The position numbers were made by a program, and so were the translations under genes. The notes under the pieces were generated by a model. It worked only from the letters and a program-made list of their open reading frames with translations, was not told the origin of the DNA and did no database searches. From Daedaleopsis sinensis (taxonomy: Eukaryota; Basidiomycota; Agaricomycetes; Polyporales; Polyporaceae), in assembly GCA_033807695.1 (NCBI GenBank), contig CM066304.1, positions 4,278,001 to 4,342,000 on the forward strand: 64,000 nt of DNA. Direction: 5' to 3'. Each line of letters opens with the position of its first letter. Position 1 is the stretch's first letter. Below, one piece after another: positions 1 through 64,000 of the stretch.

Positions 1-706
1 AGCCGAACGGGTACCGTGTCTCCGACTTGAGTCTAGTCATCTCGCGCAGTGCTTCGAGCATCGGCACGGGAAACGCGCCCTTAGGGCTCGTCTGAATCTT
101 GACTTTGGTCATCTCCCACGGGCATAGGGCAATGTCTGCGAAGACTTCAGCGGACGCAGAGCCCGCACACCAGATGGCGCCCTGGTATCTCGTAGAGGCC
201 TCCTCGCCGGCAAGGTTCATGTAGAGATCCTTGAAGACGTCGTAGAGGCCATACTTGAAGAAGCCCTGTAGGGAGTAACCGACCAGTGTCGGCCCGACAC
301 CCTTAAGGAGACCGCTGGCGCCCTCTTCGGCGAGGATGGTCCTGAAAGCGGGAAGGACTCCCCGGTATTTTGCAGAGTCTACCTGAGGGAAAGATGTTGT
401 GAGCTTGACCGTTTTCTACGGGCTTCAGCGCACGGGCAGGCTGATCCTGTAGTACTACTGGGGCTAGCGAGTGAATAGAGGGACACACCTGCATATTGCA
501 CTTCACCACATCGACCGGAGTCATGGCAGCATGGGTAAGGCCGCATGCAAGGGCTCCTCCCACATGGCATTTGAGGTAGTAGAGCGCGTCATGGGGTACA
601 GGTTCGCGATACCTGAGGAGGTACAGGTTTAGTAATGTTTGCACCGGGTATTGAATTTGCTGACACTCTACCTCGCATTCCACCTCGATGTCGGTACTTG
701 AGCCAT
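1..706 (-). CDS. Mitochondrial phosphate carrier (Mir1/Pic2-like), 5' part, runs off the window
   Basis: Mitochondrial carrier family protein predicted to import inorganic phosphate across the inner mitochondrial membrane for ATP synthesis. I place exons on the minus strand at 706-672, 612-489 and 383-<1, with introns of 59 and 105 bp that all have GT..AG ends. The spliced N-terminus begins MAQVPTSRWNARYREP, followed by a first membrane segment with GGALACGLTHAAMTPVDVVK, a typical P-x-D/E-x-x-K carrier signature. Exon 3 has a second repeat with GYSLQGFFKYGLYD and a second signature, CPWEMTKVKIQ. These are hallmark strings of the phosphate carrier branch. The start codon was chosen because it gives a short N-terminus that splices in frame into the carrier repeat. 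The 3' end lies outside the window. Known: the family works as six-helix carriers. Inferred: substrate identity from the signature. Confidence 0.92.
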
Positions 707-1373
707 GCTGAAGAGTGTGGCGGTATCTGTTGCGAGAACATGGACAGACGTGAGGTTTTTATATGGTGGTAGGAAGGTTGCTGATCGGACTCCTCGACGC
801 TCGGACGTCCGTCGTCGACGGCGTTTCAGTGGCAGTGTTGTCACGGATATTGATGTGTTTCTGTGATGACGTATCGGAGCTTTCTGACTTCGTCTGCTGA
901 CGTTATGCCATAGACCGTCCAACTTCTTGAGTCCGCTGTGCTTCAGTACATGCGAGCTTGCTGGTTGGCCGAAAGTCAGACTAGCGAGTATTTTGAACGA
1001 TAGATGATGTGGTCTAGTACTTCATAATTTCGGCGGTCATTGAGTGTGAGGGGCCTGTAACTTATTCGAGGTCAGAAGTGGACGTAGTACGACTCACTCC
1101 GAGGAGCCGGCGGATGTGGAATTCAGCGTTAGCCACTAGAATTCCCCGATGTCGAGCCTTGTTTCGGAAATTCGAATGTGTACTTTTAGACGACAATTTA
1201 TAAGACGAGGCGATGAATGCAGCGATGGCGTGCATAGATTTAAATAGAACATCCTAAATAATCAGTATGGTAGTGGTGCACAGGCGACGACTGGGCCTAG
1301 TTCGTAAGTATATCAGTATACGCCAAAGGTAGTTCAGTAACGTAATAGTAAGGTGCGTGAACGAGTCGCTCAC
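707..1373. other. Intergenic, no gene recognised
   Basis: Between the start of the phosphate carrier and the 3' end of the NLR-like gene. AT-richer than its neighbours from about 1150 to 1340. I see no conserved coding frame, RNA gene or repeat. It should hold the carrier promoter near 706 and the NLR-gene terminator. Confidence 0.5.
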
Positions 1374-4149
1374 CTAAGACACTCCTATCGCCATATATTT
1401 CTCGTTTGCTTCAACAACGGCGGCACCGTCCACAAAGCTGTCTGCAATGTGCCCACTCTGATGGATACTCGACCCGTAAACATCATCTGGGCAAGCGTCG
1501 ATTTCAGTGAAGTGGTCTATAAGCAGCTGCCGGCCTTGATTCAGGAGCTCGTACGTTCTCCCGGGTCGCTACCACACTCGTCAGTACTCTGTTTGGTTGA
1601 GAAGTTGAGATGGAACAAAAAACGCACGTCTAGCCAGTCCCGCGCCGAGCTCAACGCCGCATCGATTATATCCAGCCTACCCATGTATCCCAGCGTCTCA
1701 ATCCATATGAGCATCTTCGTACTCGCGAATTCGGCCAGGAGCCCATAGAGCTGCCCGCTCTTCTCTCCTTTGGACAGATGCGCCGCCCAATGGACGCACG
1801 CGTACTGCACATGCTGCGGAACATGCACGCGCACGCGTTCCCTCAAATCGGAGATCTCCGCCTTCAGCATGGCCGGATTGTCCAGGTTGCAGATGTTCTT
1901 CGTGAGGTAGAGAAGCGTGCGCAAACATCCCTCTGCGAGTCGCGCGTGGTGTTTGCGCGTGTCGACGAAGTAGAGCCTGTTCGTGCAGCGAGAGCTATCG
2001 AGGAGGAACTGGACGAACGTCCCATGCATCGGGCGGAACACTTCGTCGAGGTTGTCCGGGTTGAAGAGAACGACCGCACGGAGGTGGTATAGAACAGACT
2101 TTGTCTCCTTTGTCGGGATGTGCGTGAGTGCCTCGAGGACGCGCGGGGAGACGTAGTCGCGGAGAAGCGCGATGCATCCTAGCGTCATCTCCACGCGCGC
2201 ACGAAGCTTATCATGGCGCTCGAGAACCTTGGGGGGGAACGCGCTTTCAAGGACAGTGAGATAGAGGTCGTGCAGTGGTCCGAGAGCGGCCGCGCGTTCC
2301 TCCGAGTCTTCGGAGAGAATCATGTCCACGCGCTCTTCGAGGTCGTCCGGGTAGGTGTCGAGGAAGTTAATTGCCGTCCGCGCGTAGATAAACAGGCCAT
2401 CTGCCCTCTGGACGAGGCGATCGACAATCTCCGGGCGCTCGAGAAGCAAAGAGCTGCTCCCAGCCATACGAGATATTCGCTCTTGGAGAAGCATGGAGAT
2501 ATCCCTCTTGACGGACTCGGGAGAGATATCGTGAAGGGAAATAGTGTGGACTCCAGCAGGGTGTCGCGAGCTCGACAACGTGTTCTCGACGAGGTGCTCC
2601 GGACGAGAAGTAAGGAAGACCCGTAGTGGAAAGGGTGCGTCTCGTACGCAGGCCATGAGCAGCTCGAGCATCTTCGGGACGTGATCGGACGCGTTCTCGA
2701 CGCATTCGTCGAGCGCGTCCACCACGATGAATACCGCCGGATGCTGCTTCCCAACAGCGCGGAGAGGGCGACGGACGAGATTCTCCGATTCGTACTTCAT
2801 TTGTTGGTGTCTTCCATGCTTGAGATGTTCGCGAGCGGCAGCAATGATGTGCAGGCGGACCTCGTCTTGGCATTGCGCGAGCTGATAGGCCACGGTAGGG
2901 AAGAAGAGCCTGCTTGACGCGAGGTCCTCCACGCCACGGACGAAGAAGAAAGATGCCCCGAGGTCGTGCGCGTCATGAAGACGGCGGGCGAATTCGGACG
3001 CGATCGTAGATTTGCCCGTTCCCGCACCTCCGCTGAGGAGACAGACAGCCTTGCCAGGGGTGCGCCCCTCAACCCAGCTGTCGATTCGCTCGAACACCTC
3101 CGTACGAGTACCTTCTACGAACTCGCTCTTGGTAGAGTTGATCGCTGATCGATAGCCCGCATCTGCATGAGGAAGAGCCTCCAAGATCTTGTCTTGCACT
3201 AGGACATGCGTTAATCTGTTGAGCGACGGCGGCAATCAGAATATACTCGCTTACTCTCAGCCACTTGAGTGTCCTTGAAGTCCTAGACTCGGAGAACTGT
3301 CAATATAAACGGATTGGCGCAGTGCGTGGCCGCGTACCGATACTATTACTTTCACCTCGTTCACGGTTGAGTGAAGAGCCGTAAGCGATTTCAGAATCTC
3401 GTCGATGGAGGCGGCTATAGCAACTTGGCATTCTATCTACTCGTTCTCAGAGATTACACAAGGGATGAGAAGCCAGAGATCGACTCACGTTGAAGTATTG
3501 TATCGCCTTCGTCACCCGAAGGTGTAAATCCCTGAGTATCTCAGCATCTCGCTGGCTGTGGAAACATCTTAAGAGGAACGGCCCGTCATAGAGGCCATCA
3601 GCCAGCTCCTTCAGCTCCTTGATCTTGCTGCCAGTGAAAGGCCACAGCCAGTTCAGCGGTCCTCGAAACCACTGAGTCGCGGTACACATACCTGCAAAGT
3701 ATCGTCGTACGAGCAGACACATTGTGTGACTGTTCGAGACCATCCACCAAGGTCTGTCGTTGCGGATCACTCAAGTCACATTCGTCAACCCGGTTCTGGA
3801 ATCTGCGCTCGGCGTCGTAAATAGTCTTCACAAGGTGCGAGAGTTCTTGTGAGAGTGCTCGGAGAGCCTTGCGATTGGTGCGTGTATGCTGCCACAGGTG
3901 GTGTGTCAACGGCATTATGGAGCAGCCGTAGGGTAGAAACGGTAGGTAACAATGCCGCTGGACTCTGTCGCTAAAAGGCTCACTCACCCCGACCTTGTCA
4001 ATGAGTATGAGAAGGACATCCGTCGCCGGAGAAAGACCGGGGATGGGGAATACACCGAGTACGCCTCTTCCTGCCTTCAGCAAGTTCTTAGAGAGTTTGA
4101 GGATGTCGTCGACAGTTTCGTCGTGAGCTAAGGAAGTGAAGCACGTCAT
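1374..4149 (-). CDS. NLR-like NACHT P-loop NTPase with N-terminal helical region
   Basis: Multi-exon STAND/NACHT NTPase of the expanded fungal NLR-like repertoire. Such proteins are thought to act as nucleotide-driven switches in non-self recognition or cell death; the role of this one is unknown. The N-terminal helical part is spread over small exons (about 4149-3985, about 3890-3692, 3627-about 3490, then two short exons near 3430 and 3290). The 64-bp intron 3691-3628 gives the joint LCSKIKELKELADG. The NACHT core lies in 3235-1541, with Walker A GGAGTGKST, Walker B VFIVVDALDEC, a sensor-like TSRPEH and a winged-helix-like tail. No WD40 or ankyrin repeats follow. One reading stops at 1541. 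An alternative intron of about 53 bp near 1590 joins an open exon ending at 1374 with an acidic tail (IDHFTEIDACPDDVYGSS), and I used that end. The start is uncertain; an upstream exon near 4240 is possible. A broken paralogue lies at 16-19 kb. Confidence 0.8.
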
Positions 4150-5184
4150 CAGCTAGAGTAGGATGGGATAGGGGGATTACTAGTAGGACGTACGCGTCCA
4201 AGGCTGTCATACAGCGTATTTTAAAGATTGCGGAACGTGAGCGGGCAGGCTGAAGTCGTGTCAAACCGGTCTTGAACAAGCCTGAGTGGTGCGCTCTGTC
4301 CACGTTGTAGGTGAACGATTGTTGGCGGAGCGATGTTGGCTATACCTGAAATGAAGAACTTCATTAGTCGGGTGGATGAAGGAAGGACTCGGGCCGAGTT
4401 AGTCGCCGACGTATGGCAGTCATTGAGCCCGGAGTCATGGCCCCCTGGCAAGCACATCCAGAACGTTTTGTACAGTTGGCACTTGCCCATGATGGCAGCA
4501 AAATCATGAAGAAAGTACACTGGCAGCGGAAGACACTGTGAGCTTGCTGTCTCGAGCAGACCAGCGCAGAAGGAAGCAGGGGGTGACCGTAGTTTCCCCC
4601 GCCACGAGCATAGGTCGTGGTGGGTGGTTCGGCTAACAAATAATATAATAAATATTGGCATGATCTATCGGAGATTGAGATTTTCTATAGCGTGTGGCCT
4701 CGCTCCGATTAACGGAGCTCAACATTTAGCACTCGGAGTCTTATAAGCCAAGCCGTTGTCGGAGCTTGATCCGGAAATGCAACCTTTCGTTAGTGTTAAC
4801 GTTCATTCGCTCTGACACTACTTAGTACCGACTCCATCAACGTTCAACTTTAGACACCATCGTGACTACTCTCACTAGGCACTACTAGTAGGTCACCGTC
4901 TTTTCAATGTCGCCATGAGGACCCCCCGACTGAAGGGAAGCCCGGGCCTGACTTGACGATTTATTCACTAGAGTGCGTTACGGGAACCTCGATCTCCAGT
5001 CCGTGGCAAGTCCACATACTTACCTAGTTCACAGTGTACCAATACTGTCGTTGGAAGCATGCTGCGGTAGAGTCAGCCTTCAGGACGACATGGAAGGGTC
5101 TGCGGAGCGTTTACAGAAGCAATTGTTACTGCGGTAGCCCAGGCGGAGAATATGAGTGAGTGAAGAGGTCCCCTGCAGGCCCTA
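4150..5184. other. Intergenic, nothing firm
   Basis: Holds no frame I can support. Minus-strand open stretches around 4221-4661 have no recognisable domain. A short first exon of the downstream methyltransferase gene may lie near 5090-5155, where a frame beginning MEGSAERLQKQ is open, but I could not find a phase-consistent splice for it. Confidence 0.4.
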
Positions 5185-6442
5185 TTGCTGACCATGCTCT
5201 CTTCCGCAGAATATCCTTACTCGTGCCCGCAAACCAACCCTCATCCCGTAGATCAAGTGGGGCCCCATGTTATACTTGCAAGACGCTACGTGAAGGAGCT
5301 CGAAGAGCTGATCGCGTTGAGGAGGCAGGTAAGCCGACTCATTGCACTGTTCTCATCCACCTCAGTTCGTTTAGCGTCATTCACTTATAGGGCTGGGATG
5401 ACGAACGGCTTGACACTCACTTCAAGGACCTGCGAGAGGTCTCCGATAACGCAAACAAAGAAATACAATGGACATGGTTCAAGAAGATGAGATCCATCGC
5501 CGAAGAATTGGATATTGCAGGGGAAGTAGTGCCAACGGCCAGCTTCTTCGAGTTTTTAGACGTCGGGTGAGCTCCACAACAATACGGATTTACTTTTACA
5601 TCGCTCATGCACTGTCTAGGTGCGCGCCCGGAGGTTTTAGCTCCTACGTCCTTCGGATGAACCGACAGGCGCGCGGAGTCGGGATCACGTTGCCCGAGTC
5701 TGCAGGAGGCCATGCATTTCTCCTCGAACGTTATCACCTATCCCGCTACAAGCTCATCGAACAAGAGCTCCTTCAGTACGCCCTCTCTGCGACCCACATC
5801 CAATCCTCTTCTCCACAGTCTGAGCCCTGGATCGAGTCCAAACCATTTCCCGAGAAATTTACCCGCCACTTCCCCCTCGTCATGCTCGACGGACATGCGC
5901 TCCGGACCTACAACCATCCCCGGCCCATGACTACGCCTGAAGAGTTCAAGCATGCACACGGAGTCTACCGCGATCGCTTGCTCGTCACGCAGCTGATCAT
6001 CGCCCTGGAGGCCGTGTCGCCCGCAGGTACCATCGTAACGAGACTGTCGCACATCGAGTGCTTCCCGGCCGTGCACGTGCTGTACATGCTCGATCAACTC
6101 GCGGATGACGGCCTCGTCATCCACAAACCGAAGTCTATGCACGCAATCCGGGGGACGTGCTATGCCATCGCGAAGGGGGTCTGCAGCCCTGGACGGGAGT
6201 CGGAGATGCTGCGAGTGCGGTATGTCCAGGGGCTGAAGCAGCTCTGGGATGAACTCGGGCGCGGAGGGAGTTATGGTCATGGGAGGATGATGGTGCCGGG
6301 CGACTTGGACTTTGCCGTCACTACGGATGAGCTGCTTGATGGATACTTGGATCGGCTTGTGGACCTTGCACGAGGAGTATGGGCGACCCAGGTTGAGGGT
6401 CTTCGCACACTCTTTAAGAAGAAAGGACTCGTGCAGCAGTGA
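5185..6442 (+). CDS. FtsJ/RrmJ-type SAM-dependent methyltransferase
   Basis: Predicted S-adenosylmethionine-dependent RNA methyltransferase (FtsJ fold). Exons are about 5185-5328, about 5392-5567 and about 5621-6442. Two short GT..AG introns are removed, the second restoring the SAM-binding string FLDVGCAPGGFSSYVLR (D-x-G-x-x-P-G-G). Later come GVGITLPESAGGHAF, an acidic strand FPLVMLDGHAL, a lysine strand DGLVIHKPKS and a C-terminal helical region rich in charged residues. The order (GxxPGGF, acidic turn, K strand) matches 2'-O-methyltransferases of the FtsJ class. Many Agaricomycetes have uncharacterised FtsJ-like proteins of this type, and whether this one acts on rRNA, tRNA or mRNA cap is unknown. 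The first coding exon is uncertain: the first in-frame ATG I see is near 5194, and an upstream mini-exon is likely. It is convergent with the tRNA-Asp gene that follows. Confidence 0.75.
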
Positions 6443-6580
6443 TAGGTCCCATTTGGTGAACTGTGTTTTGCGCATAATATATGTACAAAGGGAACATGAG
6501 TGGCGTACATGACGTTCTATCTGAACTGTGAAGGACCAGGAATCTACATACCTTCGAAATTGCCAGTAGAAAAAGTATTC

Positions 6581-6664
6581 TCTCTGTCGGGGAGTCGAAC
6601 CCCGCTTTCGCGCGTTCGTAAGTCGTATGACAGGCGCGTGTACTAACCGATATACTAACAGAGA
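6581..6664 (-). tRNA. tRNA-Asp (anticodon GTC) with a short intron
   Basis: Read on the minus strand, the 84-nt gene has a perfect 7-bp acceptor stem (TCTCTGT with ACAGAGA), a D-arm containing GGTTAGT and a T-arm CGGGG-TTCGACT-CCCCG of five pairs. The anticodon stem is CGCGC with GCGCG and the loop is CTGTCA. The anticodon GTC (plus-strand positions 6629-6631) assigns Asp. About 13 nt between the base after the anticodon and the 3' half of the stem form a canonical nuclear tRNA intron. CCA is not encoded, as expected. Confidence 0.93.
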
Positions 6665-6843
6665 TTGACGAGATGGGCAAATTGGAATATTAGTGAAGGG
6701 AGTGGCAGGTACAACATCGACTTACCAGTGTCTACCGTCTTGCCCTCAGATTTGTCCCTGGACATCCAATGTACGTTCAACGTTAACCACCACCACCTCC
6801 ATGGCTGTCTGATGTTACGAATGTCTTCTACACCGACCATCTT

Positions 6844-8543
6844 ATGCTCTCCTCGTCATCTATTCAAACCCAACTTGACCAAGGCCTCCTCGTCAAGCAC
6901 TCCGAGTTCTGGTTCTTCGACGGTTCTCTAATTCTCCGCGTTCAGTCCACGCTCTTCCGCGTTCATATCTCACAACTGTGCCGGAAACTAGTTCTCTTCC
7001 GAGATATGTTCTCTGTGCCGCAACCATCGGAATGCGAAGAGGCGTCGTACAATGGATGCCCGGTGCTCGATCTACACGACAATGCGGAGGACGTTGCGAA
7101 TCTGATGAAGGTCATATACGACGGAGCGTACGTGTCTGCCTGTTTCAATCTCTACCTACCTTTTCGTCGCGCGGTAGTGTGGGTGGGTGAGGTCGTGTCT
7201 CCTCCTCCACCATCGATGGCGTAGGCGGCGCGATCCAGACTCAGTGTGGGGCGCGAATGGACCTACACGCGGAAACGCAAAGTTCAGAGGTCAGCACATC
7301 CGATGTTGACAAGGTGTACGACATCGGAGTATCGGGCTTTGTGCTATGTCGTGGCTCGGATCCAGTGAGCACGCAAGGTCATCTGACTCTTCCTGGGGCG
7401 GCCCATTCGATATTTCGACACCTCTACGGTCGCCTTTAGTACCCATCACTTCGGCGTATCATGAAGTTCCGCTAGCAAGGCATGTCTCTGCCTTAGCTGA
7501 TGAAACGCGGGAGAACAAGCAGACTGGCGGGAGCCGCACGGCTTTGTCACGGTTCCGCGAATCATTCGACTCGTGATACCTTCACTGCTCACATCGAGCT
7601 TCAACAATGTAATCAGTACGCGGACGGGAAAGGAAACTGACGCTAACATTTCGGCATTATTCTAGGTACTTTGGCAACAACGATCGTGACGACTTCGCAG
7701 CGGTCTCCGGCGTTGTCAGACTATCGAACAAGTATGTCATGGAAGAGAAGATACGCGCAAAGGCTTACGCACATATTTGCATACCTTGGCCATCGACTTT
7801 GAAGGCATGGGACGCTCGCGAAGACCTAGCCCGCACGTATGAGGTGGAGACAGGCAATCCGAGAGGATTTCGCTACGCCAATCCGATCGTTAGTGACGCC
7901 ATATTCGAGAGTGTGCTTTGCTAACAGGCACTCGTAGGCGGTGATCAACCTCGCACGCGAGATAGATGCAGACGAGCTCCTCCCTGCCGCTTTCTACGAA
8001 CTGTCGCGATACAGCTTCGCACAAATCTTCGAGCCGTCCCCAGGCGATCCGCTCGAGCCCCCGCCTCCCTCGTCGTCCCCATACGCGCTCTCGCACACGC
8101 TTTCCCCCAGCGACATGCAACGCCTTGCACTCGGGAAGGAGGCCGCGCAGCACGCCGTGACTGCTCTCATCCAGAACATGGAGCATGCGTCGGTCGACCG
8201 CTCGCACCGTCGCTCCCGCTCCGGCCCGCAATCTCTCGCTCTGGGCGCGGCAGCCCTCCGCACCGGGCGGAGGAGCCCTCCCGGCAGCCGTCTCGTGTGC
8301 ACAACGCCGGCAGCGTGCAAGCAGGAGCTGGGCGAGCTCATCGAGCTTGCGACGCAACACTATTTGTTCGACCGCGAGCGAGGCTGTGCGGACCCGCTGT
8401 ACGTCGCGGAGGAGCTGGGCCAGCTGAAGAGCGCGGAGTTCTCGGACTGTGCGGCGTGTGCGCATGCGCTGGAGGCGTGGGCGGCGAAGGAGCGCGAACG
8501 GCTTTGGCGGACGATCCCGGACTGGTTCAGATTGCGGAGGTGA
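6844..8543 (+). CDS. BTB/POZ domain protein
   Basis: Exons 6844-7127, 7666-7888 and 7938-8543 keep frame and give about 370 aa. The N-terminal BTB/POZ domain (residues about 20-130) shows HSEFWFFDGSLILRVQSTLF, then FRVHISQLCRKLVLFRDMF, a string of acidic residues, and YFGNNDRDDFAAVSGVVRLS formed across the first splice. The C-terminal half is helical with a low-complexity Ser/Pro stretch (residues about 200-235) and two conserved-looking Cys pairs. BTB domains mediate dimerisation and often link to cullin-3 ligases. In Agaricomycetes this compact BTB family is large and mostly uncharacterised. Intron 1 is about 538 bp, ten times the local norm, and holds no convincing exon because the BTB domain is continuous across it. 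The ATG at 6844 is the first in frame and directly precedes the domain. Confidence 0.85.
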
Positions 8544-9292
8544 GGTGGGGTGAGCGTGGACCCAGACTGACGTGGAACGTTGGACGTGCTGGATATTTTA
8601 TGACTTGGACGAATGTACGAACCATCTTTGTAGCATCTATGTTGTCGCACTCCTGCGTATACTTATATCTAATGTAGCCATCTTCCTATCCGCTCCCCGA
8701 ATGAGCTGGAGTACATCGTTCTGGATATTGCAGGTGAGTCGGGTCTGCATGTCAGATGATGACATCGTCTACGCTAATCGGAAGTGGCCGCTAATACGGT
8801 AACTGCAGCCGCTCGTTAGCACCTGCATGCCATCAGTGCGCGACCATCAAACCATCCTGCCCCCCGTGGGGTACATAGCTCTCTAATAGATTATAGCGAG
8901 CGCATATCTGTCAACCGGCTACCTGGTCCCACCGGTCTCACCAGGAGGGTAAGCAGTTATGGAGAGTGGCAGTAGGTGGCAGTGGCACATGCCGGCGTCG
9001 GCCTGAGTGAGAAGAGGCATGTCGGACTCGTCTCCCCGATGCACTGAAGTCAGCGTTCGCGGAGCAAACGACCCCGCATGCGAGCAGGGTCACTTGCCCT
9101 CGCCGCACTGCCGCTAGGCTTCTCTCCATGACGCGGGCCGGACCTTCTCCCACGGGCGCGCTTCGGGTAGGGTGAGCAGATCCTCTCCGTGGGCATGCGC
9201 TGATGTGGTCCTGACTAGTGGTTTCTCCGCAAGCTTGAATTAGTCGCCGGACGCGCGCGTGTCCGTCATATGGCGTACATATAGCGGAGGGC
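8544..9292. other. Intergenic, promoter region of the transporter gene
   Basis: No coding frame with recognisable features. It contains the 3' flank of the BTB gene and the upstream region of the MFS transporter. I see no repeat or RNA gene. Confidence 0.45.
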
Positions 9293-12029
9293 ATGAACTC
9301 TACCGTCGGCGTGCCCTCCTTCCGCTTCTCAGGCTTGATCCCCGTCGCTCTGCGCAACATCGCTGCAGCTCACAACGTGAAGATGGCCAAGGACGGTGTT
9401 TCTGAGGTTGACCGGTCGCACTGTGCGTACATCCTGGCTCGTCCGTCTCGACGTCGTTGTGCTCACTTGGATGTGGCATCATGCAGGGAATAGTGAGGGC
9501 GGAGGGACCCGATTCCAAAACATTCGGGTGTACTGTGCGTGCTCAGTGTTTCCCGTTGTCGCAACGTCACTGCTATGTTTCGCCACCACCAGGGCTCGCC
9601 TTCGTCGTATACTGGGGAATTGTTTTGTTCGGATACGATACGTGAGTGTCCCTTGTTGCTCATCTTCACACCCCGATGTTGAGACCGAGTAGAGGAGTTG
9701 GCGGCGGAGTCGTTGCGCAGGATTACTTCAAGATCCATTTCGGCATTTCAGACCCGGACGGGAAGAACGTCAACCAGAAAAAAGCCAACGACATCAGCTC
9801 GAACGTCGTCTCCGTTCTCCAGGCTGGCGCCTTCTTTGGTGCGCTCATCAGCGCGCCACTGTCAGGTGTGTACTGGTCTCCTGTTTGCATTTCGCTGCGG
9901 CGCGTTCCATGCCCTGTGCGCCGAGCGGCACACCCACCATCCCTTGATCCCGCCGCCCAGCATGGTCAGGTGGCCGCTTCCAGGAGGTTAAAGCTCTGCT
10001 CCCACCGCACGCACACCGTCGCCGAACAAGAGACTGCGCATGCGATGGAATAACTGATCAATTTACAGCCGCGATCGGGAGAAGATGGTCCCTACTCATC
10101 TGGACTATCGTGTTCTCGGTCGGTGCCGTAAGTCGTCCCCACATTAGTGCCTGAGCGTGAACGCCCGACCTTACGTTTGACGTATTGGACCTTGTTTGAC
10201 GTCTGCCAGATTCTGCAAACCGTTGCGGGGGGCTCGCGCGGTCTGGGGTACATCTACGCCGGGCGTGTTATCGCAGGGCTGGGAATCGGCGCGATATCCG
10301 CCGTCGCGCCCGCGTTTGTGTCGGAGTGCTCCCCCAAGGAGGTCCGTGGTCGGATTACCGGGCTGTTCCAGATCATGGTCGCCGTCGGCGTCATGCTCTC
10401 GTACTTCATCAATCGTGCGTGTCTTCCGTCACTCATCCGACGTCCGCATGTCGGTAGAACCGAGCACTAATGCTACGCGTCATGTCGTGTCCGTACGCGC
10501 ACGCATGCTCGCAACCCGTTACAGTCGGCATCAGCTTGCACATCAAGCAGGGCTTTGCAGTCTGGCGCATCCCCTTCGGCTTCCAGCTCGTTCCCGCTGG
10601 CATGATGGCGTTCGGCCTCCTCACCGTCAAGGAGTCTCCCAGGTGGCTCGCGTCGAAGGGCCGCGTCGACGAGGCGTTGAACAACCTCGCGTACCTCCGC
10701 CGCCTGAGCCCGGACGACCACAGCGTTCGTGCTGAATTCGCGGAGATCGAGGCCGCACTCGAGGAAGAGCGCGAGGCGCGCAAGGGGCTGGGCGCGAAGG
10801 AGGCGTTCCTGGGCAAGGGCAACTTCATTCGGTTCGTCATCGCCGTCGTGATCTTCCTCCTGCAGCAGTGGAGTGGGCAGAATTCAGTCGGGTACTACGC
10901 GCCTCAGATATTCACATCCGTACGTCTCTCCCTCCAGCTTCGCATGTATCTATGTCTTGACGCTCACCTGGCCGGTCAGATCGGTTACACGGGCACCGCG
11001 AACTCACTGCTCGCGTCTGGCATCTACGGAATCGTGAAAGTAGTGGCGACGGCCATCTTCGTGTTCTTCCTCGTCGACTCGCTCGGACGCAAGTTCTCGC
11101 TCTTCATCTCGGCCATGGGCATGGGCATTCTCTTCTTCATCATCGGCGCCCTGCTCAAGACCTTCCCCCCGCCTAAGGACGTGGTCACTCCCCCGCCGGC
11201 GAGTAAGGCCATGGCCGCAATGCTCTACATCTACGTCTGCTTCTACTCGATGGGATGGGGCCCGCTTCCGTGAGTGATGCGATTTCGCTGACGCGCTTAC
11301 GTCGGCGATGTGAACGGCCGACGCTGATCCTCTTGCCGCGACACACAGATGGGTGTACGTGTCCGACATATTCCCGACAAGGACGCGGCACTACGGGCTC
11401 GCTACGGCGAGTGCTTCTCAGTGGCTGTTCAGTGAGTCCTTGTCCCTCCTTTCTCTGTTATATAGGCTGCACTGCACGCTCGCCCGGGAATATCATATAC
11501 GACTTCCATCGAATACGATGTTCACGTCATCCCTGCGTTTCCCCATCCGTAAACTCAATGGCGGCGCGTGTGAGCGCGTATGCGACCCTTTGCTCACCCG
11601 TTCATCTGGCATGCAGACTTCGTCGTCGCGAAAGTGACGCCCACACTCGAGTCCGACCTCGGCTACAAGCTGTTCCTCATGTTCGCGACGATCAACATCG
11701 GTGGAATGGCCGTGTTCTCGCTGTAAGCCGACTCTCCACGCGCTCGCTCATTGGGCCCAAGCTCATCATTTTCCTTGTGCAGGCTCATCCCCGAGACGAA
11801 GGGGCGCAGTTTGGAGGAGATGGACGTTATCTTCGGGTCCGTGCAGGCAGAGAAACGGAGAGCCGACATCGAGGCTCGGGAGCGGGGTGAGTACTGAGTG
11901 TTCACATGCTGTCCTGCATATGCTACTCCCTCAGTTTGTGGGGCGAATGCTAACCCGACGCGTTGTACAGAGCTCGAACACGACGGGCAGCCCGCAGGCT
12001 CTGACAGGTCTTCGGATCAGAAAGTGTAA
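9293..12029 (+). CDS. MFS sugar/quinate-type transporter, intact copy
   Basis: Twelve-helix major facilitator of the sugar porter family, probably plasma-membrane H+ symport of a sugar or quinate-like acid. Eleven exons (9293-9422, 9593-9641, 9693-9865, 10069-10127, 10210-10414, 10525-10919, 10980-11269, 11349-11431, 11617-11722, 11783-11886, 11971-12029) stay in frame and total 1653 bp, about 550 aa. Signatures in order: GIVLFGYDTGVGGG in helix 1, R-x-G-R-R after helix 2 (AAIGRRWS), GRVIAGLGIGAISAV, SECSPKEVRGR, VKESPRWLASKGR after helix 6, QQWSGQNSVGYYAPQIF in helix 7, DSLGRK, and PETKGRSLEEMD after helix 12. All sugar porter motifs are present. The closest pattern I know is fungal QutD-like quinate permeases and hexose transporters, and sequence alone does not decide the substrate. 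A decayed paralogue with the same exon order lies 0.9 kb downstream, so this is a tandem duplication. Confidence 0.9.
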
Positions 12030-12974
12030 CTGTCGCCTCCTGCCATTCGCCAGGTCTCCTTTCCGCTGTTGTTAATGACTTTCATGTATTCGTAAGTCAC
12101 GAGTGCCGTGCTGTGTACGTCCAGACAGTTGCACATGTACACTAATTAATGGCTATGATTTCATGCCTAACTTCTGTGTCTTTGCGTCCTCATCTAGTAC
12201 GAGCCTGAGTGTTGACGATCTCGAGTTCCGATAAATTCGTGTGCTCCATACATATTACAGTCCGTGGTCTCAATTTTGGTAATCCTTCGAGTGGTTCTTT
12301 TGATACCTCTGACTGATAGGTGCTGCTGCTTAGCAACACTATTCTACTCGCTCGCCTCGCTCTCGCACTTTTCGCACTTTTGAAGTCCCGCTGGTACGGG
12401 CCGCGGGCCGGACAAGGGCCGGATGGACGTCCCCCCAATTTTGGCAGCGTAAGCGCCAATGAAAGTCGAACGCTCCTCTTGCTCCGACCACCACCACGTC
12501 CGCGAGTCGAGATCTCTAGACCTCGTTACCAGTTGTCGACGCAAGTATTCCGGATGGATCACTTGATACCTGGCGTTATAACACACTGGACGGTTGTTCC
12601 CATATCAGACACAAGTGCAGCCACACAGTGGTCGTGAATCTTGCCCACAGACCGACAGACATCCAGTATACAGGGTCCCATATGCACACCATCAGTAAGT
12701 AATCATGGCAGGCGTACCATACAGATAATTTTCATTGACAGTTGACTAACTGTGACCGCTCCGCGTCAACCCTGGAGCCTTTTCGCGCCGTAGGGCCGTT
12801 CGTAAGTATTTATATTACGAGTTCGCATTCACGACATACTGTATCTCACCTCTAGTTCCTCCCAGCCTTCACCATCAGAGAAAAGACCAATGAGCAACAT
12901 CAGGGTATACTGTACGCTGCGTCACGGTAATCTTAATTCTGGCTCGAAATCTTGCTGACCTTTCTCATCCGCAG
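12030..12974. other. Spacer between tandem transporter copies
   Basis: Corresponds to the 3' flank of the intact transporter and the promoter/5' exon region of the decayed copy. A first exon equivalent to MNSTVGV of the intact gene is not recognisable here, although a short frame ending in MSNI near 12890-12905 lies at the expected place. No other feature seen. Confidence 0.45.
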
Positions 12975-15259
12975 GGCTCGCCTTCGTTGTCTACTGGGGG
13001 GTTGTTCTCTTTGGATATGACACGTGAGTCGTCGACTCTGATCATTGAGGAACGATATCAAACGCAGACCCATGGGAGTCGGTGGTGGAGTTGTCTCCCA
13101 GCCGTACTTTTATGCGCCAGTTTGCCGGAATCACAGACGGGGAAGCAAACACAAATACCAGCAAAACCAACGACATAAACTCGAACGTCGTCTCTGTTCT
13201 CCAAGCTGGGGCATTCTTTGGGGCACTCGCCAGCGCACCGCTCTCAGGTGGGTCCCAGCTGCGATACGTGATGCACGAAGTCTGTCAATGGCTGTTCGGG
13301 CTCTGGACCCGGTCCAGTATGTATATGATGCCTTCTCCCGAGGTCATCTGCACATACGACGTATTTCTCGCGCTCTCTTCGTAACCGGAGAGGTATCGTA
13401 CTGTACGGATCGATACCGCGCGCGTTCATGCTGAATGGGAACGCTCACACGCGAAGGATTGCTGACAGGTGTCTTTCCAAAGCTGCCCTCGGGCGGAAGC
13501 GGTCGCTGCTGCTCTGGAGTCTCGTGTTCTCCGTTGGTGCCGTAAGTGCTCTTCTGTCCCCACGTCGACCGTTCATCGTCACTCACTGCATCGCGCGTTA
13601 TACATAGATCCTGCAGACTATTGCGGATGGCTCACGTGGGCTGGGGTACATCTATGCAGGGCGCGTCGTTGCCGGGCTGGGTGTCGGGGCGATCTCTGCC
13701 CTCGCGCCGACGTTCGTGTCCGAATGTGCCCCTAAGGATGTCCGCGGACGGTTGACGGGCATGATGCAGATCATGATTGCGGTGGGACGACGCTCTCGTA
13801 TTTTCTCAACTGTGCGTGCAATGTCTCTCATATACCTTCTTTCCCCGGCTGACTATGTGTATTGCGGATACAGTAGGAGTCAGCTCGCACCTGACAGGTC
13901 CCGCCGTCTGGCGGATTCCGTTCGGCTTCCAGCTCGTTCCTGCTGCCGCGATGGCACTCGGGCTGTTCACTGTGAAGGAGTCTCCTCGCTGGCTCGCGTC
14001 ACAGGAGCGCGTCGAGGACGCACAGAGCAATCTAGCCTACTTCCGCGGTCTGAAAGCCGATGACGAACGTGTCCGTACAGAAATGGCAGAGATTGAGGCT
14101 GCGATCTCTGAGGAGCGTGAAACACGTGCAGGCCTGGGACCGAGAGAGGCATTCCTTGGACAAGGGAACTTCGTGCGCTTCGTCATTGCTGTCGTGATCT
14201 TTGTGCTTCAGGAATGGTCGGGGCAGATTACTACGCCCCGCAGATCTTCACGTCGGTGAGCACTCATTTATTTCACGCCCACTTCCTCACAGTCGTGTAC
14301 GCGTCAGTCGGACTGATGATGCATCCACAGATTGGATATACTGGAGCGACGAGCTCTCTCCTTGCGTCTGGGATATATGGCATCATGAAACAGCTCGCCA
14401 CGACTGTGTTCGTTTTCTTCCTCGTCGACCGGCTCGGGCGCACACGCATGCTCTTCATCTCTGCAATGGGCATGGGTGTCCTATTCTTCATCGTTGGCGC
14501 CCTCCTGAAGACCTTTCCCCCGCCTATGGATGGCCCGGACTCGGACCCTCCCCCCGCGAGCAAGGCGATGGCGGCGATGTTGTATATCTATGTGTGCTTC
14601 TATTCTATGGGATGAGGGCCGCTTCCGTGAGTGTACGCGGCTCTCGTGATTGATGTCACATTGACTCCTTGTGGATGCACGTCTCGTTGACCGCACAGAT
14701 GGGTGTACGTATCGGACATCTTCCCGACGAGGACCCGGCACTATGACTTGGCGGTGGGAAGCGCGTCGCAGGGGTTGTTCAGTGAGTACGTCGCGCACAT
14801 TCATACACGCGGATTTTCACCACGTATCTCTGCGGCGTGTATCTTCATGGAAGACTTCGTTGTCTCGAAGATCACCTCGACCTTGCAGTCTGCGCTAGGC
14901 TACAAGTTGTTCTTCATGTTCGGGACATTTGACCTCGATGCCTTGACCGTTTTCTCCCTGTGCGTGACCAAACATTATCAGCCTCCCGACCTTTGATTCG
15001 CGTTGCTGAGTCTTCCAAAGTCTTATCCCAGAGACGAAGGGGCACAGCTTAGAAGATATGGATATCATCTTCGGCACCGTCCAGGAGGAGAAACGAAAAG
15101 CAGATATCCAAGCAGTAGTCCAGCAACGTGGAGGTGCGTTCATATATAGTCTGTGTGCTACTACTTGGTGACTTGCCACTTCAATCGCCCACGACCTGTT
15201 TAGAGCCTGCGTTGGAGCATTCCACCGACAATCCCAACTGCAATAAGCGACTATACTAG
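12975..15259 (+). pseudogene. Decayed tandem paralogue of the MFS transporter
   Basis: Follows the neighbouring transporter exon by exon, from the helix 1 exon (GLAFVVYWGVVLFGYDT) to the C-terminus (PETKGHSLEDMDIIFG...stop at 15257). It has at least four inactivating lesions: an extra T in the run 13108-13111 that shifts the frame after GVGGGVVSQPYF; loss of one base near 13785 in the helix 5 region; a 10-bp deletion near 14227 that removes the N-S-V-G of helix 7; and a TGG-to-TGA nonsense codon at 14613-14615 in helix 10 (YSMG-stop). Exon borders and most codons are otherwise well preserved, so the loss looks fairly recent. The first exon is missing or unrecognisable. A single sequencing error could not explain all four. 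Confidence 0.85.
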
Positions 15260-16020
15260 TCACCCAGGGAGACATATGCGCTGTTTGGAACGCATTTGGA
15301 CTCGCGCTTCTCGCTTCAAACCTTTCCTGCTCAGGTTCGACAGCGACGTAAGACAATCTACCTTAACAGGCGATGTAGGCCCCCCCCGTTTGTCACGTAC
15401 GAAGAACTCAGTCAACCCTATTGCTTGCGAGGACTATCATGTTCTTCAATTTGTTCGGTAAGTCTCAAATCTATGGATCATACGGACGGCGTTGTATTCT
15501 ATAACTAGAAGGTGACTGACCCAGGATTAAGTTTCGCTCCGTACCGCCTTGGTACGCCCTCAAAACCAGAATCCCAGTGTTGTCATCGCATATGTGACTT
15601 GCGCACAGCCGCCTCACTAGCCGCGTATGGGAAATCCACGAGACCTAAGGTCTCGCCGCCGATTGTGGTTGTCGAGGTGAAATTCACCAACGAGACATTC
15701 GTCTCATACATCATCCTCAATTCGAACCAGTTGGTTTTTTTGTATACTCCGCGCAGGCTTAGGATCGTTGTACAAGCCGTAAGTGAGCGCCTCCGCATCC
15801 TTCGCTGTCAAAGATAAATACCGCCCGAGGTCTAGGAAGTCGTCTACTCGTGAGTACTGCCTCGTGGTGACAATAAGGCACTGCCATGCGCTCAACTCTC
15901 AAAGGCCTGTCCCCCCGGCGTTAGATACCGAGTCGCTGCTCTTTTCGCGCCTCCATTCCGACCCGCACTATCTGTCCGGGCCTTCGTCTCCAAGAAGAAC
16001 TCTAGACTGTTCTTCCTCGC
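15260..16020. other. Intergenic between two pseudogenes
   Basis: No supported gene. The stretch 15580-15880 has open frames on both strands without recognisable domains. It may include the lost promoter and first exon of the NLR-like pseudogene that starts at 16021. Confidence 0.4.
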
Positions 16021-16328
16021 ATGTACCGCATTCGTGACGGCTTGGACCACCTGCGCAGAGGCTTGAGACACTTAGGCGATGGAGAAACGACGGATGGAGT
16101 CCTGGTGGTCACTCTCGAGGCCTTGAGTGGTGCTCAGAAAGCCGCGGACTCAATCCCGGTGCCAGGCTTGAACATGATATTCGGACTGTTGCATGACATC
16201 CTCGAGAAAGCACAGGTGCGTAATAGCTTTCATGGCCGTAGAATATGCCATGTATAACACGAACGCATGCTACTCGAGTCTAGACGTCAAGAGCCAATGG
16301 GAAGGCATTGCGAGAGCTACGTGAAGAA

Positions 16329-16510
16329 TATTAGGAATAGGCAAGAACACGAGCAGAGCGACGACGAGCGAAGCGGAAGGATGCAACAGGACTGGAGATT
16401 TTGATGTATCTACAATGTACAGTAGATACTACGCGGAATAAGGTTTCGGCCATGGCCGAGCTGTACAGTACCGCCCTAAGCGCTCTACAAGCGCCGGGTT
16501 ACTTTCAACA
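16329..16510 (-). repeat. 3' LTR of the gag-only element
   Basis: 182 bp, in direct orientation with 17557-17738 and seemingly identical by eye. It begins on the minus strand with TGTTGAAAG. Confidence 0.88.
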
Positions 16511-16544
16511 CGCCCCTTAAGCCTGCGCTTGTGAGCAAGAGCCA

Positions 16545-17381
16545 TTAGTACAAGCGGAGAACCTCAGTGTCCGAATCATCTATCCCAAAACGCGCAACGT
16601 GCGATGAGAGACGCCCCTCCCCATCACCACCTTCCTCCTCCCTGCCTCGAGTCTTCTTCGGCTTAGCAAACGACTTGGGAGTCGGGCACTCACGAATGTA
16701 GTGGCCAACACCTCCGCAGAGGTGGCAGGTGACTTCGCCACGAGCGACGAGCGCATGAGCGCTGGAGAAGTCCGAAGCACTGGCCTGGGCACGACGAAGT
16801 TGAGCTTCGAAGCCAGTGATGCGAGTGGTGACAGCAGAGATGGTGAGCGAGTCGAACGGAAGGGACTCGAGCTGCGTGAGGACGGGGGCATAATCGGGGG
16901 AAAGGCCTTCGGTGATGACGAGGATGATGTCGATGGTCGTGGCGGGACAAGGGGTGTGAGAGAGCTCGAGAGCTCGTGCACGAACACGACCGATCCAGCC
17001 GATGGCGGACTCGTCCTCGTTCTTGACCATGCGAAGGAAGGAGCGACGGAGAGAGAGAGCAGAATTGACTGACGAAGAACGATGCACCTGCTCGAGCGCT
17101 TCCCACATCTCGCGAGGGTTTTCCATGCCCAACACGAAAGGCACCTGGGAGGGATCGATGGCAAGGATGATCTTCGACCTAGCCAGCTCCCGCTTCTTCT
17201 GCTGCTCCCGCACTCCCTTCGGACCCTTGGGGATCATCTCCTCGGTCGGGACCTCGGAGGATGGGCGGACAACATCCAAGAGATCCAATGCAACGAGGAT
17301 AGAACTCATCTGAACGCGCCACACCTCGTAGTTGCCCTCGATGAGCTGCGTGATGCGGTGTTGACTGGGTCTTTCGTCCAT
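16545..17381 (-). CDS. Copia-type Gag with CCHC zinc knuckle
   Basis: A 278-aa single-exon protein, the sole gene of the gag-only LTR element. The N-terminal part carries the retrotransposon gag (UBN2/DUF4219-type) features: a start shortly before LIEGNYEVWRVQMSSILVAL, then AIDPSQVPFVLGMENPREMW and a helical core. Near residue 218 there is a zinc knuckle, CHLCGGVGHYIREC (C-x2-C-x4-H-x4-C), then a basic stretch KPKKTRGREEEGG. Its role is to form the particle and bind RNA. The ORF is intact and ends about 35 bp before the 3' LTR, so the element may still be mobilisable in trans. Confidence 0.88.
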   Translation of the reverse strand: MDERPSQHRITQLIEGNYEVWRVQMSSILVALDLLDVVRPSSEVPTEEMIPKGPKGVREQQKKRELARSKIILAIDPSQVPFVLGMENPREMWEALEQVHRSSSVNSALSLRRSFLRMVKNEDESAIGWIGRVRARALELSHTPCPATTIDIILVITEGLSPDYAPVLTQLESLPFDSLTISAVTTRITGFEAQLRRAQASASDFSSAHALVARGEVTCHLCGGVGHYIRECPTPKSFAKPKKTRGREEEGGDGEGRLSSHVARFGIDDSDTEVLRLY

Positions 17382-17556
17382 GGTGATGGGGGAGACGGCG
17401 GGGGAGATGAGGGGGTAAGGACAGTGGGCTCGGAGTCGAAGACGTGTGTCGGACTGAAGTTGCTCGGGAGGCTACCGACCGTTTGCGAGCGGTTACGAAC
17501 GAGTTGACGACGATGACAAGTGAGAACGAGCAGTTTAAGCAGCAGGGCTCATAACC

Positions 17557-17738
17557 TATTAGGAATAGGCAAGAACACGAGCAGAGCGACGACGAGCGAA
17601 GCGGAAGGATGCAACAGGACTGGAGATTTTGATGTATCTACAATGTACAGTAGATACTACGCGGAATAAGGTTTCGGCCATGGCCGAGCTGTACAGTACC
17701 GCCCTAAGCGCTCTACAAGCGCCGGGTTACTTTCAACA
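17557..17738 (-). repeat. 5' LTR of the gag-only element
   Basis: 182 bp, matching 16329-16510. On the plus-strand map it lies downstream because the element is on the minus strand. The primer-binding site GGTTATGAGCCC adjoins its internal edge. Confidence 0.88.
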
Positions 17739-18216
17739 AAGAACTCTCCAGGCTCTACACCCATCTTGACAACGTGAAAGGATCTGTGGATACTAGGCTT
17801 CAACAGTACAGTCAAGAATCTCTAGAACGAAACAGGCTTACGCAGGGCCTCCTACGTGCCGAACCGCTCATGAGTCGAGTCGAAGTTCTGAAGAGGTGAG
17901 TATACCTGTACTGGATACACTTCGCGTTGACTACAACTCTGCAGCAGGGATCTGATGAAGGTTTGCGACCAGGCCAACAGACTCGGTCATAGTACATGGT
18001 TCTCGAGATGGTTCTTCAGTGAGGCGGACGACAAGCTATTGAAGGAGATGAAAGTCCGGATGTGCGAAGCGTGCAATCGTTTTCAGGTAAGAAATGCTGT
18101 AGAGCTGTAATATGTAATTGATCGTCTCTACAGTTCGAGGCTATGATTGCGGTGGAAACGTTGGTAGATCAGATATTAAACGAGCTGCTCGTACGTGAAC
18201 TATCTCGATTACGCCC

Positions 18217-18626
18217 TTTTTTTTTTTTTTTTTTTGGAGGAGCGTATTCGCCGTTGAACTACCGTCGTCTCGAAAGCTCATCATGCTGTTCTGATTACGA
18301 ATGTAATCCGGCACGCTGACAGCTTAGGCCAGGGACATTACCCGACTAAGCTGTTTGCAGGGGTTTTAAACCCCGCTGGTTCGAGCACCATCCAAAGGGA
18401 GGAAATGCGTTTACGCACACTTCCAGAGCCTTCGGGTGCAGCCGTGCTCTGGAAGTAGTGTGGGACTCGTCCGGCGTGATCCGACCGGCCATACCCACTA
18501 AAACCCCCCGCGGTAATAATGGGACGGCTAAGTCCCGGGGCGGGCTCGAACCCAGTGCTTCTGCACATCTGGACACTGGGTCTTGATCGAGTTGAGAGTG
18601 GTATACCGCTACGCCACCTCGCCCCT
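18217..18626 (-). mobile_element. tRNA-derived SINE with poly(A) tail and target-site duplication
   Basis: Minus-strand element of about 410 bp. Its 5' head GGGGCGAGGTGGCGTAGCGG looks like a tRNA with an A box (TGGCGTAGCGG, 18606-18616) and a B box (GGTTCGAGCCC, 18542-18552). Its 3' end is a run of about 19 A (T on the plus strand, 18217-18235). Both sides carry TTACGCCCTT (18209-18218 and 18627-18636), a 10-bp duplication that partly merges with the tail. The T-arm does not pair as in a working tRNA. It lies in an intron of the NLR-like pseudogene. A second B-box-like GGTTCGAGCAC is at 18378-18388 on the plus strand. Confidence 0.82.
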
Positions 18627-19137
18627 TTACGCCCTTGTTTTAATCCCACTGATGAGACCATATAGGCTGAAGGTATGCGTTATGATGAATCTTGCGAAAC
18701 GTGCAGTTAACTAATGGCGGACGAATCAAGCCGACGCCCGAGTACTTGAGCTGCTCTCGCCAGGGCTCGATGCAAGTTTTCGTGCGGCTATTAACGAGAT
18801 GAAGAGTCACTACCTGAAGGACACACGCAAGGAGCTCTTCGAGGACCTCTATGCGTTCTACTATCGCCACAGAACTCTGTCGCCGTCTGGAAGAATCGAA
18901 TGTGCTCGGGGCATCTTTCTTCTTCACCCGAGGGGCTCAGAAGCTAGACTCTACAGAGCTGTTCTTTCCAACAATCGCCGTTCAACTCGCCACCCTACAA
19001 CCCTCCCTCCGTCCCCATATTGTTGCTGCTGCTCGCAAGTACTTGCAAGCTGGGAAGACCCAGCGGATGCAGTTAGCGTACGAGGAGCTACTGCAGAAGC
19101 CGCTATCTGCGCTACCCAAGAATCCACATAACTCAGT

Positions 19138-19379
19138 AAATATATACTACTCTAGTTACCCAATATGATTGACATAGCCCCTCTTTAGTTGGCCAATCTG
19201 ACCGGATCGAACTAAAGTATATAGACTACTAGGACCGTCCGATCGGATGTGGGGGATATACCTTACATCAGTTGTTCGATACGACTGGGCCTTTGGGTAC
19301 CTACTAGTGGGTTACTGGTATTCATGTCCGATCGGACTACTAGTATGCCCACTCACCATCAGCCTACCCATCTGGCGCT
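19138..19379. other. Junction between NLR pseudogene and GC-rich array, with CCGATCGGA motifs
   Basis: No gene. It contains GACCGGATCGAAC near 19200, CCGTCCGATCGGATG near 19235 and GTCCGATCGGACTACTAG near 19328. The same motif family recurs at the far side of element A (37600-37760), so this is probably the subterminal zone of that element. Confidence 0.5.
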
Positions 19380-20470
19380 TGCTTCTGTCCGGTCCACTCG
19401 GCGCTTGCTCGCCCCGCCCGCCTGGCGCTTGCTCTACTCCCGCCCCAGCCCGCCCCGCGCTCCCTCTGCCCAGCATCCCCAGCGCTTGCTCTGCCCCCGC
19501 CCCGCGCTCCCTCTGCGCAGCATCCCTGGCGCTTGCTCTACTCCCACCCCCACCCCCTGGCGCTTGCTCTACCCCGCGCACCCGCGCACCCGCACCCGGC
19601 TCGCCATGCTCAGCGCGGCTCTCAGCCCACGCACCACTCACCGTACTCAGCGCGGCTCTCACCCGCGCACCCGCGCACCCGCACCCGGCTCGCCATGCTC
19701 AGCGCGGCTCTCAGCCCACGCACCACTCACCGTACTCAGCGCGGCTCTCACCTCGCGCACCCGGGCACCCGGGCACCCGGGCACCCGGGCACCTGCGCAC
19801 CTGCGCACCTGCGCACCCGGCACCCGCGCACCACTCACCGTACTCAGCGCGGCTCTCACCTCGCGCACCCGGGCACCCGGGCACCCGGGCACCTGCGCAC
19901 CTGCGCACCTGCGCACCCGGCACCCGCGCACCACTCACCATACTCAGCGCGGCTCTCACCCGCGCACCCGTGCACCCGCACACCCGCGCACCCGCGTACC
20001 CGCGCACCCGCACCCGGCTCGCCATGCTCAGCGCGGCTCTCAGCCCACGCACCACTCACCGTACTCAGCGCGGCTCTCACCTCGCGCACCCGCGCACCCG
20101 GGCACCCGGGCACCTGCGCACCTGCGCACCTGCGCACCCGGCACCCGCGCACCACTCACCGTACTCAGCGCGGCTCTCACCTCGCGCACCCGGGCACCCG
20201 GGCACCCGGGCACCTGCGCACCCGGGCACCTGCGCACCTGCGCACCTGCGCACCTGCGCACCTGCGCACCCGGCACCCGCGCACCACTCACCGTACTCAG
20301 CGCGGCTCTCACCTCGCGCACCCGGGCACCCGCGCACCCGGGCACCACTCACCATACTCAGCGCGGCTCTCACCTCGCGCACCCGGGCACCCGGGCACCC
20401 GCGCACGCGCACACCCGCGCACGGCTCTCCATGCTCAGCGCGGCTCTCAGCCCACGCATTGCTCACTGTA
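19380..20470. repeat. GC-rich higher-order minisatellite rich in ACCCGGG
   Basis: About 1.1 kb of tandem repetition. Short blocks GCACCCGGGCACC and CTGCGCAC are repeated 2-6 times inside a larger unit of about 90-110 bp that restarts with CACCGTACTCAGCGCGGCT or CCATGCTCAGCGCGGCTC. The left end (19380-19560) is a degenerate version with GGCGCTTGCTC. Frames are open on both strands merely because stop codons are absent from the unit, so I do not call a gene. The ACCCGG core is also the most over-represented hexamer I notice in the body of element A. Confidence 0.85.
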
Positions 20471-20908
20471 CTCAGCGCTGTCGCCCGACCAGGAGGTGAG
20501 CTTGCCAGACGCCGTGGTTGGTGCTAGCCATACCTGTTCCGTAGAGTTTCAAGCCAAGTGCCCAGATTAGGTCCCAAATATTTGCATCCGGATATCCGGA
20601 ACCGGGTATAAATATTTGCATGTGCCTGTTTGCATTCGTACCACTATCTCATCAGTGTCATGTACAGATCCGGCGGACAATGGTGACCATCTGAGTCGAC
20701 CGATCGCAGTACGTCGCGGCAAAAATGCTTTGGCGCTTGTGCTCTGGGCGTCTTCAAACAATAGAAAATTGCACATCACCCTTGTGAACAATTGTCAATC
20801 ATTGTTTTCGGTCACATAGTCAACAATTGAAGTAACCCAAAGAACAATCAGCCTGATTGTATATATCAGTACCTGCGGAAATGGGTCATTCACACTTCTG
20901 CCACCACC
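20471..20908. other. Upstream region of the small W-rich gene
   Basis: No gene. It contains ATATCCGGAACCGGGTATAA near 20590, a set of CAATTG-centred words (GAACAATTGTCAATCATTG near 20787 and CAACAATTGA near 20822) and TATATA-like sequence at 20859, about 50 bp before the ATG at 20909. These are plausible promoter elements. Confidence 0.4.
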
Positions 20909-21603
20909 ATGTCAGACTCATTTGCCCCCATGCCACCTGGCAGTCCGACGTCTGACCTCAGAGCCGCGACAACCCCCACCCACAAGGATTTAATCAAGAC
21001 AGCTGCAGAAAATGAGGCGGAGCTCTACTGCTGGAGAATCCAGGAGGCGGTCATGCACTACCCGGCAGAGCCCACTCCGTTGGATAGCGCTCGGTTTGCC
21101 CACGGTATTGGCCGTGAGCTTGTAAGTTTCAGTTACCCGCCCTTTATGACTCACGCTAATAGTCATTTGCAGTGGATGATAATGCCCGCCATGGGCATTA
21201 GTGCAACCCTGGCCCAGGTGTCGACAGCCAAAGGCTTTAGCTTGGTCCCTCAAACCATGCTACATATTCTCGAACATACCGACTGGTTTGGTATGCGTCT
21301 TCGGGTCAACATAGCCGATATCTCCCGCCTCGAGATTCGGGACTCCCGCGATTTCCTCCTAATGGAGATTGGCGACGTATCAACTGTCGCGGAGAAGTTG
21401 ACACCCGCCTGGTGGAAGTGGACCGACACTGACCACTTTCCCAAGCCGTCCTGGTGGATCTCACCAGATGCGATGGTGGTAAGTCTCATATTACTCCATT
21501 ATAGGATGTTGTCCCATTTGAGGGCATCCTTCAGCCGAGGCCTATGTCCATCCACTTGTCGGATATTGACGAAGCTGGAGATCCGGCTGAAGCTGATAAC
21601 TAG
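20909..21603 (+). CDS. Small W-rich KDZ-associated protein (element A)
   Basis: Exons 20909-21121, 21173-21478 and 21505-21603 give a 205-aa protein. I do not recognise a named domain. Visible features: helix with CWRIQEAVMHYPAEPTPLDSARFAHGIGREL (residues about 40-71, quoted in parts elsewhere), a hydrophobic middle, and a tryptophan cluster AWWKWTDTDHFPKPSWW near residue 160, followed by a short acidic tail DIDEAGDPAEADN. The gene in element B at 52931-53701 has the same exon layout and the same sequence of marks (WRIGQAIESFPGNPTPLD, AKWWEWDRQ, TWWCTP), so this is a conserved KDZ cargo gene under selection. Function is unknown. It is transcribed away from the KDZ transposase gene here but in the same direction as it in element B. 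Confidence 0.75.
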
Positions 21604-22132
21604 CCGGCGTGGATCGTACGTACCTTACTATTTTCTACCCGACCTTATCCTCACGCCAGATAATGTAGCACCGGGTAGATTGACAACATCATTGGTCTCT
21701 GTAGCTGCTCCAGAACAATGTGATTGTATATCTGTAGAAAACCATTAACATTGTTCCAATTGACTCACAATGCACTCGTCTTGACACTACGACCATCGGC
21801 CTATTCTATCTACTATGGTACGTGGATCTTATAATTGTGATAGCCGTTACGGCTGTCGGATCCGATTCGCCATGTAGCCACCGGGCTACACCGATCACTA
21901 GTATGTTATAGAGACCTCCGTTATACGATCGTACCCACTATTATCTGCATATTCATTATCCGATCCAAGACCTGACATTCCATTAGAGCCGTCCGATCCG
22001 GGTATGGCCGTTTGCACTGTGGTGCTCGGATCCGGCCCATGATGTGGTCACTTCAGTGGTCCGATCGTACCTGTCAGGTGTGTGACTTGACAGTGGATCC
22101 ATCACATAGCTGCATCCTATAAGCCGGCGAAA
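21604..22132. other. Spacer with GATCCGG/CGATCG words
   Basis: Between the W-rich gene and the 3' end of the KDZ gene. It has repeated words such as GTCGGATCCGATTCG (21855), GTCCGATCCGGGTATGG (about 21992), GCTCGGATCCGGCCC (about 22027) and GTCCGATCGTACC, matching motifs near both ends of element A. No gene. Confidence 0.5.
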
Positions 22133-25100
22133 CTACAAAGTTACTATAGGAGGTGGATGTAGCTGCTTAACTACAGTAAACTCACTTTCGGCATGCTGCC
22201 GAAGATCCCCCCACAACGCAGCCTGTCTAGCCGCCCACCCAGGGTAGTTCAATTCATTGCGCTTCCTCCATTTGGTCTCCTCGTGCTTGAATGTTGCGCA
22301 TGTCTTCTCCATTTCTGTAAGAAGCAGAACGACCTCTTCCTGTAGGCGGATGTGTCGTGCATGGGCCCGCAACCATATGACTCTAGCCACTGGGAAAGAT
22401 CAGCAACCAGGCTTACTGTCGAGCGAACCTGGCTCCACTTACACTCCGCGGACCAACCATCGTCGCGAGATCCCTCATCCATCCCCAGAGCCCAGAACCA
22501 CGGTAGGTGCTCCCGACTCACTCCTCGGACGCTGTGCTCAATCAGAGCCGTGTTTGCCTTCAGCTGCGTCTTCTCCAGAACTTTATACTTGTCCAGCGTC
22601 GCCCGGAGCTCTGTGTCGTCCGAGGGTTTATCCGGCTTGAACAGTTTCATGTACGATTCCCGAGCTGCTGTGTATAGCCGAGCACTTGCCAGTACGTCCG
22701 CTTGCACTAAGTGAACATCGTCAAAGCTCCGCAGCTTTTGACGGTGAGTTCCAGCTTTTCGAACTGAAGTCCGATAGAGCACCGACTTGTAGCCGACCGA
22801 GACCCGCACCCGATGCAAGGCGTCGTTCATCTGGCCGATCTGTAGCTTCCTTTCCGCCTCTACCAGCTTGGTCAGCTTGTGTGTTGTGCAAGTATCAATA
22901 CCAAGATGTGAAGGGAGGCATATGGTGAGCCGTTCGGGGAGAGCCGGAGTGACTGGAGCGTCGTTTGACCCGTCGGCTATGGGCTCCTGATCTGCGCTTT
23001 CCCCACCATTATCGGGTGACGATGGACGGGAGAGTGGGTTCGGTTCTTGACTGTCGTCGTCGTCGTCAAGTCTCTCCCATCCTGGCCCTATTGGACCTTG
23101 CACAGGTGCGCGAGCGACCGCCTCACTGATCACCGAGGCTGGCAAGAACCTGGCGCCTTGGCGATGAAATTTGGTAATGTCGGTCAACAGTCGGCTCCTC
23201 ATTTGCTCCAAAGTGAGCCTGTCGGCTGTTGACGAGTTGGCGTTCACGGTTCGGGCTTTGGCTGCCACTGCTAAGCTGTAGAAAGACTGTGTCAACGGTG
23301 ACATCGGTTGCTTTAGAAATAGGAAGATCTTGCCGTTGCTCCTCGATCTTTAGCCCGGATAGTATCCAGGCCGCTGCGCCTCTTGGCTGAGCTCCACGCG
23401 CCTTGTTCTCTTCCTGCGTCAATGCGACTGCGATTTCTGCCTTGGTTGGGACTAGGAGATTGTGACAAGTCAAACATCGGTCGGGTTTAAGTGCCCAAGT
23501 TACTTACTTTTGGAGGATTGAACGTCGTAGATATCCATAAATTCAATTTTGTCCCTGCGCGCAGCCGCTGCGCGCTCGGCCATTGCGCGCCATCGGGCTA
23601 CGACATCCGGGTTGGACTCAGGCGTCAGCGACTCCAGAGCCTCTCTAGCCGGCTCATAGTCAGCACAAGCGGCTCTCCACTTCTTCACAATATACGCAGC
23701 TACAAGGGTGACGGTAATAGCATGGTCAGTATTGGTATGGCATATGTCTGTATGGGCCTACCGTGTCGGGTTAACTTCGTCCAGTTGGAATCGTTCATAA
23801 TGTCGTCGATGCTCTCCTGTCGATGAGCACTGGACATGCCTCTCGTACTGTCCGCAATTTGATTGGTCTTGACCCATAACGTCTCGATGATGTCCGCGGT
23901 TTGTACGCCGGCTCCCGGGATAAAATTTGGCGAGTAGCGGGGATAGCATTCCTTGATATGGCCGTGGACGTGAAATTGATCAATTCCTCCGTCCACTTCC
24001 AGCCCGTCTGGCCAGCACAGCCCAGGACTCTTGTCAAATCTTTCCTTCAGGTGACGACAGTAGAAACACCAGATGTCGTAGAATAGCAAAATCATCGTGA
24101 TGCCATAGATGAACGAGACAGCTTGATAAAAGCCATAGTCCATGTTCCTTTGCCTATGACATCGGTCAGCCACATTGTGCATGTTACTAGACCCAATAGT
24201 ATTTTACCCTTCGCCCCTGTCGAAGTTGACGACACTGCGTGGGTAGAAAAACCCGTGGCGGCTGCAGGCGATCGCCCCGATTCCCGTCGACTCCAAACCA
24301 GATTTGGTTGCAGCGGCAGCGAGTACAGCCCGGTGGTCATGGCATGTTAGTTGCTAGCCCGGGTACTGTCAGCCGGGTACAGGGGTAGATACGCAGAACC
24401 ACACGGACCTGCCTACGTTGAAACACCGTTTTCAGATGCTCCTTGTAGGGGGCGTCCTCGACCATGAAACCATGCCCATCTGCCAGCCGGACATCATCTT
24501 CTGGATTCTTCATCTTGCGGTGCTGTGCTGTGAAGTTGCCGTCCATGATCATGGAGGCGCGATGTTTCCACCTGGGGCTGCCATTAGCCGCAGACCGTAG
24601 GTTTGTGATCCGGACTCACTTGAGACGTTCGTTCTCCCACCCTTCAGGCATGTTTACCCCAGGCCTTGGACAAGCAGGACATGCTATGGCCAGACCGCCA
24701 GGGCCCGGCTCCAGAGCGTCATCATACCCGATGCCATGAAACTTCCTTCCCTTCAGATTCCGCCACTGTCGGGATACTCTGAGCATATCCCGGTAGCGAT
24801 CCTACTATACCGTGAGTATAAGCTTGACTACTAGTCACAACAGCACTCACGGGGACAGTATGGGGGAAAGTATCGTTGGTGAGACGCCTCAATCGATTGT
24901 AGTAGTTCATTATTGCCGTTCTACACTCCTTGTTTGTAAGGAGTACATCGTCCAGGCACCGGGTAGTGAACGCCGTCTTCGGCATTGACTGGGTCGCCGG
25001 ATAGAGACCCATCTCCAACAGTTGCAGATCGAAGGGCTTCGCCGATGGACAAATGCAAGGCCGGACTGGAAGTTCGTGAACCCCGGACGTATCCACTATG

Positions 25101-26568
25101 ACCATCATCCGTGACCCTCCCCGAAGCGGCTTTGAAGAACGAGGCCAGGAAGATGCGCGTTCTTGAAACATCGGGTAATGGGACCCGGGCATGTGCGCTC
25201 GATCCTCCTTTTCCACCGTGTAACCCTCGCCCTGAAGTTCCTCCGCATCAGGTTGGTTGGTCTCGTCATCTTCCCATTCATCGTCGCTCGCATCTGCTGC
25301 GGCCATCAGGAGCGATCCATCGGAGGATGGCGACTGCACACGGGGGCGTTTATTGAGTGTCGGGTCAGAGGTTGTCAACATCGTCTCTTCCCAGATCCGC
25401 TTGTAGAACTTCCCTGCTTTAGTTGGTGTCTCGACAGGTGATGACTCGGCACTGTCCACCGATGCTCGAGAGGGGGCATAGGGCGAGGATGGAGGGTTTG
25501 AATGTGGAGATGTAGCTCGCAGAGGACTAGAAGTATGGGACGTCCCTGGGGAGTCCAAAGTCCCGGAATGCAGACCGCGGATAATGGACGATGGCTGGAG
25601 CCTAAGCAGCGGCAATGGGCGTATCGGTCTAGATGGGATCTCAAGGGGTTTGAGCGAAGAGCGACTAGACCGCTGCAGAGATTCTTGGTCGAGGGCTCCG
25701 GCCGCAAGTCTCATACGGAGTTCAGACTGTCCGGTGGTTGAACCTTCGTCTCTGAGAGCTTCAGAGGCGGGTCGGTTATCGGGTCTGGCCGGTCGAGCAG
25801 CAACGGGTGATGTGTTTCGGCCTGAGAGTGATGAGTTACCCGTTGTCGTAGCAGATTCCACCGAGGCTTCGTCGGCCTCGTAGACTGGAGAGAGCAGATG
25901 TGGATTGGTGATAGGAGTTCGATTTCGGGAAGAGGGGGAAGCAGCCACGAACGTGTCCTGACTTTCGTGACATGGACAAGGCTGTCCAGCATGCCCGAGG
26001 TGCACGGTTAGGCCGACATGACGCAGGGATGCCGGCTTATAGTGGGTGCCTGTCCAAGACTCGACACGGTGAAATGGATCCTGGGCATGTGCCGTCAGAC
26101 AGCAGGAGACACAAAAGCTGGGAGTTCCCAGACAGTCGATACATCTCCATGAGGCAGCTACCCCACATGTACAAGTCAATCGACCGTTCTCCTGCTCATA
26201 GAGTACCTGTAGGTATCTGTCCCTGGAATCTGCAAGCCATGACCTCTGATAGCTGTTCGGGGTCTGGCAGAGATATCACGATGTGAGCGCTCCAGGCTAG
26301 TCATAGTTGAAACGACGCAACTTACATTCTTCTTGGAGCTCTCTGGTTCCAGTTGGAATGTGAAGGTAGTCGATGGGGAGGCAAACCTCCCACTAGGAGT
26401 CCCAGGGATACTTAGAGTCGCTATCGGCTGTGACAGATGGAGACCGGGTGTTCCTTCGGATTGTCCTTTCTTCGCTCGGGTTATGAGTTTGGTACCACGA
26501 CGAGTTTTCTTCGTGATGATTTCCTGGCGACGGAAAGGCTCCACTTTCTTGGGCTTTGGGAGTGACAT
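22133..26568 (-). CDS. KDZ superfamily transposase with CxC2 cysteine cluster (element A)
   Basis: Multi-exon transposase. Exon 1 (26568-26326) is a basic N-terminus. Exon 2 (26263-24851) begins with the CxC2 cluster: TCTCGVAASWRCIDCLG, then CVSCCLTAHAQDPFHRVE and GHAGQPCP, a zinc-binding module typical of KDZ transposases. After a Ser/Pro-rich spacer come HTVP/DRYRDMLRVSRQWRNL and DGNFTAQHRKMKNPEDD, then QLTCHDHRAV...STGIGAIACSRHGFFYP. The catalytic RNase H-like core follows: LLFYDIWCFYC (first Asp), DQFHVHGHIKECYPRYSP, then TADIIETLWVKTNQIAD (Glu) and GMSSAHRQESIDDIMND. The C-terminal half holds an acidic insert and GQMNDALHRVRVSVGYKS. All landmarks of the superfamily are present and no frame break is visible, so it may be active. 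It lies 52 bp downstream of the TET/JBP gene, on the same strand. Confidence 0.9.
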
Positions 26569-26619
26569 GGCAGTAGAAGAAGCCGTGTATTCAGAGACGG
26601 GAGCAGACGATAGTCAATG

Positions 26620-27975
26620 TTAATTACAGTCGGGTCTCTCGTAAGTATCTGTAGTCATCCAAGGTGTCTCCTTTCGGGTAGTATTCTGTCCGGTCTCATC
26701 GTGAGCCATATTGGTATACAGCGCGCGTGACATGAAAAACGCATAACAAAGCCGGTCAGGTGGAACTTCAGCAACACCATGATGGACAAGGAAACTCGAT
26801 AACATCACTGCGGTACCAGGTCTGTAAGACATTTGCATGCCAAGGTTGCGGGCAGCGAGTTGGGCCCGGTCGTAGCTCCCCAGGGTAATGAGCATGTCGA
26901 ACCAGGTTGGTTCAGCTGATGTATCACGATGGAAGGGTGTTTGCCGGTTGCTCAGAATATGGAGGCCATGGTAAACCAATGGCCAGCGCTGTATCGCCTC
27001 GCCGACGCGGGTAAAGCGTTCCCCAGCACGGAAGAGAGTCTCGTACCCGGCTTCAAACTGCTCAGGATGCGCTACTCGGAGCAGCGCGCTGATTAGAGCA
27101 CCGGACTCCTTCATGTCTTCAGCCCACTCGAGGGTTCCAGGCAAACGCCAGGTGGCACTCGGCGCCGGGTCAAATTTTGCACTCTACAACAAATTTTTGG
27201 TAAGTGCCACAATTGGTGTAGCCACGATTCAAGAGTCTTACCTTCTTGCCCACCTGATACCCGGCAGGTGTCACAAGCCAGGCTCCGGATCTCCACTGCT
27301 CGCCAGGTTGGAAAAACGCTTGAGAATCGCGCCATCTGGTCGTCGGCTGGGCACAGGGTGACCTAGTCTTGAGATAGGGCTCGATATGCCGGGTAGCCTG
27401 AAGGATGCGGTTCTGATTGACCGATATGGATTGGACGCAGGAACAGCGGGAGTGAATGATGGGGTACGCACCTGCCTGTCCGGTGTGAATACACCCGGAA
27501 GATGCCACATGAGAATCCTGCCGACATTGTCGACCACCACAGCCGGGGCTTGAAGGAGAGGCATGTCGTTGGCAATGACGCGCGAGGGATCACAGAATGG
27601 GGGAAACATGTTCAAAAGCCGGTTCTCGACATCTAAGTCGAACCCGGCTGTGCGTTGGCCAAGTGAGGCCCTCAGCTCTTCGGCATCCCAAGCCATGACT
27701 ACTGCATCCGATTGATGGAATGTGTTTGTACACGTGTAGGCTAGATGAGTCTGCAACTCACTTGGATAACACCACGCAGCCACTAGAACATCTGCGGCAT
27801 GGTCCAAATCCCGCTCCAATTCTTCGGTCCAAAGAGCCGATGGATCATACGGGATCACCTTCCGGGCAGTTGGTATGTCCGGGGCCGTTTTCGCCGTATA
27901 GAGCTTGCTGTTGAATAAAGCGACTAGACGTTCCCCAACATGGTGCTGAAAGAAAAGGAGCTCCTCGAATGACAT
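26620..27975 (-). CDS. TET/JBP family 2-oxoglutarate/Fe(II) dioxygenase (element A)
   Basis: Predicted nuclear 5-methylcytosine (or thymine) oxidase of the fungal TET/JBP group, which uses 2-oxoglutarate and Fe(II). About four exons: 27975 down to about 27760, about 27700-27470, 27409-about 27243 and about 27190-26620. Landmarks of the double-stranded beta-helix: TPFHRDTSAEPTW gives the HxD iron ligands, FLVHHGVAEV gives the distal His, and PPDRLCYAFFMS gives the Arg that binds 2-oxoglutarate. A stretch WRSGAWLVTPAGYQVGKK before the core fits the family. The catalytic residues are complete. The gene ends 52 bp before the KDZ transposase start, so the two are head-to-tail. The divergent partner is the HMG-box-like gene. 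Known: TET/JBP genes ride on KDZ elements in mushrooms. Inferred: it removes host methylation from the element. Confidence 0.88.
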
Positions 27976-28493
27976 GGTGGAACAGACGACGTGGCATCTT
28001 TCAAGGCGCCGGGTATGCTGATCAAAGCTGTTTGTCGGCTCTCTCCGTCGCTTAAACTCGGCTAGTCGTCGAGGGCTTCAAAACATTGGAGCCGCCTATC
28101 GGTATTCCCGGACACTTTACTGAACACTTCCAATATGCACAATATGTATAAGCCGTATGCTGCTATGTTATTATACCTCTATGCCATTGCACTATGGGAT
28201 GTGACCGGAACATAAACCGTGTGCCATCTCCGCGATAGTCCAGCGGCCTGTCCGCTCCTCATCGGCCTATTGTGAACTGCTAACCCGGAGAAATTTTCGG
28301 AGGAGCGTCATGAGACTCGGGTGCAGAGCAAGGGTGACTCCTCACTCGGCTACATCGGCACGAAGAGGGACACACATTCCCCTATCTCCCCGTAAATAGT
28401 GCAGGTGAAACAGTGCGATATCGGCCCTAACCATCCCAAATCTGCCCAATCGTCCGCCTTTCTCCCTTTGCCAGATTTCGAAACTTACCGTCC
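27976..28493. promoter_or_regulatory. Shared divergent promoter region (element A)
   Basis: A 518-bp gap between the start codons of the TET/JBP gene (-) and the HMG-box-like gene (+). It has the element's word at 28009-28014 (CCGGGT) and 28283-28288 (ACCCGG). The equivalent gap in element B is only about 245 bp. No gene seen. Confidence 0.55.
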
Positions 28494-31400
28494 ATGGCCC
28501 GAACGAAAAATCCTCTCGCTCTCACTGAGGAGGAGCTTCAGTATATCGACGACCAGGTCGTCGAGAAGTACCTCAGTCAGAACCATGAAGACCGGGTGAC
28601 CACCCGTGAGGCTTTGGCAAAAGAGTTTCTCAAGAAGCGAGGCCACGATGATCCAAATGGCTACGCTGCAGGGTTTCTAGCCCAGGTGAGTCCTCGGTCT
28701 CATACCGGCATCGGACTGTCCGTTGACGATAGCATCCCACAAGCGAATCGCTACGTGGATCAGCAATAATACCGAAGCAGCCGATCCACGTCTACCCCCC
28801 AGCGCCAGGGCTCGATGGACAGCGCACCTTGTGTTCAACGATGCTGACGAGAACCAAGACGCGATCACAACTCTTCAGCAGAAGATAATGAGAAAGCAGG
28901 GCAAGCCGCCGCTGGCGGCTCTGAATATGGCCCGCAGCCAGCTCTTCAAGAAACTTACCCGGGAGGAGCAGGCGGTCTATGCGGAGAAGGCGCAGGTATG
29001 GACAGATACTGGACCGCCACCAGAGGACCTCGTCCGGTATGTGTAATGTCCTCACCACAAGTGACACGGCTCATAAATGGATGTCGTCAAGCGTTGCTGC
29101 AAAGCGGGGTCCCCAATGGGCGCGGGCCGGCTGTCGGCTCTTCTGGGACCAGACCCGGTCGTTTCACTTTCAGGCCTGGTGCTATTTAGACGGCAACGGG
29201 GACTTGCAATTTACGTGGTGAGTTTGGTTCGATATCCAGGTCTGAGTCTTTTCATGGAACGTCAACTTGCAGCTATGACACCAGCAAGCTCATGGGGTCC
29301 GATAGCATCAAGGCTTTCGAAGACATGTATCCAAAGGCCGTCGATGCTATCACGAACGCCGTCACCGCCTACGCTGCCAGGCTTCTGCGAACATCACAGG
29401 TCGGGCAAGAAGAGCTGAACGAGCTGAACCCGACGCCGAAGAAAGGGGCCGCTTGGCTGCAATGGACCGACAGCGGCTGGCCGATTCTACCAAAGGTGCA
29501 CAATGGCAAGGACATTGTTTCCAACGGTGATCGGCAGCAAGTTGTGCATGCATACTTTGCGGAGCTTTACAGTATGTCCTATACCCGGTCGTTCGCCGGG
29601 TCTGATTCTCACTTGGACCTCAGCGCAGGCATGGGGTCTCGTTTCGGGTCAAGGGAGCTCTAGCGCGCTCAGAGTACCGTGGCGCGAGGTCTCTGTGAAT
29701 CCTCACATGTTCTTCTCCCTCGATGGGTTCACGGAGGACTTTGTCTGGTCTGACCCTCACCACATGAAGTCCGCCCACATGGGTCCTCTCTGGGACGCTC
29801 TTCACGCGATGCAGGATGCGGCCAAAGAGCCTGAAGAACGCTTCATGTTCTCGCACGTCCTCGACAAGAAAGACAAGGAGCCGAAGATGATCCCTGCTAA
29901 CTACGGCGCCAACAACGACGAGAAAGACCTCCGAAAGAGGTCCAACCCCAACAAGCGAGCGCGGCCTAAACAAGGGAGGCCGTTGCCCGATGGTCTCAAT
30001 AGCGAAGAGGGCACACCAGACCCGGACGGTGACGGCCTGCCCCCTAGACAGCGGCAGCGCAAGACTAAGCGGCCCAGCAAGGGTAAGGGCAAGGGTAAGG
30101 CGAAGGCGACCAACAATGACGGCAAACATCGTCGCAAGCGGTCCCAGCATCAGGACGATCCCTCTGACGATGACGATGACGAGGAGGAGGATTACCCTGG
30201 TGATGGCGACTCTTCTGGGGGGGATCGCCCCTCGGCCGCGGACGAGCCCACAGGTCTTACCCGGTCGACTGCCCACTGGGCAGTTGCTCCACGTCCTCGG
30301 AACCCGGGCGCGCAAGCTGGCCCGTCCCGGTATACGATGTCTGCCAACGCTAACCCGGACGCCGCCTTGGATGTCCCCTTCCCGCCAGACCCGAACACTG
30401 TACGGACCGCTCGCGAACAGCCACCGTATTGGGCGGTCAGCAACGGAGAACCGTTCGCATACCTCTGGTCTCTGAGCTTAGAGTCCGAGTGGCAGGATCT
30501 TCTGGTATGCTGGCGACACATGGTGAGTTATTATTCAGCTTCGCTTGCTCCAGCTCCTCACTGCACTGCCCACCCAGCTACGCAAATGGACGCACCTGCA
30601 TTCTACGGCTTATCCGACTTGGGCTGGATGGCAGTCCGATGAAGTCTCACTCCCACCCGACGTCCACAATAGTGAGACTGAGTGGCTCGCCCACCTCTCG
30701 CACCTCAGAGACCGTGCTCCGCAGCCAAACACGTCTGCCAGTGAGGTACAGTGCTGGTTGCTGCTCACCGGGTTGACGTTCCGCGACATCAAGATATCCA
30801 TGGAGGCTGAGGATGGCGAGCCGTTGTTTTGTGGCGCTCCTGAGTATGTCCGGACCTCACCGAACGCAGGACAGCGCGACATCGAGGAAGTTCTGGTACC
30901 GACTTGCCGTCAGGCTCACCATCCTAATGTGCCACGACCATCCGAATCCGCTGCGCCCGCTGTACCCGCTGCGCCGTCTGCCACCGTCATACCCGCTGCG
31001 CCCGTCGTGCCCGTCGTACCCGTCGTGCCCGTCGTACCCGTCGTGCCCGCCGCGCCCGCTGCACCCGCTGCGCCGTCTGCCACCGTCATACCCGCTGCGC
31101 CCGTCGTGCCCGTCGTGCCCGCCGCGCCCGCTGCGCCGTCTGCCGCCGTCATACCCGTCGCGCCCGCTGCTCCCGCTGCGCCTGTCGCCCCCGTCATACC
31201 CGCTGCGCCCGTCGCGCCCGTCGCGCCCGTCATTCCGGACGGCAATGAGTCAGACCCGGAGATTGAGCGCCCGGAGCAGGGAGCCGGCCATCCGGGTAAG
31301 GCGTCTGCCCCGCGTGGTCGGGCCGCTGGGGGCGGTCGAGGCCGCGGACGAGCGCGCGGACGAGCGGCTCGGACTAGAGCCGAAATTGCCGAGGAGCCTG

Positions 31401-31507
31401 CTAGCGAAGCCGAGGAACCAGCTGGCGAGGCCGAGGAGGCCTTTGTCCAGCCAGACGTCCCTCAGCCAGTGCGCCGGTCACAAAGGGTTCGTCAGAATGC
31501 TCAGTAG
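28494..31507 (+). CDS. HMG-box-like nuclear protein with low-complexity tail (element A)
   Basis: Multi-exon protein starting [17 protein letters not shown]. Early exons encode an HMG-box-like helical module ([11 protein letters not shown] then [21 protein letters not shown]), then [20 protein letters not shown] and a globular part with [18 protein letters not shown]. The middle is a strongly basic/acidic linker ([18 protein letters not shown] followed by a DDDDDEEED run), a likely nuclear-localisation and chromatin-contact segment. After an intron near 30530 a conserved stretch ([20 protein letters not shown]) precedes a long A/P/V tandem tail (30945-31240) and an Arg/Gly-rich end. The gene in element B (59242-62439) has the same exon logic and strand. 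Role is unknown; I infer DNA binding or transposon regulation. The exact set of small exons between 28684 and 29640 is approximate. Confidence 0.72.
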
Positions 31508-31631
31508 TTAGTGCTCGCTATGAATGTATCTCGCATGTTCCAAGAAATCATTACATTTTGCAGCGCACAGACTACACCAAGAAATGAGCGACTAACTACG
31601 ATGGTTTTGATATACATGTCCGCGCAAGTAA

Positions 31632-34521
31632 CTACGAGTCATTACCCTGTGGGGGATATTCCTGCTCATCGTCGCGCATGGCAAAGTCGTCGTCGACAGC
31701 CTCCACCTCGTTCTCGTCAGGCCCAAGAGGCACATCTCCTTGCTCCAAAATCAAGAGCCGGCGGTCCACGGTGGCAAGCAGCTCCTGCTGGGTCAGGAGA
31801 ACCGTGCGCATGGCCCGGAGGAGCTCCATTTGCGCGTTGTGACGCGTAACGGCGGCCTGCTCATGCCCTTTGAGCTGCGCACGCAAATCCCGGACCTCGG
31901 CAGCCAGCTGCCTCGTAGTGGTGAAGCTGTTGCTCCCGGTCGCGACATTGTACCACCAGTCGTCGTCGTCATCTGGCCCGGATGGCGGGGTCCGTTCCCG
32001 ATGACGGCGAAGTGAGCTGCGCCGGATGGACCCAGAGCCGGAGGAGCTGGTGAATTCCGGGAATGCGGTGTCGCGGGAGCGGGGCGGAGTGCGCGGGGAG
32101 AGAGCGCGATCGGTACGCGGCGGCCGGCTATCGGATGGCAGGTCAGGAGGGGGGAGGAGGGAGTCGTCAGGAGGAGTGGGGACCGGTCCTTCTGCCCGGT
32201 GCGCGATCTCTTCCTCCACCGACGGAATATCTGTCCAATCGCCTACGGTTGTTAGTGTAGAGAACACATAGTGACAAAGGGAAACTCACGCGTGTCCGGT
32301 GGCACCAGCGGCACATCCAGCCTCTTGCGCTTGCGCTGGGGCTGCTCACTCGAAGGAGGGCTTGCCCTCTCCCTAGGTTCAGCCGGAGGCGCGGCGGGGG
32401 CGACGGGCACGCTGCGGGCGAGAGGCGGCACAGGCGCGACGGCCGGGATCCGGACGGGTGTAGCGGGCGCGCGGCGGGCAGGTGTCCTGGGCGCAACGGG
32501 CGCGGCGGGCGCGGCGGGGGCGACAGGCGCGGCGGGGGCGGCGGGGGCGACGGGCGCGGCGGGGGCGACAGGCGCGGCGGGGGCGACAGGCGCGGCGGGG
32601 GCGGCGGGGGCGACGGGCGCGGCGGGGGCGGCGGGGGCGACGGGCGCAACGGGTGCGACAGGCGGCACGGGCGCAACGGCCGGGAGCCGGATGGGGGTAG
32701 CTGGGGCGCGGCGGGCAGGGGTCGCGGGGGCGACGGGTGCGACGACGGGCGGGGCGGGGGCGATGGGCGGGGCGGGGGCGATGGGCGGGGCAGGGGCGAC
32801 GGGCGGGGCAGGGGCGACGGGTGGGGCAGGGGCGACGGGCGGGGCAGGGGCGACGGGTGCGACGGGCGGGGGCATGGGAGCGGGCGCTGAGCCACTCACA
32901 ATCAGGTAGACCGGCGGGGTATCAGCGGTGGCGTGCTTGTTGTAGACCACCCTCTTGATCTGGTTCTTCTTCGCCGCGCGTGCTTGTTGCATGGCCTCAG
33001 TGACATCCTTGGGGGGACGCCCTTCGTTCGGCCCAGCTGGGGGTAGGTGACACGGGTGCTGGGACCGGTTCGGGTCCAGGAGCCACTCGCGCAGCAGCCA
33101 CCAGCGGCGGACGTAGCTCCTTCTGCCCGTGCCCTTGCGGACAAAGGAACAGGACGACTTGAGGACCGTGCACCGGTTACACGACGCGCCCTGCGTCATG
33201 TTGATGCGACAGTCCTGGTGGTCGTCCCTCTCACACCTCTCGCACCTAACGAACTAGTTCAGAGTAATTTAGTCAGCATTAGAGCACAACGTATAGGCCG
33301 GTGCTTACGGAGCGGGCCCAGACATCGACGACTTCGTGCGTGGAGATGTCGATGGGGTTGTTGATGAGCGGGTCAAAAAAGGCGTGGGGGGAGATGAGAA
33401 GGTTGCCTCGCCGTACCTCCCCATCAGCCTCCACCTCCTCCTGCCCATCCTCCTCCGGCTCCCCCTCCTCGTCCTCCTCCTCATCCTCTAGCTGGTCCTC
33501 CTGCTCCTCCACGACCTCTGTGTCTTGACGTCGTTCGGACGACGGGTCACGTCTATGCCCGCTGGTACTCCGACGCCCGCTGGTACTCCTCCGGCTCCTG
33601 CGCGCCTGGCTAGGAGTGCGCGGCTTTTTTCGGCGCCCGCGACCGCGCGCAGACTCCGGTGTCACCTCCTGCTGAGGCTCGGGCTGGTCCACCTCCATCG
33701 GATCGTCCGGTTCGTTGGCCGGCGGCTCGGGGACGTGGAGAATGACCCGTCGGCCAGAGGGCGGGGCCTGAGTCGGCGGGGCAGGCGGGGGACGCGGTTC
33801 TGGCTGGGCGGAGGTGGAAGGAGGTGCTGGTGGCGCGCGTGGGGTTGTCGGTGTAGAAGGAGCAGCGTGCTCCCGGGTTTCACGTCGCGAAGGGGTAGCA
33901 GGAGGAGGGGGTGGGATTGCGGCCGTTGGCGGGGCGGGCGGGTTGGAGGTACGAGGAGGAGCGCTCACCCGGGTCTCAGACTGAGGTCCGACTGACCTAC
34001 GGCCTACCGGAGCCGACGCTGATTCAGCCGGGCCATGTTGCGGGTGCATTGACAGCCGGCGGGTCTCGTCGGAGACGTACTGGTCGCGGAACAAGGCTTC
34101 GAGACCCGTGTTAACAGGGACAACAACAAAAACATGGCTACTTACGATATTGACTCCACCATCCCTCCAAATGAGGGACGGTATAATCCTCATCTCCAGT
34201 GAACAAATCTTGAGTGCGGCCTCTCCACAGCGGGCGGTACATGACGAGGTTGTAGGGCACGAAGCTCTCGCGGTCGTCCGCGCGAGAGCGACATACCTCG
34301 GCCCATACGGCCATTGCGAAGGGCGGGATGCGGGCTGGAGAACTCACCCGCTCGAGAGCCTCTGCCAGGTTCCGGACTTCAATCTTGAACTGGGCCCACC
34401 ACTGGCGACGGCCATGAGCATCTGACGGGTCTGGTTCGTGGCAGAAGGCGAGTTCGGCAGAGGCAGAGCGTTCGAAGACTTGGGCCAGGATGGCCTGTTC
34501 GGAGTGGTCAGACTGGTCCAT
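31632..34521 (-). CDS. Zn-cluster and coiled-coil protein (element A cargo)
   Basis: Read as one spliced minus-strand gene. Exon 1 (34521 to about 34150; an in-frame ATG also exists at 34569) encodes [20 protein letters not shown] and a helical domain ending [13 protein letters not shown]. The next exon (about 34100-33310) is a Pro-rich, then Arg-rich, then acidic spacer and a conserved end [18 protein letters not shown]. The following exon (about 33250-32290) holds a six-cysteine cluster, [12 protein letters not shown] then [11 protein letters not shown] (C-x2-C-x7-C-x9-C-x2-C-x6-C), a WWLLREWLL segment and a very long A/P/V repeat (32870-32500). The last exon (about 32245-31632) has a coiled coil ([19 protein letters not shown] onward) and an acidic end. 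The cluster resembles fungal binuclear zinc DNA-binding domains but spacing is unusual. Analogous proteins sit in element B and inside the Gypsy element. Confidence 0.7.
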
Positions 34522-34569
34522 GGTGAGAAGGATGAGATGAGAGGGGGAGTGAGGAGGGATGAAGGGCAC

Positions 34570-34955
34570 CAGCCGTCGATGTCGCCGTACTATATGGCGG
34601 CGGCGACCTCAAAGAAGTTCACTGCGACGTGCAGCGCCCTGCCAAATATGGCGGCTCAAGCTACAATTTGGGTAACCCGCCCGGCTCGGATAAATCCGAC
34701 ACTGGAGCCGAGACCCGGACCCGTGGGTGTAGACGGGCGTTAGACATACCATACGCAGCAACTCCGTGCCTCCGGCTAGTCACCGGCCAAACTGTACTTG
34801 ACGCGTAATGAGGTGAGTTCGAATTGGGGAACTTCGGTGGTCTAGGGTACTCCGCTCTGCAAAGACTGTCGCCACCGTGATTCTGCCCCTCACTCCATCG
34901 CCCTCAACACCCACTGCACTCTATACACCATCAGCAGCACCGTGACCATCGCGCA
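34570..34955. promoter_or_regulatory. Divergent upstream region between Zn-cluster and proline-rich genes
   Basis: About 390 bp without a gene. It contains GTAACCCGCCCGGCTCGG near 34673 and several other CCCGG words. It likely serves both flanking start codons. Confidence 0.45.
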
Positions 34956-36671
34956 ATGAGCCAACAGGTACTGCCCGCTCTCTAGCCCGCAACGTTGCTT
35001 GACTGACGAGTATTACAGCCGAAGTACAACCAAGGTGATACCCGAGCCGAGCGGCAGCCCGCGACAATAACGCCATCCCCAACAACTGCGCCACCCCCAC
35101 GCGACAGCTCGTCGCCATCTGATTTTGAGATGGCACCGTGGTTTGCAAGTGCTATGTCGGCTGAGGCAGAGATGGGTAATGACGGTCAGGCGACTGGTGA
35201 GAGTAGGACCAGCAGGTACGAGTCACACAGGACTGTGAGGTTCGCGATACCCGGCGAACCTCTGGATGCGATCACGGACACGCTGCGACCAGGAGTCCCC
35301 CGACGCCGTGCAGACGTTGCAGACGCTCCGCCCCTCGACCCCCGCTCATTGCCACCGCCCGGCTCCCCATTGATCCTGGCCACTCGCGCTCACCCTCCGC
35401 GACTCGATGCCCGCTCAGCACCCCCGCCGGGCTCTCCGTTGATCCTGGCCACTCGCACTCAACCTTCTCCCCTCGACCCCCGCTCAGTGCCCCCGCCCGG
35501 CTCTCCCCTAGTCCTGGGCAGTCGCGCTCCGTCTCGCGCGCCGCCGTCAGTGCCCCCGCCCGGCTCCCCCTTAGTCCTCGGCCCGCGCGCCCATCCTCAG
35601 TCCCGCGCGCCGCCGTCAGTGCCCCCGCCCGGCTCCCCCTTAGTCCTCGGCCCGCGCGCCCATCCTCAGTCCCGCGCGCCGCCGTCAGTGCCCCTGCCCA
35701 GCTCTCCCCGAGTCCTGGGCACTCGCACTCCGTCCCGCGCGCCGCCATCAGTGCCCCCGCCCGGCTCACCGTTAATCATGCACGCTCGCGCTCGCGCTCC
35801 TACGGCTCCGCCCATGCGACTCCCCGGGCCGCCCGGCTCCGCCTTGAGCGCTCCCGCTGGCCCGAATCCGGTGGCCTCGGGGAACGCCTCCGGCGCGGGC
35901 CCTTCTCGCGCTCCTCCCGTTCCTCCTTTCCCCGGCTCCCCCTTGTTCCTACACACTCGCGCTCGCGCACCTCTGAGTGCGCCACACTCCCGAGACAGGC
36001 CTGGATCACCACTGCGCGAGCACACGAGCGCTGTTGCTCAACCTCTGGCACCGCGCGTTGGAGACCCGCCCGGCTCAACAATGCCCACGCCCGGCTCTCC
36101 ATTGCGACCTACTACATCGACGGCCAGACCAACTGGCTCACCATTTATGTCCGCCATACCCGCGCGGGCTAGAACGCCACTGTTCTTACCTTCACCCTCA
36201 ATGTCGTCCAGTGTGGCAAGTGACATCACTCCCCGGGTGGCCAGGTCTCCGCTGCCTACACCGTCCCCATTCCCCTCTCCTATGCCTACACCGTCCCCAT
36301 TCCCCTCTCCTATGCCTACACCATCCCCATTCTCCTCTCCTATGCCTACGCGCGACGTCACGCCGCAAGGGAGGCTATTCACACCCGACGTTGACGCTGA
36401 CTGGCCGATGGGTGATGCAGGACCGCTGCCAGACCCGCTGCCATGGTCGTCCGCCATAATTGCCAGCAGACCGCTGCCCATGCCGCCGCCGTCACCGCCC
36501 GCTGAAGAGGGCTACCAGAAAGTCATCTTTACAGAATTAGACGGTGAGCATTGGATGGGTTACAATGATTGGCTAGTTAGGGCGTCCGGAAAGAACTGGG
36601 TAGCCCCCGAGGACGAGTCAGAACATGAGGACGATTCAGAGCAACGGTATAGCGACCTAGAGCAGTCTTAG
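34956..36671 (+). CDS. Proline-rich tandem-repeat protein (element A)
   Basis: Two exons, 34956-34967 and 35019-36671 (51-bp intron), about 554 aa. After MSQQPKYNQGDTRAERQ and an acidic stretch, the centre is a tandem array of about 22-residue units of the form SVPPPGSPLVLGPRAHP (residues about 105-330), then looser S/P repeats and PSPFPSPMPT units near 36270-36340. The C-terminus is a short, different, conserved-looking module: EEGYQKVIFTELDGEHWMGY and NDWLVRASGKNWV, then an acidic tail. No domain is recognised. Repeats of this kind suggest a disordered, possibly structural or phase-separating protein. No counterpart is visible in element B inside the window, though it could lie beyond 64000. 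Codon and CCCGG word use match the rest of element A. Confidence 0.65.
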
Positions 36672-37984
36672 CATACAGATAGGGGGGCCAATATTAGTCT
36701 TGCATATTAAACGTGTGATTGCGTCTCATTGTATCTACAAGTGCGATCCGAATGCCATGCTGACAATGTATCAGGCCTCGATCCGTGCACTTTAGTGGAT
36801 ACAACCGGACCTGCGATCCGGGCGGTCGCATGGGCACATCATGGAGTACGATCCGGACAGTACGGAGATAATATGTTCCCGCTATATCCGGGCAGTAGCT
36901 TCGGTCCAGTATCTGCCGGATTTTGTATCCATGATGCTGCAGAAGTGGTTGTTCGTGTTGTCGCCGTGACCCCGGGAATACGGTCCTCACATTTGTATGG
37001 CTCAGATCAAGCGGTCAAAGCTCTCTGGAAACCTGGCAGACATGCGATCGGAATACCATACTGAAACTAAATCCGCCTTCGATCCGTGTACTGGACTGCG
37101 GACATTGTGCCGTTCGATCGCGCAACGCGGTAGCGTACAGCCGAGCGTGCGATCCGGGCAGGCTAACGAGGATAACGTGAGGTGTGATCCGGTCAGCGCG
37201 ATATCAATATGCGCACATCGGATCCGGGGAGTAGCCTTGGTAAAGCAACAGCCGGATTCTATAATCATTGTCCGCATCAAGTAGCCGTTGTTTGTGTTGT
37301 CACCATGAGCCTGCCCGCTACATTGATGGGATCACACCGCTGCATGGCTCAGAGTAGTTGGTGAATACAGAATGGTAAATGGGCTATTCTAAATATCCCG
37401 AATCATGTCCTGGTCCGGATCATGCTCCTTGCAAACAATACAAATGAGTGACACTGTTCTAGTCAGCCGGAGTCAGCCGGGTTGATACAAATGTCTGCAA
37501 GTGGGGCACATAACTGTGTTTATTGCATGACCAACACTTTCTACTTGCATAGGCCACTCACGAGCGCCGATGAGTTTAGGGAAAGTTGGCGAGAGGCAGC
37601 CCGATCGGACTACTGCAGTGTAGACAATGCAGCGTCCGATCCGGGCGGCGTACCGGTTATATACGTAACCCGATCGGATGTGTCGACTGAGGATACAGCC
37701 CATGACATTAAAGTTCCCATACTTACTGCCCGACCGGATCGTACGAAACCCCATAGTTACTAGCGACCCGGACCCGGCCGGATCGCGCTTAGTCCGCGGG
37801 GTTAACAGTCCGGCCGGGCGTTGATCCTCCACGGACTTACTGGCCCGGCCGGGATCCTATGTATGCCTGGTAGATGGTCCTGAATGTACTGCCGCCCCTG
37901 TACCTGGTGAGAGGCATAGGATTGGACCTGCTAAAGAGAGCATATAAACTTTTACAAAGCATTACTGCTCAAGGGGAACGGGAG
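36672..37984. other. Right subterminal zone of element A, degenerate GATCCGG repeats
   Basis: No gene. It contains scattered degenerate units with TGCGATCCGGGCGG (about 36812), TACGATCCGGACAG (about 36847), TGCGATCCGGGCAGG (about 37149), CGGATCCGGGGAG (about 37219) and GTCCGATCCGGGCGGC (about 37635). CCCGATCGGACTAC (about 37600) and CCCGATCGGATGTG (about 37670) echo the left side at 19235-19340. From about 37780 the words shift to CCGGCCGGG, the start of the next satellite, so the A/B boundary is near 37870-37980. Confidence 0.55.
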
Positions 37985-38815
37985 GAGAGGATACCGGCCG
38001 GGGCGGTAGTTGTGTCTACGCTCCCGCCCGGCCGGGGCTGTTGAACGTTCAGTCTCCTGGCACACGCACGCGTGCACGGACCGGCTCGTAGCTGTTACTG
38101 CAGCCCTGCAGCACCGGACGGACTCGGCTACCCGCTCCGCGGAGCTCTAGCAGACGATCTGAAAATTGTGTCAGTGAGGAGACGGGGTCCCGGCCGGGGC
38201 GGTAGTTGTGTCTACGCTCCCGCCCGGCCGGGGCTGTTGAACGTTCAGTCTCCTGGCACACGCACGCGTGCACGGACCTGCTCGTAGCTGTTTCTGCAGC
38301 CCTGCAGCACCGGACGGACTCGGCTACCCGCTCCGCGGAGCTCTAGCAGACGATCTGAAAATTGTGTCAGTGAGGAGACGGGGTCCCGGCCGGGGCACTG
38401 GTTCCATGTACGCTCCCGCCCGGCCGGGGCTGTTGAATGTTCAGTCTCCTGGCACACGCACGCGTGCACGGACCTGCTCGTAGCTGTTTCTGCAGCCCTG
38501 CACCACCGGACGGACTCGGCTACCCGCTCCGCGGAGCTCTAGCAGACGATCTGAAAATTGTGTCAGTGAGGAGACGGGGTCCCGGCCGGGGCGGTAGTGG
38601 TGTCTACGCTCCCGCCCGGCCGGGGCTGTTGAACGTTCAGTCTCCTGGCACACGCACGCGTGCACGGACCGGCTCGTAGCTGTTACTGCAGCCCTGCACC
38701 ACCGGACGGACTCGGCTACCCGCTCCGCGGAGCTCTAGCAGACGATCTGAAAATTGTGTCAGTGAGGAGACGGGGTCCCGGCCGGGGCGGTAGTTGTGTC
38801 TACGCTCCCGCCCGG
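37985..38815. repeat. Satellite of about 196-bp units, left block
   Basis: Four-plus tandem units. Each has GTCCCGGCCGGGGC, a short variable word (GGTAGTTGTGTCTACG or CACTGGTTCCATGTACG), CTCCCGCCCGGCCGGG, GTTCAGTCTCCTGGCACAC, CACGCGTGCACGGAC, then CTCCGCGGAGCTCTAGC and ATCTGAAAATTGTGTCAG. The array is cut at 38815 by the Gypsy element and resumes at 51508. The palindrome CTCCGCGGAG is also frequent in the body of element B. Confidence 0.9.
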
Positions 38816-39722
38816 TGATGAGCCTCAGGACCAGCTAAGCCCCGGAAACACCACGCAGCCCATCACTATTCGCGCCCGTCAGACAATTCACGCAGTATGA
38901 AGACGAGCGGCTTCACAAGGAAGGCGAGCGACTACCGAAGGAGCGAGTACGGAGACATGCCATTCCAAGGGTCGAAGGAGCCGATGCCGAGCTGCCGGCG
39001 GCTGACCGAGGTCGCCAGAGCTCTAGCCAGGACAGAGGAGGCGATCGATCGAGGGTCTGGTCTAGGCGACCGCCACGGAGTCCAGCAATTGGTACGAAGG
39101 TCGTCGGAAGAGGCACGGAAGACAAGGGAGTGAGGGGGACGGCCTTCCGAGGCCTATGAAGACGGGCGGATGGACTTCAGACGCGATCACGTGGTGACGC
39201 GCCACAAGACTAAGCGCTCTCGTGACCGCGGATGCAAGTCGAGCGGCGACGTGATAGGCTCGGTGCAAACACCTACCTAACCACCGGAGTGCGCCGTAGG
39301 GGTTCAGGAGAGGAGGATCGCGACGTGAGCGTGGGAGGAGCAGGGTTTCCTATGATTGGACGATTGGTAGGATAGTTGTAGTTTATTTGGTGACGATTTG
39401 TACAGTATATAAGCCAGCGGGATTGCGGCCCAGCAAAGCAGCGCAGTAGCTCCAGCGATCGAGTCCGAGTCCAAGAATCATCTAGGCGACCCTCAATTGA
39501 AGACCGTCCGTCTTCAAACCTCCTCTTGCAGACTAGCCTCACCCACGGAAGTTGCTTGACTTCCACCTGAAGTTGCTCAACTTCCCTGTCTATCGTCGAC
39601 GGGCTACGTGAAGAAGAGCGACTACACCGGGAACCTGTCCTCCACCTCGCACCCTACTAGGTAGCTGATCTCGTGCTCGTTTGGGTGTGTGTTTCGCCCA
39701 GCGACCCAGAGTTACCCCATCA
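38816..39722 (+). repeat. 5' LTR of the Gypsy element
   Basis: 907 bp, TGATGAGCC to CCCCATCA. It has a TATA-like ATATAAGCC near 39408 that could start the transcript. Small frames inside it repeat exactly in the 3' LTR and are not genes. Confidence 0.92.
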
Positions 39723-42571
39723 TTCTGGAGCCCACCGCGAGGGGTACAAGAACAGTCTCCACCGGTTCCGGCTCAAGAATCCCACGTTTGCGGCCGACGC
39801 GGAGCGAACGTATCCGTCGCCTCCATCGACAAACCGAACAGGCTTTAGAGGAAATCGAAGCAGAAGACCCCGAGAGAGCAGAGCAGATCACTACCGTTAT
39901 CGAGAACAACTTCGCGGTTTTCGCAGACTCTCCGCTTACCGAACTAGAGGACGCTTCCGAAGACGAGCAGAAGGACATTGAAGTTCCGGACCATCCGTTC
40001 CTGACTTCAGAATCAATTAGTAACCCAAGACCTACGCTATCACATACCGCAGGGGCCTTCAACCTACCTAGGAACCCCCTTCCTTCCCTGCTAGCCTACG
40101 CCGCTCAAATATTACCTACGGCTCTACCACCCGTAGTACCACCTACAATCCATTCAATGGCTAGCGCAGATCTATCGAAACTACCGTTGCGTACGGAAAG
40201 GAGTGCGCCCCAATTCGATGAGGAATCTAAGGACACCGTCGAGCGGTACTTTGACGACCTTGCCCGACTTCTGAAGAAACATAGCATCACTGATGAACAA
40301 GCTTGCAAGGCGGCGGCGGTCGACTACATACCAGCGGGAGTCGCCAAGCGATGGAAGTCCCTGCCGACGTTCTCGGACACCCAGAAGACGTATGAAGAAT
40401 TCAAGACGGAGGTTCTATCCTTCTACCTCGGGACGGATGCCCAGTACACCTGGACACTGCGAGAATACAATGAAGTCATCGGGGAAGCCGTACGTACGGG
40501 GATATCCAGCCTCGAAACCTACATGAAGTTCTACGGCAAATTCTATCCCATCTACCGGTACTTGCATGCGAAGACCGAGCCAGAGCTAACGGAGCGCGAC
40601 GCGTCGACAGCCTTGCTACGGCTAGTTCCTATGCAGTACACAATGGCGGTATCCGCGCGGTTAGCACACCAGGTGCCTGCCAAACACAAAGAAGAAGCTT
40701 ACACGGTCGCGCAAGTTCATGAAGCAATTTCCTATTGTCTGGCGGACGGAGGCCCGTTCGGCGGGATCGGAAGTTGGTCAACTGCGACGTCCGGTAACCT
40801 CGCTCGAGTCAATCCTCCGGCTCCAGCCATGGCCTCCACGGTTACGGTGAAAACCGAGCCGGATCTATCGGCCTTCAAGCGGGAGATGATCTCCATGATG
40901 AGTTCGACCATGCGCGACTTCGTGAGCCAGCAGAGGATGCAAGCCACGCAACCACCGCAACAAGGGGAACAATACCCTCCACCACCACAACCTCCCCAGG
41001 GAAGGTACCAGCAGCAGCAAGGGGGCCTATACGGACGTAATCCACCCGCTAACGACGAATGCATCTACTGTGGCCTACCGGGATGTCGGTTGAAGACGTG
41101 CCCGAAAGTCGCAGAGGACATGACGGCGGGACTCATCCGGAAGGACGTATACGACAAAATCATCCTACCAGGAGGCGGTGTGATCCCTCGTAGTCTGCCA
41201 GGGAACTGTATGCGCGATAGAGTCAATGCTTGGCACGAAAAGAACCCAAACCAACGAGCGCGAGGAACCATGAGCAACATCTATCAGTTCGAGATGCAGG
41301 AAGACGAGCGTACCTTGGAAGAGGAGTTAGAAGTCCTCATGCACAAGGCAAACATGGTTAAAGAGCGCATGAACACTCGCTCGGGACGGCAGGTTTTTGA
41401 TGGAGTCGAGCTAGAGACGCGGCCTCGACGTATTACGCGCAACTCGGAGAAAGGGAGGGACGACACGCGGGCAGGGACGCCCGAGCGTGATCAGCCGCCT
41501 CACCAGCCGACGAGAGAGAAGGGGAAGGAGAAGGAGAAGCACGTTACCTGGGACACGAGGGCAAAAGAGCCTGAAGAGACCTTCCATCCCTATGCGCCAA
41601 CTGTGGTACCCAGAGGCCAGGAACTGCCGAAGAAGGACGAACCACCGGTCAGAAGGACCGCAGCGATCATCGACCCGACCGCGGAAGAAAGAGTCTTCAA
41701 CCGAAGCTTCGGAGACAACCAGAGTATCACCGTGTCACCAGCCGAGCTACTCAGTATTTCTCCAGGACTCAGGAAGCGAGTGCATGAGGCCACAGCTCTC
41801 AGGCGAACGCAAGTCAGAGACGAGCAACCGCAGGAAGTGACCAACCGGGAAGGCGAGCGGCCTCGGAACAAGGTACTAGTGACCGAAGTCGCTGAAGACG
41901 AAGACTTCCTGGAAGACAACCTCCAGACAGCAGGAAGTTCATCCTCAGGGACTGGAAGGCCGACGCTTGGATCCTTTGCATTTGTAGACCTGGACTATGA
42001 AGGCAGCGAGGACGAGGACGAGGAGCCAAAGTCGCACAATGCACCGTATGTAGCTCCGGGACAAGGCTATCCTGCGAGCAGTCGGCGGAAGTCAACCATC
42101 GTAGCCTCGGAATCGGAGAAGCTGAGGTCGCTGTTCACCTGGGTAGCTCGAACGGACACGCCGACCGAGTGTACACTCGACGATGGGTCCCAGATCGTCG
42201 GTATAAACGACCAAATCGCTTATGCGTTGAAGATCCCCTACGATCCTACCAAGCGAAGGAGGATGATCAGCGCAAATGGGACGGTCGACATGACACTCGG
42301 TCTAGCAAAGAACGTGCCTGTGGAATTAGGTGGCGGGATCGTGGTCTACCTCCAGATGCATGTGGTGAAGGCAGCGCCTTACCAGATCCTCCTAGGAAGG
42401 CCGTTCATGACGGTGATGCGTGCGAGGTCGAGCAACTCTATGGATGGACAATTGTCAATTACCGTCACTTGCCCTAACTCGAACCGCGAACTGACGCTAC
42501 CGACCTACGCGCATGGAGACTCTCCGAGTTATGGACTCAGAGTCGAGGGTTTTCGGGCTTCGAGGATCTGA
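39689..42571 (+). CDS. Gag-protease polyprotein of the Gypsy element
   Basis: Open frame of 960 codons from 39689, inside the LTR end. The first ATG in frame is at 40157 (MASADLSKLPLRTE), so either translation starts there or the 5' part is made by splicing or non-AUG initiation. The capsid region runs over residues about 160-360 (RYFDDLARLLKKHSITDEQ, KTYEEFKTEVLSFYLG). A Cys-only zinc knuckle variant, CIYCGLPGCRLKTC (C-x2-C-x4-C-x4-C), follows. A long charged linker leads to an aspartic-protease domain with CTLDDGSQIVGI (DDG in place of D-S/T-G) and ILLGRPF. The stop codon overlaps the pol start. Role: particle formation and polyprotein cleavage. Confidence 0.85.
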   Translation: MFRPATQSYPIILEPTARGTRTVSTGSGSRIPRLRPTRSERIRRLHRQTEQALEEIEAEDPERAEQITTVIENNFAVFADSPLTELEDASEDEQKDIEVPDHPFLTSESISNPRPTLSHTAGAFNLPRNPLPSLLAYAAQILPTALPPVVPPTIHSMASADLSKLPLRTERSAPQFDEESKDTVERYFDDLARLLKKHSITDEQACKAAAVDYIPAGVAKRWKSLPTFSDTQKTYEEFKTEVLSFYLGTDAQYTWTLREYNEVIGEAVRTGISSLETYMKFYGKFYPIYRYLHAKTEPELTERDASTALLRLVPMQYTMAVSARLAHQVPAKHKEEAYTVAQVHEAISYCLADGGPFGGIGSWSTATSGNLARVNPPAPAMASTVTVKTEPDLSAFKREMISMMSSTMRDFVSQQRMQATQPPQQGEQYPPPPQPPQGRYQQQQGGLYGRNPPANDECIYCGLPGCRLKTCPKVAEDMTAGLIRKDVYDKIILPGGGVIPRSLPGNCMRDRVNAWHEKNPNQRARGTMSNIYQFEMQEDERTLEEELEVLMHKANMVKERMNTRSGRQVFDGVELETRPRRITRNSEKGRDDTRAGTPERDQPPHQPTREKGKEKEKHVTWDTRAKEPEETFHPYAPTVVPRGQELPKKDEPPVRRTAAIIDPTAEERVFNRSFGDNQSITVSPAELLSISPGLRKRVHEATALRRTQVRDEQPQEVTNREGERPRNKVLVTEVAEDEDFLEDNLQTAGSSSSGTGRPTLGSFAFVDLDYEGSEDEDEEPKSHNAPYVAPGQGYPASSRRKSTIVASESEKLRSLFTWVARTDTPTECTLDDGSQIVGINDQIAYALKIPYDPTKRRRMISANGTVDMTLGLAKNVPVELGGGIVVYLQMHVVKAAPYQILLGRPFMTVMRARSSNSMDGQLSITVTCPNSNRELTLPTYAHGDSPSYGLRVEGFRASRI
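39726..39742 (+). other. Primer-binding site of the Gypsy element
   Basis: TGGAGCCCACCGCGAGG begins three bases after the LTR. The leading TGG would pair with a tRNA CCA end. The primer tRNA is not identified. Confidence 0.6.
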
Positions 42572-45500
42572 TGAACAGTCAGGGAGAGGTCGCTCTCGTC
42601 CTCGACTATGACGCAAGAACGGGTCAAGTTTTCACGACGGCGTACAAGGACTTAGAAAACCTAGAAAATTCCACAATTCAGTCAGCATATCTATCGGCCT
42701 GTGACGACTCCGAGACAAAGCAGAAAATCAAAACCATGTTCTCGAAAGTACCGATCCAGGAATCGGAAGGGGATAGAATGCGGAGCCGACAACCACATCG
42801 CGAAGTCGACCGAGCCCTCTTCCGAGGACGAGCACTCCCAGTATACGCTACGAAAACCAGAGGCAGAAGAGCAGTCAGAACCCGGTCTAGGTCCAGCGAA
42901 GCAGCAAGAGCGAGCGAGAAATCCGAGCCGAGCGAGCAAGAACAAGAGGCGGAAGGCGAGCAACTTCCAGAAGACGACGAGCGGCAAGCAGCCACCGAGG
43001 ACCCCGAGAGCGTACGCAGCTACGTGAAATCGAAGAAAAAGTACAAGCCAGTGGATAAGAAAGTACGACCAGTGATTGGGGAGCTTCCAAAGCAATACAG
43101 AATTGTACGGGAGATAATCGGCGACCCTCTCGAAGGGATGAAGCCGCTTGACCTCAATCCAAAGCCTTTTGAACCAACTGGGCGGTACACAGCTGAACGA
43201 CGCGAGAAGCTCCACAAAGTCAATGCTCACCTATCAGAAGAAGAGCTAGCATTGCTAGACGACATGATGTGCAAACAGGAGCAGGGTTTCGCTTGGGAAG
43301 ACAGCGAGCGTGGCCACTTCAGGACGGACATGTTCCCACCAGTGAAGTTTGCGGTTGTGCCTCACACTCCGTGGATTGAAACGAATTTCCCCATTCCACC
43401 CGGAACCTACCGACAAATCTGTGAGATCATGAAGAAGAAAATAGAATCAGGCGTATACGAACCCTCAAATGCGTCTTACCGATCCAGGTGGTTCTGTGTG
43501 CTGAAGAAGGACGGGGGTCTGAGGATCGTCCATAGTCTGGAGCCGCTCAACAGAGTCTCTATTCAACACAGCGGTGTACCACCGATACCCGACCACATGG
43601 CAGAACGCTTTGCAGGGCGTGCGTGCGGGACGACCTTGGATCTATACGTTGGATACGACGAGAGGATCCTGGACGAAGAGTCGCGCGACCTCACGACCTT
43701 CCAAACGCCTTTCGGAGCCATGCGACTGACGACGCTACCAATGGGATGGACAAATTCAGTACCCATCTTCCACGACGACGTGACCTACATATTGCAGCCT
43801 GAAATTCCGGATACGACGATTCCCTACATCGACGACGTACCTGTCATTGGACCGGAGTCTTCCTACGAACGGGAAGATGGTTCTTTCGAGTGTATGAAGG
43901 GGAATCCAGGCATCAGGAGGTACATCTGGGAGCACATGCAAGACGTCAACAGGATTGTACAGCGGATGAAACATGCGGGAGGTACCTTCTCGGGCAAGAA
44001 GTTCGTCTGCGCGGCGCGCGACTTCGTAGCGGTGGGACATCGATGCACACCGGAAGGCCGTCTTCCAGAGAGAGGTTGCGTGGATGCGGTACTCAAATGG
44101 GGACCGTGTAAAAATGTTTCCGAAGTACGGTCGTTCTTGGGAACGGTAGGCGTTGGGAGGATCTTCATCAAGAACTTCGGGAAGAAGGCCGCGCCATTAG
44201 TCAAGCTCACGCGGAAGGACGTACCGTTCGAATGGGGAGAGGAACAGGACAAGGCCATGGAGGATCTAAAGACAGCATTAATGGAATCCCCGGCCTTGAA
44301 GTCGATCAACTACGAGTCGAAGGCCCCGGTAATTCTAGCGGTGGACACCTCTTATATCGCGGTCGGCTACCAGCTGTGTCAAGAGGATCCGGAAGACCCG
44401 CGGAAACGATACTACAACCGCTTTGGATCCATTACCTTGAACGAAAGGGAAGCCAGATTCTCGCAACCGAAGCTCGAGCTATATGGTCTGTACCGAGCAT
44501 TGAAGGCGCTCCGCTTCTGGCTGGTCGGTGTACGAAACCTAATAGTAGAAATGGATGCGACATCTACGAAAGCCATGATCCAGAATCCGGATGTCGCGCC
44601 GAATGCAGTCATGAATAGGTGGATCATTAGCATCAATATGTTCCACTTCGAAATGCGTCACGTACCTGGAATCTCCCATGGACCGGACGGTCTCAGCCGA
44701 CGACCTGCGCAGCCTGAAGACGAACCAGAAGAAGCAGACAACGGAGAATTCGATGACTGGGTGGACAACATGTACGGCTTTACACACCTCATAAATCCAC
44801 CTCCACACTTGGGAGACGCTCCTCTACAACACGAGGTTAAGCGGAAAACGAGCAACTTCAAGACGGAAGCGATGGGCTTCAGTGCGCTCATGCAGCAGAC
44901 AAGCGGGACGGCGGGCAAGCTACCGGACATTCCAGAAATTGACTACGCAATCGTACCGCGCACGGTGGTTGCCCAGAAGTTTGACCACAGAATAGCGAAC
45001 GTCTACGAATTTCTGTGCACCAAGAGAAGACCGAAGCTGGTGCAGAAGGAGCTCGATGCGTTCGTAAAATACGCAGGACAATTCTTCGTGAAGGATGGCC
45101 GACTATGGAAGATAGCGAAGAATGGGAACCACAGGAGAGTACTACCCCCAGATCTACGAGCGAAAGCGTTCGTGAGCATGCACGACTTCATAGGACACAG
45201 AGGCGTACAGGCGACAATCTCCTTCGTGGCCGAACGGTTCTGGTGGCCAGAAATGAAGGCGGATGTGGCCTGGTATGTGAGAAGCTGCCACCAATGTCAA
45301 ATTCGACAAACTACGCGGATCTACATACCACCTTCAGTTTCCTATCCTGCGGCGCCGTTCGTACGAGTTCACGTCGACTCTATGGACATGCCTGGCTCGT
45401 ACAAGCACTTCTTCCATGCGAGGTGTGCAACCACAAGTTATGCTGAAGGGCGGGCAAGTACAGTCCAAACAGCGAAGGCGGTCGGCGACTGGATCTATCA

Positions 45501-46341
45501 AGACCTGCTGTGCAGATGGGGAGCGCTGTCCGAGATCGTGTCAGACAACGGAAGTCCATGGGTTGCAGCGTTGGAGTACCTGGCAAAGCAATACCACGTT
45601 AAGCACATACGGATCTCAGGATACAACTCACGAGCGAACGGAATCGTCGAGCGGCCTCATTTCCACGTCCGGGATGCGCTCTTCAAAGCATGCGAAGGTG
45701 ATACGACGCAATGGGTGGCGCGGGTATATTCAGTACTCTGGGCGGACCGAATCACAGTACGCAGGAGACTAGGTTGCTCACCCTACTACGCGGTAACTGG
45801 GACGGATCCAATCCTGCCCATGGACATCACAGAAGCCACGTACCTGCTGCCTATACCGACGAAGCTCGTGTCCACAACGGAGTTGATCACCAACAGGGCG
45901 ATGGCCTTGCAGAAAAGACCGGAGGACATAGCGCGGTTGCGGTCAACCGTCTACCGAACACGCGTCCAAGCTGCGGAGCTATTCGAGAAGGAACACAGCG
46001 CAACCATCCGAGACTTCAACTTCCAGCGAGGGAGGCTGGTTCTGATGCGGAACACGGCAATTGAGAAGTCGCTCAACAGGAAGATGAGACCACGGTACCT
46101 AGGCCCTCTAGTAGTGATATCGCGCAACAGAGGCGGCGCGTACATCATTGCAGAACTCGATGGGACCGTCTTCGATCGACCCATAGCGGCCTTCAGAATC
46201 ATCCCCTACCTAGCGCGTGAGGACCCAATCAACTTCAATATTGAGGAACTGGACGCACCACAGAGCCGACTACAAGAATTAGAAAACACAACAGAAAACT
46301 ACGAAGAGGAAGGATTAGCAGACGACGACGAACACGGCTGA
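42571..46341 (+). CDS. Pol: reverse transcriptase, RNase H, integrase
   Basis: 1256-aa intact polyprotein. Its ATG overlaps the gag stop as TGATG (42569-42573), an arrangement that suggests termination-reinitiation. Domains in order: linker rich in Glu/Lys (residues 1-170); reverse transcriptase with GTTLDLYVGYDE, TTLPMGWTNSV and the YIDD active site (about residues 250-430); RNase H with ILAVDTSYIAVGYQL; integrase zinc finger with GHRGVQATISF and CHQCQ (HHCC); integrase core with DSMDMPGS, SDNGSPWVAAL and NGIVERPHFH (D, D, E); and a C-terminal GPY/F-type module RYLGPLVVISRN. No chromodomain is visible. Enzymes act in the cytoplasmic particle and, for integrase, in the nucleus. Confidence 0.93.
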   Translation: MNSQGEVALVLDYDARTGQVFTTAYKDLENLENSTIQSAYLSACDDSETKQKIKTMFSKVPIQESEGDRMRSRQPHREVDRALFRGRALPVYATKTRGRRAVRTRSRSSEAARASEKSEPSEQEQEAEGEQLPEDDERQAATEDPESVRSYVKSKKKYKPVDKKVRPVIGELPKQYRIVREIIGDPLEGMKPLDLNPKPFEPTGRYTAERREKLHKVNAHLSEEELALLDDMMCKQEQGFAWEDSERGHFRTDMFPPVKFAVVPHTPWIETNFPIPPGTYRQICEIMKKKIESGVYEPSNASYRSRWFCVLKKDGGLRIVHSLEPLNRVSIQHSGVPPIPDHMAERFAGRACGTTLDLYVGYDERILDEESRDLTTFQTPFGAMRLTTLPMGWTNSVPIFHDDVTYILQPEIPDTTIPYIDDVPVIGPESSYEREDGSFECMKGNPGIRRYIWEHMQDVNRIVQRMKHAGGTFSGKKFVCAARDFVAVGHRCTPEGRLPERGCVDAVLKWGPCKNVSEVRSFLGTVGVGRIFIKNFGKKAAPLVKLTRKDVPFEWGEEQDKAMEDLKTALMESPALKSINYESKAPVILAVDTSYIAVGYQLCQEDPEDPRKRYYNRFGSITLNEREARFSQPKLELYGLYRALKALRFWLVGVRNLIVEMDATSTKAMIQNPDVAPNAVMNRWIISINMFHFEMRHVPGISHGPDGLSRRPAQPEDEPEEADNGEFDDWVDNMYGFTHLINPPPHLGDAPLQHEVKRKTSNFKTEAMGFSALMQQTSGTAGKLPDIPEIDYAIVPRTVVAQKFDHRIANVYEFLCTKRRPKLVQKELDAFVKYAGQFFVKDGRLWKIAKNGNHRRVLPPDLRAKAFVSMHDFIGHRGVQATISFVAERFWWPEMKADVAWYVRSCHQCQIRQTTRIYIPPSVSYPAAPFVRVHVDSMDMPGSYKHFFHARCATTSYAEGRASTVQTAKAVGDWIYQDLLCRWGALSEIVSDNGSPWVAALEYLAKQYHVKHIRISGYNSRANGIVERPHFHVRDALFKACEGDTTQWVARVYSVLWADRITVRRRLGCSPYYAVTGTDPILPMDITEATYLLPIPTKLVSTTELITNRAMALQKRPEDIARLRSTVYRTRVQAAELFEKEHSATIRDFNFQRGRLVLMRNTAIEKSLNRKMRPRYLGPLVVISRNRGGAYIIAELDGTVFDRPIAAFRIIPYLAREDPINFNIEELDAPQSRLQELENTTENYEEEGLADDDEHG

Positions 46342-46372
46342 CACTCACGTTGACGAGGACGTCAAATGGAAA

Positions 46373-46386
46373 AAGTGGGGGGGAGG
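46373..46386 (+). other. Internal copy of the polypurine tract
   Basis: AAGTGGGGGGGAGG lies 32 bp after the pol stop. The identical 14-mer stands directly before the 3' LTR at 50587-50600. In a simple Gypsy element the LTR would begin here. Confidence 0.75.
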
Positions 46387-46792
46387 AAGTCGCTTGACTA
46401 CGGAAGTCAATTCCTCTACAGGCCGAAGAGCGCTTCAAGAGGCGCTTCGCGCGTCGGTCATCTCGGAGATCACACAAGAAGAAGAGCAGAAGGCGATGCG
46501 ATACATTCGGGATACTAGATACAGTACAGATTAAGACGGACAACAGAAGCTGAGCGCGACGGGATACGGGAAAGAAAACCAGAAGGAGACATTACAAAGC
46601 CCAGAGCGACAGGAGGGAGACGGAGAGACTAGTCCGCGGGAGACAGAGACGAGCAGAGGAGATATATGCGAAAAACAGAAAAACAAAACAGCGCGAGCCG
46701 CGCGACGACAGGACGAGACGACGACCAAGCAGGAGATGACAAGAAAAGCTAATAACAAGAAGTCCGTGGACGCGCGCGCGTCGAAGAAGTCC

Positions 46793-49055
46793 CTACTCGG
46801 CATTGCGAAGAAGCTCGAGGAGATCCTCACGATAGCCATTGGACGCCACCAAGTCCTTGAAGGACCGCACGTCGTCGCACCCTTCGATCTTCACGCCAAA
46901 ATCGAGCTGGGTCTGTCGAGTCTCGCGGCGGGAAAGCTGCCGAATGGACACTAGGTCCTCGACGATGCGCGCGCGTGCGAGGCTGACCTGCGAGCGAAGA
47001 TGGTTGACCTTCGCGACGACCTCCGGCGAGAAGCTGACCGGCTCCGGCGACTTGCGCTTGGAAGATGAGGACTTGATCGAGATCTTGAGGGGCGTCGCCG
47101 GTTGGGAAGTCGACTTGGAGGGGCTCGGCTTCTCCTTCTTGACGCTGCCAGAAGCGCGAGACGAACGAGGAGGAGGCGTAGAGTCGTCAGGCTCGGCCTT
47201 GCTGTTGCCATAGTCCTCGAGAAGGCGGCCCTTCTCGTCGAGCGACGGATAACGCGTAGGACCCTCCGGGTACGGGTAGACGGGGGTGTCCTTCCGGATG
47301 GTCTTCGGACGAAGACGCTCCTGGAGCGCGGCCTTGTCGACGGAGAGGAATTTGTGCGAGTTCCTCTCGAACTGGCGGACGAAGTCGACGGCGAGAAGAC
47401 GGTCGGCGGGCGGCAGCTGCGAGGGTTCCCGGAAGGAAAACCCAACGCCGTTGTACATCGCGCCGATGCGGGCGTGCACTAGAAAGAAGACAAGAAGTCA
47501 GCAAGAAGACCAAGAGAAGAAGGGGGAAGGTACCGACCTTTGACCGTCCCCTGGACACTCAGGTGGTCGTACGCGCAAGAGAAGCTTTTCCCCTTCTTCT
47601 TGCAGAAGTTGCAGCGGAACGCGGAAGGGTCCGGACGTCTGCAGGTGACCCCGGCGCGACGGCACTCGTCGCAGTCGCCCTCGATCTGCACGGCGCTGGA
47701 CAACTCCACGGAACCTTGGCGAGTGGAAGGGGGCTTCTTGTCGCGCTTCTTGACCCTAGGCGACAACTCGACGACGGGAGGCGGACGTTTGCGGGGCGAG
47801 GTGCGGGACTTCTTCTTAGGAGGCTCCTCCTCCTCGAGTTGGTCGACTTCTTCTTCGCCTTCATCGTCGACCTCACCCTCGGCGTCGCGGTCGGAATCGT
47901 CCGCGGGAGGAGAAACCGCCTTACGCTTTCCCTTGTCGACGGGCTTCTTGGGCGGCTCGCTCTCATCGGTGCGGAAGAAGAGGGGCGTCTTCTTCCTCTT
48001 CAGCGGCAGCTGAGACAGCGGAGGCGGAGGAGGTTGGTCAGGCGAGAGGGGGGAGCGTGTGCGGAAACGACGAGGAGAGTCGCGCTGGGCAGCGTCGGCC
48101 AGAGGCTCGTCGTCAGAGGCTTCCTCTTCGGGAACGTACTCGACACCAGTGACCATCGCAGCCAGGAAGGCGTCGCCAGGAAGGGCATCGGGGTCAGACG
48201 AAGGCGCGGTCGACGAGGAAGTGGGGCGTGTGACGAGCATCCTCGTGAGACGCTTCTTGTCGAGGACCGGGACGTAACGCATGCCGGACAGCAAAGGCAA
48301 AAACTGGTCGACGCGAGTGTCGATGGTTTCACGAGAGGCGCGCATGTCGGGTGGGTAATCGGCGACCTCCATCCAGCGCGGCTGGATAATCTCGTGGTAC
48401 CAATTCACTGCAAGGGAGAAGCGGTCTTAGTCAAGCAAGAGTGAGGGCGAAGAACGTGAGTACTTACGCTCGAAGAAGCCCAGCCGAAGGCGGTGAGCCT
48501 GGAAGGCGATGTCGATCTCCAGCGGGGACTCCGTGACGGTGCTCGAAACCGCGAACAGCCGCAACCGGCGAGAAGTCAGCGCGTACGAGCGAAAGAACTC
48601 CGAGACCAAGGAGGGCGGCGCGTAAAACTCGAACGTCGGGAGCGCGGCGAGGAGCAGGGGATCCAGGTACCAATTCCACTCCGGGACGAGACGGTGCTGC
48701 GAAAAAGGAATGTGTCAGCGAGACAAGACTTGGAAGGGGGACGGCGTACCAGAGCCATGACGATACGATCAAACATGGCCTTGAACGTGCCATATGAGAA
48801 CGTAGCGAGCTGGTCGTCGGTGTACTCTTCCAAGATCGCCCGGAAGTCGCTGATCGTCAGCGGAGCGGCGTCCTGATCGCGAAGCTCGTCAGGCGTAGTG
48901 GGAACGGGCTCCTCACAGCCAAGTCGATCGGATTCACGCGTGAATTGCAACGGGAGCCACTTGAACAGCTCCTTGGGGATCGGTCGCCGAGGAGCATCGG
49001 AAGACGAGCGAGTGGCGGCGACGTTGGAAGACGAGCGACGGTTGGAAGCGGACAT
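46793..49055 (-). CDS. Antisense Zn-cluster gene inside the Gypsy element
   Basis: Spliced minus-strand gene of about 690-720 codons. Exons: 49055 to about 48750 (MSASNRRSSS, then PIPKELFKWLPLQFTRES and YTDDQLATFSYGTFKAMFDR); about 48695-48472 (HRLVPEWNWYLDPLLLAALP); about 48410-47537; and about 47478-46793. The third exon has a Lys/Glu-rich spacer (KKPVDKGKRKAVSPP) and a six-cysteine cluster CDECRRAGVTC...CNFCKKKGKSFSC (C-x2-C-x6-C-x9-C-x2-C-x7-C). The last exon has YNGVGFSFREPSQLPPADRL and a helical C-terminus. The layout (N-terminal helical domain, charged spacer, Zn cluster, helical end) mirrors the Zn-cluster gene of KDZ element A, although sequence outside the cysteines is not obviously alike. 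Introns begin GTACG or GTAAG as expected. Function is unknown; a DNA-binding regulator is an inference. Confidence 0.68.
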
Positions 49056-49228
49056 GGTGGGCGATGGATGAGAAGACGAGAGGAGAATGCACGAAGGCGG
49101 ACAACCCGAAGGCCAAAACGTTTATTAAGGGCGGCAGTCAGAAGAACGTGAAGGGAACCGTGAAGTACAACGTCCAAATGCGGTAATCTAAGCGCTCTCC
49201 GCGCGACGGCGATCGAGGGCGGCCCCAA

Positions 49229-49949
49229 TCAGTCGCACATCAAAGGAATAGAACCGAAGACTTCATCCTCGTCTGACAGAGAGGACGGCGACCTTTCCAG
49301 CTTCTTGATGGCCGCGTGGAGGGCGGACTGCTCAATACGCACCCCGCGCAGTTCAGCGGCGACCAATTCCAGACGCGCGAGTACTTCCGAAAAATGAACG
49401 CGGTACCGGTCGTCGCGCGCCAGGTCGCGCATGACCTCCAGGAGTTGAAGTTCGTGTTGCAGAGTGGCATGCACTGAGTCCAGGAAGTGGAGGCGGTACG
49501 GCAGGCGGTGCGTCTGGACCAGGTCGACAAGGAACGCCTCAAGGCCGTTGGAGAAGAAACACTGGTCGATGGCGATGGACACGCGGGCAAGTAGGTCGGA
49601 AACGCCGACGAGAAGGCCGTCATGAAGCATGCTCCAACCATACTGGGAAGGTGTCAATCAAGCACGAGAAGCATCAGGCCGAGAAGCTCACCAAAAGTTG
49701 CCCTAAACGGGAAAGCGCGTGTTCATACACAACGCGGGGACAGCCGGGGTCGACGGATACCGTCTCGAAGAACTCGATTTGCTCAACAATGTGCGCACGA
49801 AGCGGGGAGAGGAGTTCAAGGGCCAACTCGCGGTGCGAGCTGACTTGGAGGGCGAGCGTACGCGGGAGGACGGTCGACGACATGATGAATGGAAGTTGAT
49901 GAACTTCGAAGGCAGTTACAGCGGCTTTATACGACACGCGGCTACTCAA
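49229..49949 (-). CDS. Antisense gene of unknown function, helical (Gypsy cargo 2)
   Basis: Two-exon minus-strand gene. Exon 1 (49949 or the ATG near 49883, down to about 49692) encodes MSSTVLPRTLALQVSSHREL and VEQIEFFETVSVDPGCPR. A short intron is removed and exon 2 (about 49641-49229) gives YGWSMLHDGLLVGVSDLLAR, then LHFLDSVHATLQHELQLLEV and an acidic end SSLSDEDEVFGSIP. Almost entirely helical, with coiled-coil-like heptads in the second half. No known family is recognised. It sits between the Zn-cluster gene and the third antisense gene, all on the same strand with short gaps, so they may be co-regulated. Confidence 0.55.
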
Positions 49950-50516
49950 AAGTGGATGTCCTCTCGGAGGCTGGCAAACTCCTGATCTATCTCCTCCATT
50001 TCCTTTTCGACCTTCCGGATCCGGGCATCAACCAGAATAGACTCCGTGATCAAGGACCCTCCGGCGCGGTTGAGGACGCGGCGCGCGCAGAGTTGCTTCC
50101 GGAGCCGCTGCTGACAGGCAATGCGACGGGCATCGAGATCGGCCCGACGAGCGCACCGACGGGACCGGGCGACAAGCTCTTGGAAAAGGAAGAGCTGACG
50201 GTCAGCCAAGGCAGGCCAGCCCTCGGTGATCGTATTCTCGGTCCGTTTCACGAAGTCCGCGGCAACCTCGCCATCGTCCCCCAAGGTGATCAAAGTGTCC
50301 TGCCATGAAGACAGTCAGCCACGAAGACGAGGGCCTACACGCGGAAGGAGGACGACGTACCACCAGTTCAGCGATATGGTCGTAAGAATCGTAGATGATT
50401 CCAACGTCCTCTTCAGTACGAGCGGCAGCAAGAGCCTCGAACTCAGAGATCGCGACTTCAAGCTGACGGACAGTCTCCGTGAGGATGGGGACGTTGAGGA
50501 AAATGAAGGCAGACAT
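49946..50516 (-). CDS. Antisense coiled-coil gene (Gypsy cargo 3)
   Basis: Two exons, 50516 to about 50362 and about 50302-49946, joined in phase 0. The product of about 170 aa starts MSAFIFLNVPILTETVRQLE, continues with DSYDHIAELVDTLITLGDDG across the splice, and ends with a strongly helical stretch (ADRQLFLFQELVARSRRCAR, then KVEKEMEEIDQEFASLRED). It looks like a coiled-coil protein. No family is recognised. Its start is about 85 bp from the 3' LTR, so antisense transcription could begin from that LTR or from the gap. Confidence 0.58.
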
Positions 50517-50586
50517 TGCGAAGGATGAAAACCGAGGATGGAACGAGGGAGTTTATATACGCGCAAACCGAGGACGGTTCGAATGC

Positions 50587-50600
50587 AAGTGGGGGGGAGG
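50587..50600 (+). other. Polypurine tract of the Gypsy element
   Basis: AAGTGGGGGGGAGG immediately before the 3' LTR, primer site for plus-strand synthesis. Identical to 46373-46386. Confidence 0.85.
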
Positions 50601-51507
50601 TGATGAGCCTCAGGACCAGCTAAGCCCCGGAAACACCACGCAGCCCATCACTATTCGCGCCCGTCAGACAATTCACGCAGTATGAAGACGAGCGGCTTCA
50701 CAAGGAAGGCGAGCGACTACCGAAGGAGCGAGTACGGAGACATGCCATTCCAAGGGTCGAAGGAGCCGATGCCGAGCTGCCGGCGGCTGACCGAGGTCGC
50801 CAGAGCTCTAGCCAGGACAGAGGAGGCGATCGATCGAGGGTCTGGTCTAGGCGACCGCCACGGAGTCCAGCAATTGGTACGAAGGTCGTCGGAAGAGGCA
50901 CGGAAGACAAGGGAGTGAGGGGGACGGCCTTCCGAGGCCTATGAAGACGGGCGGATGGACTTCAGACGCGATCACGTGGTGACGCGCCACAAGACTAAGC
51001 GCTCTCGTGACCGCGGATGCAAGTCGAGCGGCGACGTGATAGGCTCGGTGCAAACACCTACCTAACCACCGGAGTGCGCCGTAGGGGTTCAGGAGAGGAG
51101 GATCGCGACGTGAGCGTGGGAGGAGCAGGGTTTCCTATGATTGGACGATTGGTAGGATAGTTGTAGTTTATTTGGTGACGATTTGTACAGTATATAAGCC
51201 AGCGGGATTGCGGCCCAGCAAAGCAGCGCAGTAGCTCCAGCGATCGAGTCCGAGTCCAAGAATCATCTAGGCGACCCTCAATTGAAGACCGTCCGTCTTC
51301 AAACCTCCTCTTGCAGACTAGCCTCACCCACGGAAGTTGCTTGACTTCCACCTGAAGTTGCTCAACTTCCCTGTCTATCGTCGACGGGCTACGTGAAGAA
51401 GAGCGACTACACCGGGAACCTGTCCTCCACCTCGCACCCTACTAGGTAGCTGATCTCGTGCTCGTTTGGGTGTGTGTTTCGCCCAGCGACCCAGAGTTAC
51501 CCCATCA
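50601..51507 (+). repeat. 3' LTR of the Gypsy element
   Basis: 907 bp, the same length as the 5' LTR and apparently identical. Ends CCCCATCA, followed by the target duplication CCGG. Confidence 0.92.
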
Positions 51508-52745
51508 CCGGCCGGGGCTGTTGAACGTTCAGTCTCCTGGCACACGCACGCGTGCACGGACCGGCTCGTAGCTGTTACTGCAGCCCTGCACCACCGGACG
51601 GACTCGGCTACCTGCTCCGCCGGGCTCTAGCAGACGATCTGAAAATTGTGTCAGTGAGGAGACGGGGTCCCGGCCGGGGCACTGGTTCCATGTACGCTCC
51701 CGCCCGGCCGGGGCTGTTGAATGTTCAGTCTCCTGGCACACGCACGCGTGCACGGACCTGCTCGTAGCTGTTTCTGCAGCCCTGCACCACCGGACGGACT
51801 CGGCTACCCGCTCCGCGGAGCTCTAGCAGACGATCTGAAAATTGTGTCAGTGAGGAGACGGGGTCCCGGCCGGGGCGGTAGTTGTGTCTACGCTCCCGCC
51901 CGGCCGGGGCTGTTGAACGTTCAGTCTCCTGGCACACGCACGCGTGCACGGACCGGCTCGTAGCTGTTACTGCAGCCCTGCACCACCGGACGGACTCGGC
52001 TACCTGCTCCGCCGGGCTCTAGCAGACGATCTGAAAATTGTGTCAGTGAGGAGACGGGGTCCCGGCCGGGGCACTGGTTCCATGTACGCTCCCGCCCGGC
52101 CGGGGCTGTTGAATGTTCAGTCTCCTGGCACACGCACGCGTGCACGGACCTGCTCGTAGCTGTTTCTGCAGCCCCGCAGCACCGGACGGACTCGGCTACC
52201 CGCTCCGCGGAGCTCTAGCAGACGATCTGAAAATTGTGTCAGTGAGGAGACGGGGTCCCGGCCGGGGCACTGGTTCCATGTACGCTCCCGCCCGGCCGGG
52301 GCTGTTGAACGTTCAGTCTCCTGGCACACGCACGCGTGCACGGACCTGCTCGTAGCTGTTTCTGCAGCCCTGCACCACCGGACGGACTCGGCTACCTGCT
52401 CCGCGGAGCTCTAGCAGACGATCTGAAAATTGTGTCAGTGAGGAGACGGGGTCCCGGCCGGGGCGGTAGTCGCGTCTACGCTCCCGCCCGGCCGGGGCTG
52501 TTGAACGTTCAGTCTCCTGGCACATGCACGCGTGCACGGACCGGCTCGTGGCTGTTTCTGCAGCCCCGCAGCACCGGACGGACTCGGCTACCTGCTCCGC
52601 GGAGCTCTAGCAGACGATCTGGAAATTGTGTCAGTGAGGAGACGGGGTCCCGGCCGGGGCGGTAGTCGCGTCTACGCTCCCGCCCGGCCGGGGCTGTTGA
52701 ATGTTCAGTCTCCTGGCACACGCACGCGTGCACGGACCGGCCCGT
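51508..52745. repeat. Satellite of about 196-bp units, right block
   Basis: About six more units of the satellite seen at 37985-38815, with the two variable words (GGTAGTTGTGTCTACG or GGTAGTCGCGTCTACG, and CACTGGTTCCATGTACG) alternating. Some units carry CTGCTCCGCCGGGCTC in place of CCGCTCCGCGGAGCTC. Together with the left block this is an array of about eleven units once the Gypsy element is removed. Confidence 0.9.
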
Positions 52746-52930
52746 AGCGTCTCAGACCTGCCTCCCGCCCGGCCGGGACGTAGACACATGCACCCGTGCA
52801 TAGATCTGCTGCACGCGGTGTTCCGGTCAGCTCACACATGCATGTGCGTACGGACCGCTGATAGCCACTGCCGCACAGTCTCTTTTATATGCACCTGATC
52901 TTGGACCCTACATGAATGCTAATGTCCCTT
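52746..52930. other. Degenerate satellite unit next to element B genes
   Basis: Decayed copy of the satellite (CCCGCCCGGCCGGGACG, CATGCACCCGTGCAT, CATGCATGTGCG). It ends just before the 3' end of the W-rich gene of element B. Confidence 0.55.
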
Positions 52931-53701
52931 CTACTGTCCTCCTTGACGAACCACCTTCTCCCTCTCAGCACGTAGCGCATCTATCTTCATTCCTGCCAGC
53001 TCATTATAACGTTCGATCTCTTCCAGATCTGAGAGAAACATGGGCATTGGAGCGGGCTGTGTAGTGTGAGATTCATAATTGTCACCGGAGACAGAGACAG
53101 ACGTACCACTTCTCCTTTCGGAGTGCACCACCAGGTCACTGCTCGACCTCCAGGCCCACCCATGCTCTGCCGGTCCCACTCCCACCATTTCGCCCACCCT
53201 CGCTTGGTGTCCGCTTGCTCAATCGTGATCTCCGCCGGGCCCATTTCAGCATGAAATGCTGATGCGTCGAAAGTCGGAAGGTCGAAGCGGATAGCGCGGT
53301 TGGGCTGCCACTGAATATGGCGGAGAAGCATCGACATAGGCTTGCAAGAGTTGACAGCAGGTGGTGTTGCCATTCCGAGGATTGCGGCTGATGAGATTCC
53401 GAGTCCGGATATGCCATGCCACTGTCTGCGTGTCAGTGCTGTGTGTCGAGGACGACAAGACTTTGAGAGTTCTGAAGGTACGTACTAGCTCCCTTGCAAT
53501 GCCCTCGTTCCACCTGAGCACGTCGAGTGGAGTTGGATTGCCAGGAAAAGACTCAATAGCTTGGCCGATCCGCCATACACAGAGGAGGACATCCACTCTT
53601 CCGGACCACATTACATCCTCTGCAGGGGCGGACAGAATGAGATCTCCGTGAGGCGGCGCTCTGTGGTGCTCTGTTACTGCCGGAGTGATTGCTGAACTCA
53701 T
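52931..53701 (-). CDS. Small W-rich KDZ-associated protein (element B)
   Basis: Three exons on the minus strand: 53701-53486 (MSSAITPAVTEHHRAPPHGD then VWRIGQAIESFPGNPTPLD), about 53424-53108 and about 53058-52931. Exon 2 holds WHGISGLGISSAAILGMATP, RAIRFDLPTFDASAFHAEMG and the Trp cluster AKWWEWDRQ...TWWCTPKGEV. Exon 3 holds PMPMFLSDLEEIERYNELAG and a Lys/Arg-rich helix. It matches the element A protein exon for exon, with an added basic C-terminal helix. Function unknown. Retention in two diverged elements argues for a role in transposition or its control. Confidence 0.75.
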
Positions 53702-53823
53702 AGAGCTGTCTGCGCGATGTGAAATGGCTGTGGTTATCGATATGCAGCGACTGGGCTGCAGTCACTCCGGAGCATGTCCCACGGTTCACAATTGAACCAT
53801 AGTCACGTGAAACAGCTCTATTT

Positions 53824-56800
53824 TCATTCAGGTGATGTACTCGGGACGGGACGAACACAGGCTGTTACAGTAGTAAACATAGTCTGGGCATGCTCAGCAA
53901 GGTTTGTCCACAACTCCTGCTGTTTGCATGCATAGCTCTTGTGCCCGGCGCTCCGCGGAGTGAGACCCCACTCGTTCCAGTCCGCAGCTTTGCCCCGGAA
54001 TTTGCGGACGGTGCAGTCCATCTCAAAAGGCACTATTACCAACTCCTCATCCCATCGGAGTTTTCTGGCATAAGCTCTGAGCCACAGCATCTTGCGGACT
54101 GAGAGATTGTCAACAACTAGTCCGCGGAGCTCCAGAATGTTGTCACGTACGGTCACGCATCCATTCCTGACCCTCAGCCCTCTCCGAATCTTCTATATGC
54201 CAAAACCAGGCGGAAGATATGTTCCGAAGACCCTGTGTAAAAGACTCAATGACTGCGGTCTCTACACGGAGATCTTCCCGGACTATGGGCTTGTACTTGG
54301 CGAAGAGCTCCGTGCGAGCCTTAGTGTGCTGGGCGCTCCGGGGATTGAACAGCCGCTCCGCGGACTGCCTCGCTTGCATGTAGAGACGGACATGCTTGCG
54401 CACGCTTTCATCAGCGATGTGAATATCGTCAAAGCTCCGGAGACGTGTACGATAGGACGGAGCCTTCCGGATTTTTGTACGATAGAGGAGGGACTTGTAT
54501 CCGATGCCGGTACGGATTCCCTGGAGTGTGTCGTTCATCTGCCCCTCTCGGAGTTGTCTCTCCTTGAGTGCGAGGTCCCAGAGTCCGTAGCGGGTGATCA
54601 GGTCAGGTCCTAGGGTTGATGGCAGAGCGATCGCTTGGTTCTCCGGCTGTAGTGTGTCGTCATCCGCGTCATCCGGAGCAATATGGCTGTCTGCGCCGTC
54701 ATCGAGGGAGTCATCCTCCTCGTCCCACTCCGATCCGAGATCTGTGTTATGTGTCGCAGCAGCAAGGAGCGCGGACAAATTGTCGATAGGCATGAACCTC
54801 ATTGCTGTTCTGTTAAACTTTGCTATAGATCCGGCAAGCCGTCTTCGCTGTTGGGCAAGAGACAGTCGATTCTTCGCTGCGGAGCTCAGACCGAGTGTGC
54901 GAGCTGCAAACGCGACAGTCATCCTACACAATATGGTCAGTATAGCGACTGGATTCATCAAGCACCCCGGCCCACTTTGTCTGCTCTATTTTGATACCTT
55001 CCGAGAGCCACTGAGCTGCGCTCTGCTCCGATTCCGGAGTATCGTGAAGCTCCTCCTCGACGAGCATCGCTTCGACGTCACGCCGTCCCGGCACTACGCA
55101 AGCTCAGCTCGACGGACCAAGGACGCCCTTCGATATACTCACATGGCTTGGCCTGGATGTCGTAGATGTCCATCGCCTCTGAAGCGAGATCTCGGTCGAC
55201 GTCGGCTTGCTTGGCCTCTGCCATCCACTCGGACACCTTCTCCGCGGGGAGAGCAGCGGTGAGTCGCTTATACGCATCGTCGGCAAGCGGCTGTTCGCGA
55301 CACGCCCGTTTCCACTTCTGACAGAGAGCGTGTGCTGGGAATCTATCAGCACTCCAAGTCCGAGCATGTAGAGGTCGGACATTACCGATCCGGGTCAATT
55401 TCATCCAGTTAGAGTCGTTCATATGATCGTCGGTGACCTCCCTCCGATGAGCGGATGACATGCCCCGAGTGCTCCCCGCGATCTCATTTAATCTAGCCCA
55501 TAGAGTCTCTAATATTTCTCCGTCCTGGACGCCGATCCCACGTATGAAGTTCGCAGAGAAACGGGCAAAACACCGAGGGAGGTGGCCGTGTACATGGAAC
55601 TGTCCGATTCCGCGGAGAAACTTGACACCGTCCGGGATCGAGAGATACGGACTCTTGCTGAACCGCTCACGGAGGTGTGTGTAGTATTGACACATTATGT
55701 CGTAGAGGACCAGGATAATGGTGAGTCCGTTGAGATACGCCAGCACCCAGTGCAGCACATAGTCCATATTCTTTTGGCTAAGTTCCTCAGTGTCAGCGTC
55801 TCCGTGGAGCATGCAACCGAGTGACTACATACCCTTCCCCTCCGTGGAAGTCCACGCAGGCATGCGGACAAAAGAATCCGTGCCTAGAGCAGGCTGCCGC
55901 TCCGATGCCGGTGGCCTCTAGCTTGGCCCGTTCGATCTTGGAGTTCAACACCGCCCTGTGGTCATTGCAAGTATTCTCCTGCGCGGAGCGGTCACCCGGA
56001 GCCAACATAGTCACTATCTACCCTCACATACCTCTTTGAACACTGTAGCAGACTTCAGGTGAGCTTTGTATGGAGTGTCCGTGACCATAAACCCATGTCC
56101 ATCTGCGAGGGCAACATCGTCCTCCGGGTTCTTCATACGACGATGCTGCGCGCTGAAATTGCCGTCGAGAACGATTGAGCGTGTGTACTTCCACCTGCAG
56201 CAATGTCAGACAGAGCGAATGATCATATGGAGCAGGCTCACCCCTCTGGGTCGTTCTGCCAGTTCTCCGGGAGGTTAACTCCGGGCTGAGGGCACGCCGG
56301 ACAATGGACAGCCAGGTCTCCTTGCCCAGGCTCCTCGGAGCGGTGACCGTAGCCGTTCCACTTCCTTGACTTGAGATTCCGCCACTGCCTGGAGACACGG
56401 AGGAGCTCACGATACCGATCCTGTACCGTAGGTCAGCATATAAGGGAGCTCGGATAACGTCTCCAAACCCACCGGGGCCATGTGCGGAAATGCAGCATTC
56501 GTCATACGACGGAGCTTGTTAAAGTAGTTCCGTGGAGAAGTATGAGTCTCCTTGTTGTCCAGCAAAAAGTCATCCAGCAACCGTGTAGTGAAGGCGGTAC
56601 GTGGGCGGACTGAGGAGGCTGGGTACAGATTCATGCACAGAAGCTGTAGATCATCGCGGGCATGGTTCGGACATCGGCAGAATACCACCGGGACCTCGTG
56701 AACACCGGTGATGTCAACGATCACCAGGCTCCGGGTGCTAGACATGAGCTCCGCGGAGCTCGTGACTCCTGTTACGGGTTCTCCGAAAACCGGTAGTTCT

Positions 56801-57664
56801 GCCAGCGGAGCGAGAGGGATGTCGTCGTCAATCTCATCAAAGAGATAGTCCATGTTTTCGTCCTCAAGTCCTTCTGGATCTTCGTCGACAAAGAACAGCT
56901 CCCGGTCTGGTTCTTCAATCTGTTCAGATCGTCCCTCGGCGTCCGGAGCGTCCCGGCGCCCCGCGGAGCTCGTCCTTTCGCTATAGATCTCTGCGGACTG
57001 CGTGTACGGATGTGTTGGGCATGGCTGACCGCCGTGTCCGCAATGTATCTGCACTCCGACAGTACGCAGCCAGCTCCGGCGGAAGTGTGTACCGGTCCAG
57101 TGTTCAACCCGGTGGAACGGAAGACGGAGATGAGCAACACGGAGACAAGGGGCACAGTATGCCGGAGCGCCGATACAGTCTGTACATCGCCAGCTGGCTG
57201 TGTGTCCACACACACCGAGCTCTGAAGGAGGTAGGGTGTGTAAACTGAGTCCGAGATAGAGGTACTCTGCACGTAGTCCCAGGAATTCACGTTGATAGTC
57301 ATTCTGACTCTATGCAGCATGCGGACTGATTGAGCTCATGTGCGGGCTTCCATATTCCCCAGCTACTGACCTTGGATTTCTTCGCGGACTCCGTAAACGT
57401 GTGCTCATTGAAACCTGTATCGATTTCTTCGGACTCCAGGGGAGTAATCGGACTGGCGCGAGACGGAGTGGCATTGGGAGTTTGAGACGACTTTGCGGGA
57501 AGCGTCTTTGGCTCGGACCTCGTCCGCTTTGTGGTGATCCGTGTTCCCCGTGCGGTCTGACGGACTACTGCTGTCGTCTCGTTATACTTGGATACTGGAG
57601 GAGGTACGGTACGTCCGACTGGCATCGCGTCGGAGGGCGCACTGGTGTACAGGACAAGAGACAA
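53824..57664 (-). CDS. KDZ superfamily transposase with CxC2 cysteine cluster (element B)
   Basis: Multi-exon transposase. The N-terminal exon (57664, or ATG MPVGRTVPPP near 57625, to about 57380) is basic. Exon 2 starts NDYQREFLGLRAEYLY and holds the CxC2 cluster: VCGHTASWRCTDCIG, CAPCLRVAHLRLPFHRVE and GHGGQPCP. Next come VDITGVHEVPVVFCRC, KLRRMTNAAFPHM, DGNFSAQHRRMKNPEDD and NDHRAV...ATGIGAAACSRHGFFCP. The catalytic core shows LVLYDIMCQYY (Asp), GQFHVHGHLPRCFARFS, then DGEILETLWARLNEIAG (Glu) and GMSSAHRREVTDDHMND. The C-terminal region has an acidic insert and GQMNDTLQGIRTGIGYKS. It aligns along its length with the element A enzyme, with a shorter spacer after CxC2. No break is visible. 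Confidence 0.9.
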
Positions 57665-57690
57665 GATGCCCGATAGGTGACAGGGACGCT

Positions 57691-58997
57691 TTACATGTAC
57701 ATACTAGGTAGTTTCGCCCACTCTGGTAAATCCCCCCTCTCTGGCTTCGGGATGATCCCGTCCTTCCACAGCCATGCTAAGCAGATCCGATCGGGTGGGA
57801 CGGAAGGAACTCCGTGGAGCACCACGCGTGAGCTGACCATCACGAGAGAGCCGGAGTCATACGGAACACTAGCTCCGAACGTGCCCAAAGCGAGGACTGC
57901 TTTGTCTCCATAGGTTCCTACACTCAGCAAAGCGTCGAGCCAGCCCGGAAGACCGTTCTGATCACGGTGCATGATTGTCTCCCGATTGACGATCATCTGC
58001 GCCCCGTGATAGAACGAGGGCCAGGCCTCGACAAATGCTCGGAGGTCTGCGTCGTCGAGATGTAGTGTCGCATGTCGTTCGCGGACGACTCGGTAGAGCT
58101 CGGGATGAAGGACTGCAATGACACCATCCATCAATGCTCCGACCTCCTTCAGTGCTTGCATCCATCGCATTGCTGCCGGAGTCTTGGTGTCCGCCAGAAC
58201 AATGGGGCCTTTGGACTGACGGACGAGATAAGCTGTGTGTGTCTGCGACCAATCGAAAGACTAACCTGCCACCCGAGCTCAAACCATGCCGGTCCGAGAG
58301 TGACCTGTCCGGACTTCAAGGCTTTCCCTGGGGTGTAGTACTTGTTGGCCCGCCGCCAGTTCTTCTGAGAGCTCCGCCCTTCCGGAGTTTTCTGAATCTT
58401 GAGCTGATCTGCGATAACAGATGCGGCCTCCGTCACAGCCTTCTGAATGGGCTAGTGAGTATGCGGAGAGGTCAGCTGTATAGTGTAGCTGACCTGATGA
58501 CGGACTGCAAGCAGTGATGGCAACGATACAGCCATGATCCGTCCCTCGCAGTCTGTGAAGACAGCAGGCTCGGAAACCACGGGGAGCGGTCGAGTCCGGT
58601 CGAGTACAACCTCTGCCGGAACCAGAGGCTCGAATGCTCTTGTCAATTCGTCCTCTCTATCCACAGTAGCGGTGCAGGTCTTCTTGAGCTGGGATGCATA
58701 CGTAGTCGCGTCCCAGCTGACGCTATCTGTAGCATAGACATCAACAGTTGACCCATGCGGACACGGGGAAAACACGGTACAGTTGTTCCGCAAAGCTGAG
58801 ACTAGTGCGCGCGCGACGGCATGACAGTCTCCCACGAGGCTTGGGCTAATACCAGATGGCGGAGCGATTTCCGAGACATCCGGAGCGGTTCGGAGTGTGC
58901 TGTCATCCTTGGTACAGTACAGACTGTGCAGTCCGACAATGAACTTCGTGATTTCAGCACGTTTTCTGGTGTCAATTGGCGGGCAGGGGAGCGACAT
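57691..58997 (-). CDS. TET/JBP family 2-oxoglutarate/Fe(II) dioxygenase (element B)
   Basis: Predicted DNA base oxidase. Exons: 58997 to about 58495 (MSLPCPPIDTRKRAEITKFI), about 58440-58265 (KNWRRANKYYTPGKALKSGQ, PAWFELGWQ) and about 58215-57691. Core landmarks: TIMHRDQNGLPGWLDALLSV with the HxD ligands, VVLHGVPSVPPDRICLAW with the distal His and the Arg for 2-oxoglutarate. The catalytic set is complete. The gene ends 26 bp before the largest reading of the transposase start, so the two genes are tightly packed on one strand as in element A. The divergent partner is the HMG-box-like gene. Inferred role: erase methylation on the element or assist excision. Confidence 0.87.
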
Positions 58998-59241
58998 GGG
59001 AGATGACGAGCAGGAGCATCAGCGGAATCCGGATAGCTCGACAACGCGTGGTGTACACGAGGCTGTGATCGTGTACCACACTCCCGCTGTTCCTGATCTA
59101 AGCGGTAACACATGTTTCAAATACTGACGCTGACCCGCTGATTCGGGTCCCCCGCACAAGTTGCAAGCGCTCATTCAATGTCACTCCGCACATCCCTTGT
59201 GCAAGTCTACAACGAGGGTCTTTGCTCGTGAATCCCTGGCT
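58998..59241. promoter_or_regulatory. Shared divergent promoter region (element B)
   Basis: About 245 bp between the start codons of the TET/JBP gene (-) and the HMG-box-like gene (+). No other gene fits. It equals the arrangement at 27976-28493 in element A. Confidence 0.55.
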
Positions 59242-62200
59242 ATGGAAGATCCATCTACTCTTACACCTCAGGAGAAAGCTCACATCGAGGGGCTACAGGC
59301 GGAGTACAAGGCACTCCCGAACTCCGAGAAGCAGCAGTACCGATTAGACACAGCTAAGGAGATCTTTGAGGCCCGGGGGATACAGAACAATGAGTATGCT
59401 AAGTCGGCCGTGTGGCGGGTAAGTCCTCTGGATCTGCGTCCGACTCACGACCGATGTTAACTTTGAGCAGAAGGTCGATACATTGTTTGGGAACAAAAAT
59501 AAGGCGCAGAAGACAGACATTCCATTCAAGATTGCGCGGAACTACAGTGGAAAGAGGGTATACAACATTGTCGAGGCAGAGTCTATACGTGAGATTGTGG
59601 AGCAAGAGGCCACCGACGATGCGAACAAGCACCTGCGGGTTAGTGGTCTGTCGCGAGGACTGCAGTTAGATCTGATGAATATGTAGCAGTGGAATGACAC
59701 ATGGACGGAGCTCTGGTTGAGCCTCCCCCCCAAGGAGAAGCAGCGTTACGAGGATTTGGCGGAGGAGTGGAATGTGAAGGGCCCGCAGGAGGAGTACAAG
59801 CCTTTGTGAGTGCACTTCGCAGTGTCCACACGGAGCGGACTCTCACTCCAGGTTCCACGGACCGAGTAGTATTGCAAGCAAGCGTGCGGCATCTTGGATG
59901 CGCGCGGTGTGCGAGCTCTTCCACCAGCAGTGTGGCATGCCGCTCTTCATGTATGGTATGTACAAGAATGAGGACGGCAATATGCAAGCCGTGGTGTGAG
60001 TCGCACTGTATTCCGCATCACATTACTCTGCTGAGTGACTTTGAAGCTACGACACTTCGCAGCTTCTCCACAGTCGTGACGAGAACATCCCAGAGTTCCG
60101 GAAGCTTCCCAACTGGGACCGGAACTTCAGAGACACCGTTTGGAACTTCTTCCCCGGACTCATCGACCCCGAGAATCCAAATGCAGACGTTGTCGAGATG
60201 ATGGACAAGGCTCGGAAACGCCAGCCGGGACAGATCGAGTTTGAGACGTACGAGGACACTGGCCTTCCGATCATGTTCAACGTCACCGCAGAGGGCAAGG
60301 CTATCCCTCGTGGAGAGTATGCGAAGAAGCTGCTACGAACGTACTTAGGAATTCACCACCGTACGTCCGGTCTCTCCCTTGTAGTCGTGCGGCACTGATC
60401 GACTTGCAGAGTGGGCTGCAGGATCGACTACGGTCCGGACTCCTTGCTCTCATGGCAAAGCAGCCGGAGAAGTTCTTCGAGGATGGCATGCTGCCCGAAG
60501 ACGTGGCCATTAACGACCCGGAGCACATGCCGATGGACGCTGTCGTCGCGGTCATTAATCACATCGTCGGCATCGAGAACCCTCCGGAGGACTCTGAAGA
60601 GGAGGCTGTTCGATTCATGCTCTCATCATGGGGCAAGGACCGCAACATCTACGATGCGGAATACACGGAGCCTGTCGCTCCGGTGAAGAAGAAGGCTGCT
60701 CGTCGGAAAGGCAAGACCGCAGTCACTTTCGCGAGAGGACCCCGAGACGAAGACGAGGAAGACGAAATTACGGAGAGCCGGAAAAGTCGTCGGAAGGGTA
60801 CCAAGGCCTCTCGGAAACGCCAGCGGGCTGCCAAGGCCCCCCGGAAGAAAGGGGGCAAGAGAGCGAACCCTGACGAGTCTGACGCGGAGAGCTCCACCGA
60901 CTCGGAGAGCTCCGTCGACAAAGAACCATGGCTCGCAGGCGAGAGGACGTTCGACTTGGGTGATGAGAGCCCTGAAGACGAGGAGGAGCACAGCCAATCC
61001 GGGGCTGCCGGGGAAGATGAGGACGATGATGAGGACCCTCCGAACCCGGACGCGGACATCGAGACAGGCCCACCTAGTCGACAGCCTTCCGGCGGGGACA
61101 TGCCGAAGACTCCGCACGCGACGACAAGGAAGTCCGCATCCAAGTCTGCATCTAAGAGCAAGGGCAAAGGCAAAGCGACCGAGAACGACGTCGACATCGA
61201 CTTCCGCAGCGGCAGACTTGCTCCGATCCAGGTGAAGGATGCTCCCGCACACAAGGTCGAGTACTTCCGGCACTTCTGTGCGATATCGGAGTACCGGAAC
61301 ATGATATCCCGTGTCGAAAATCTTGTGAGTTGTGACTCCTACGCATCGTGATACGACGTGCACTCTCGCTCATTCGAATCAAATAACAGCTGAAGCAAGA
61401 TCCGAAGGGGGCGAGTGTCAAGAACCACTCCTGGATCTCGTGGTCTTATGAGGGCGCGCATGTTCCGGAGGAGATCCACACGTCTCATGTGCAGGTGGGA
61501 CGTCTGCTCGAATGGCTCGAGAGTTCTCCCGGCCTTGACGTAGGACCGGGCCCGGTTCAGCTCTATTGCCTGGCTATGGGAATGACGATGGGCGACATCC
61601 TGCTCTGTCAGACTGCCGGTGATGAGGAGGGTGTACTCCCGGACGATCTCCCGGAGTACTTCAAGAACACGGAGTTCGTGTTCTCCGACTTCACCAAGCT
61701 TGAGAAGGCTTGTGACCGTGCATTCCCCTCCCCCGGGCCCAAGCGTGTCCGGCCCGCTCGCAAAGCGGCTGGCCCGGGCCCCGCCGAGTCCTCCGGTACA
61801 TCTGCCAACGCCCCACCGACAAGTACCATTGAAGGAGCTGCTCCGACCGTTGCAAAGAAGAGCAGGCAGGCGCAGCGGAGGGATACAAACACGACACAGC
61901 AGCATGCTAACGATTCCCGCCCCACCGGGCAGGCTGCTGAAAGGTCCGCGGAGCGCGACATCCCAGACAACAATGCACCGGCGGAGAGCCCGACCAAGGG
62001 AGCTCCGCCTGTCGCTAAGAAGACCAAGCCGGCTCCGCGGCCGCTCGTGAAAACCGGGAAGGCCACGACACAACAGCAGGCTGACAGTGTCCGCTCGGCG
62101 GAGCAGCCAGCCTCACCTGCTAAACAGTCCGCGGAGCACGAGGGTCCGGACGCTCCGCGGAGAAGCTCCCGACCCCGCGTCCCTTCTAGGCGTCATGATG

Positions 62201-62439
62201 GCGACATCGACATGGATGGGACCGGCGCACAGACCCCACCCAAGAAGTTATCAAAGCGCAAGCGCACCCAGAGCGACGTTCAGGACCACGCTCCGGCGGC
62301 GCTACCACCGCCCGTGGTCTCCGAGGCGCCTGCAACCAGGGTGACGCGCCGGAGCGCCCGTGCTGAGCAAGCCCAGGAAGAGCATGCCGCGGAACCTACA
62401 CGTCAGCCTAAGCGTGGCCGTGGCCGGGTTAAGAAGTAG
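59242..62439 (+). CDS. HMG-box-like nuclear protein (element B)
   Basis: Multi-exon gene starting MEDPSTLTPQEKAHIEGLQA. Small exons: to 59418; about 59471-59638 (KAQKTDIPFKIARNYSGKRV, then EIVEQEATDDANKHLR); about 59689-59805 with an HMG-box-like helix LPPKEKQRYEDLAEEWN; about 59852-59997 (MRAVCELFHQQCGMPLFMY); about 60047-60360; about 60412-61324; and about 61390-62439. Middle: LSSWGKDRNIYDAEYTEPVA, then a basic KKKAARRKGK stretch, an acidic D/E run and KSKGKGKATEN. A conserved C-terminal module WSYEGAHVPEEIHTSHVQ and LYCLAMGMTMGDILLCQTAG precedes a disordered basic tail. It corresponds to the element A gene at 28494-31507 in strand, order and domain layout. Likely DNA- or chromatin-binding; the role in transposition is inferred. 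Confidence 0.75.
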
Positions 62440-62659
62440 CTGAAGATGTATTTTGTACTCACACAAGTTTCCTTGCCAAGAAATATGATTCTACATTCAT
62501 GGGATTCGTTACATGTTAAATAAATGGACTCCGGACACAGAGTACTCCAATCAGCAAGAAATCGGTGAGTATCTACATGTACATAAGCATAGCAGTCCGA
62601 GCAACAAGAAATCGGCAGGTATGTACAAGTCCGTGAACAGGAAGACCTCGTTTGCAGAT
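62440..62659. other. Convergent 3' flanks
   Basis: A 220-bp gap between the 3' ends of the HMG-box-like gene (+) and the coiled-coil gene (-). Contains terminator-type AT-rich sequence only. Confidence 0.45.
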
Positions 62660-64000
62660 TCAGCTGTCCTCATAGTCCGCAGGTTCATTGTCCGCAAGCT
62701 CATCGTCCGCAACGTCGTCGTCCGCGTCCTCCTGACCTTGCTCATCTGATCCCGATGACGAGGAGGTGCTCCAGTAGTCAACCTCCCCTGCCGGAGCATC
62801 CTCGTCAAACTCCACCGGATTCGGCTCGTACAACTCCATCTCCCAGTCCTGAATGACAGGGTCTTCGGGCCCTACCACCGGTCCAAACTCGTCGCTCTCC
62901 GGAGCATCTGGAGGAGAGTCCAGAGGCATGGAGAGGGGAGCGTCGACTGCCGGAGACGTGAGGAGCAACCCAGGGAGCGGATCCGCGCCCTGCGGAGTCG
63001 TTGAGGACTCACCGGAGACCTGTTGGGCCTGCTGTTCATCTGCAAGACGGCGTGTCTCCAAGATAGTCTCAACCTCCGCGGAGGACCGCTCACGGGTGCG
63101 CCGGATTGGGGTAGTCACCGGGGAGATGATGAAGGTGCGCGGGCGGCGATGGGGAGTCGATGGGGCCGACACAGACGTCACAGAGGCACTTTTCCGGGCG
63201 GCAGGTGCGGAGACCGCAGAGACTCCGCTTTGTCCCCACGTATGCTGCAACGCTTGAAATGTGCCCAGGACCGGCTTGCGGGGGAAATCGATGCTGCGGC
63301 GGGCCGCAAGACCTGCGGTGTGCTTTGGGAACACCGGAGTCCGTCGCGGAGGTGGCTGTGGAGACGGGGAGGATTCGGACCGCTTGTTGTCGACCTGCAT
63401 CGAGTCCTCTGTTGCGGGAGGAGGGGAAGGAATCGCGGGCGGATGATCAGCGACCTGCATCGAGCCCTCTGTCGCGGGAGGAACAGGCGGAAGCCAGGGC
63501 GGAAGATCGGGGAGGGGAGCGAGCTCCGGGACCGTGCTAAGGGACCTCGGAGATACTTCGCGCTCCGCGGGAGAACGGGGGGGCAAGGGAACATCTCCGG
63601 ACGACGGGCGGAGTCCGGACAGCGCTCCGATGATTGTGCGGTCGATTCCGAGTTGAGCAAGGTAGGAGTCGACATGGGATCGAACTCTCGCCTCCTCCTC
63701 CGCGGAGTCACGTCGCTCAAGGTTGTCGACTCGGGCGGAAAGTCGACGGAGCTCCTCCGCAAAAGTGGTCCGTAGACCGGAGTCGTCGTCAACGAGCGGA
63801 GCCGACACTCCGACCTGACTCTCAATCTGTTTGACACGCTCTGCGAGGGCGCGCAGCTCTCGGGAGTGGCGTCCCAGTCGATCCGCCAGCGCGACAGGGT
63901 GCAGACGCTTCTGCGCATCGTTCAGCGCAGCGTCCAGGGGGGCCTCCAGCGCTGCAAGCAGCTTCTTGCGCTCATCCCAGGTGATGTTCCGTCCTTGAAC
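62660..64000 (-). CDS. Coiled-coil protein, probable counterpart of the element A Zn-cluster gene, cut by the window
   Basis: The minus-strand frame is open from the window edge (64000) to the stop at 62660, about 446 codons. The visible part starts within QGRNITWDERKKLLAALEAP, runs through a coiled coil (LRALAERVKQIESQVGV and RRLSARVDNLERRDSAEEE), then a Ser/Pro-rich disordered region with repeated ATEDSMQV and ATEGSMQV words, and ends in an acidic tail with ADDDVADDELADNEPADYED. Position and strand match the last exon of the Zn-cluster/coiled-coil gene of element A (31632-34521), which also ends in a coiled coil plus acidic tail. The Zn cluster, if present, would lie beyond 64000. An intron may interrupt the frame. 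Confidence 0.6.
   Translation of the reverse strand, partial: VQGRNITWDERKKLLAALEAPLDAALNDAQKRLHPVALADRLGRHSRELRALAERVKQIESQVGVSAPLVDDDSGLRTTFAEELRRLSARVDNLERRDSAEEEARVRSHVDSYLAQLGIDRTIIGALSGLRPSSGDVPLPPRSPAEREVSPRSLSTVPELAPLPDLPPWLPPVPPATEGSMQVADHPPAIPSPPPATEDSMQVDNKRSESSPSPQPPPRRTPVFPKHTAGLAARRSIDFPRKPVLGTFQALQHTWGQSGVSAVSAPAARKSASVTSVSAPSTPHRRPRTFIISPVTTPIRRTRERSSAEVETILETRRLADEQQAQQVSGESSTTPQGADPLPGLLLTSPAVDAPLSMPLDSPPDAPESDEFGPVVGPEDPVIQDWEMELYEPNPVEFDEDAPAGEVDYWSTSSSSGSDEQGQEDADDDVADDELADNEPADYEDS

What the first reader, a model, noticed from the sequence alone, without database searches (positions are those of the whole stretch)
19190..64000. Two diverged KDZ transposons carry the same multi-gene cargo in the same order
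Seen: both elements have KDZ transposase (-), TET/JBP dioxygenase (-), HMG-box-like gene (+) and Zn-cluster/coiled-coil gene (-), plus a small W-rich gene beside the transposase. Proteins are homologous but strongly diverged, with catalytic residues intact in both transposases and both dioxygenases. Established: KDZ elements and TET/JBP genes are linked in basidiomycetes. Inferred: the whole set forms a conserved transposition and anti-silencing module, with three partner genes whose roles are undescribed to my knowledge.
Basis: partly seen in the sequence, partly recalled or inferred. Interest (0 to 1): 0.88.

Follow-up and report, generated by a model that had tools for sequence, protein, structure and literature searches.

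The report
Five-gene TET-carrying fungal jumping element
Two large jumping DNA elements in a mushroom-type fungus, one lodged inside the other, carry the same set of five genes, including an enzyme that can strip silencing marks from DNA, and nearly every relative found in that genome keeps the set together in the same order.

Summary
Element A (window 19125-37695, resuming beyond the window) and element B (from 37696) each carry W-rich gene, KDZ transposase, TET/JBP dioxygenase, HMG-like gene and Zn-cluster/coiled-coil gene in that order. B is nested in A. Exact ends show 7-bp target duplications and CA..TG termini; without inserts A is 19,455 bp and B 19,627 bp. In the window's own genome the order recurs in all five further families read. 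Of 22 TET loci, 22 have a transposase of one KDZ clade downstream, 21 the HMG-like gene divergently upstream, 19 the Zn gene, 17 the W gene within 15 kb. All five genes show purifying selection between two families. The W gene is inverted in A and one related family. TET-carrying Kyakuja transposons are known (Kojima 2025), and an HMG partner was reported in 2014 (recalled). The Zn and W genes and the fixed five-gene set I did not find in print, in an incomplete library. Their role, probably guided anti-silencing plus help in transposition, is inferred; other species could hardly be tested.

The parts
19125..37695 (-). Element A, left part (5'-CACATAACTCAG..). It resumes after B at L010:6015-6905 (C5:4348905, ..GGGGCTG). 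19,455 bp without B
   Evidence: TSD AAGAATC on both sides here and GTGGGTA at the C2 copy; ends by comparison of copies
19118..19124 (.). 7-bp target site duplication of A, left copy (AAGAATC)
   Evidence: second copy at L010:6906-6912
19537..20478 (.). subterminal tandem-repeat array at A's W-gene end (units about 89-132 bp)
20909..21478 (+). W-rich gene of A, exons 20909-21121 and 21173-21478; 3' end uncertain. Inverted relative to B and most relatives
22136..26613 (-). KDZ transposase of A with CxC2 cluster (many exons; ends approximate)
26623..27975 (-). TET/JBP dioxygenase of A (HRD..D kept)
28494..30639 (+). HMG-like gene of A, divergent from TET; 3' end uncertain
31635..34521 (-). Zn-cluster/coiled-coil gene of A
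35326..35793 (.). 69-bp tandem repeats about 2.8 kb inside A's other end
37696..64000 (-). Element B (5'-CAGCCCATGACATT..), continuing to L010:6014 (..ATCATGTG). 32,319 bp, or 19,627 bp without the retrotransposon
   Evidence: TSDs GAGGATA (window), TTTACCA (C1), GCGCGCG (C11)
37689..37695 (.). 7-bp target site duplication of B, left copy (GAGGATA), which is A sequence
37994..38815 (.). 196-bp subterminal array of B, first part (a 195-bp array lies at B's other end, L010:4752-5760)
38816..51507 (+). LTR retrotransposon (Ty3-type order RT-RNaseH-integrase) inserted in B's array, 907-bp identical LTRs
51508..52787 (.). 196-bp subterminal array of B, second part
52931..53705 (-). W-rich gene of B
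53827..57320 (-). KDZ transposase of B with CxC2 (ends approximate)
57694..58997 (-). TET/JBP dioxygenase of B (HRD, G331 and D337 equivalents kept)
59242..62439 (+). HMG-like gene of B, divergent from TET; C-terminal part uncertain
62663..64000 (-). Zn-cluster/coiled-coil gene of B, C-terminal part; the Zn cluster and N-terminal domain are in L010 up to about 2971

Best explanation
A and B are two complete members, with signs of recent movement, of one clade of TET-carrying, Kyakuja-like KDZ DNA transposons, about 19.5 kb each without inserts, B (with a retrotransposon in it) having jumped into A. Shown: the clade travels as a five-gene unit W-Tp-TET-HMG-Zn with fixed order; it makes 7-bp target duplications; tandem arrays lie near its ends; all five genes are kept by selection between two sister families. 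Inferred: the transposase cuts and pastes the ends; the TET enzyme oxidises 5-methylcytosine on the element so that it escapes methylation silencing; the HMG-like and Zn-cluster proteins bind DNA at the subterminal arrays, bending and pairing the ends and/or bringing TET and transposase to their own element; the small W-rich protein is an adaptor in that complex.
For: Ten insertions with exact 7-bp duplications in four families: A at C5, C2 and C12; B at C5, C1 and C11; F1 twice; F4 twice; an eleventh predicted in F3 (TCCGTGT; end-motif score 9 against at most 7 in 20 shuffles). W-Tp-TET-HMG order in 7 of 7 families read (with for A and B themselves) and the Zn gene in 7 of 7. 22 TET loci: KDZ of one clade 22 of 22, same strand, 2.4-4.6 kb downstream; HMG 21 of 22, opposite strand, 1.6-2.6 kb upstream; Zn 18 of 22 within 15 kb plus one at 16 kb across an insertion; W 17 of 22 within 15 kb. 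dN/dS 0.07-0.21 for the five genes in the true frame, 0.99-2.58 in frames +1, +2 and reverse. Nearest solved structure for both TETs is CcTet, E 1.6e-16 and 1.5e-15, an enzyme that Kojima 2025 reports as oxidising 5mC and 6mA.
Confidence: 0.65

Rival explanations
1. Split roles: HMG, Zn and W proteins are purely transposition accessories (end binding, bending, synapsis of ends some 19 kb apart), and TET acts alone and without target choice on methylated DNA.
For: Families A, B, F1 and F4 hold tandem arrays near their ends, a common layout for transposase and accessory binding. Kojima 2025 notes that oxidised 5mC also marks retrotransposons in C. cinerea and speculates about non-target-specific oxidation (passage).
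Against: HMG is divergently paired with TET at 21 of 22 loci, suggesting shared regulation with TET. Of the 113 KDZ loci typed into only 21 have a detectable HMG gene within 15 kb, so KDZ transposition as such seems not to need it (diverged HMG genes could be missed).
Confidence: 0.28
2. The partner genes are passengers: host genes captured once and carried along without benefit to the element.
For: Transposons capture genes passively, as Kojima 2025 argues for TET itself.
Against: Purifying selection on all five genes between F4 and F5; retention in families whose transposase segment is as little as 57% identical to the query. No clear free-standing host copy: the TET-less HMG, Zn and W loci lie beside element ends, KDZ pieces or each other, several with stop codons.
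Confidence: 0.05
3. The similarity of A and B arises from nested or tandem duplication or assembly error in one region, not from a conserved element.
For: A and B are indeed nested and lie about 93 kb from the contig end.
Against: Insertions on several contigs with distinct 7-bp duplications, and five further diverged families elsewhere.
Confidence: 0.02

Closest known systems
TET+ Kyakuja DNA transposons (Kojima 2025, PMC12730594)
   Same: KDZ transposase with AG-type TET/JBP gene, 7-bp target duplications, 5'-CA..TG-3' termini, found in Agaricomycetes including Polyporales (text parts 1-4 of 7, passages and legends read)
   Different: The main text has 0 occurrences of 'HMG' and of 'coiled', and I saw no other Kyakuja cargo in the parts read. 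It says that Kyakuja-1_LB and -2_LB have no TIRs; A and B here have imperfect subterminal inverted similarity (86% over 77 bp; 80% over about 83 bp). Its supplements could not be read.
KDZ transposon-TET/JBP association with divergent HMG protein (Iyer et al. 2014, PNAS)
   Same: KDZ elements linked to TET/JBP and encoding a divergent HMG domain (abstract recalled; not held); it is cited for the CxC clusters of KDZ elements in PMC7641404 and PMC12810828 (passages)
   Different: Whether that paper described the Zn-cluster or W genes or the fixed order could not be checked
VANDAL/VANC anti-silencing transposons of Arabidopsis (PMC5735166, PMC10398659, abstracts read)
   Same: Works like, if the inference is right: a transposon-encoded protein acting on family-specific noncoding tandem repeats to remove silencing
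   Different: Unrelated proteins and another type of element; VANC is not known to be an oxygenase (recalled), whereas here a TET enzyme is encoded; no targeting is shown here
Cryptococcus KDZ1 (PMC12810828, passages)
   Same: KDZ transposase with a CxC cluster
   Different: About 11 kb, 241-bp TIRs, 8-bp duplications, CxC1 rather than CxC2

Membership tests
KDZ transposon | KDZ transposase domain over Pfam cut-off, with an associated CxC cluster | tested here: met
   A: KDZ 95 bits, CxC2 86.5; B: KDZ 94.6, CxC2 84.8 (cut-offs 26.6 and 27)
TET+ Kyakuja | 7-bp target site duplication | tested here: met
   10 insertions in 4 families; not found for F2 and for the two abutting A copies on C1
TET+ Kyakuja | 5'-CA..TG-3' termini | tested here: met
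   A, B, F4 and predicted F3 (where CA..TG was a search condition). Exception: F1 begins GA
TET+ Kyakuja | AG-type TET: HxD..H triad and CcTET Asp337 equivalent | tested here: met
   HRD and D337 equivalent in A and B; Gly331 equivalent is G in B, Ala in A (Kojima: G or S)
TET+ Kyakuja | no terminal inverted repeats | tested here: inconclusive
   outermost bases do not match, but A and B have imperfect subterminal inverted similarity; stated by Kojima for two Laccaria families
TET+ Kyakuja | transposase falls in the Kyakuja branch of a KDZ tree | not tested
   no reference Kyakuja, Dileera or Zisupton sequences were fetched
HMG-box protein | HMG_box profile match and L-shaped three-helix fold | tested here: inconclusive
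Zn2Cys6 (GAL4-type) protein | C-x2-C-x6-C-x5-12-C-x2-C-x6-8-C spacing (recalled) and Zn_clus profile match | tested here: inconclusive
   spacing met in F1, F2, F4, F5 and B; first loop one longer in A; A's Zn exon has no Pfam match at E<=1; the PDB profile search gave one weak ribosomal match
VANC-like anti-silencing system | transposon protein shown to cause loss of methylation on its own family | not testable with these tools
   no methylation data

The most novel reading that the evidence does not exclude
The five-gene set is a self-contained, self-addressing DNA demethylation machine: the Zn-cluster and HMG-like proteins read the element's own family-specific subterminal tandem arrays and deliver the TET enzyme and transposase there, so each family un-silences mainly itself. 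It would be a fungal, enzymatic counterpart of VANC and, to my knowledge, the first transposon-encoded targeted TET system.
Probability: 0.22. Interest if true: 0.85.

Novelty: new variant of a known kind. Interest (0 to 1): 0.56.

Why it matters
Fungal transposons that carry a TET enzyme are known, and the text I read of the newest survey treats the enzyme as a passively captured gene. If it always travels in one clade with two DNA-binding-type proteins and a small conserved protein, under selection and in fixed order, then demethylation by these elements is probably a multi-protein function. That makes target choice testable: the arrays, the exact ends, an internal-deletion derivative still flanked by its duplication, and well-preserved insertions are defined here. 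It may also offer locus-directed TET tools.

Tried and rejected
Rejected: (a) the cargo belongs to KDZ elements in general; it goes with one clade. (b) CGG palindromes as general end sites of the Zn protein; enriched only in some ends. (c) A fold for the W protein; model pLDDT 43, not searched further. (d) CpG depletion as a methylation sign; at most mild, in F1 and F4's array. (e) A CA-N6-TCAGTA end motif: exact in 6 of 10 ends (both ends of A and F4, one each of F1 and F3), not in B; kept as a lead. F3's ends were picked with that motif in the score, so they are not independent support. End prediction by motif plus duplication recovered the known F4 ends (12, shuffles at most 8) and proposed F3 (9, shuffles at most 7; 24,066 bp), but gave nothing above shuffles for F2, F5 (right end not fetched) or F1 (known left end begins GA). 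(f) Protein database: W profile 3 hits (one Polyporus arcularius protein, E 5e-25), HMG profile 1 hit, Zn profile none; sensitivity is limited, so absence says little. (h) A weak PDB match of the HMG protein to GTF2I-repeat chains (E 0.038) was not pursued.

The W offset of -13,058 at C1:5375943 belongs to the neighbouring copy and is not counted. TET locus C8:554527 shows no partner within 15 kb; its transposase exon at C8:556916 is, its Zn match (16 kb) and its W match (27 kb).
Full report
What was checked. The window is C5:4278001-4342000 of an unnamed 51.6-Mb genome in 24 contigs. Comparing its open frames with one another gives two collinear gene sets, A and B. Pfam names the KDZ transposase with its CxC2 cluster and the TET/JBP oxygenase in both; the other three genes have no match over a curated cut-off in the exons scanned. 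Spliced models are my own rough predictions, good enough for comparison but not for exact gene ends.

Exact anatomy. Comparing copies gives base-exact ends. A starts at window 19125 (CACATAACTCAG) and ends at C5:4348905 (GGGGCTG), flanked by AAGAATC twice; its C2 copy is flanked by GTGGGTA twice. B starts at 37696 (CAGCCCATGACATT) and ends at C5:4348014 (ATCATGTG), flanked by GAGGATA; its other copies are flanked by TTTACCA (C1) and GCGCGCG (C11). So the window's B lies inside A, close to A's right end, and on C1 another B lies inside another A copy at a site 316 bp away in A's sequence: two separate insertions. The two A copies on C1 abut each other and show no matching duplication pair. B itself holds an LTR retrotransposon (38816-51507) with identical 907-bp LTRs. 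Without inserts A is 19,455 bp and B 19,627 bp. F4a measures 19,789 bp; F1a measures 19,180 bp including a 1,410-bp gag element. These four families make 7-bp duplications; three of the four begin CA and all four end TG, F1 beginning GA. Tandem arrays lie near both ends of A, B and F4 and near at least one end of F1.

Recurrence. One search finds 22 TET loci in the genome. I fetched about 30 kb around six and 20 kb around a seventh, five families in all besides A and B. W, Tp, TET and HMG lie in the same order in every one, with W, Tp and TET on one strand and HMG on the other. A Zn-cluster gene follows in every one, on the TET strand. The Zn protein has a conserved N-terminal domain, a six-cysteine cluster (C-x2-C-x6-C-x9-C-x2-C-x6-C in the three families aligned) followed by a conserved tryptophan-bearing stretch, a coiled coil and, in several, an acidic tail.

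Genome-wide, the HMG query finds 22 loci, 21 within 15 kb of TET; the Zn query from F4 finds 15 loci, 14 near TET; the Zn query from B finds 8 loci, 6 within 15 kb, one at 16 kb across an insertion and one (C7:2902958) without TET but about 4 kb from a B-like end; the W query finds 21 loci, 17 near TET. Seen from TET: KDZ on the same strand at 22 of 22, HMG divergent at 21 of 22, Zn at 19 of 22 and W at 17 of 22 within 15 kb. The three TET loci without a Zn match are one family (C3:198651, C3:4499965, C4:484461), which I could not read. The loci without TET look like remnants: C12:2124836-2135843 is an 11.0-kb form of A that kept W, Zn, both ends and a perfect CATTGGA duplication but gives no KDZ, TET or HMG match; C8:2746152 and 2746818 hold HMG and W pieces with stop codons beside an F4-like stretch; C7:3506758 and 3509047 hold KDZ and W pieces.

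One clade. With an F4/F5 hybrid transposase query, 26 of 110 matches (23 loci) are 50-98% identical and 84 are 27-36%; none lie between. The 22 TET loci all belong to the first group; the 23rd locus is the C7:3506758 piece. So the module marks one clade, not KDZ elements at large. Within it the W gene is inverted in A (3 loci) and in the C3:198651 family (3 loci), which share a related left end (77-78% over about 100 bp), against 11 loci in the other orientation: probably one inversion in a shared ancestor.

Selection. F4 and F5 differ at dS 0.7-1.6. In the exon cores chosen, dN/dS is 0.17 (W), 0.07 (Tp), 0.21 (TET), 0.14 (HMG) and 0.20 (Zn); the same alignments read in frames +1, +2 and reverse give 0.99-2.58, and the reverse frame that aligns third positions gives 0.18-0.36 (a first, less careful run gave 0.14-0.31). 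Frames were set by the best tblastn match, which favours conserved stretches. With that caution, all five genes appear to be doing something for the element.

Function. The TETs' closest solved relative is CcTet. Kojima 2025 summarises that CcTET oxidises 5mC and 6mA, that C. cinerea has 46 such genes with Kyakuja elements, and that the surroundings of Kyakuja are rich in oxidised methylcytosine. So an anti-silencing role of TET is the standing hypothesis, untested in transposons there and untested here. The HMG-like protein is a weak but consistent call that agrees with the recalled abstract of Iyer et al. 2014. The Zn protein looks like a DNA-binding factor by cluster spacing. My reading is that HMG, Zn and W help bind and pair the ends and direct TET to them. 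The comparison with VANC (abstracts), which acts on family-specific tandem repeats, is an analogy, not a relationship.

Novelty. Searches of the held library for KDZ, Kyakuja, HMG, TET, JBP, CxC2 and Zn2Cys6 combinations listed no paper whose title or abstract start describes the Zn or W genes or a five-gene Kyakuja module; only the listed rows were seen (for example 20 of 399), and passages of three papers were read. Kojima's main text holds no 'HMG' or 'coiled', but supplements, figures and Iyer 2014 were out of reach. Cross-species support is thin: one Polyporus arcularius protein for W and one unplaced protein for HMG.

A puzzle left open. F4 and F5 share a 595-bp noncoding end at 98.3% while their genes are far more diverged. 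End exchange or conversion between families is the simplest account; it was not tested further.

Noticed in passing
L031:3006-3600 and C3:4764986-4765580: The outermost 595 bp of families F4 and F5 are 98.3% identical although their genes are diverged at dS 0.7-1.6. Suggests recent end exchange or gene conversion between element families.
   Followed up: partly
window 16329-17738: 1,410-bp gag-only copia-like element with 182-bp identical LTRs and AAGAA duplication; a 99.9% identical copy sits in the transposase gene of F1a on C7.
   Followed up: partly
window 37696 and C1:5326124-5346490: B inserted into the right end of A copies twice, 316 bp apart in A's sequence, with different duplications: a possible preference of B for A's end.
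   Followed up: partly
C12:2124836-2135843: Internal-deletion derivative of A (11.0 kb; W and Zn kept; no Tp, TET or HMG match) flanked by CATTGGA on both sides.
   Followed up: partly
C2:1051676-1060112: Two B-like ends facing each other 8.4 kb apart with no TET or KDZ match listed between them: a possible non-autonomous relative.
   Followed up: no
C1:5364527-5365396: Two A copies abut, one right end lacking its last 24 bp at the junction: possible end-to-end joining or recombination.
   Followed up: no
window 9557-11890 and 12942-15132: Tandem pair of diverged sugar-transporter genes.
   Followed up: no
window 1541-3235 (-) and 18739-19120 (+): NACHT/NPHP3_N-type NTPase gene, and a related fragment right beside A's insertion site.
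   Followed up: no
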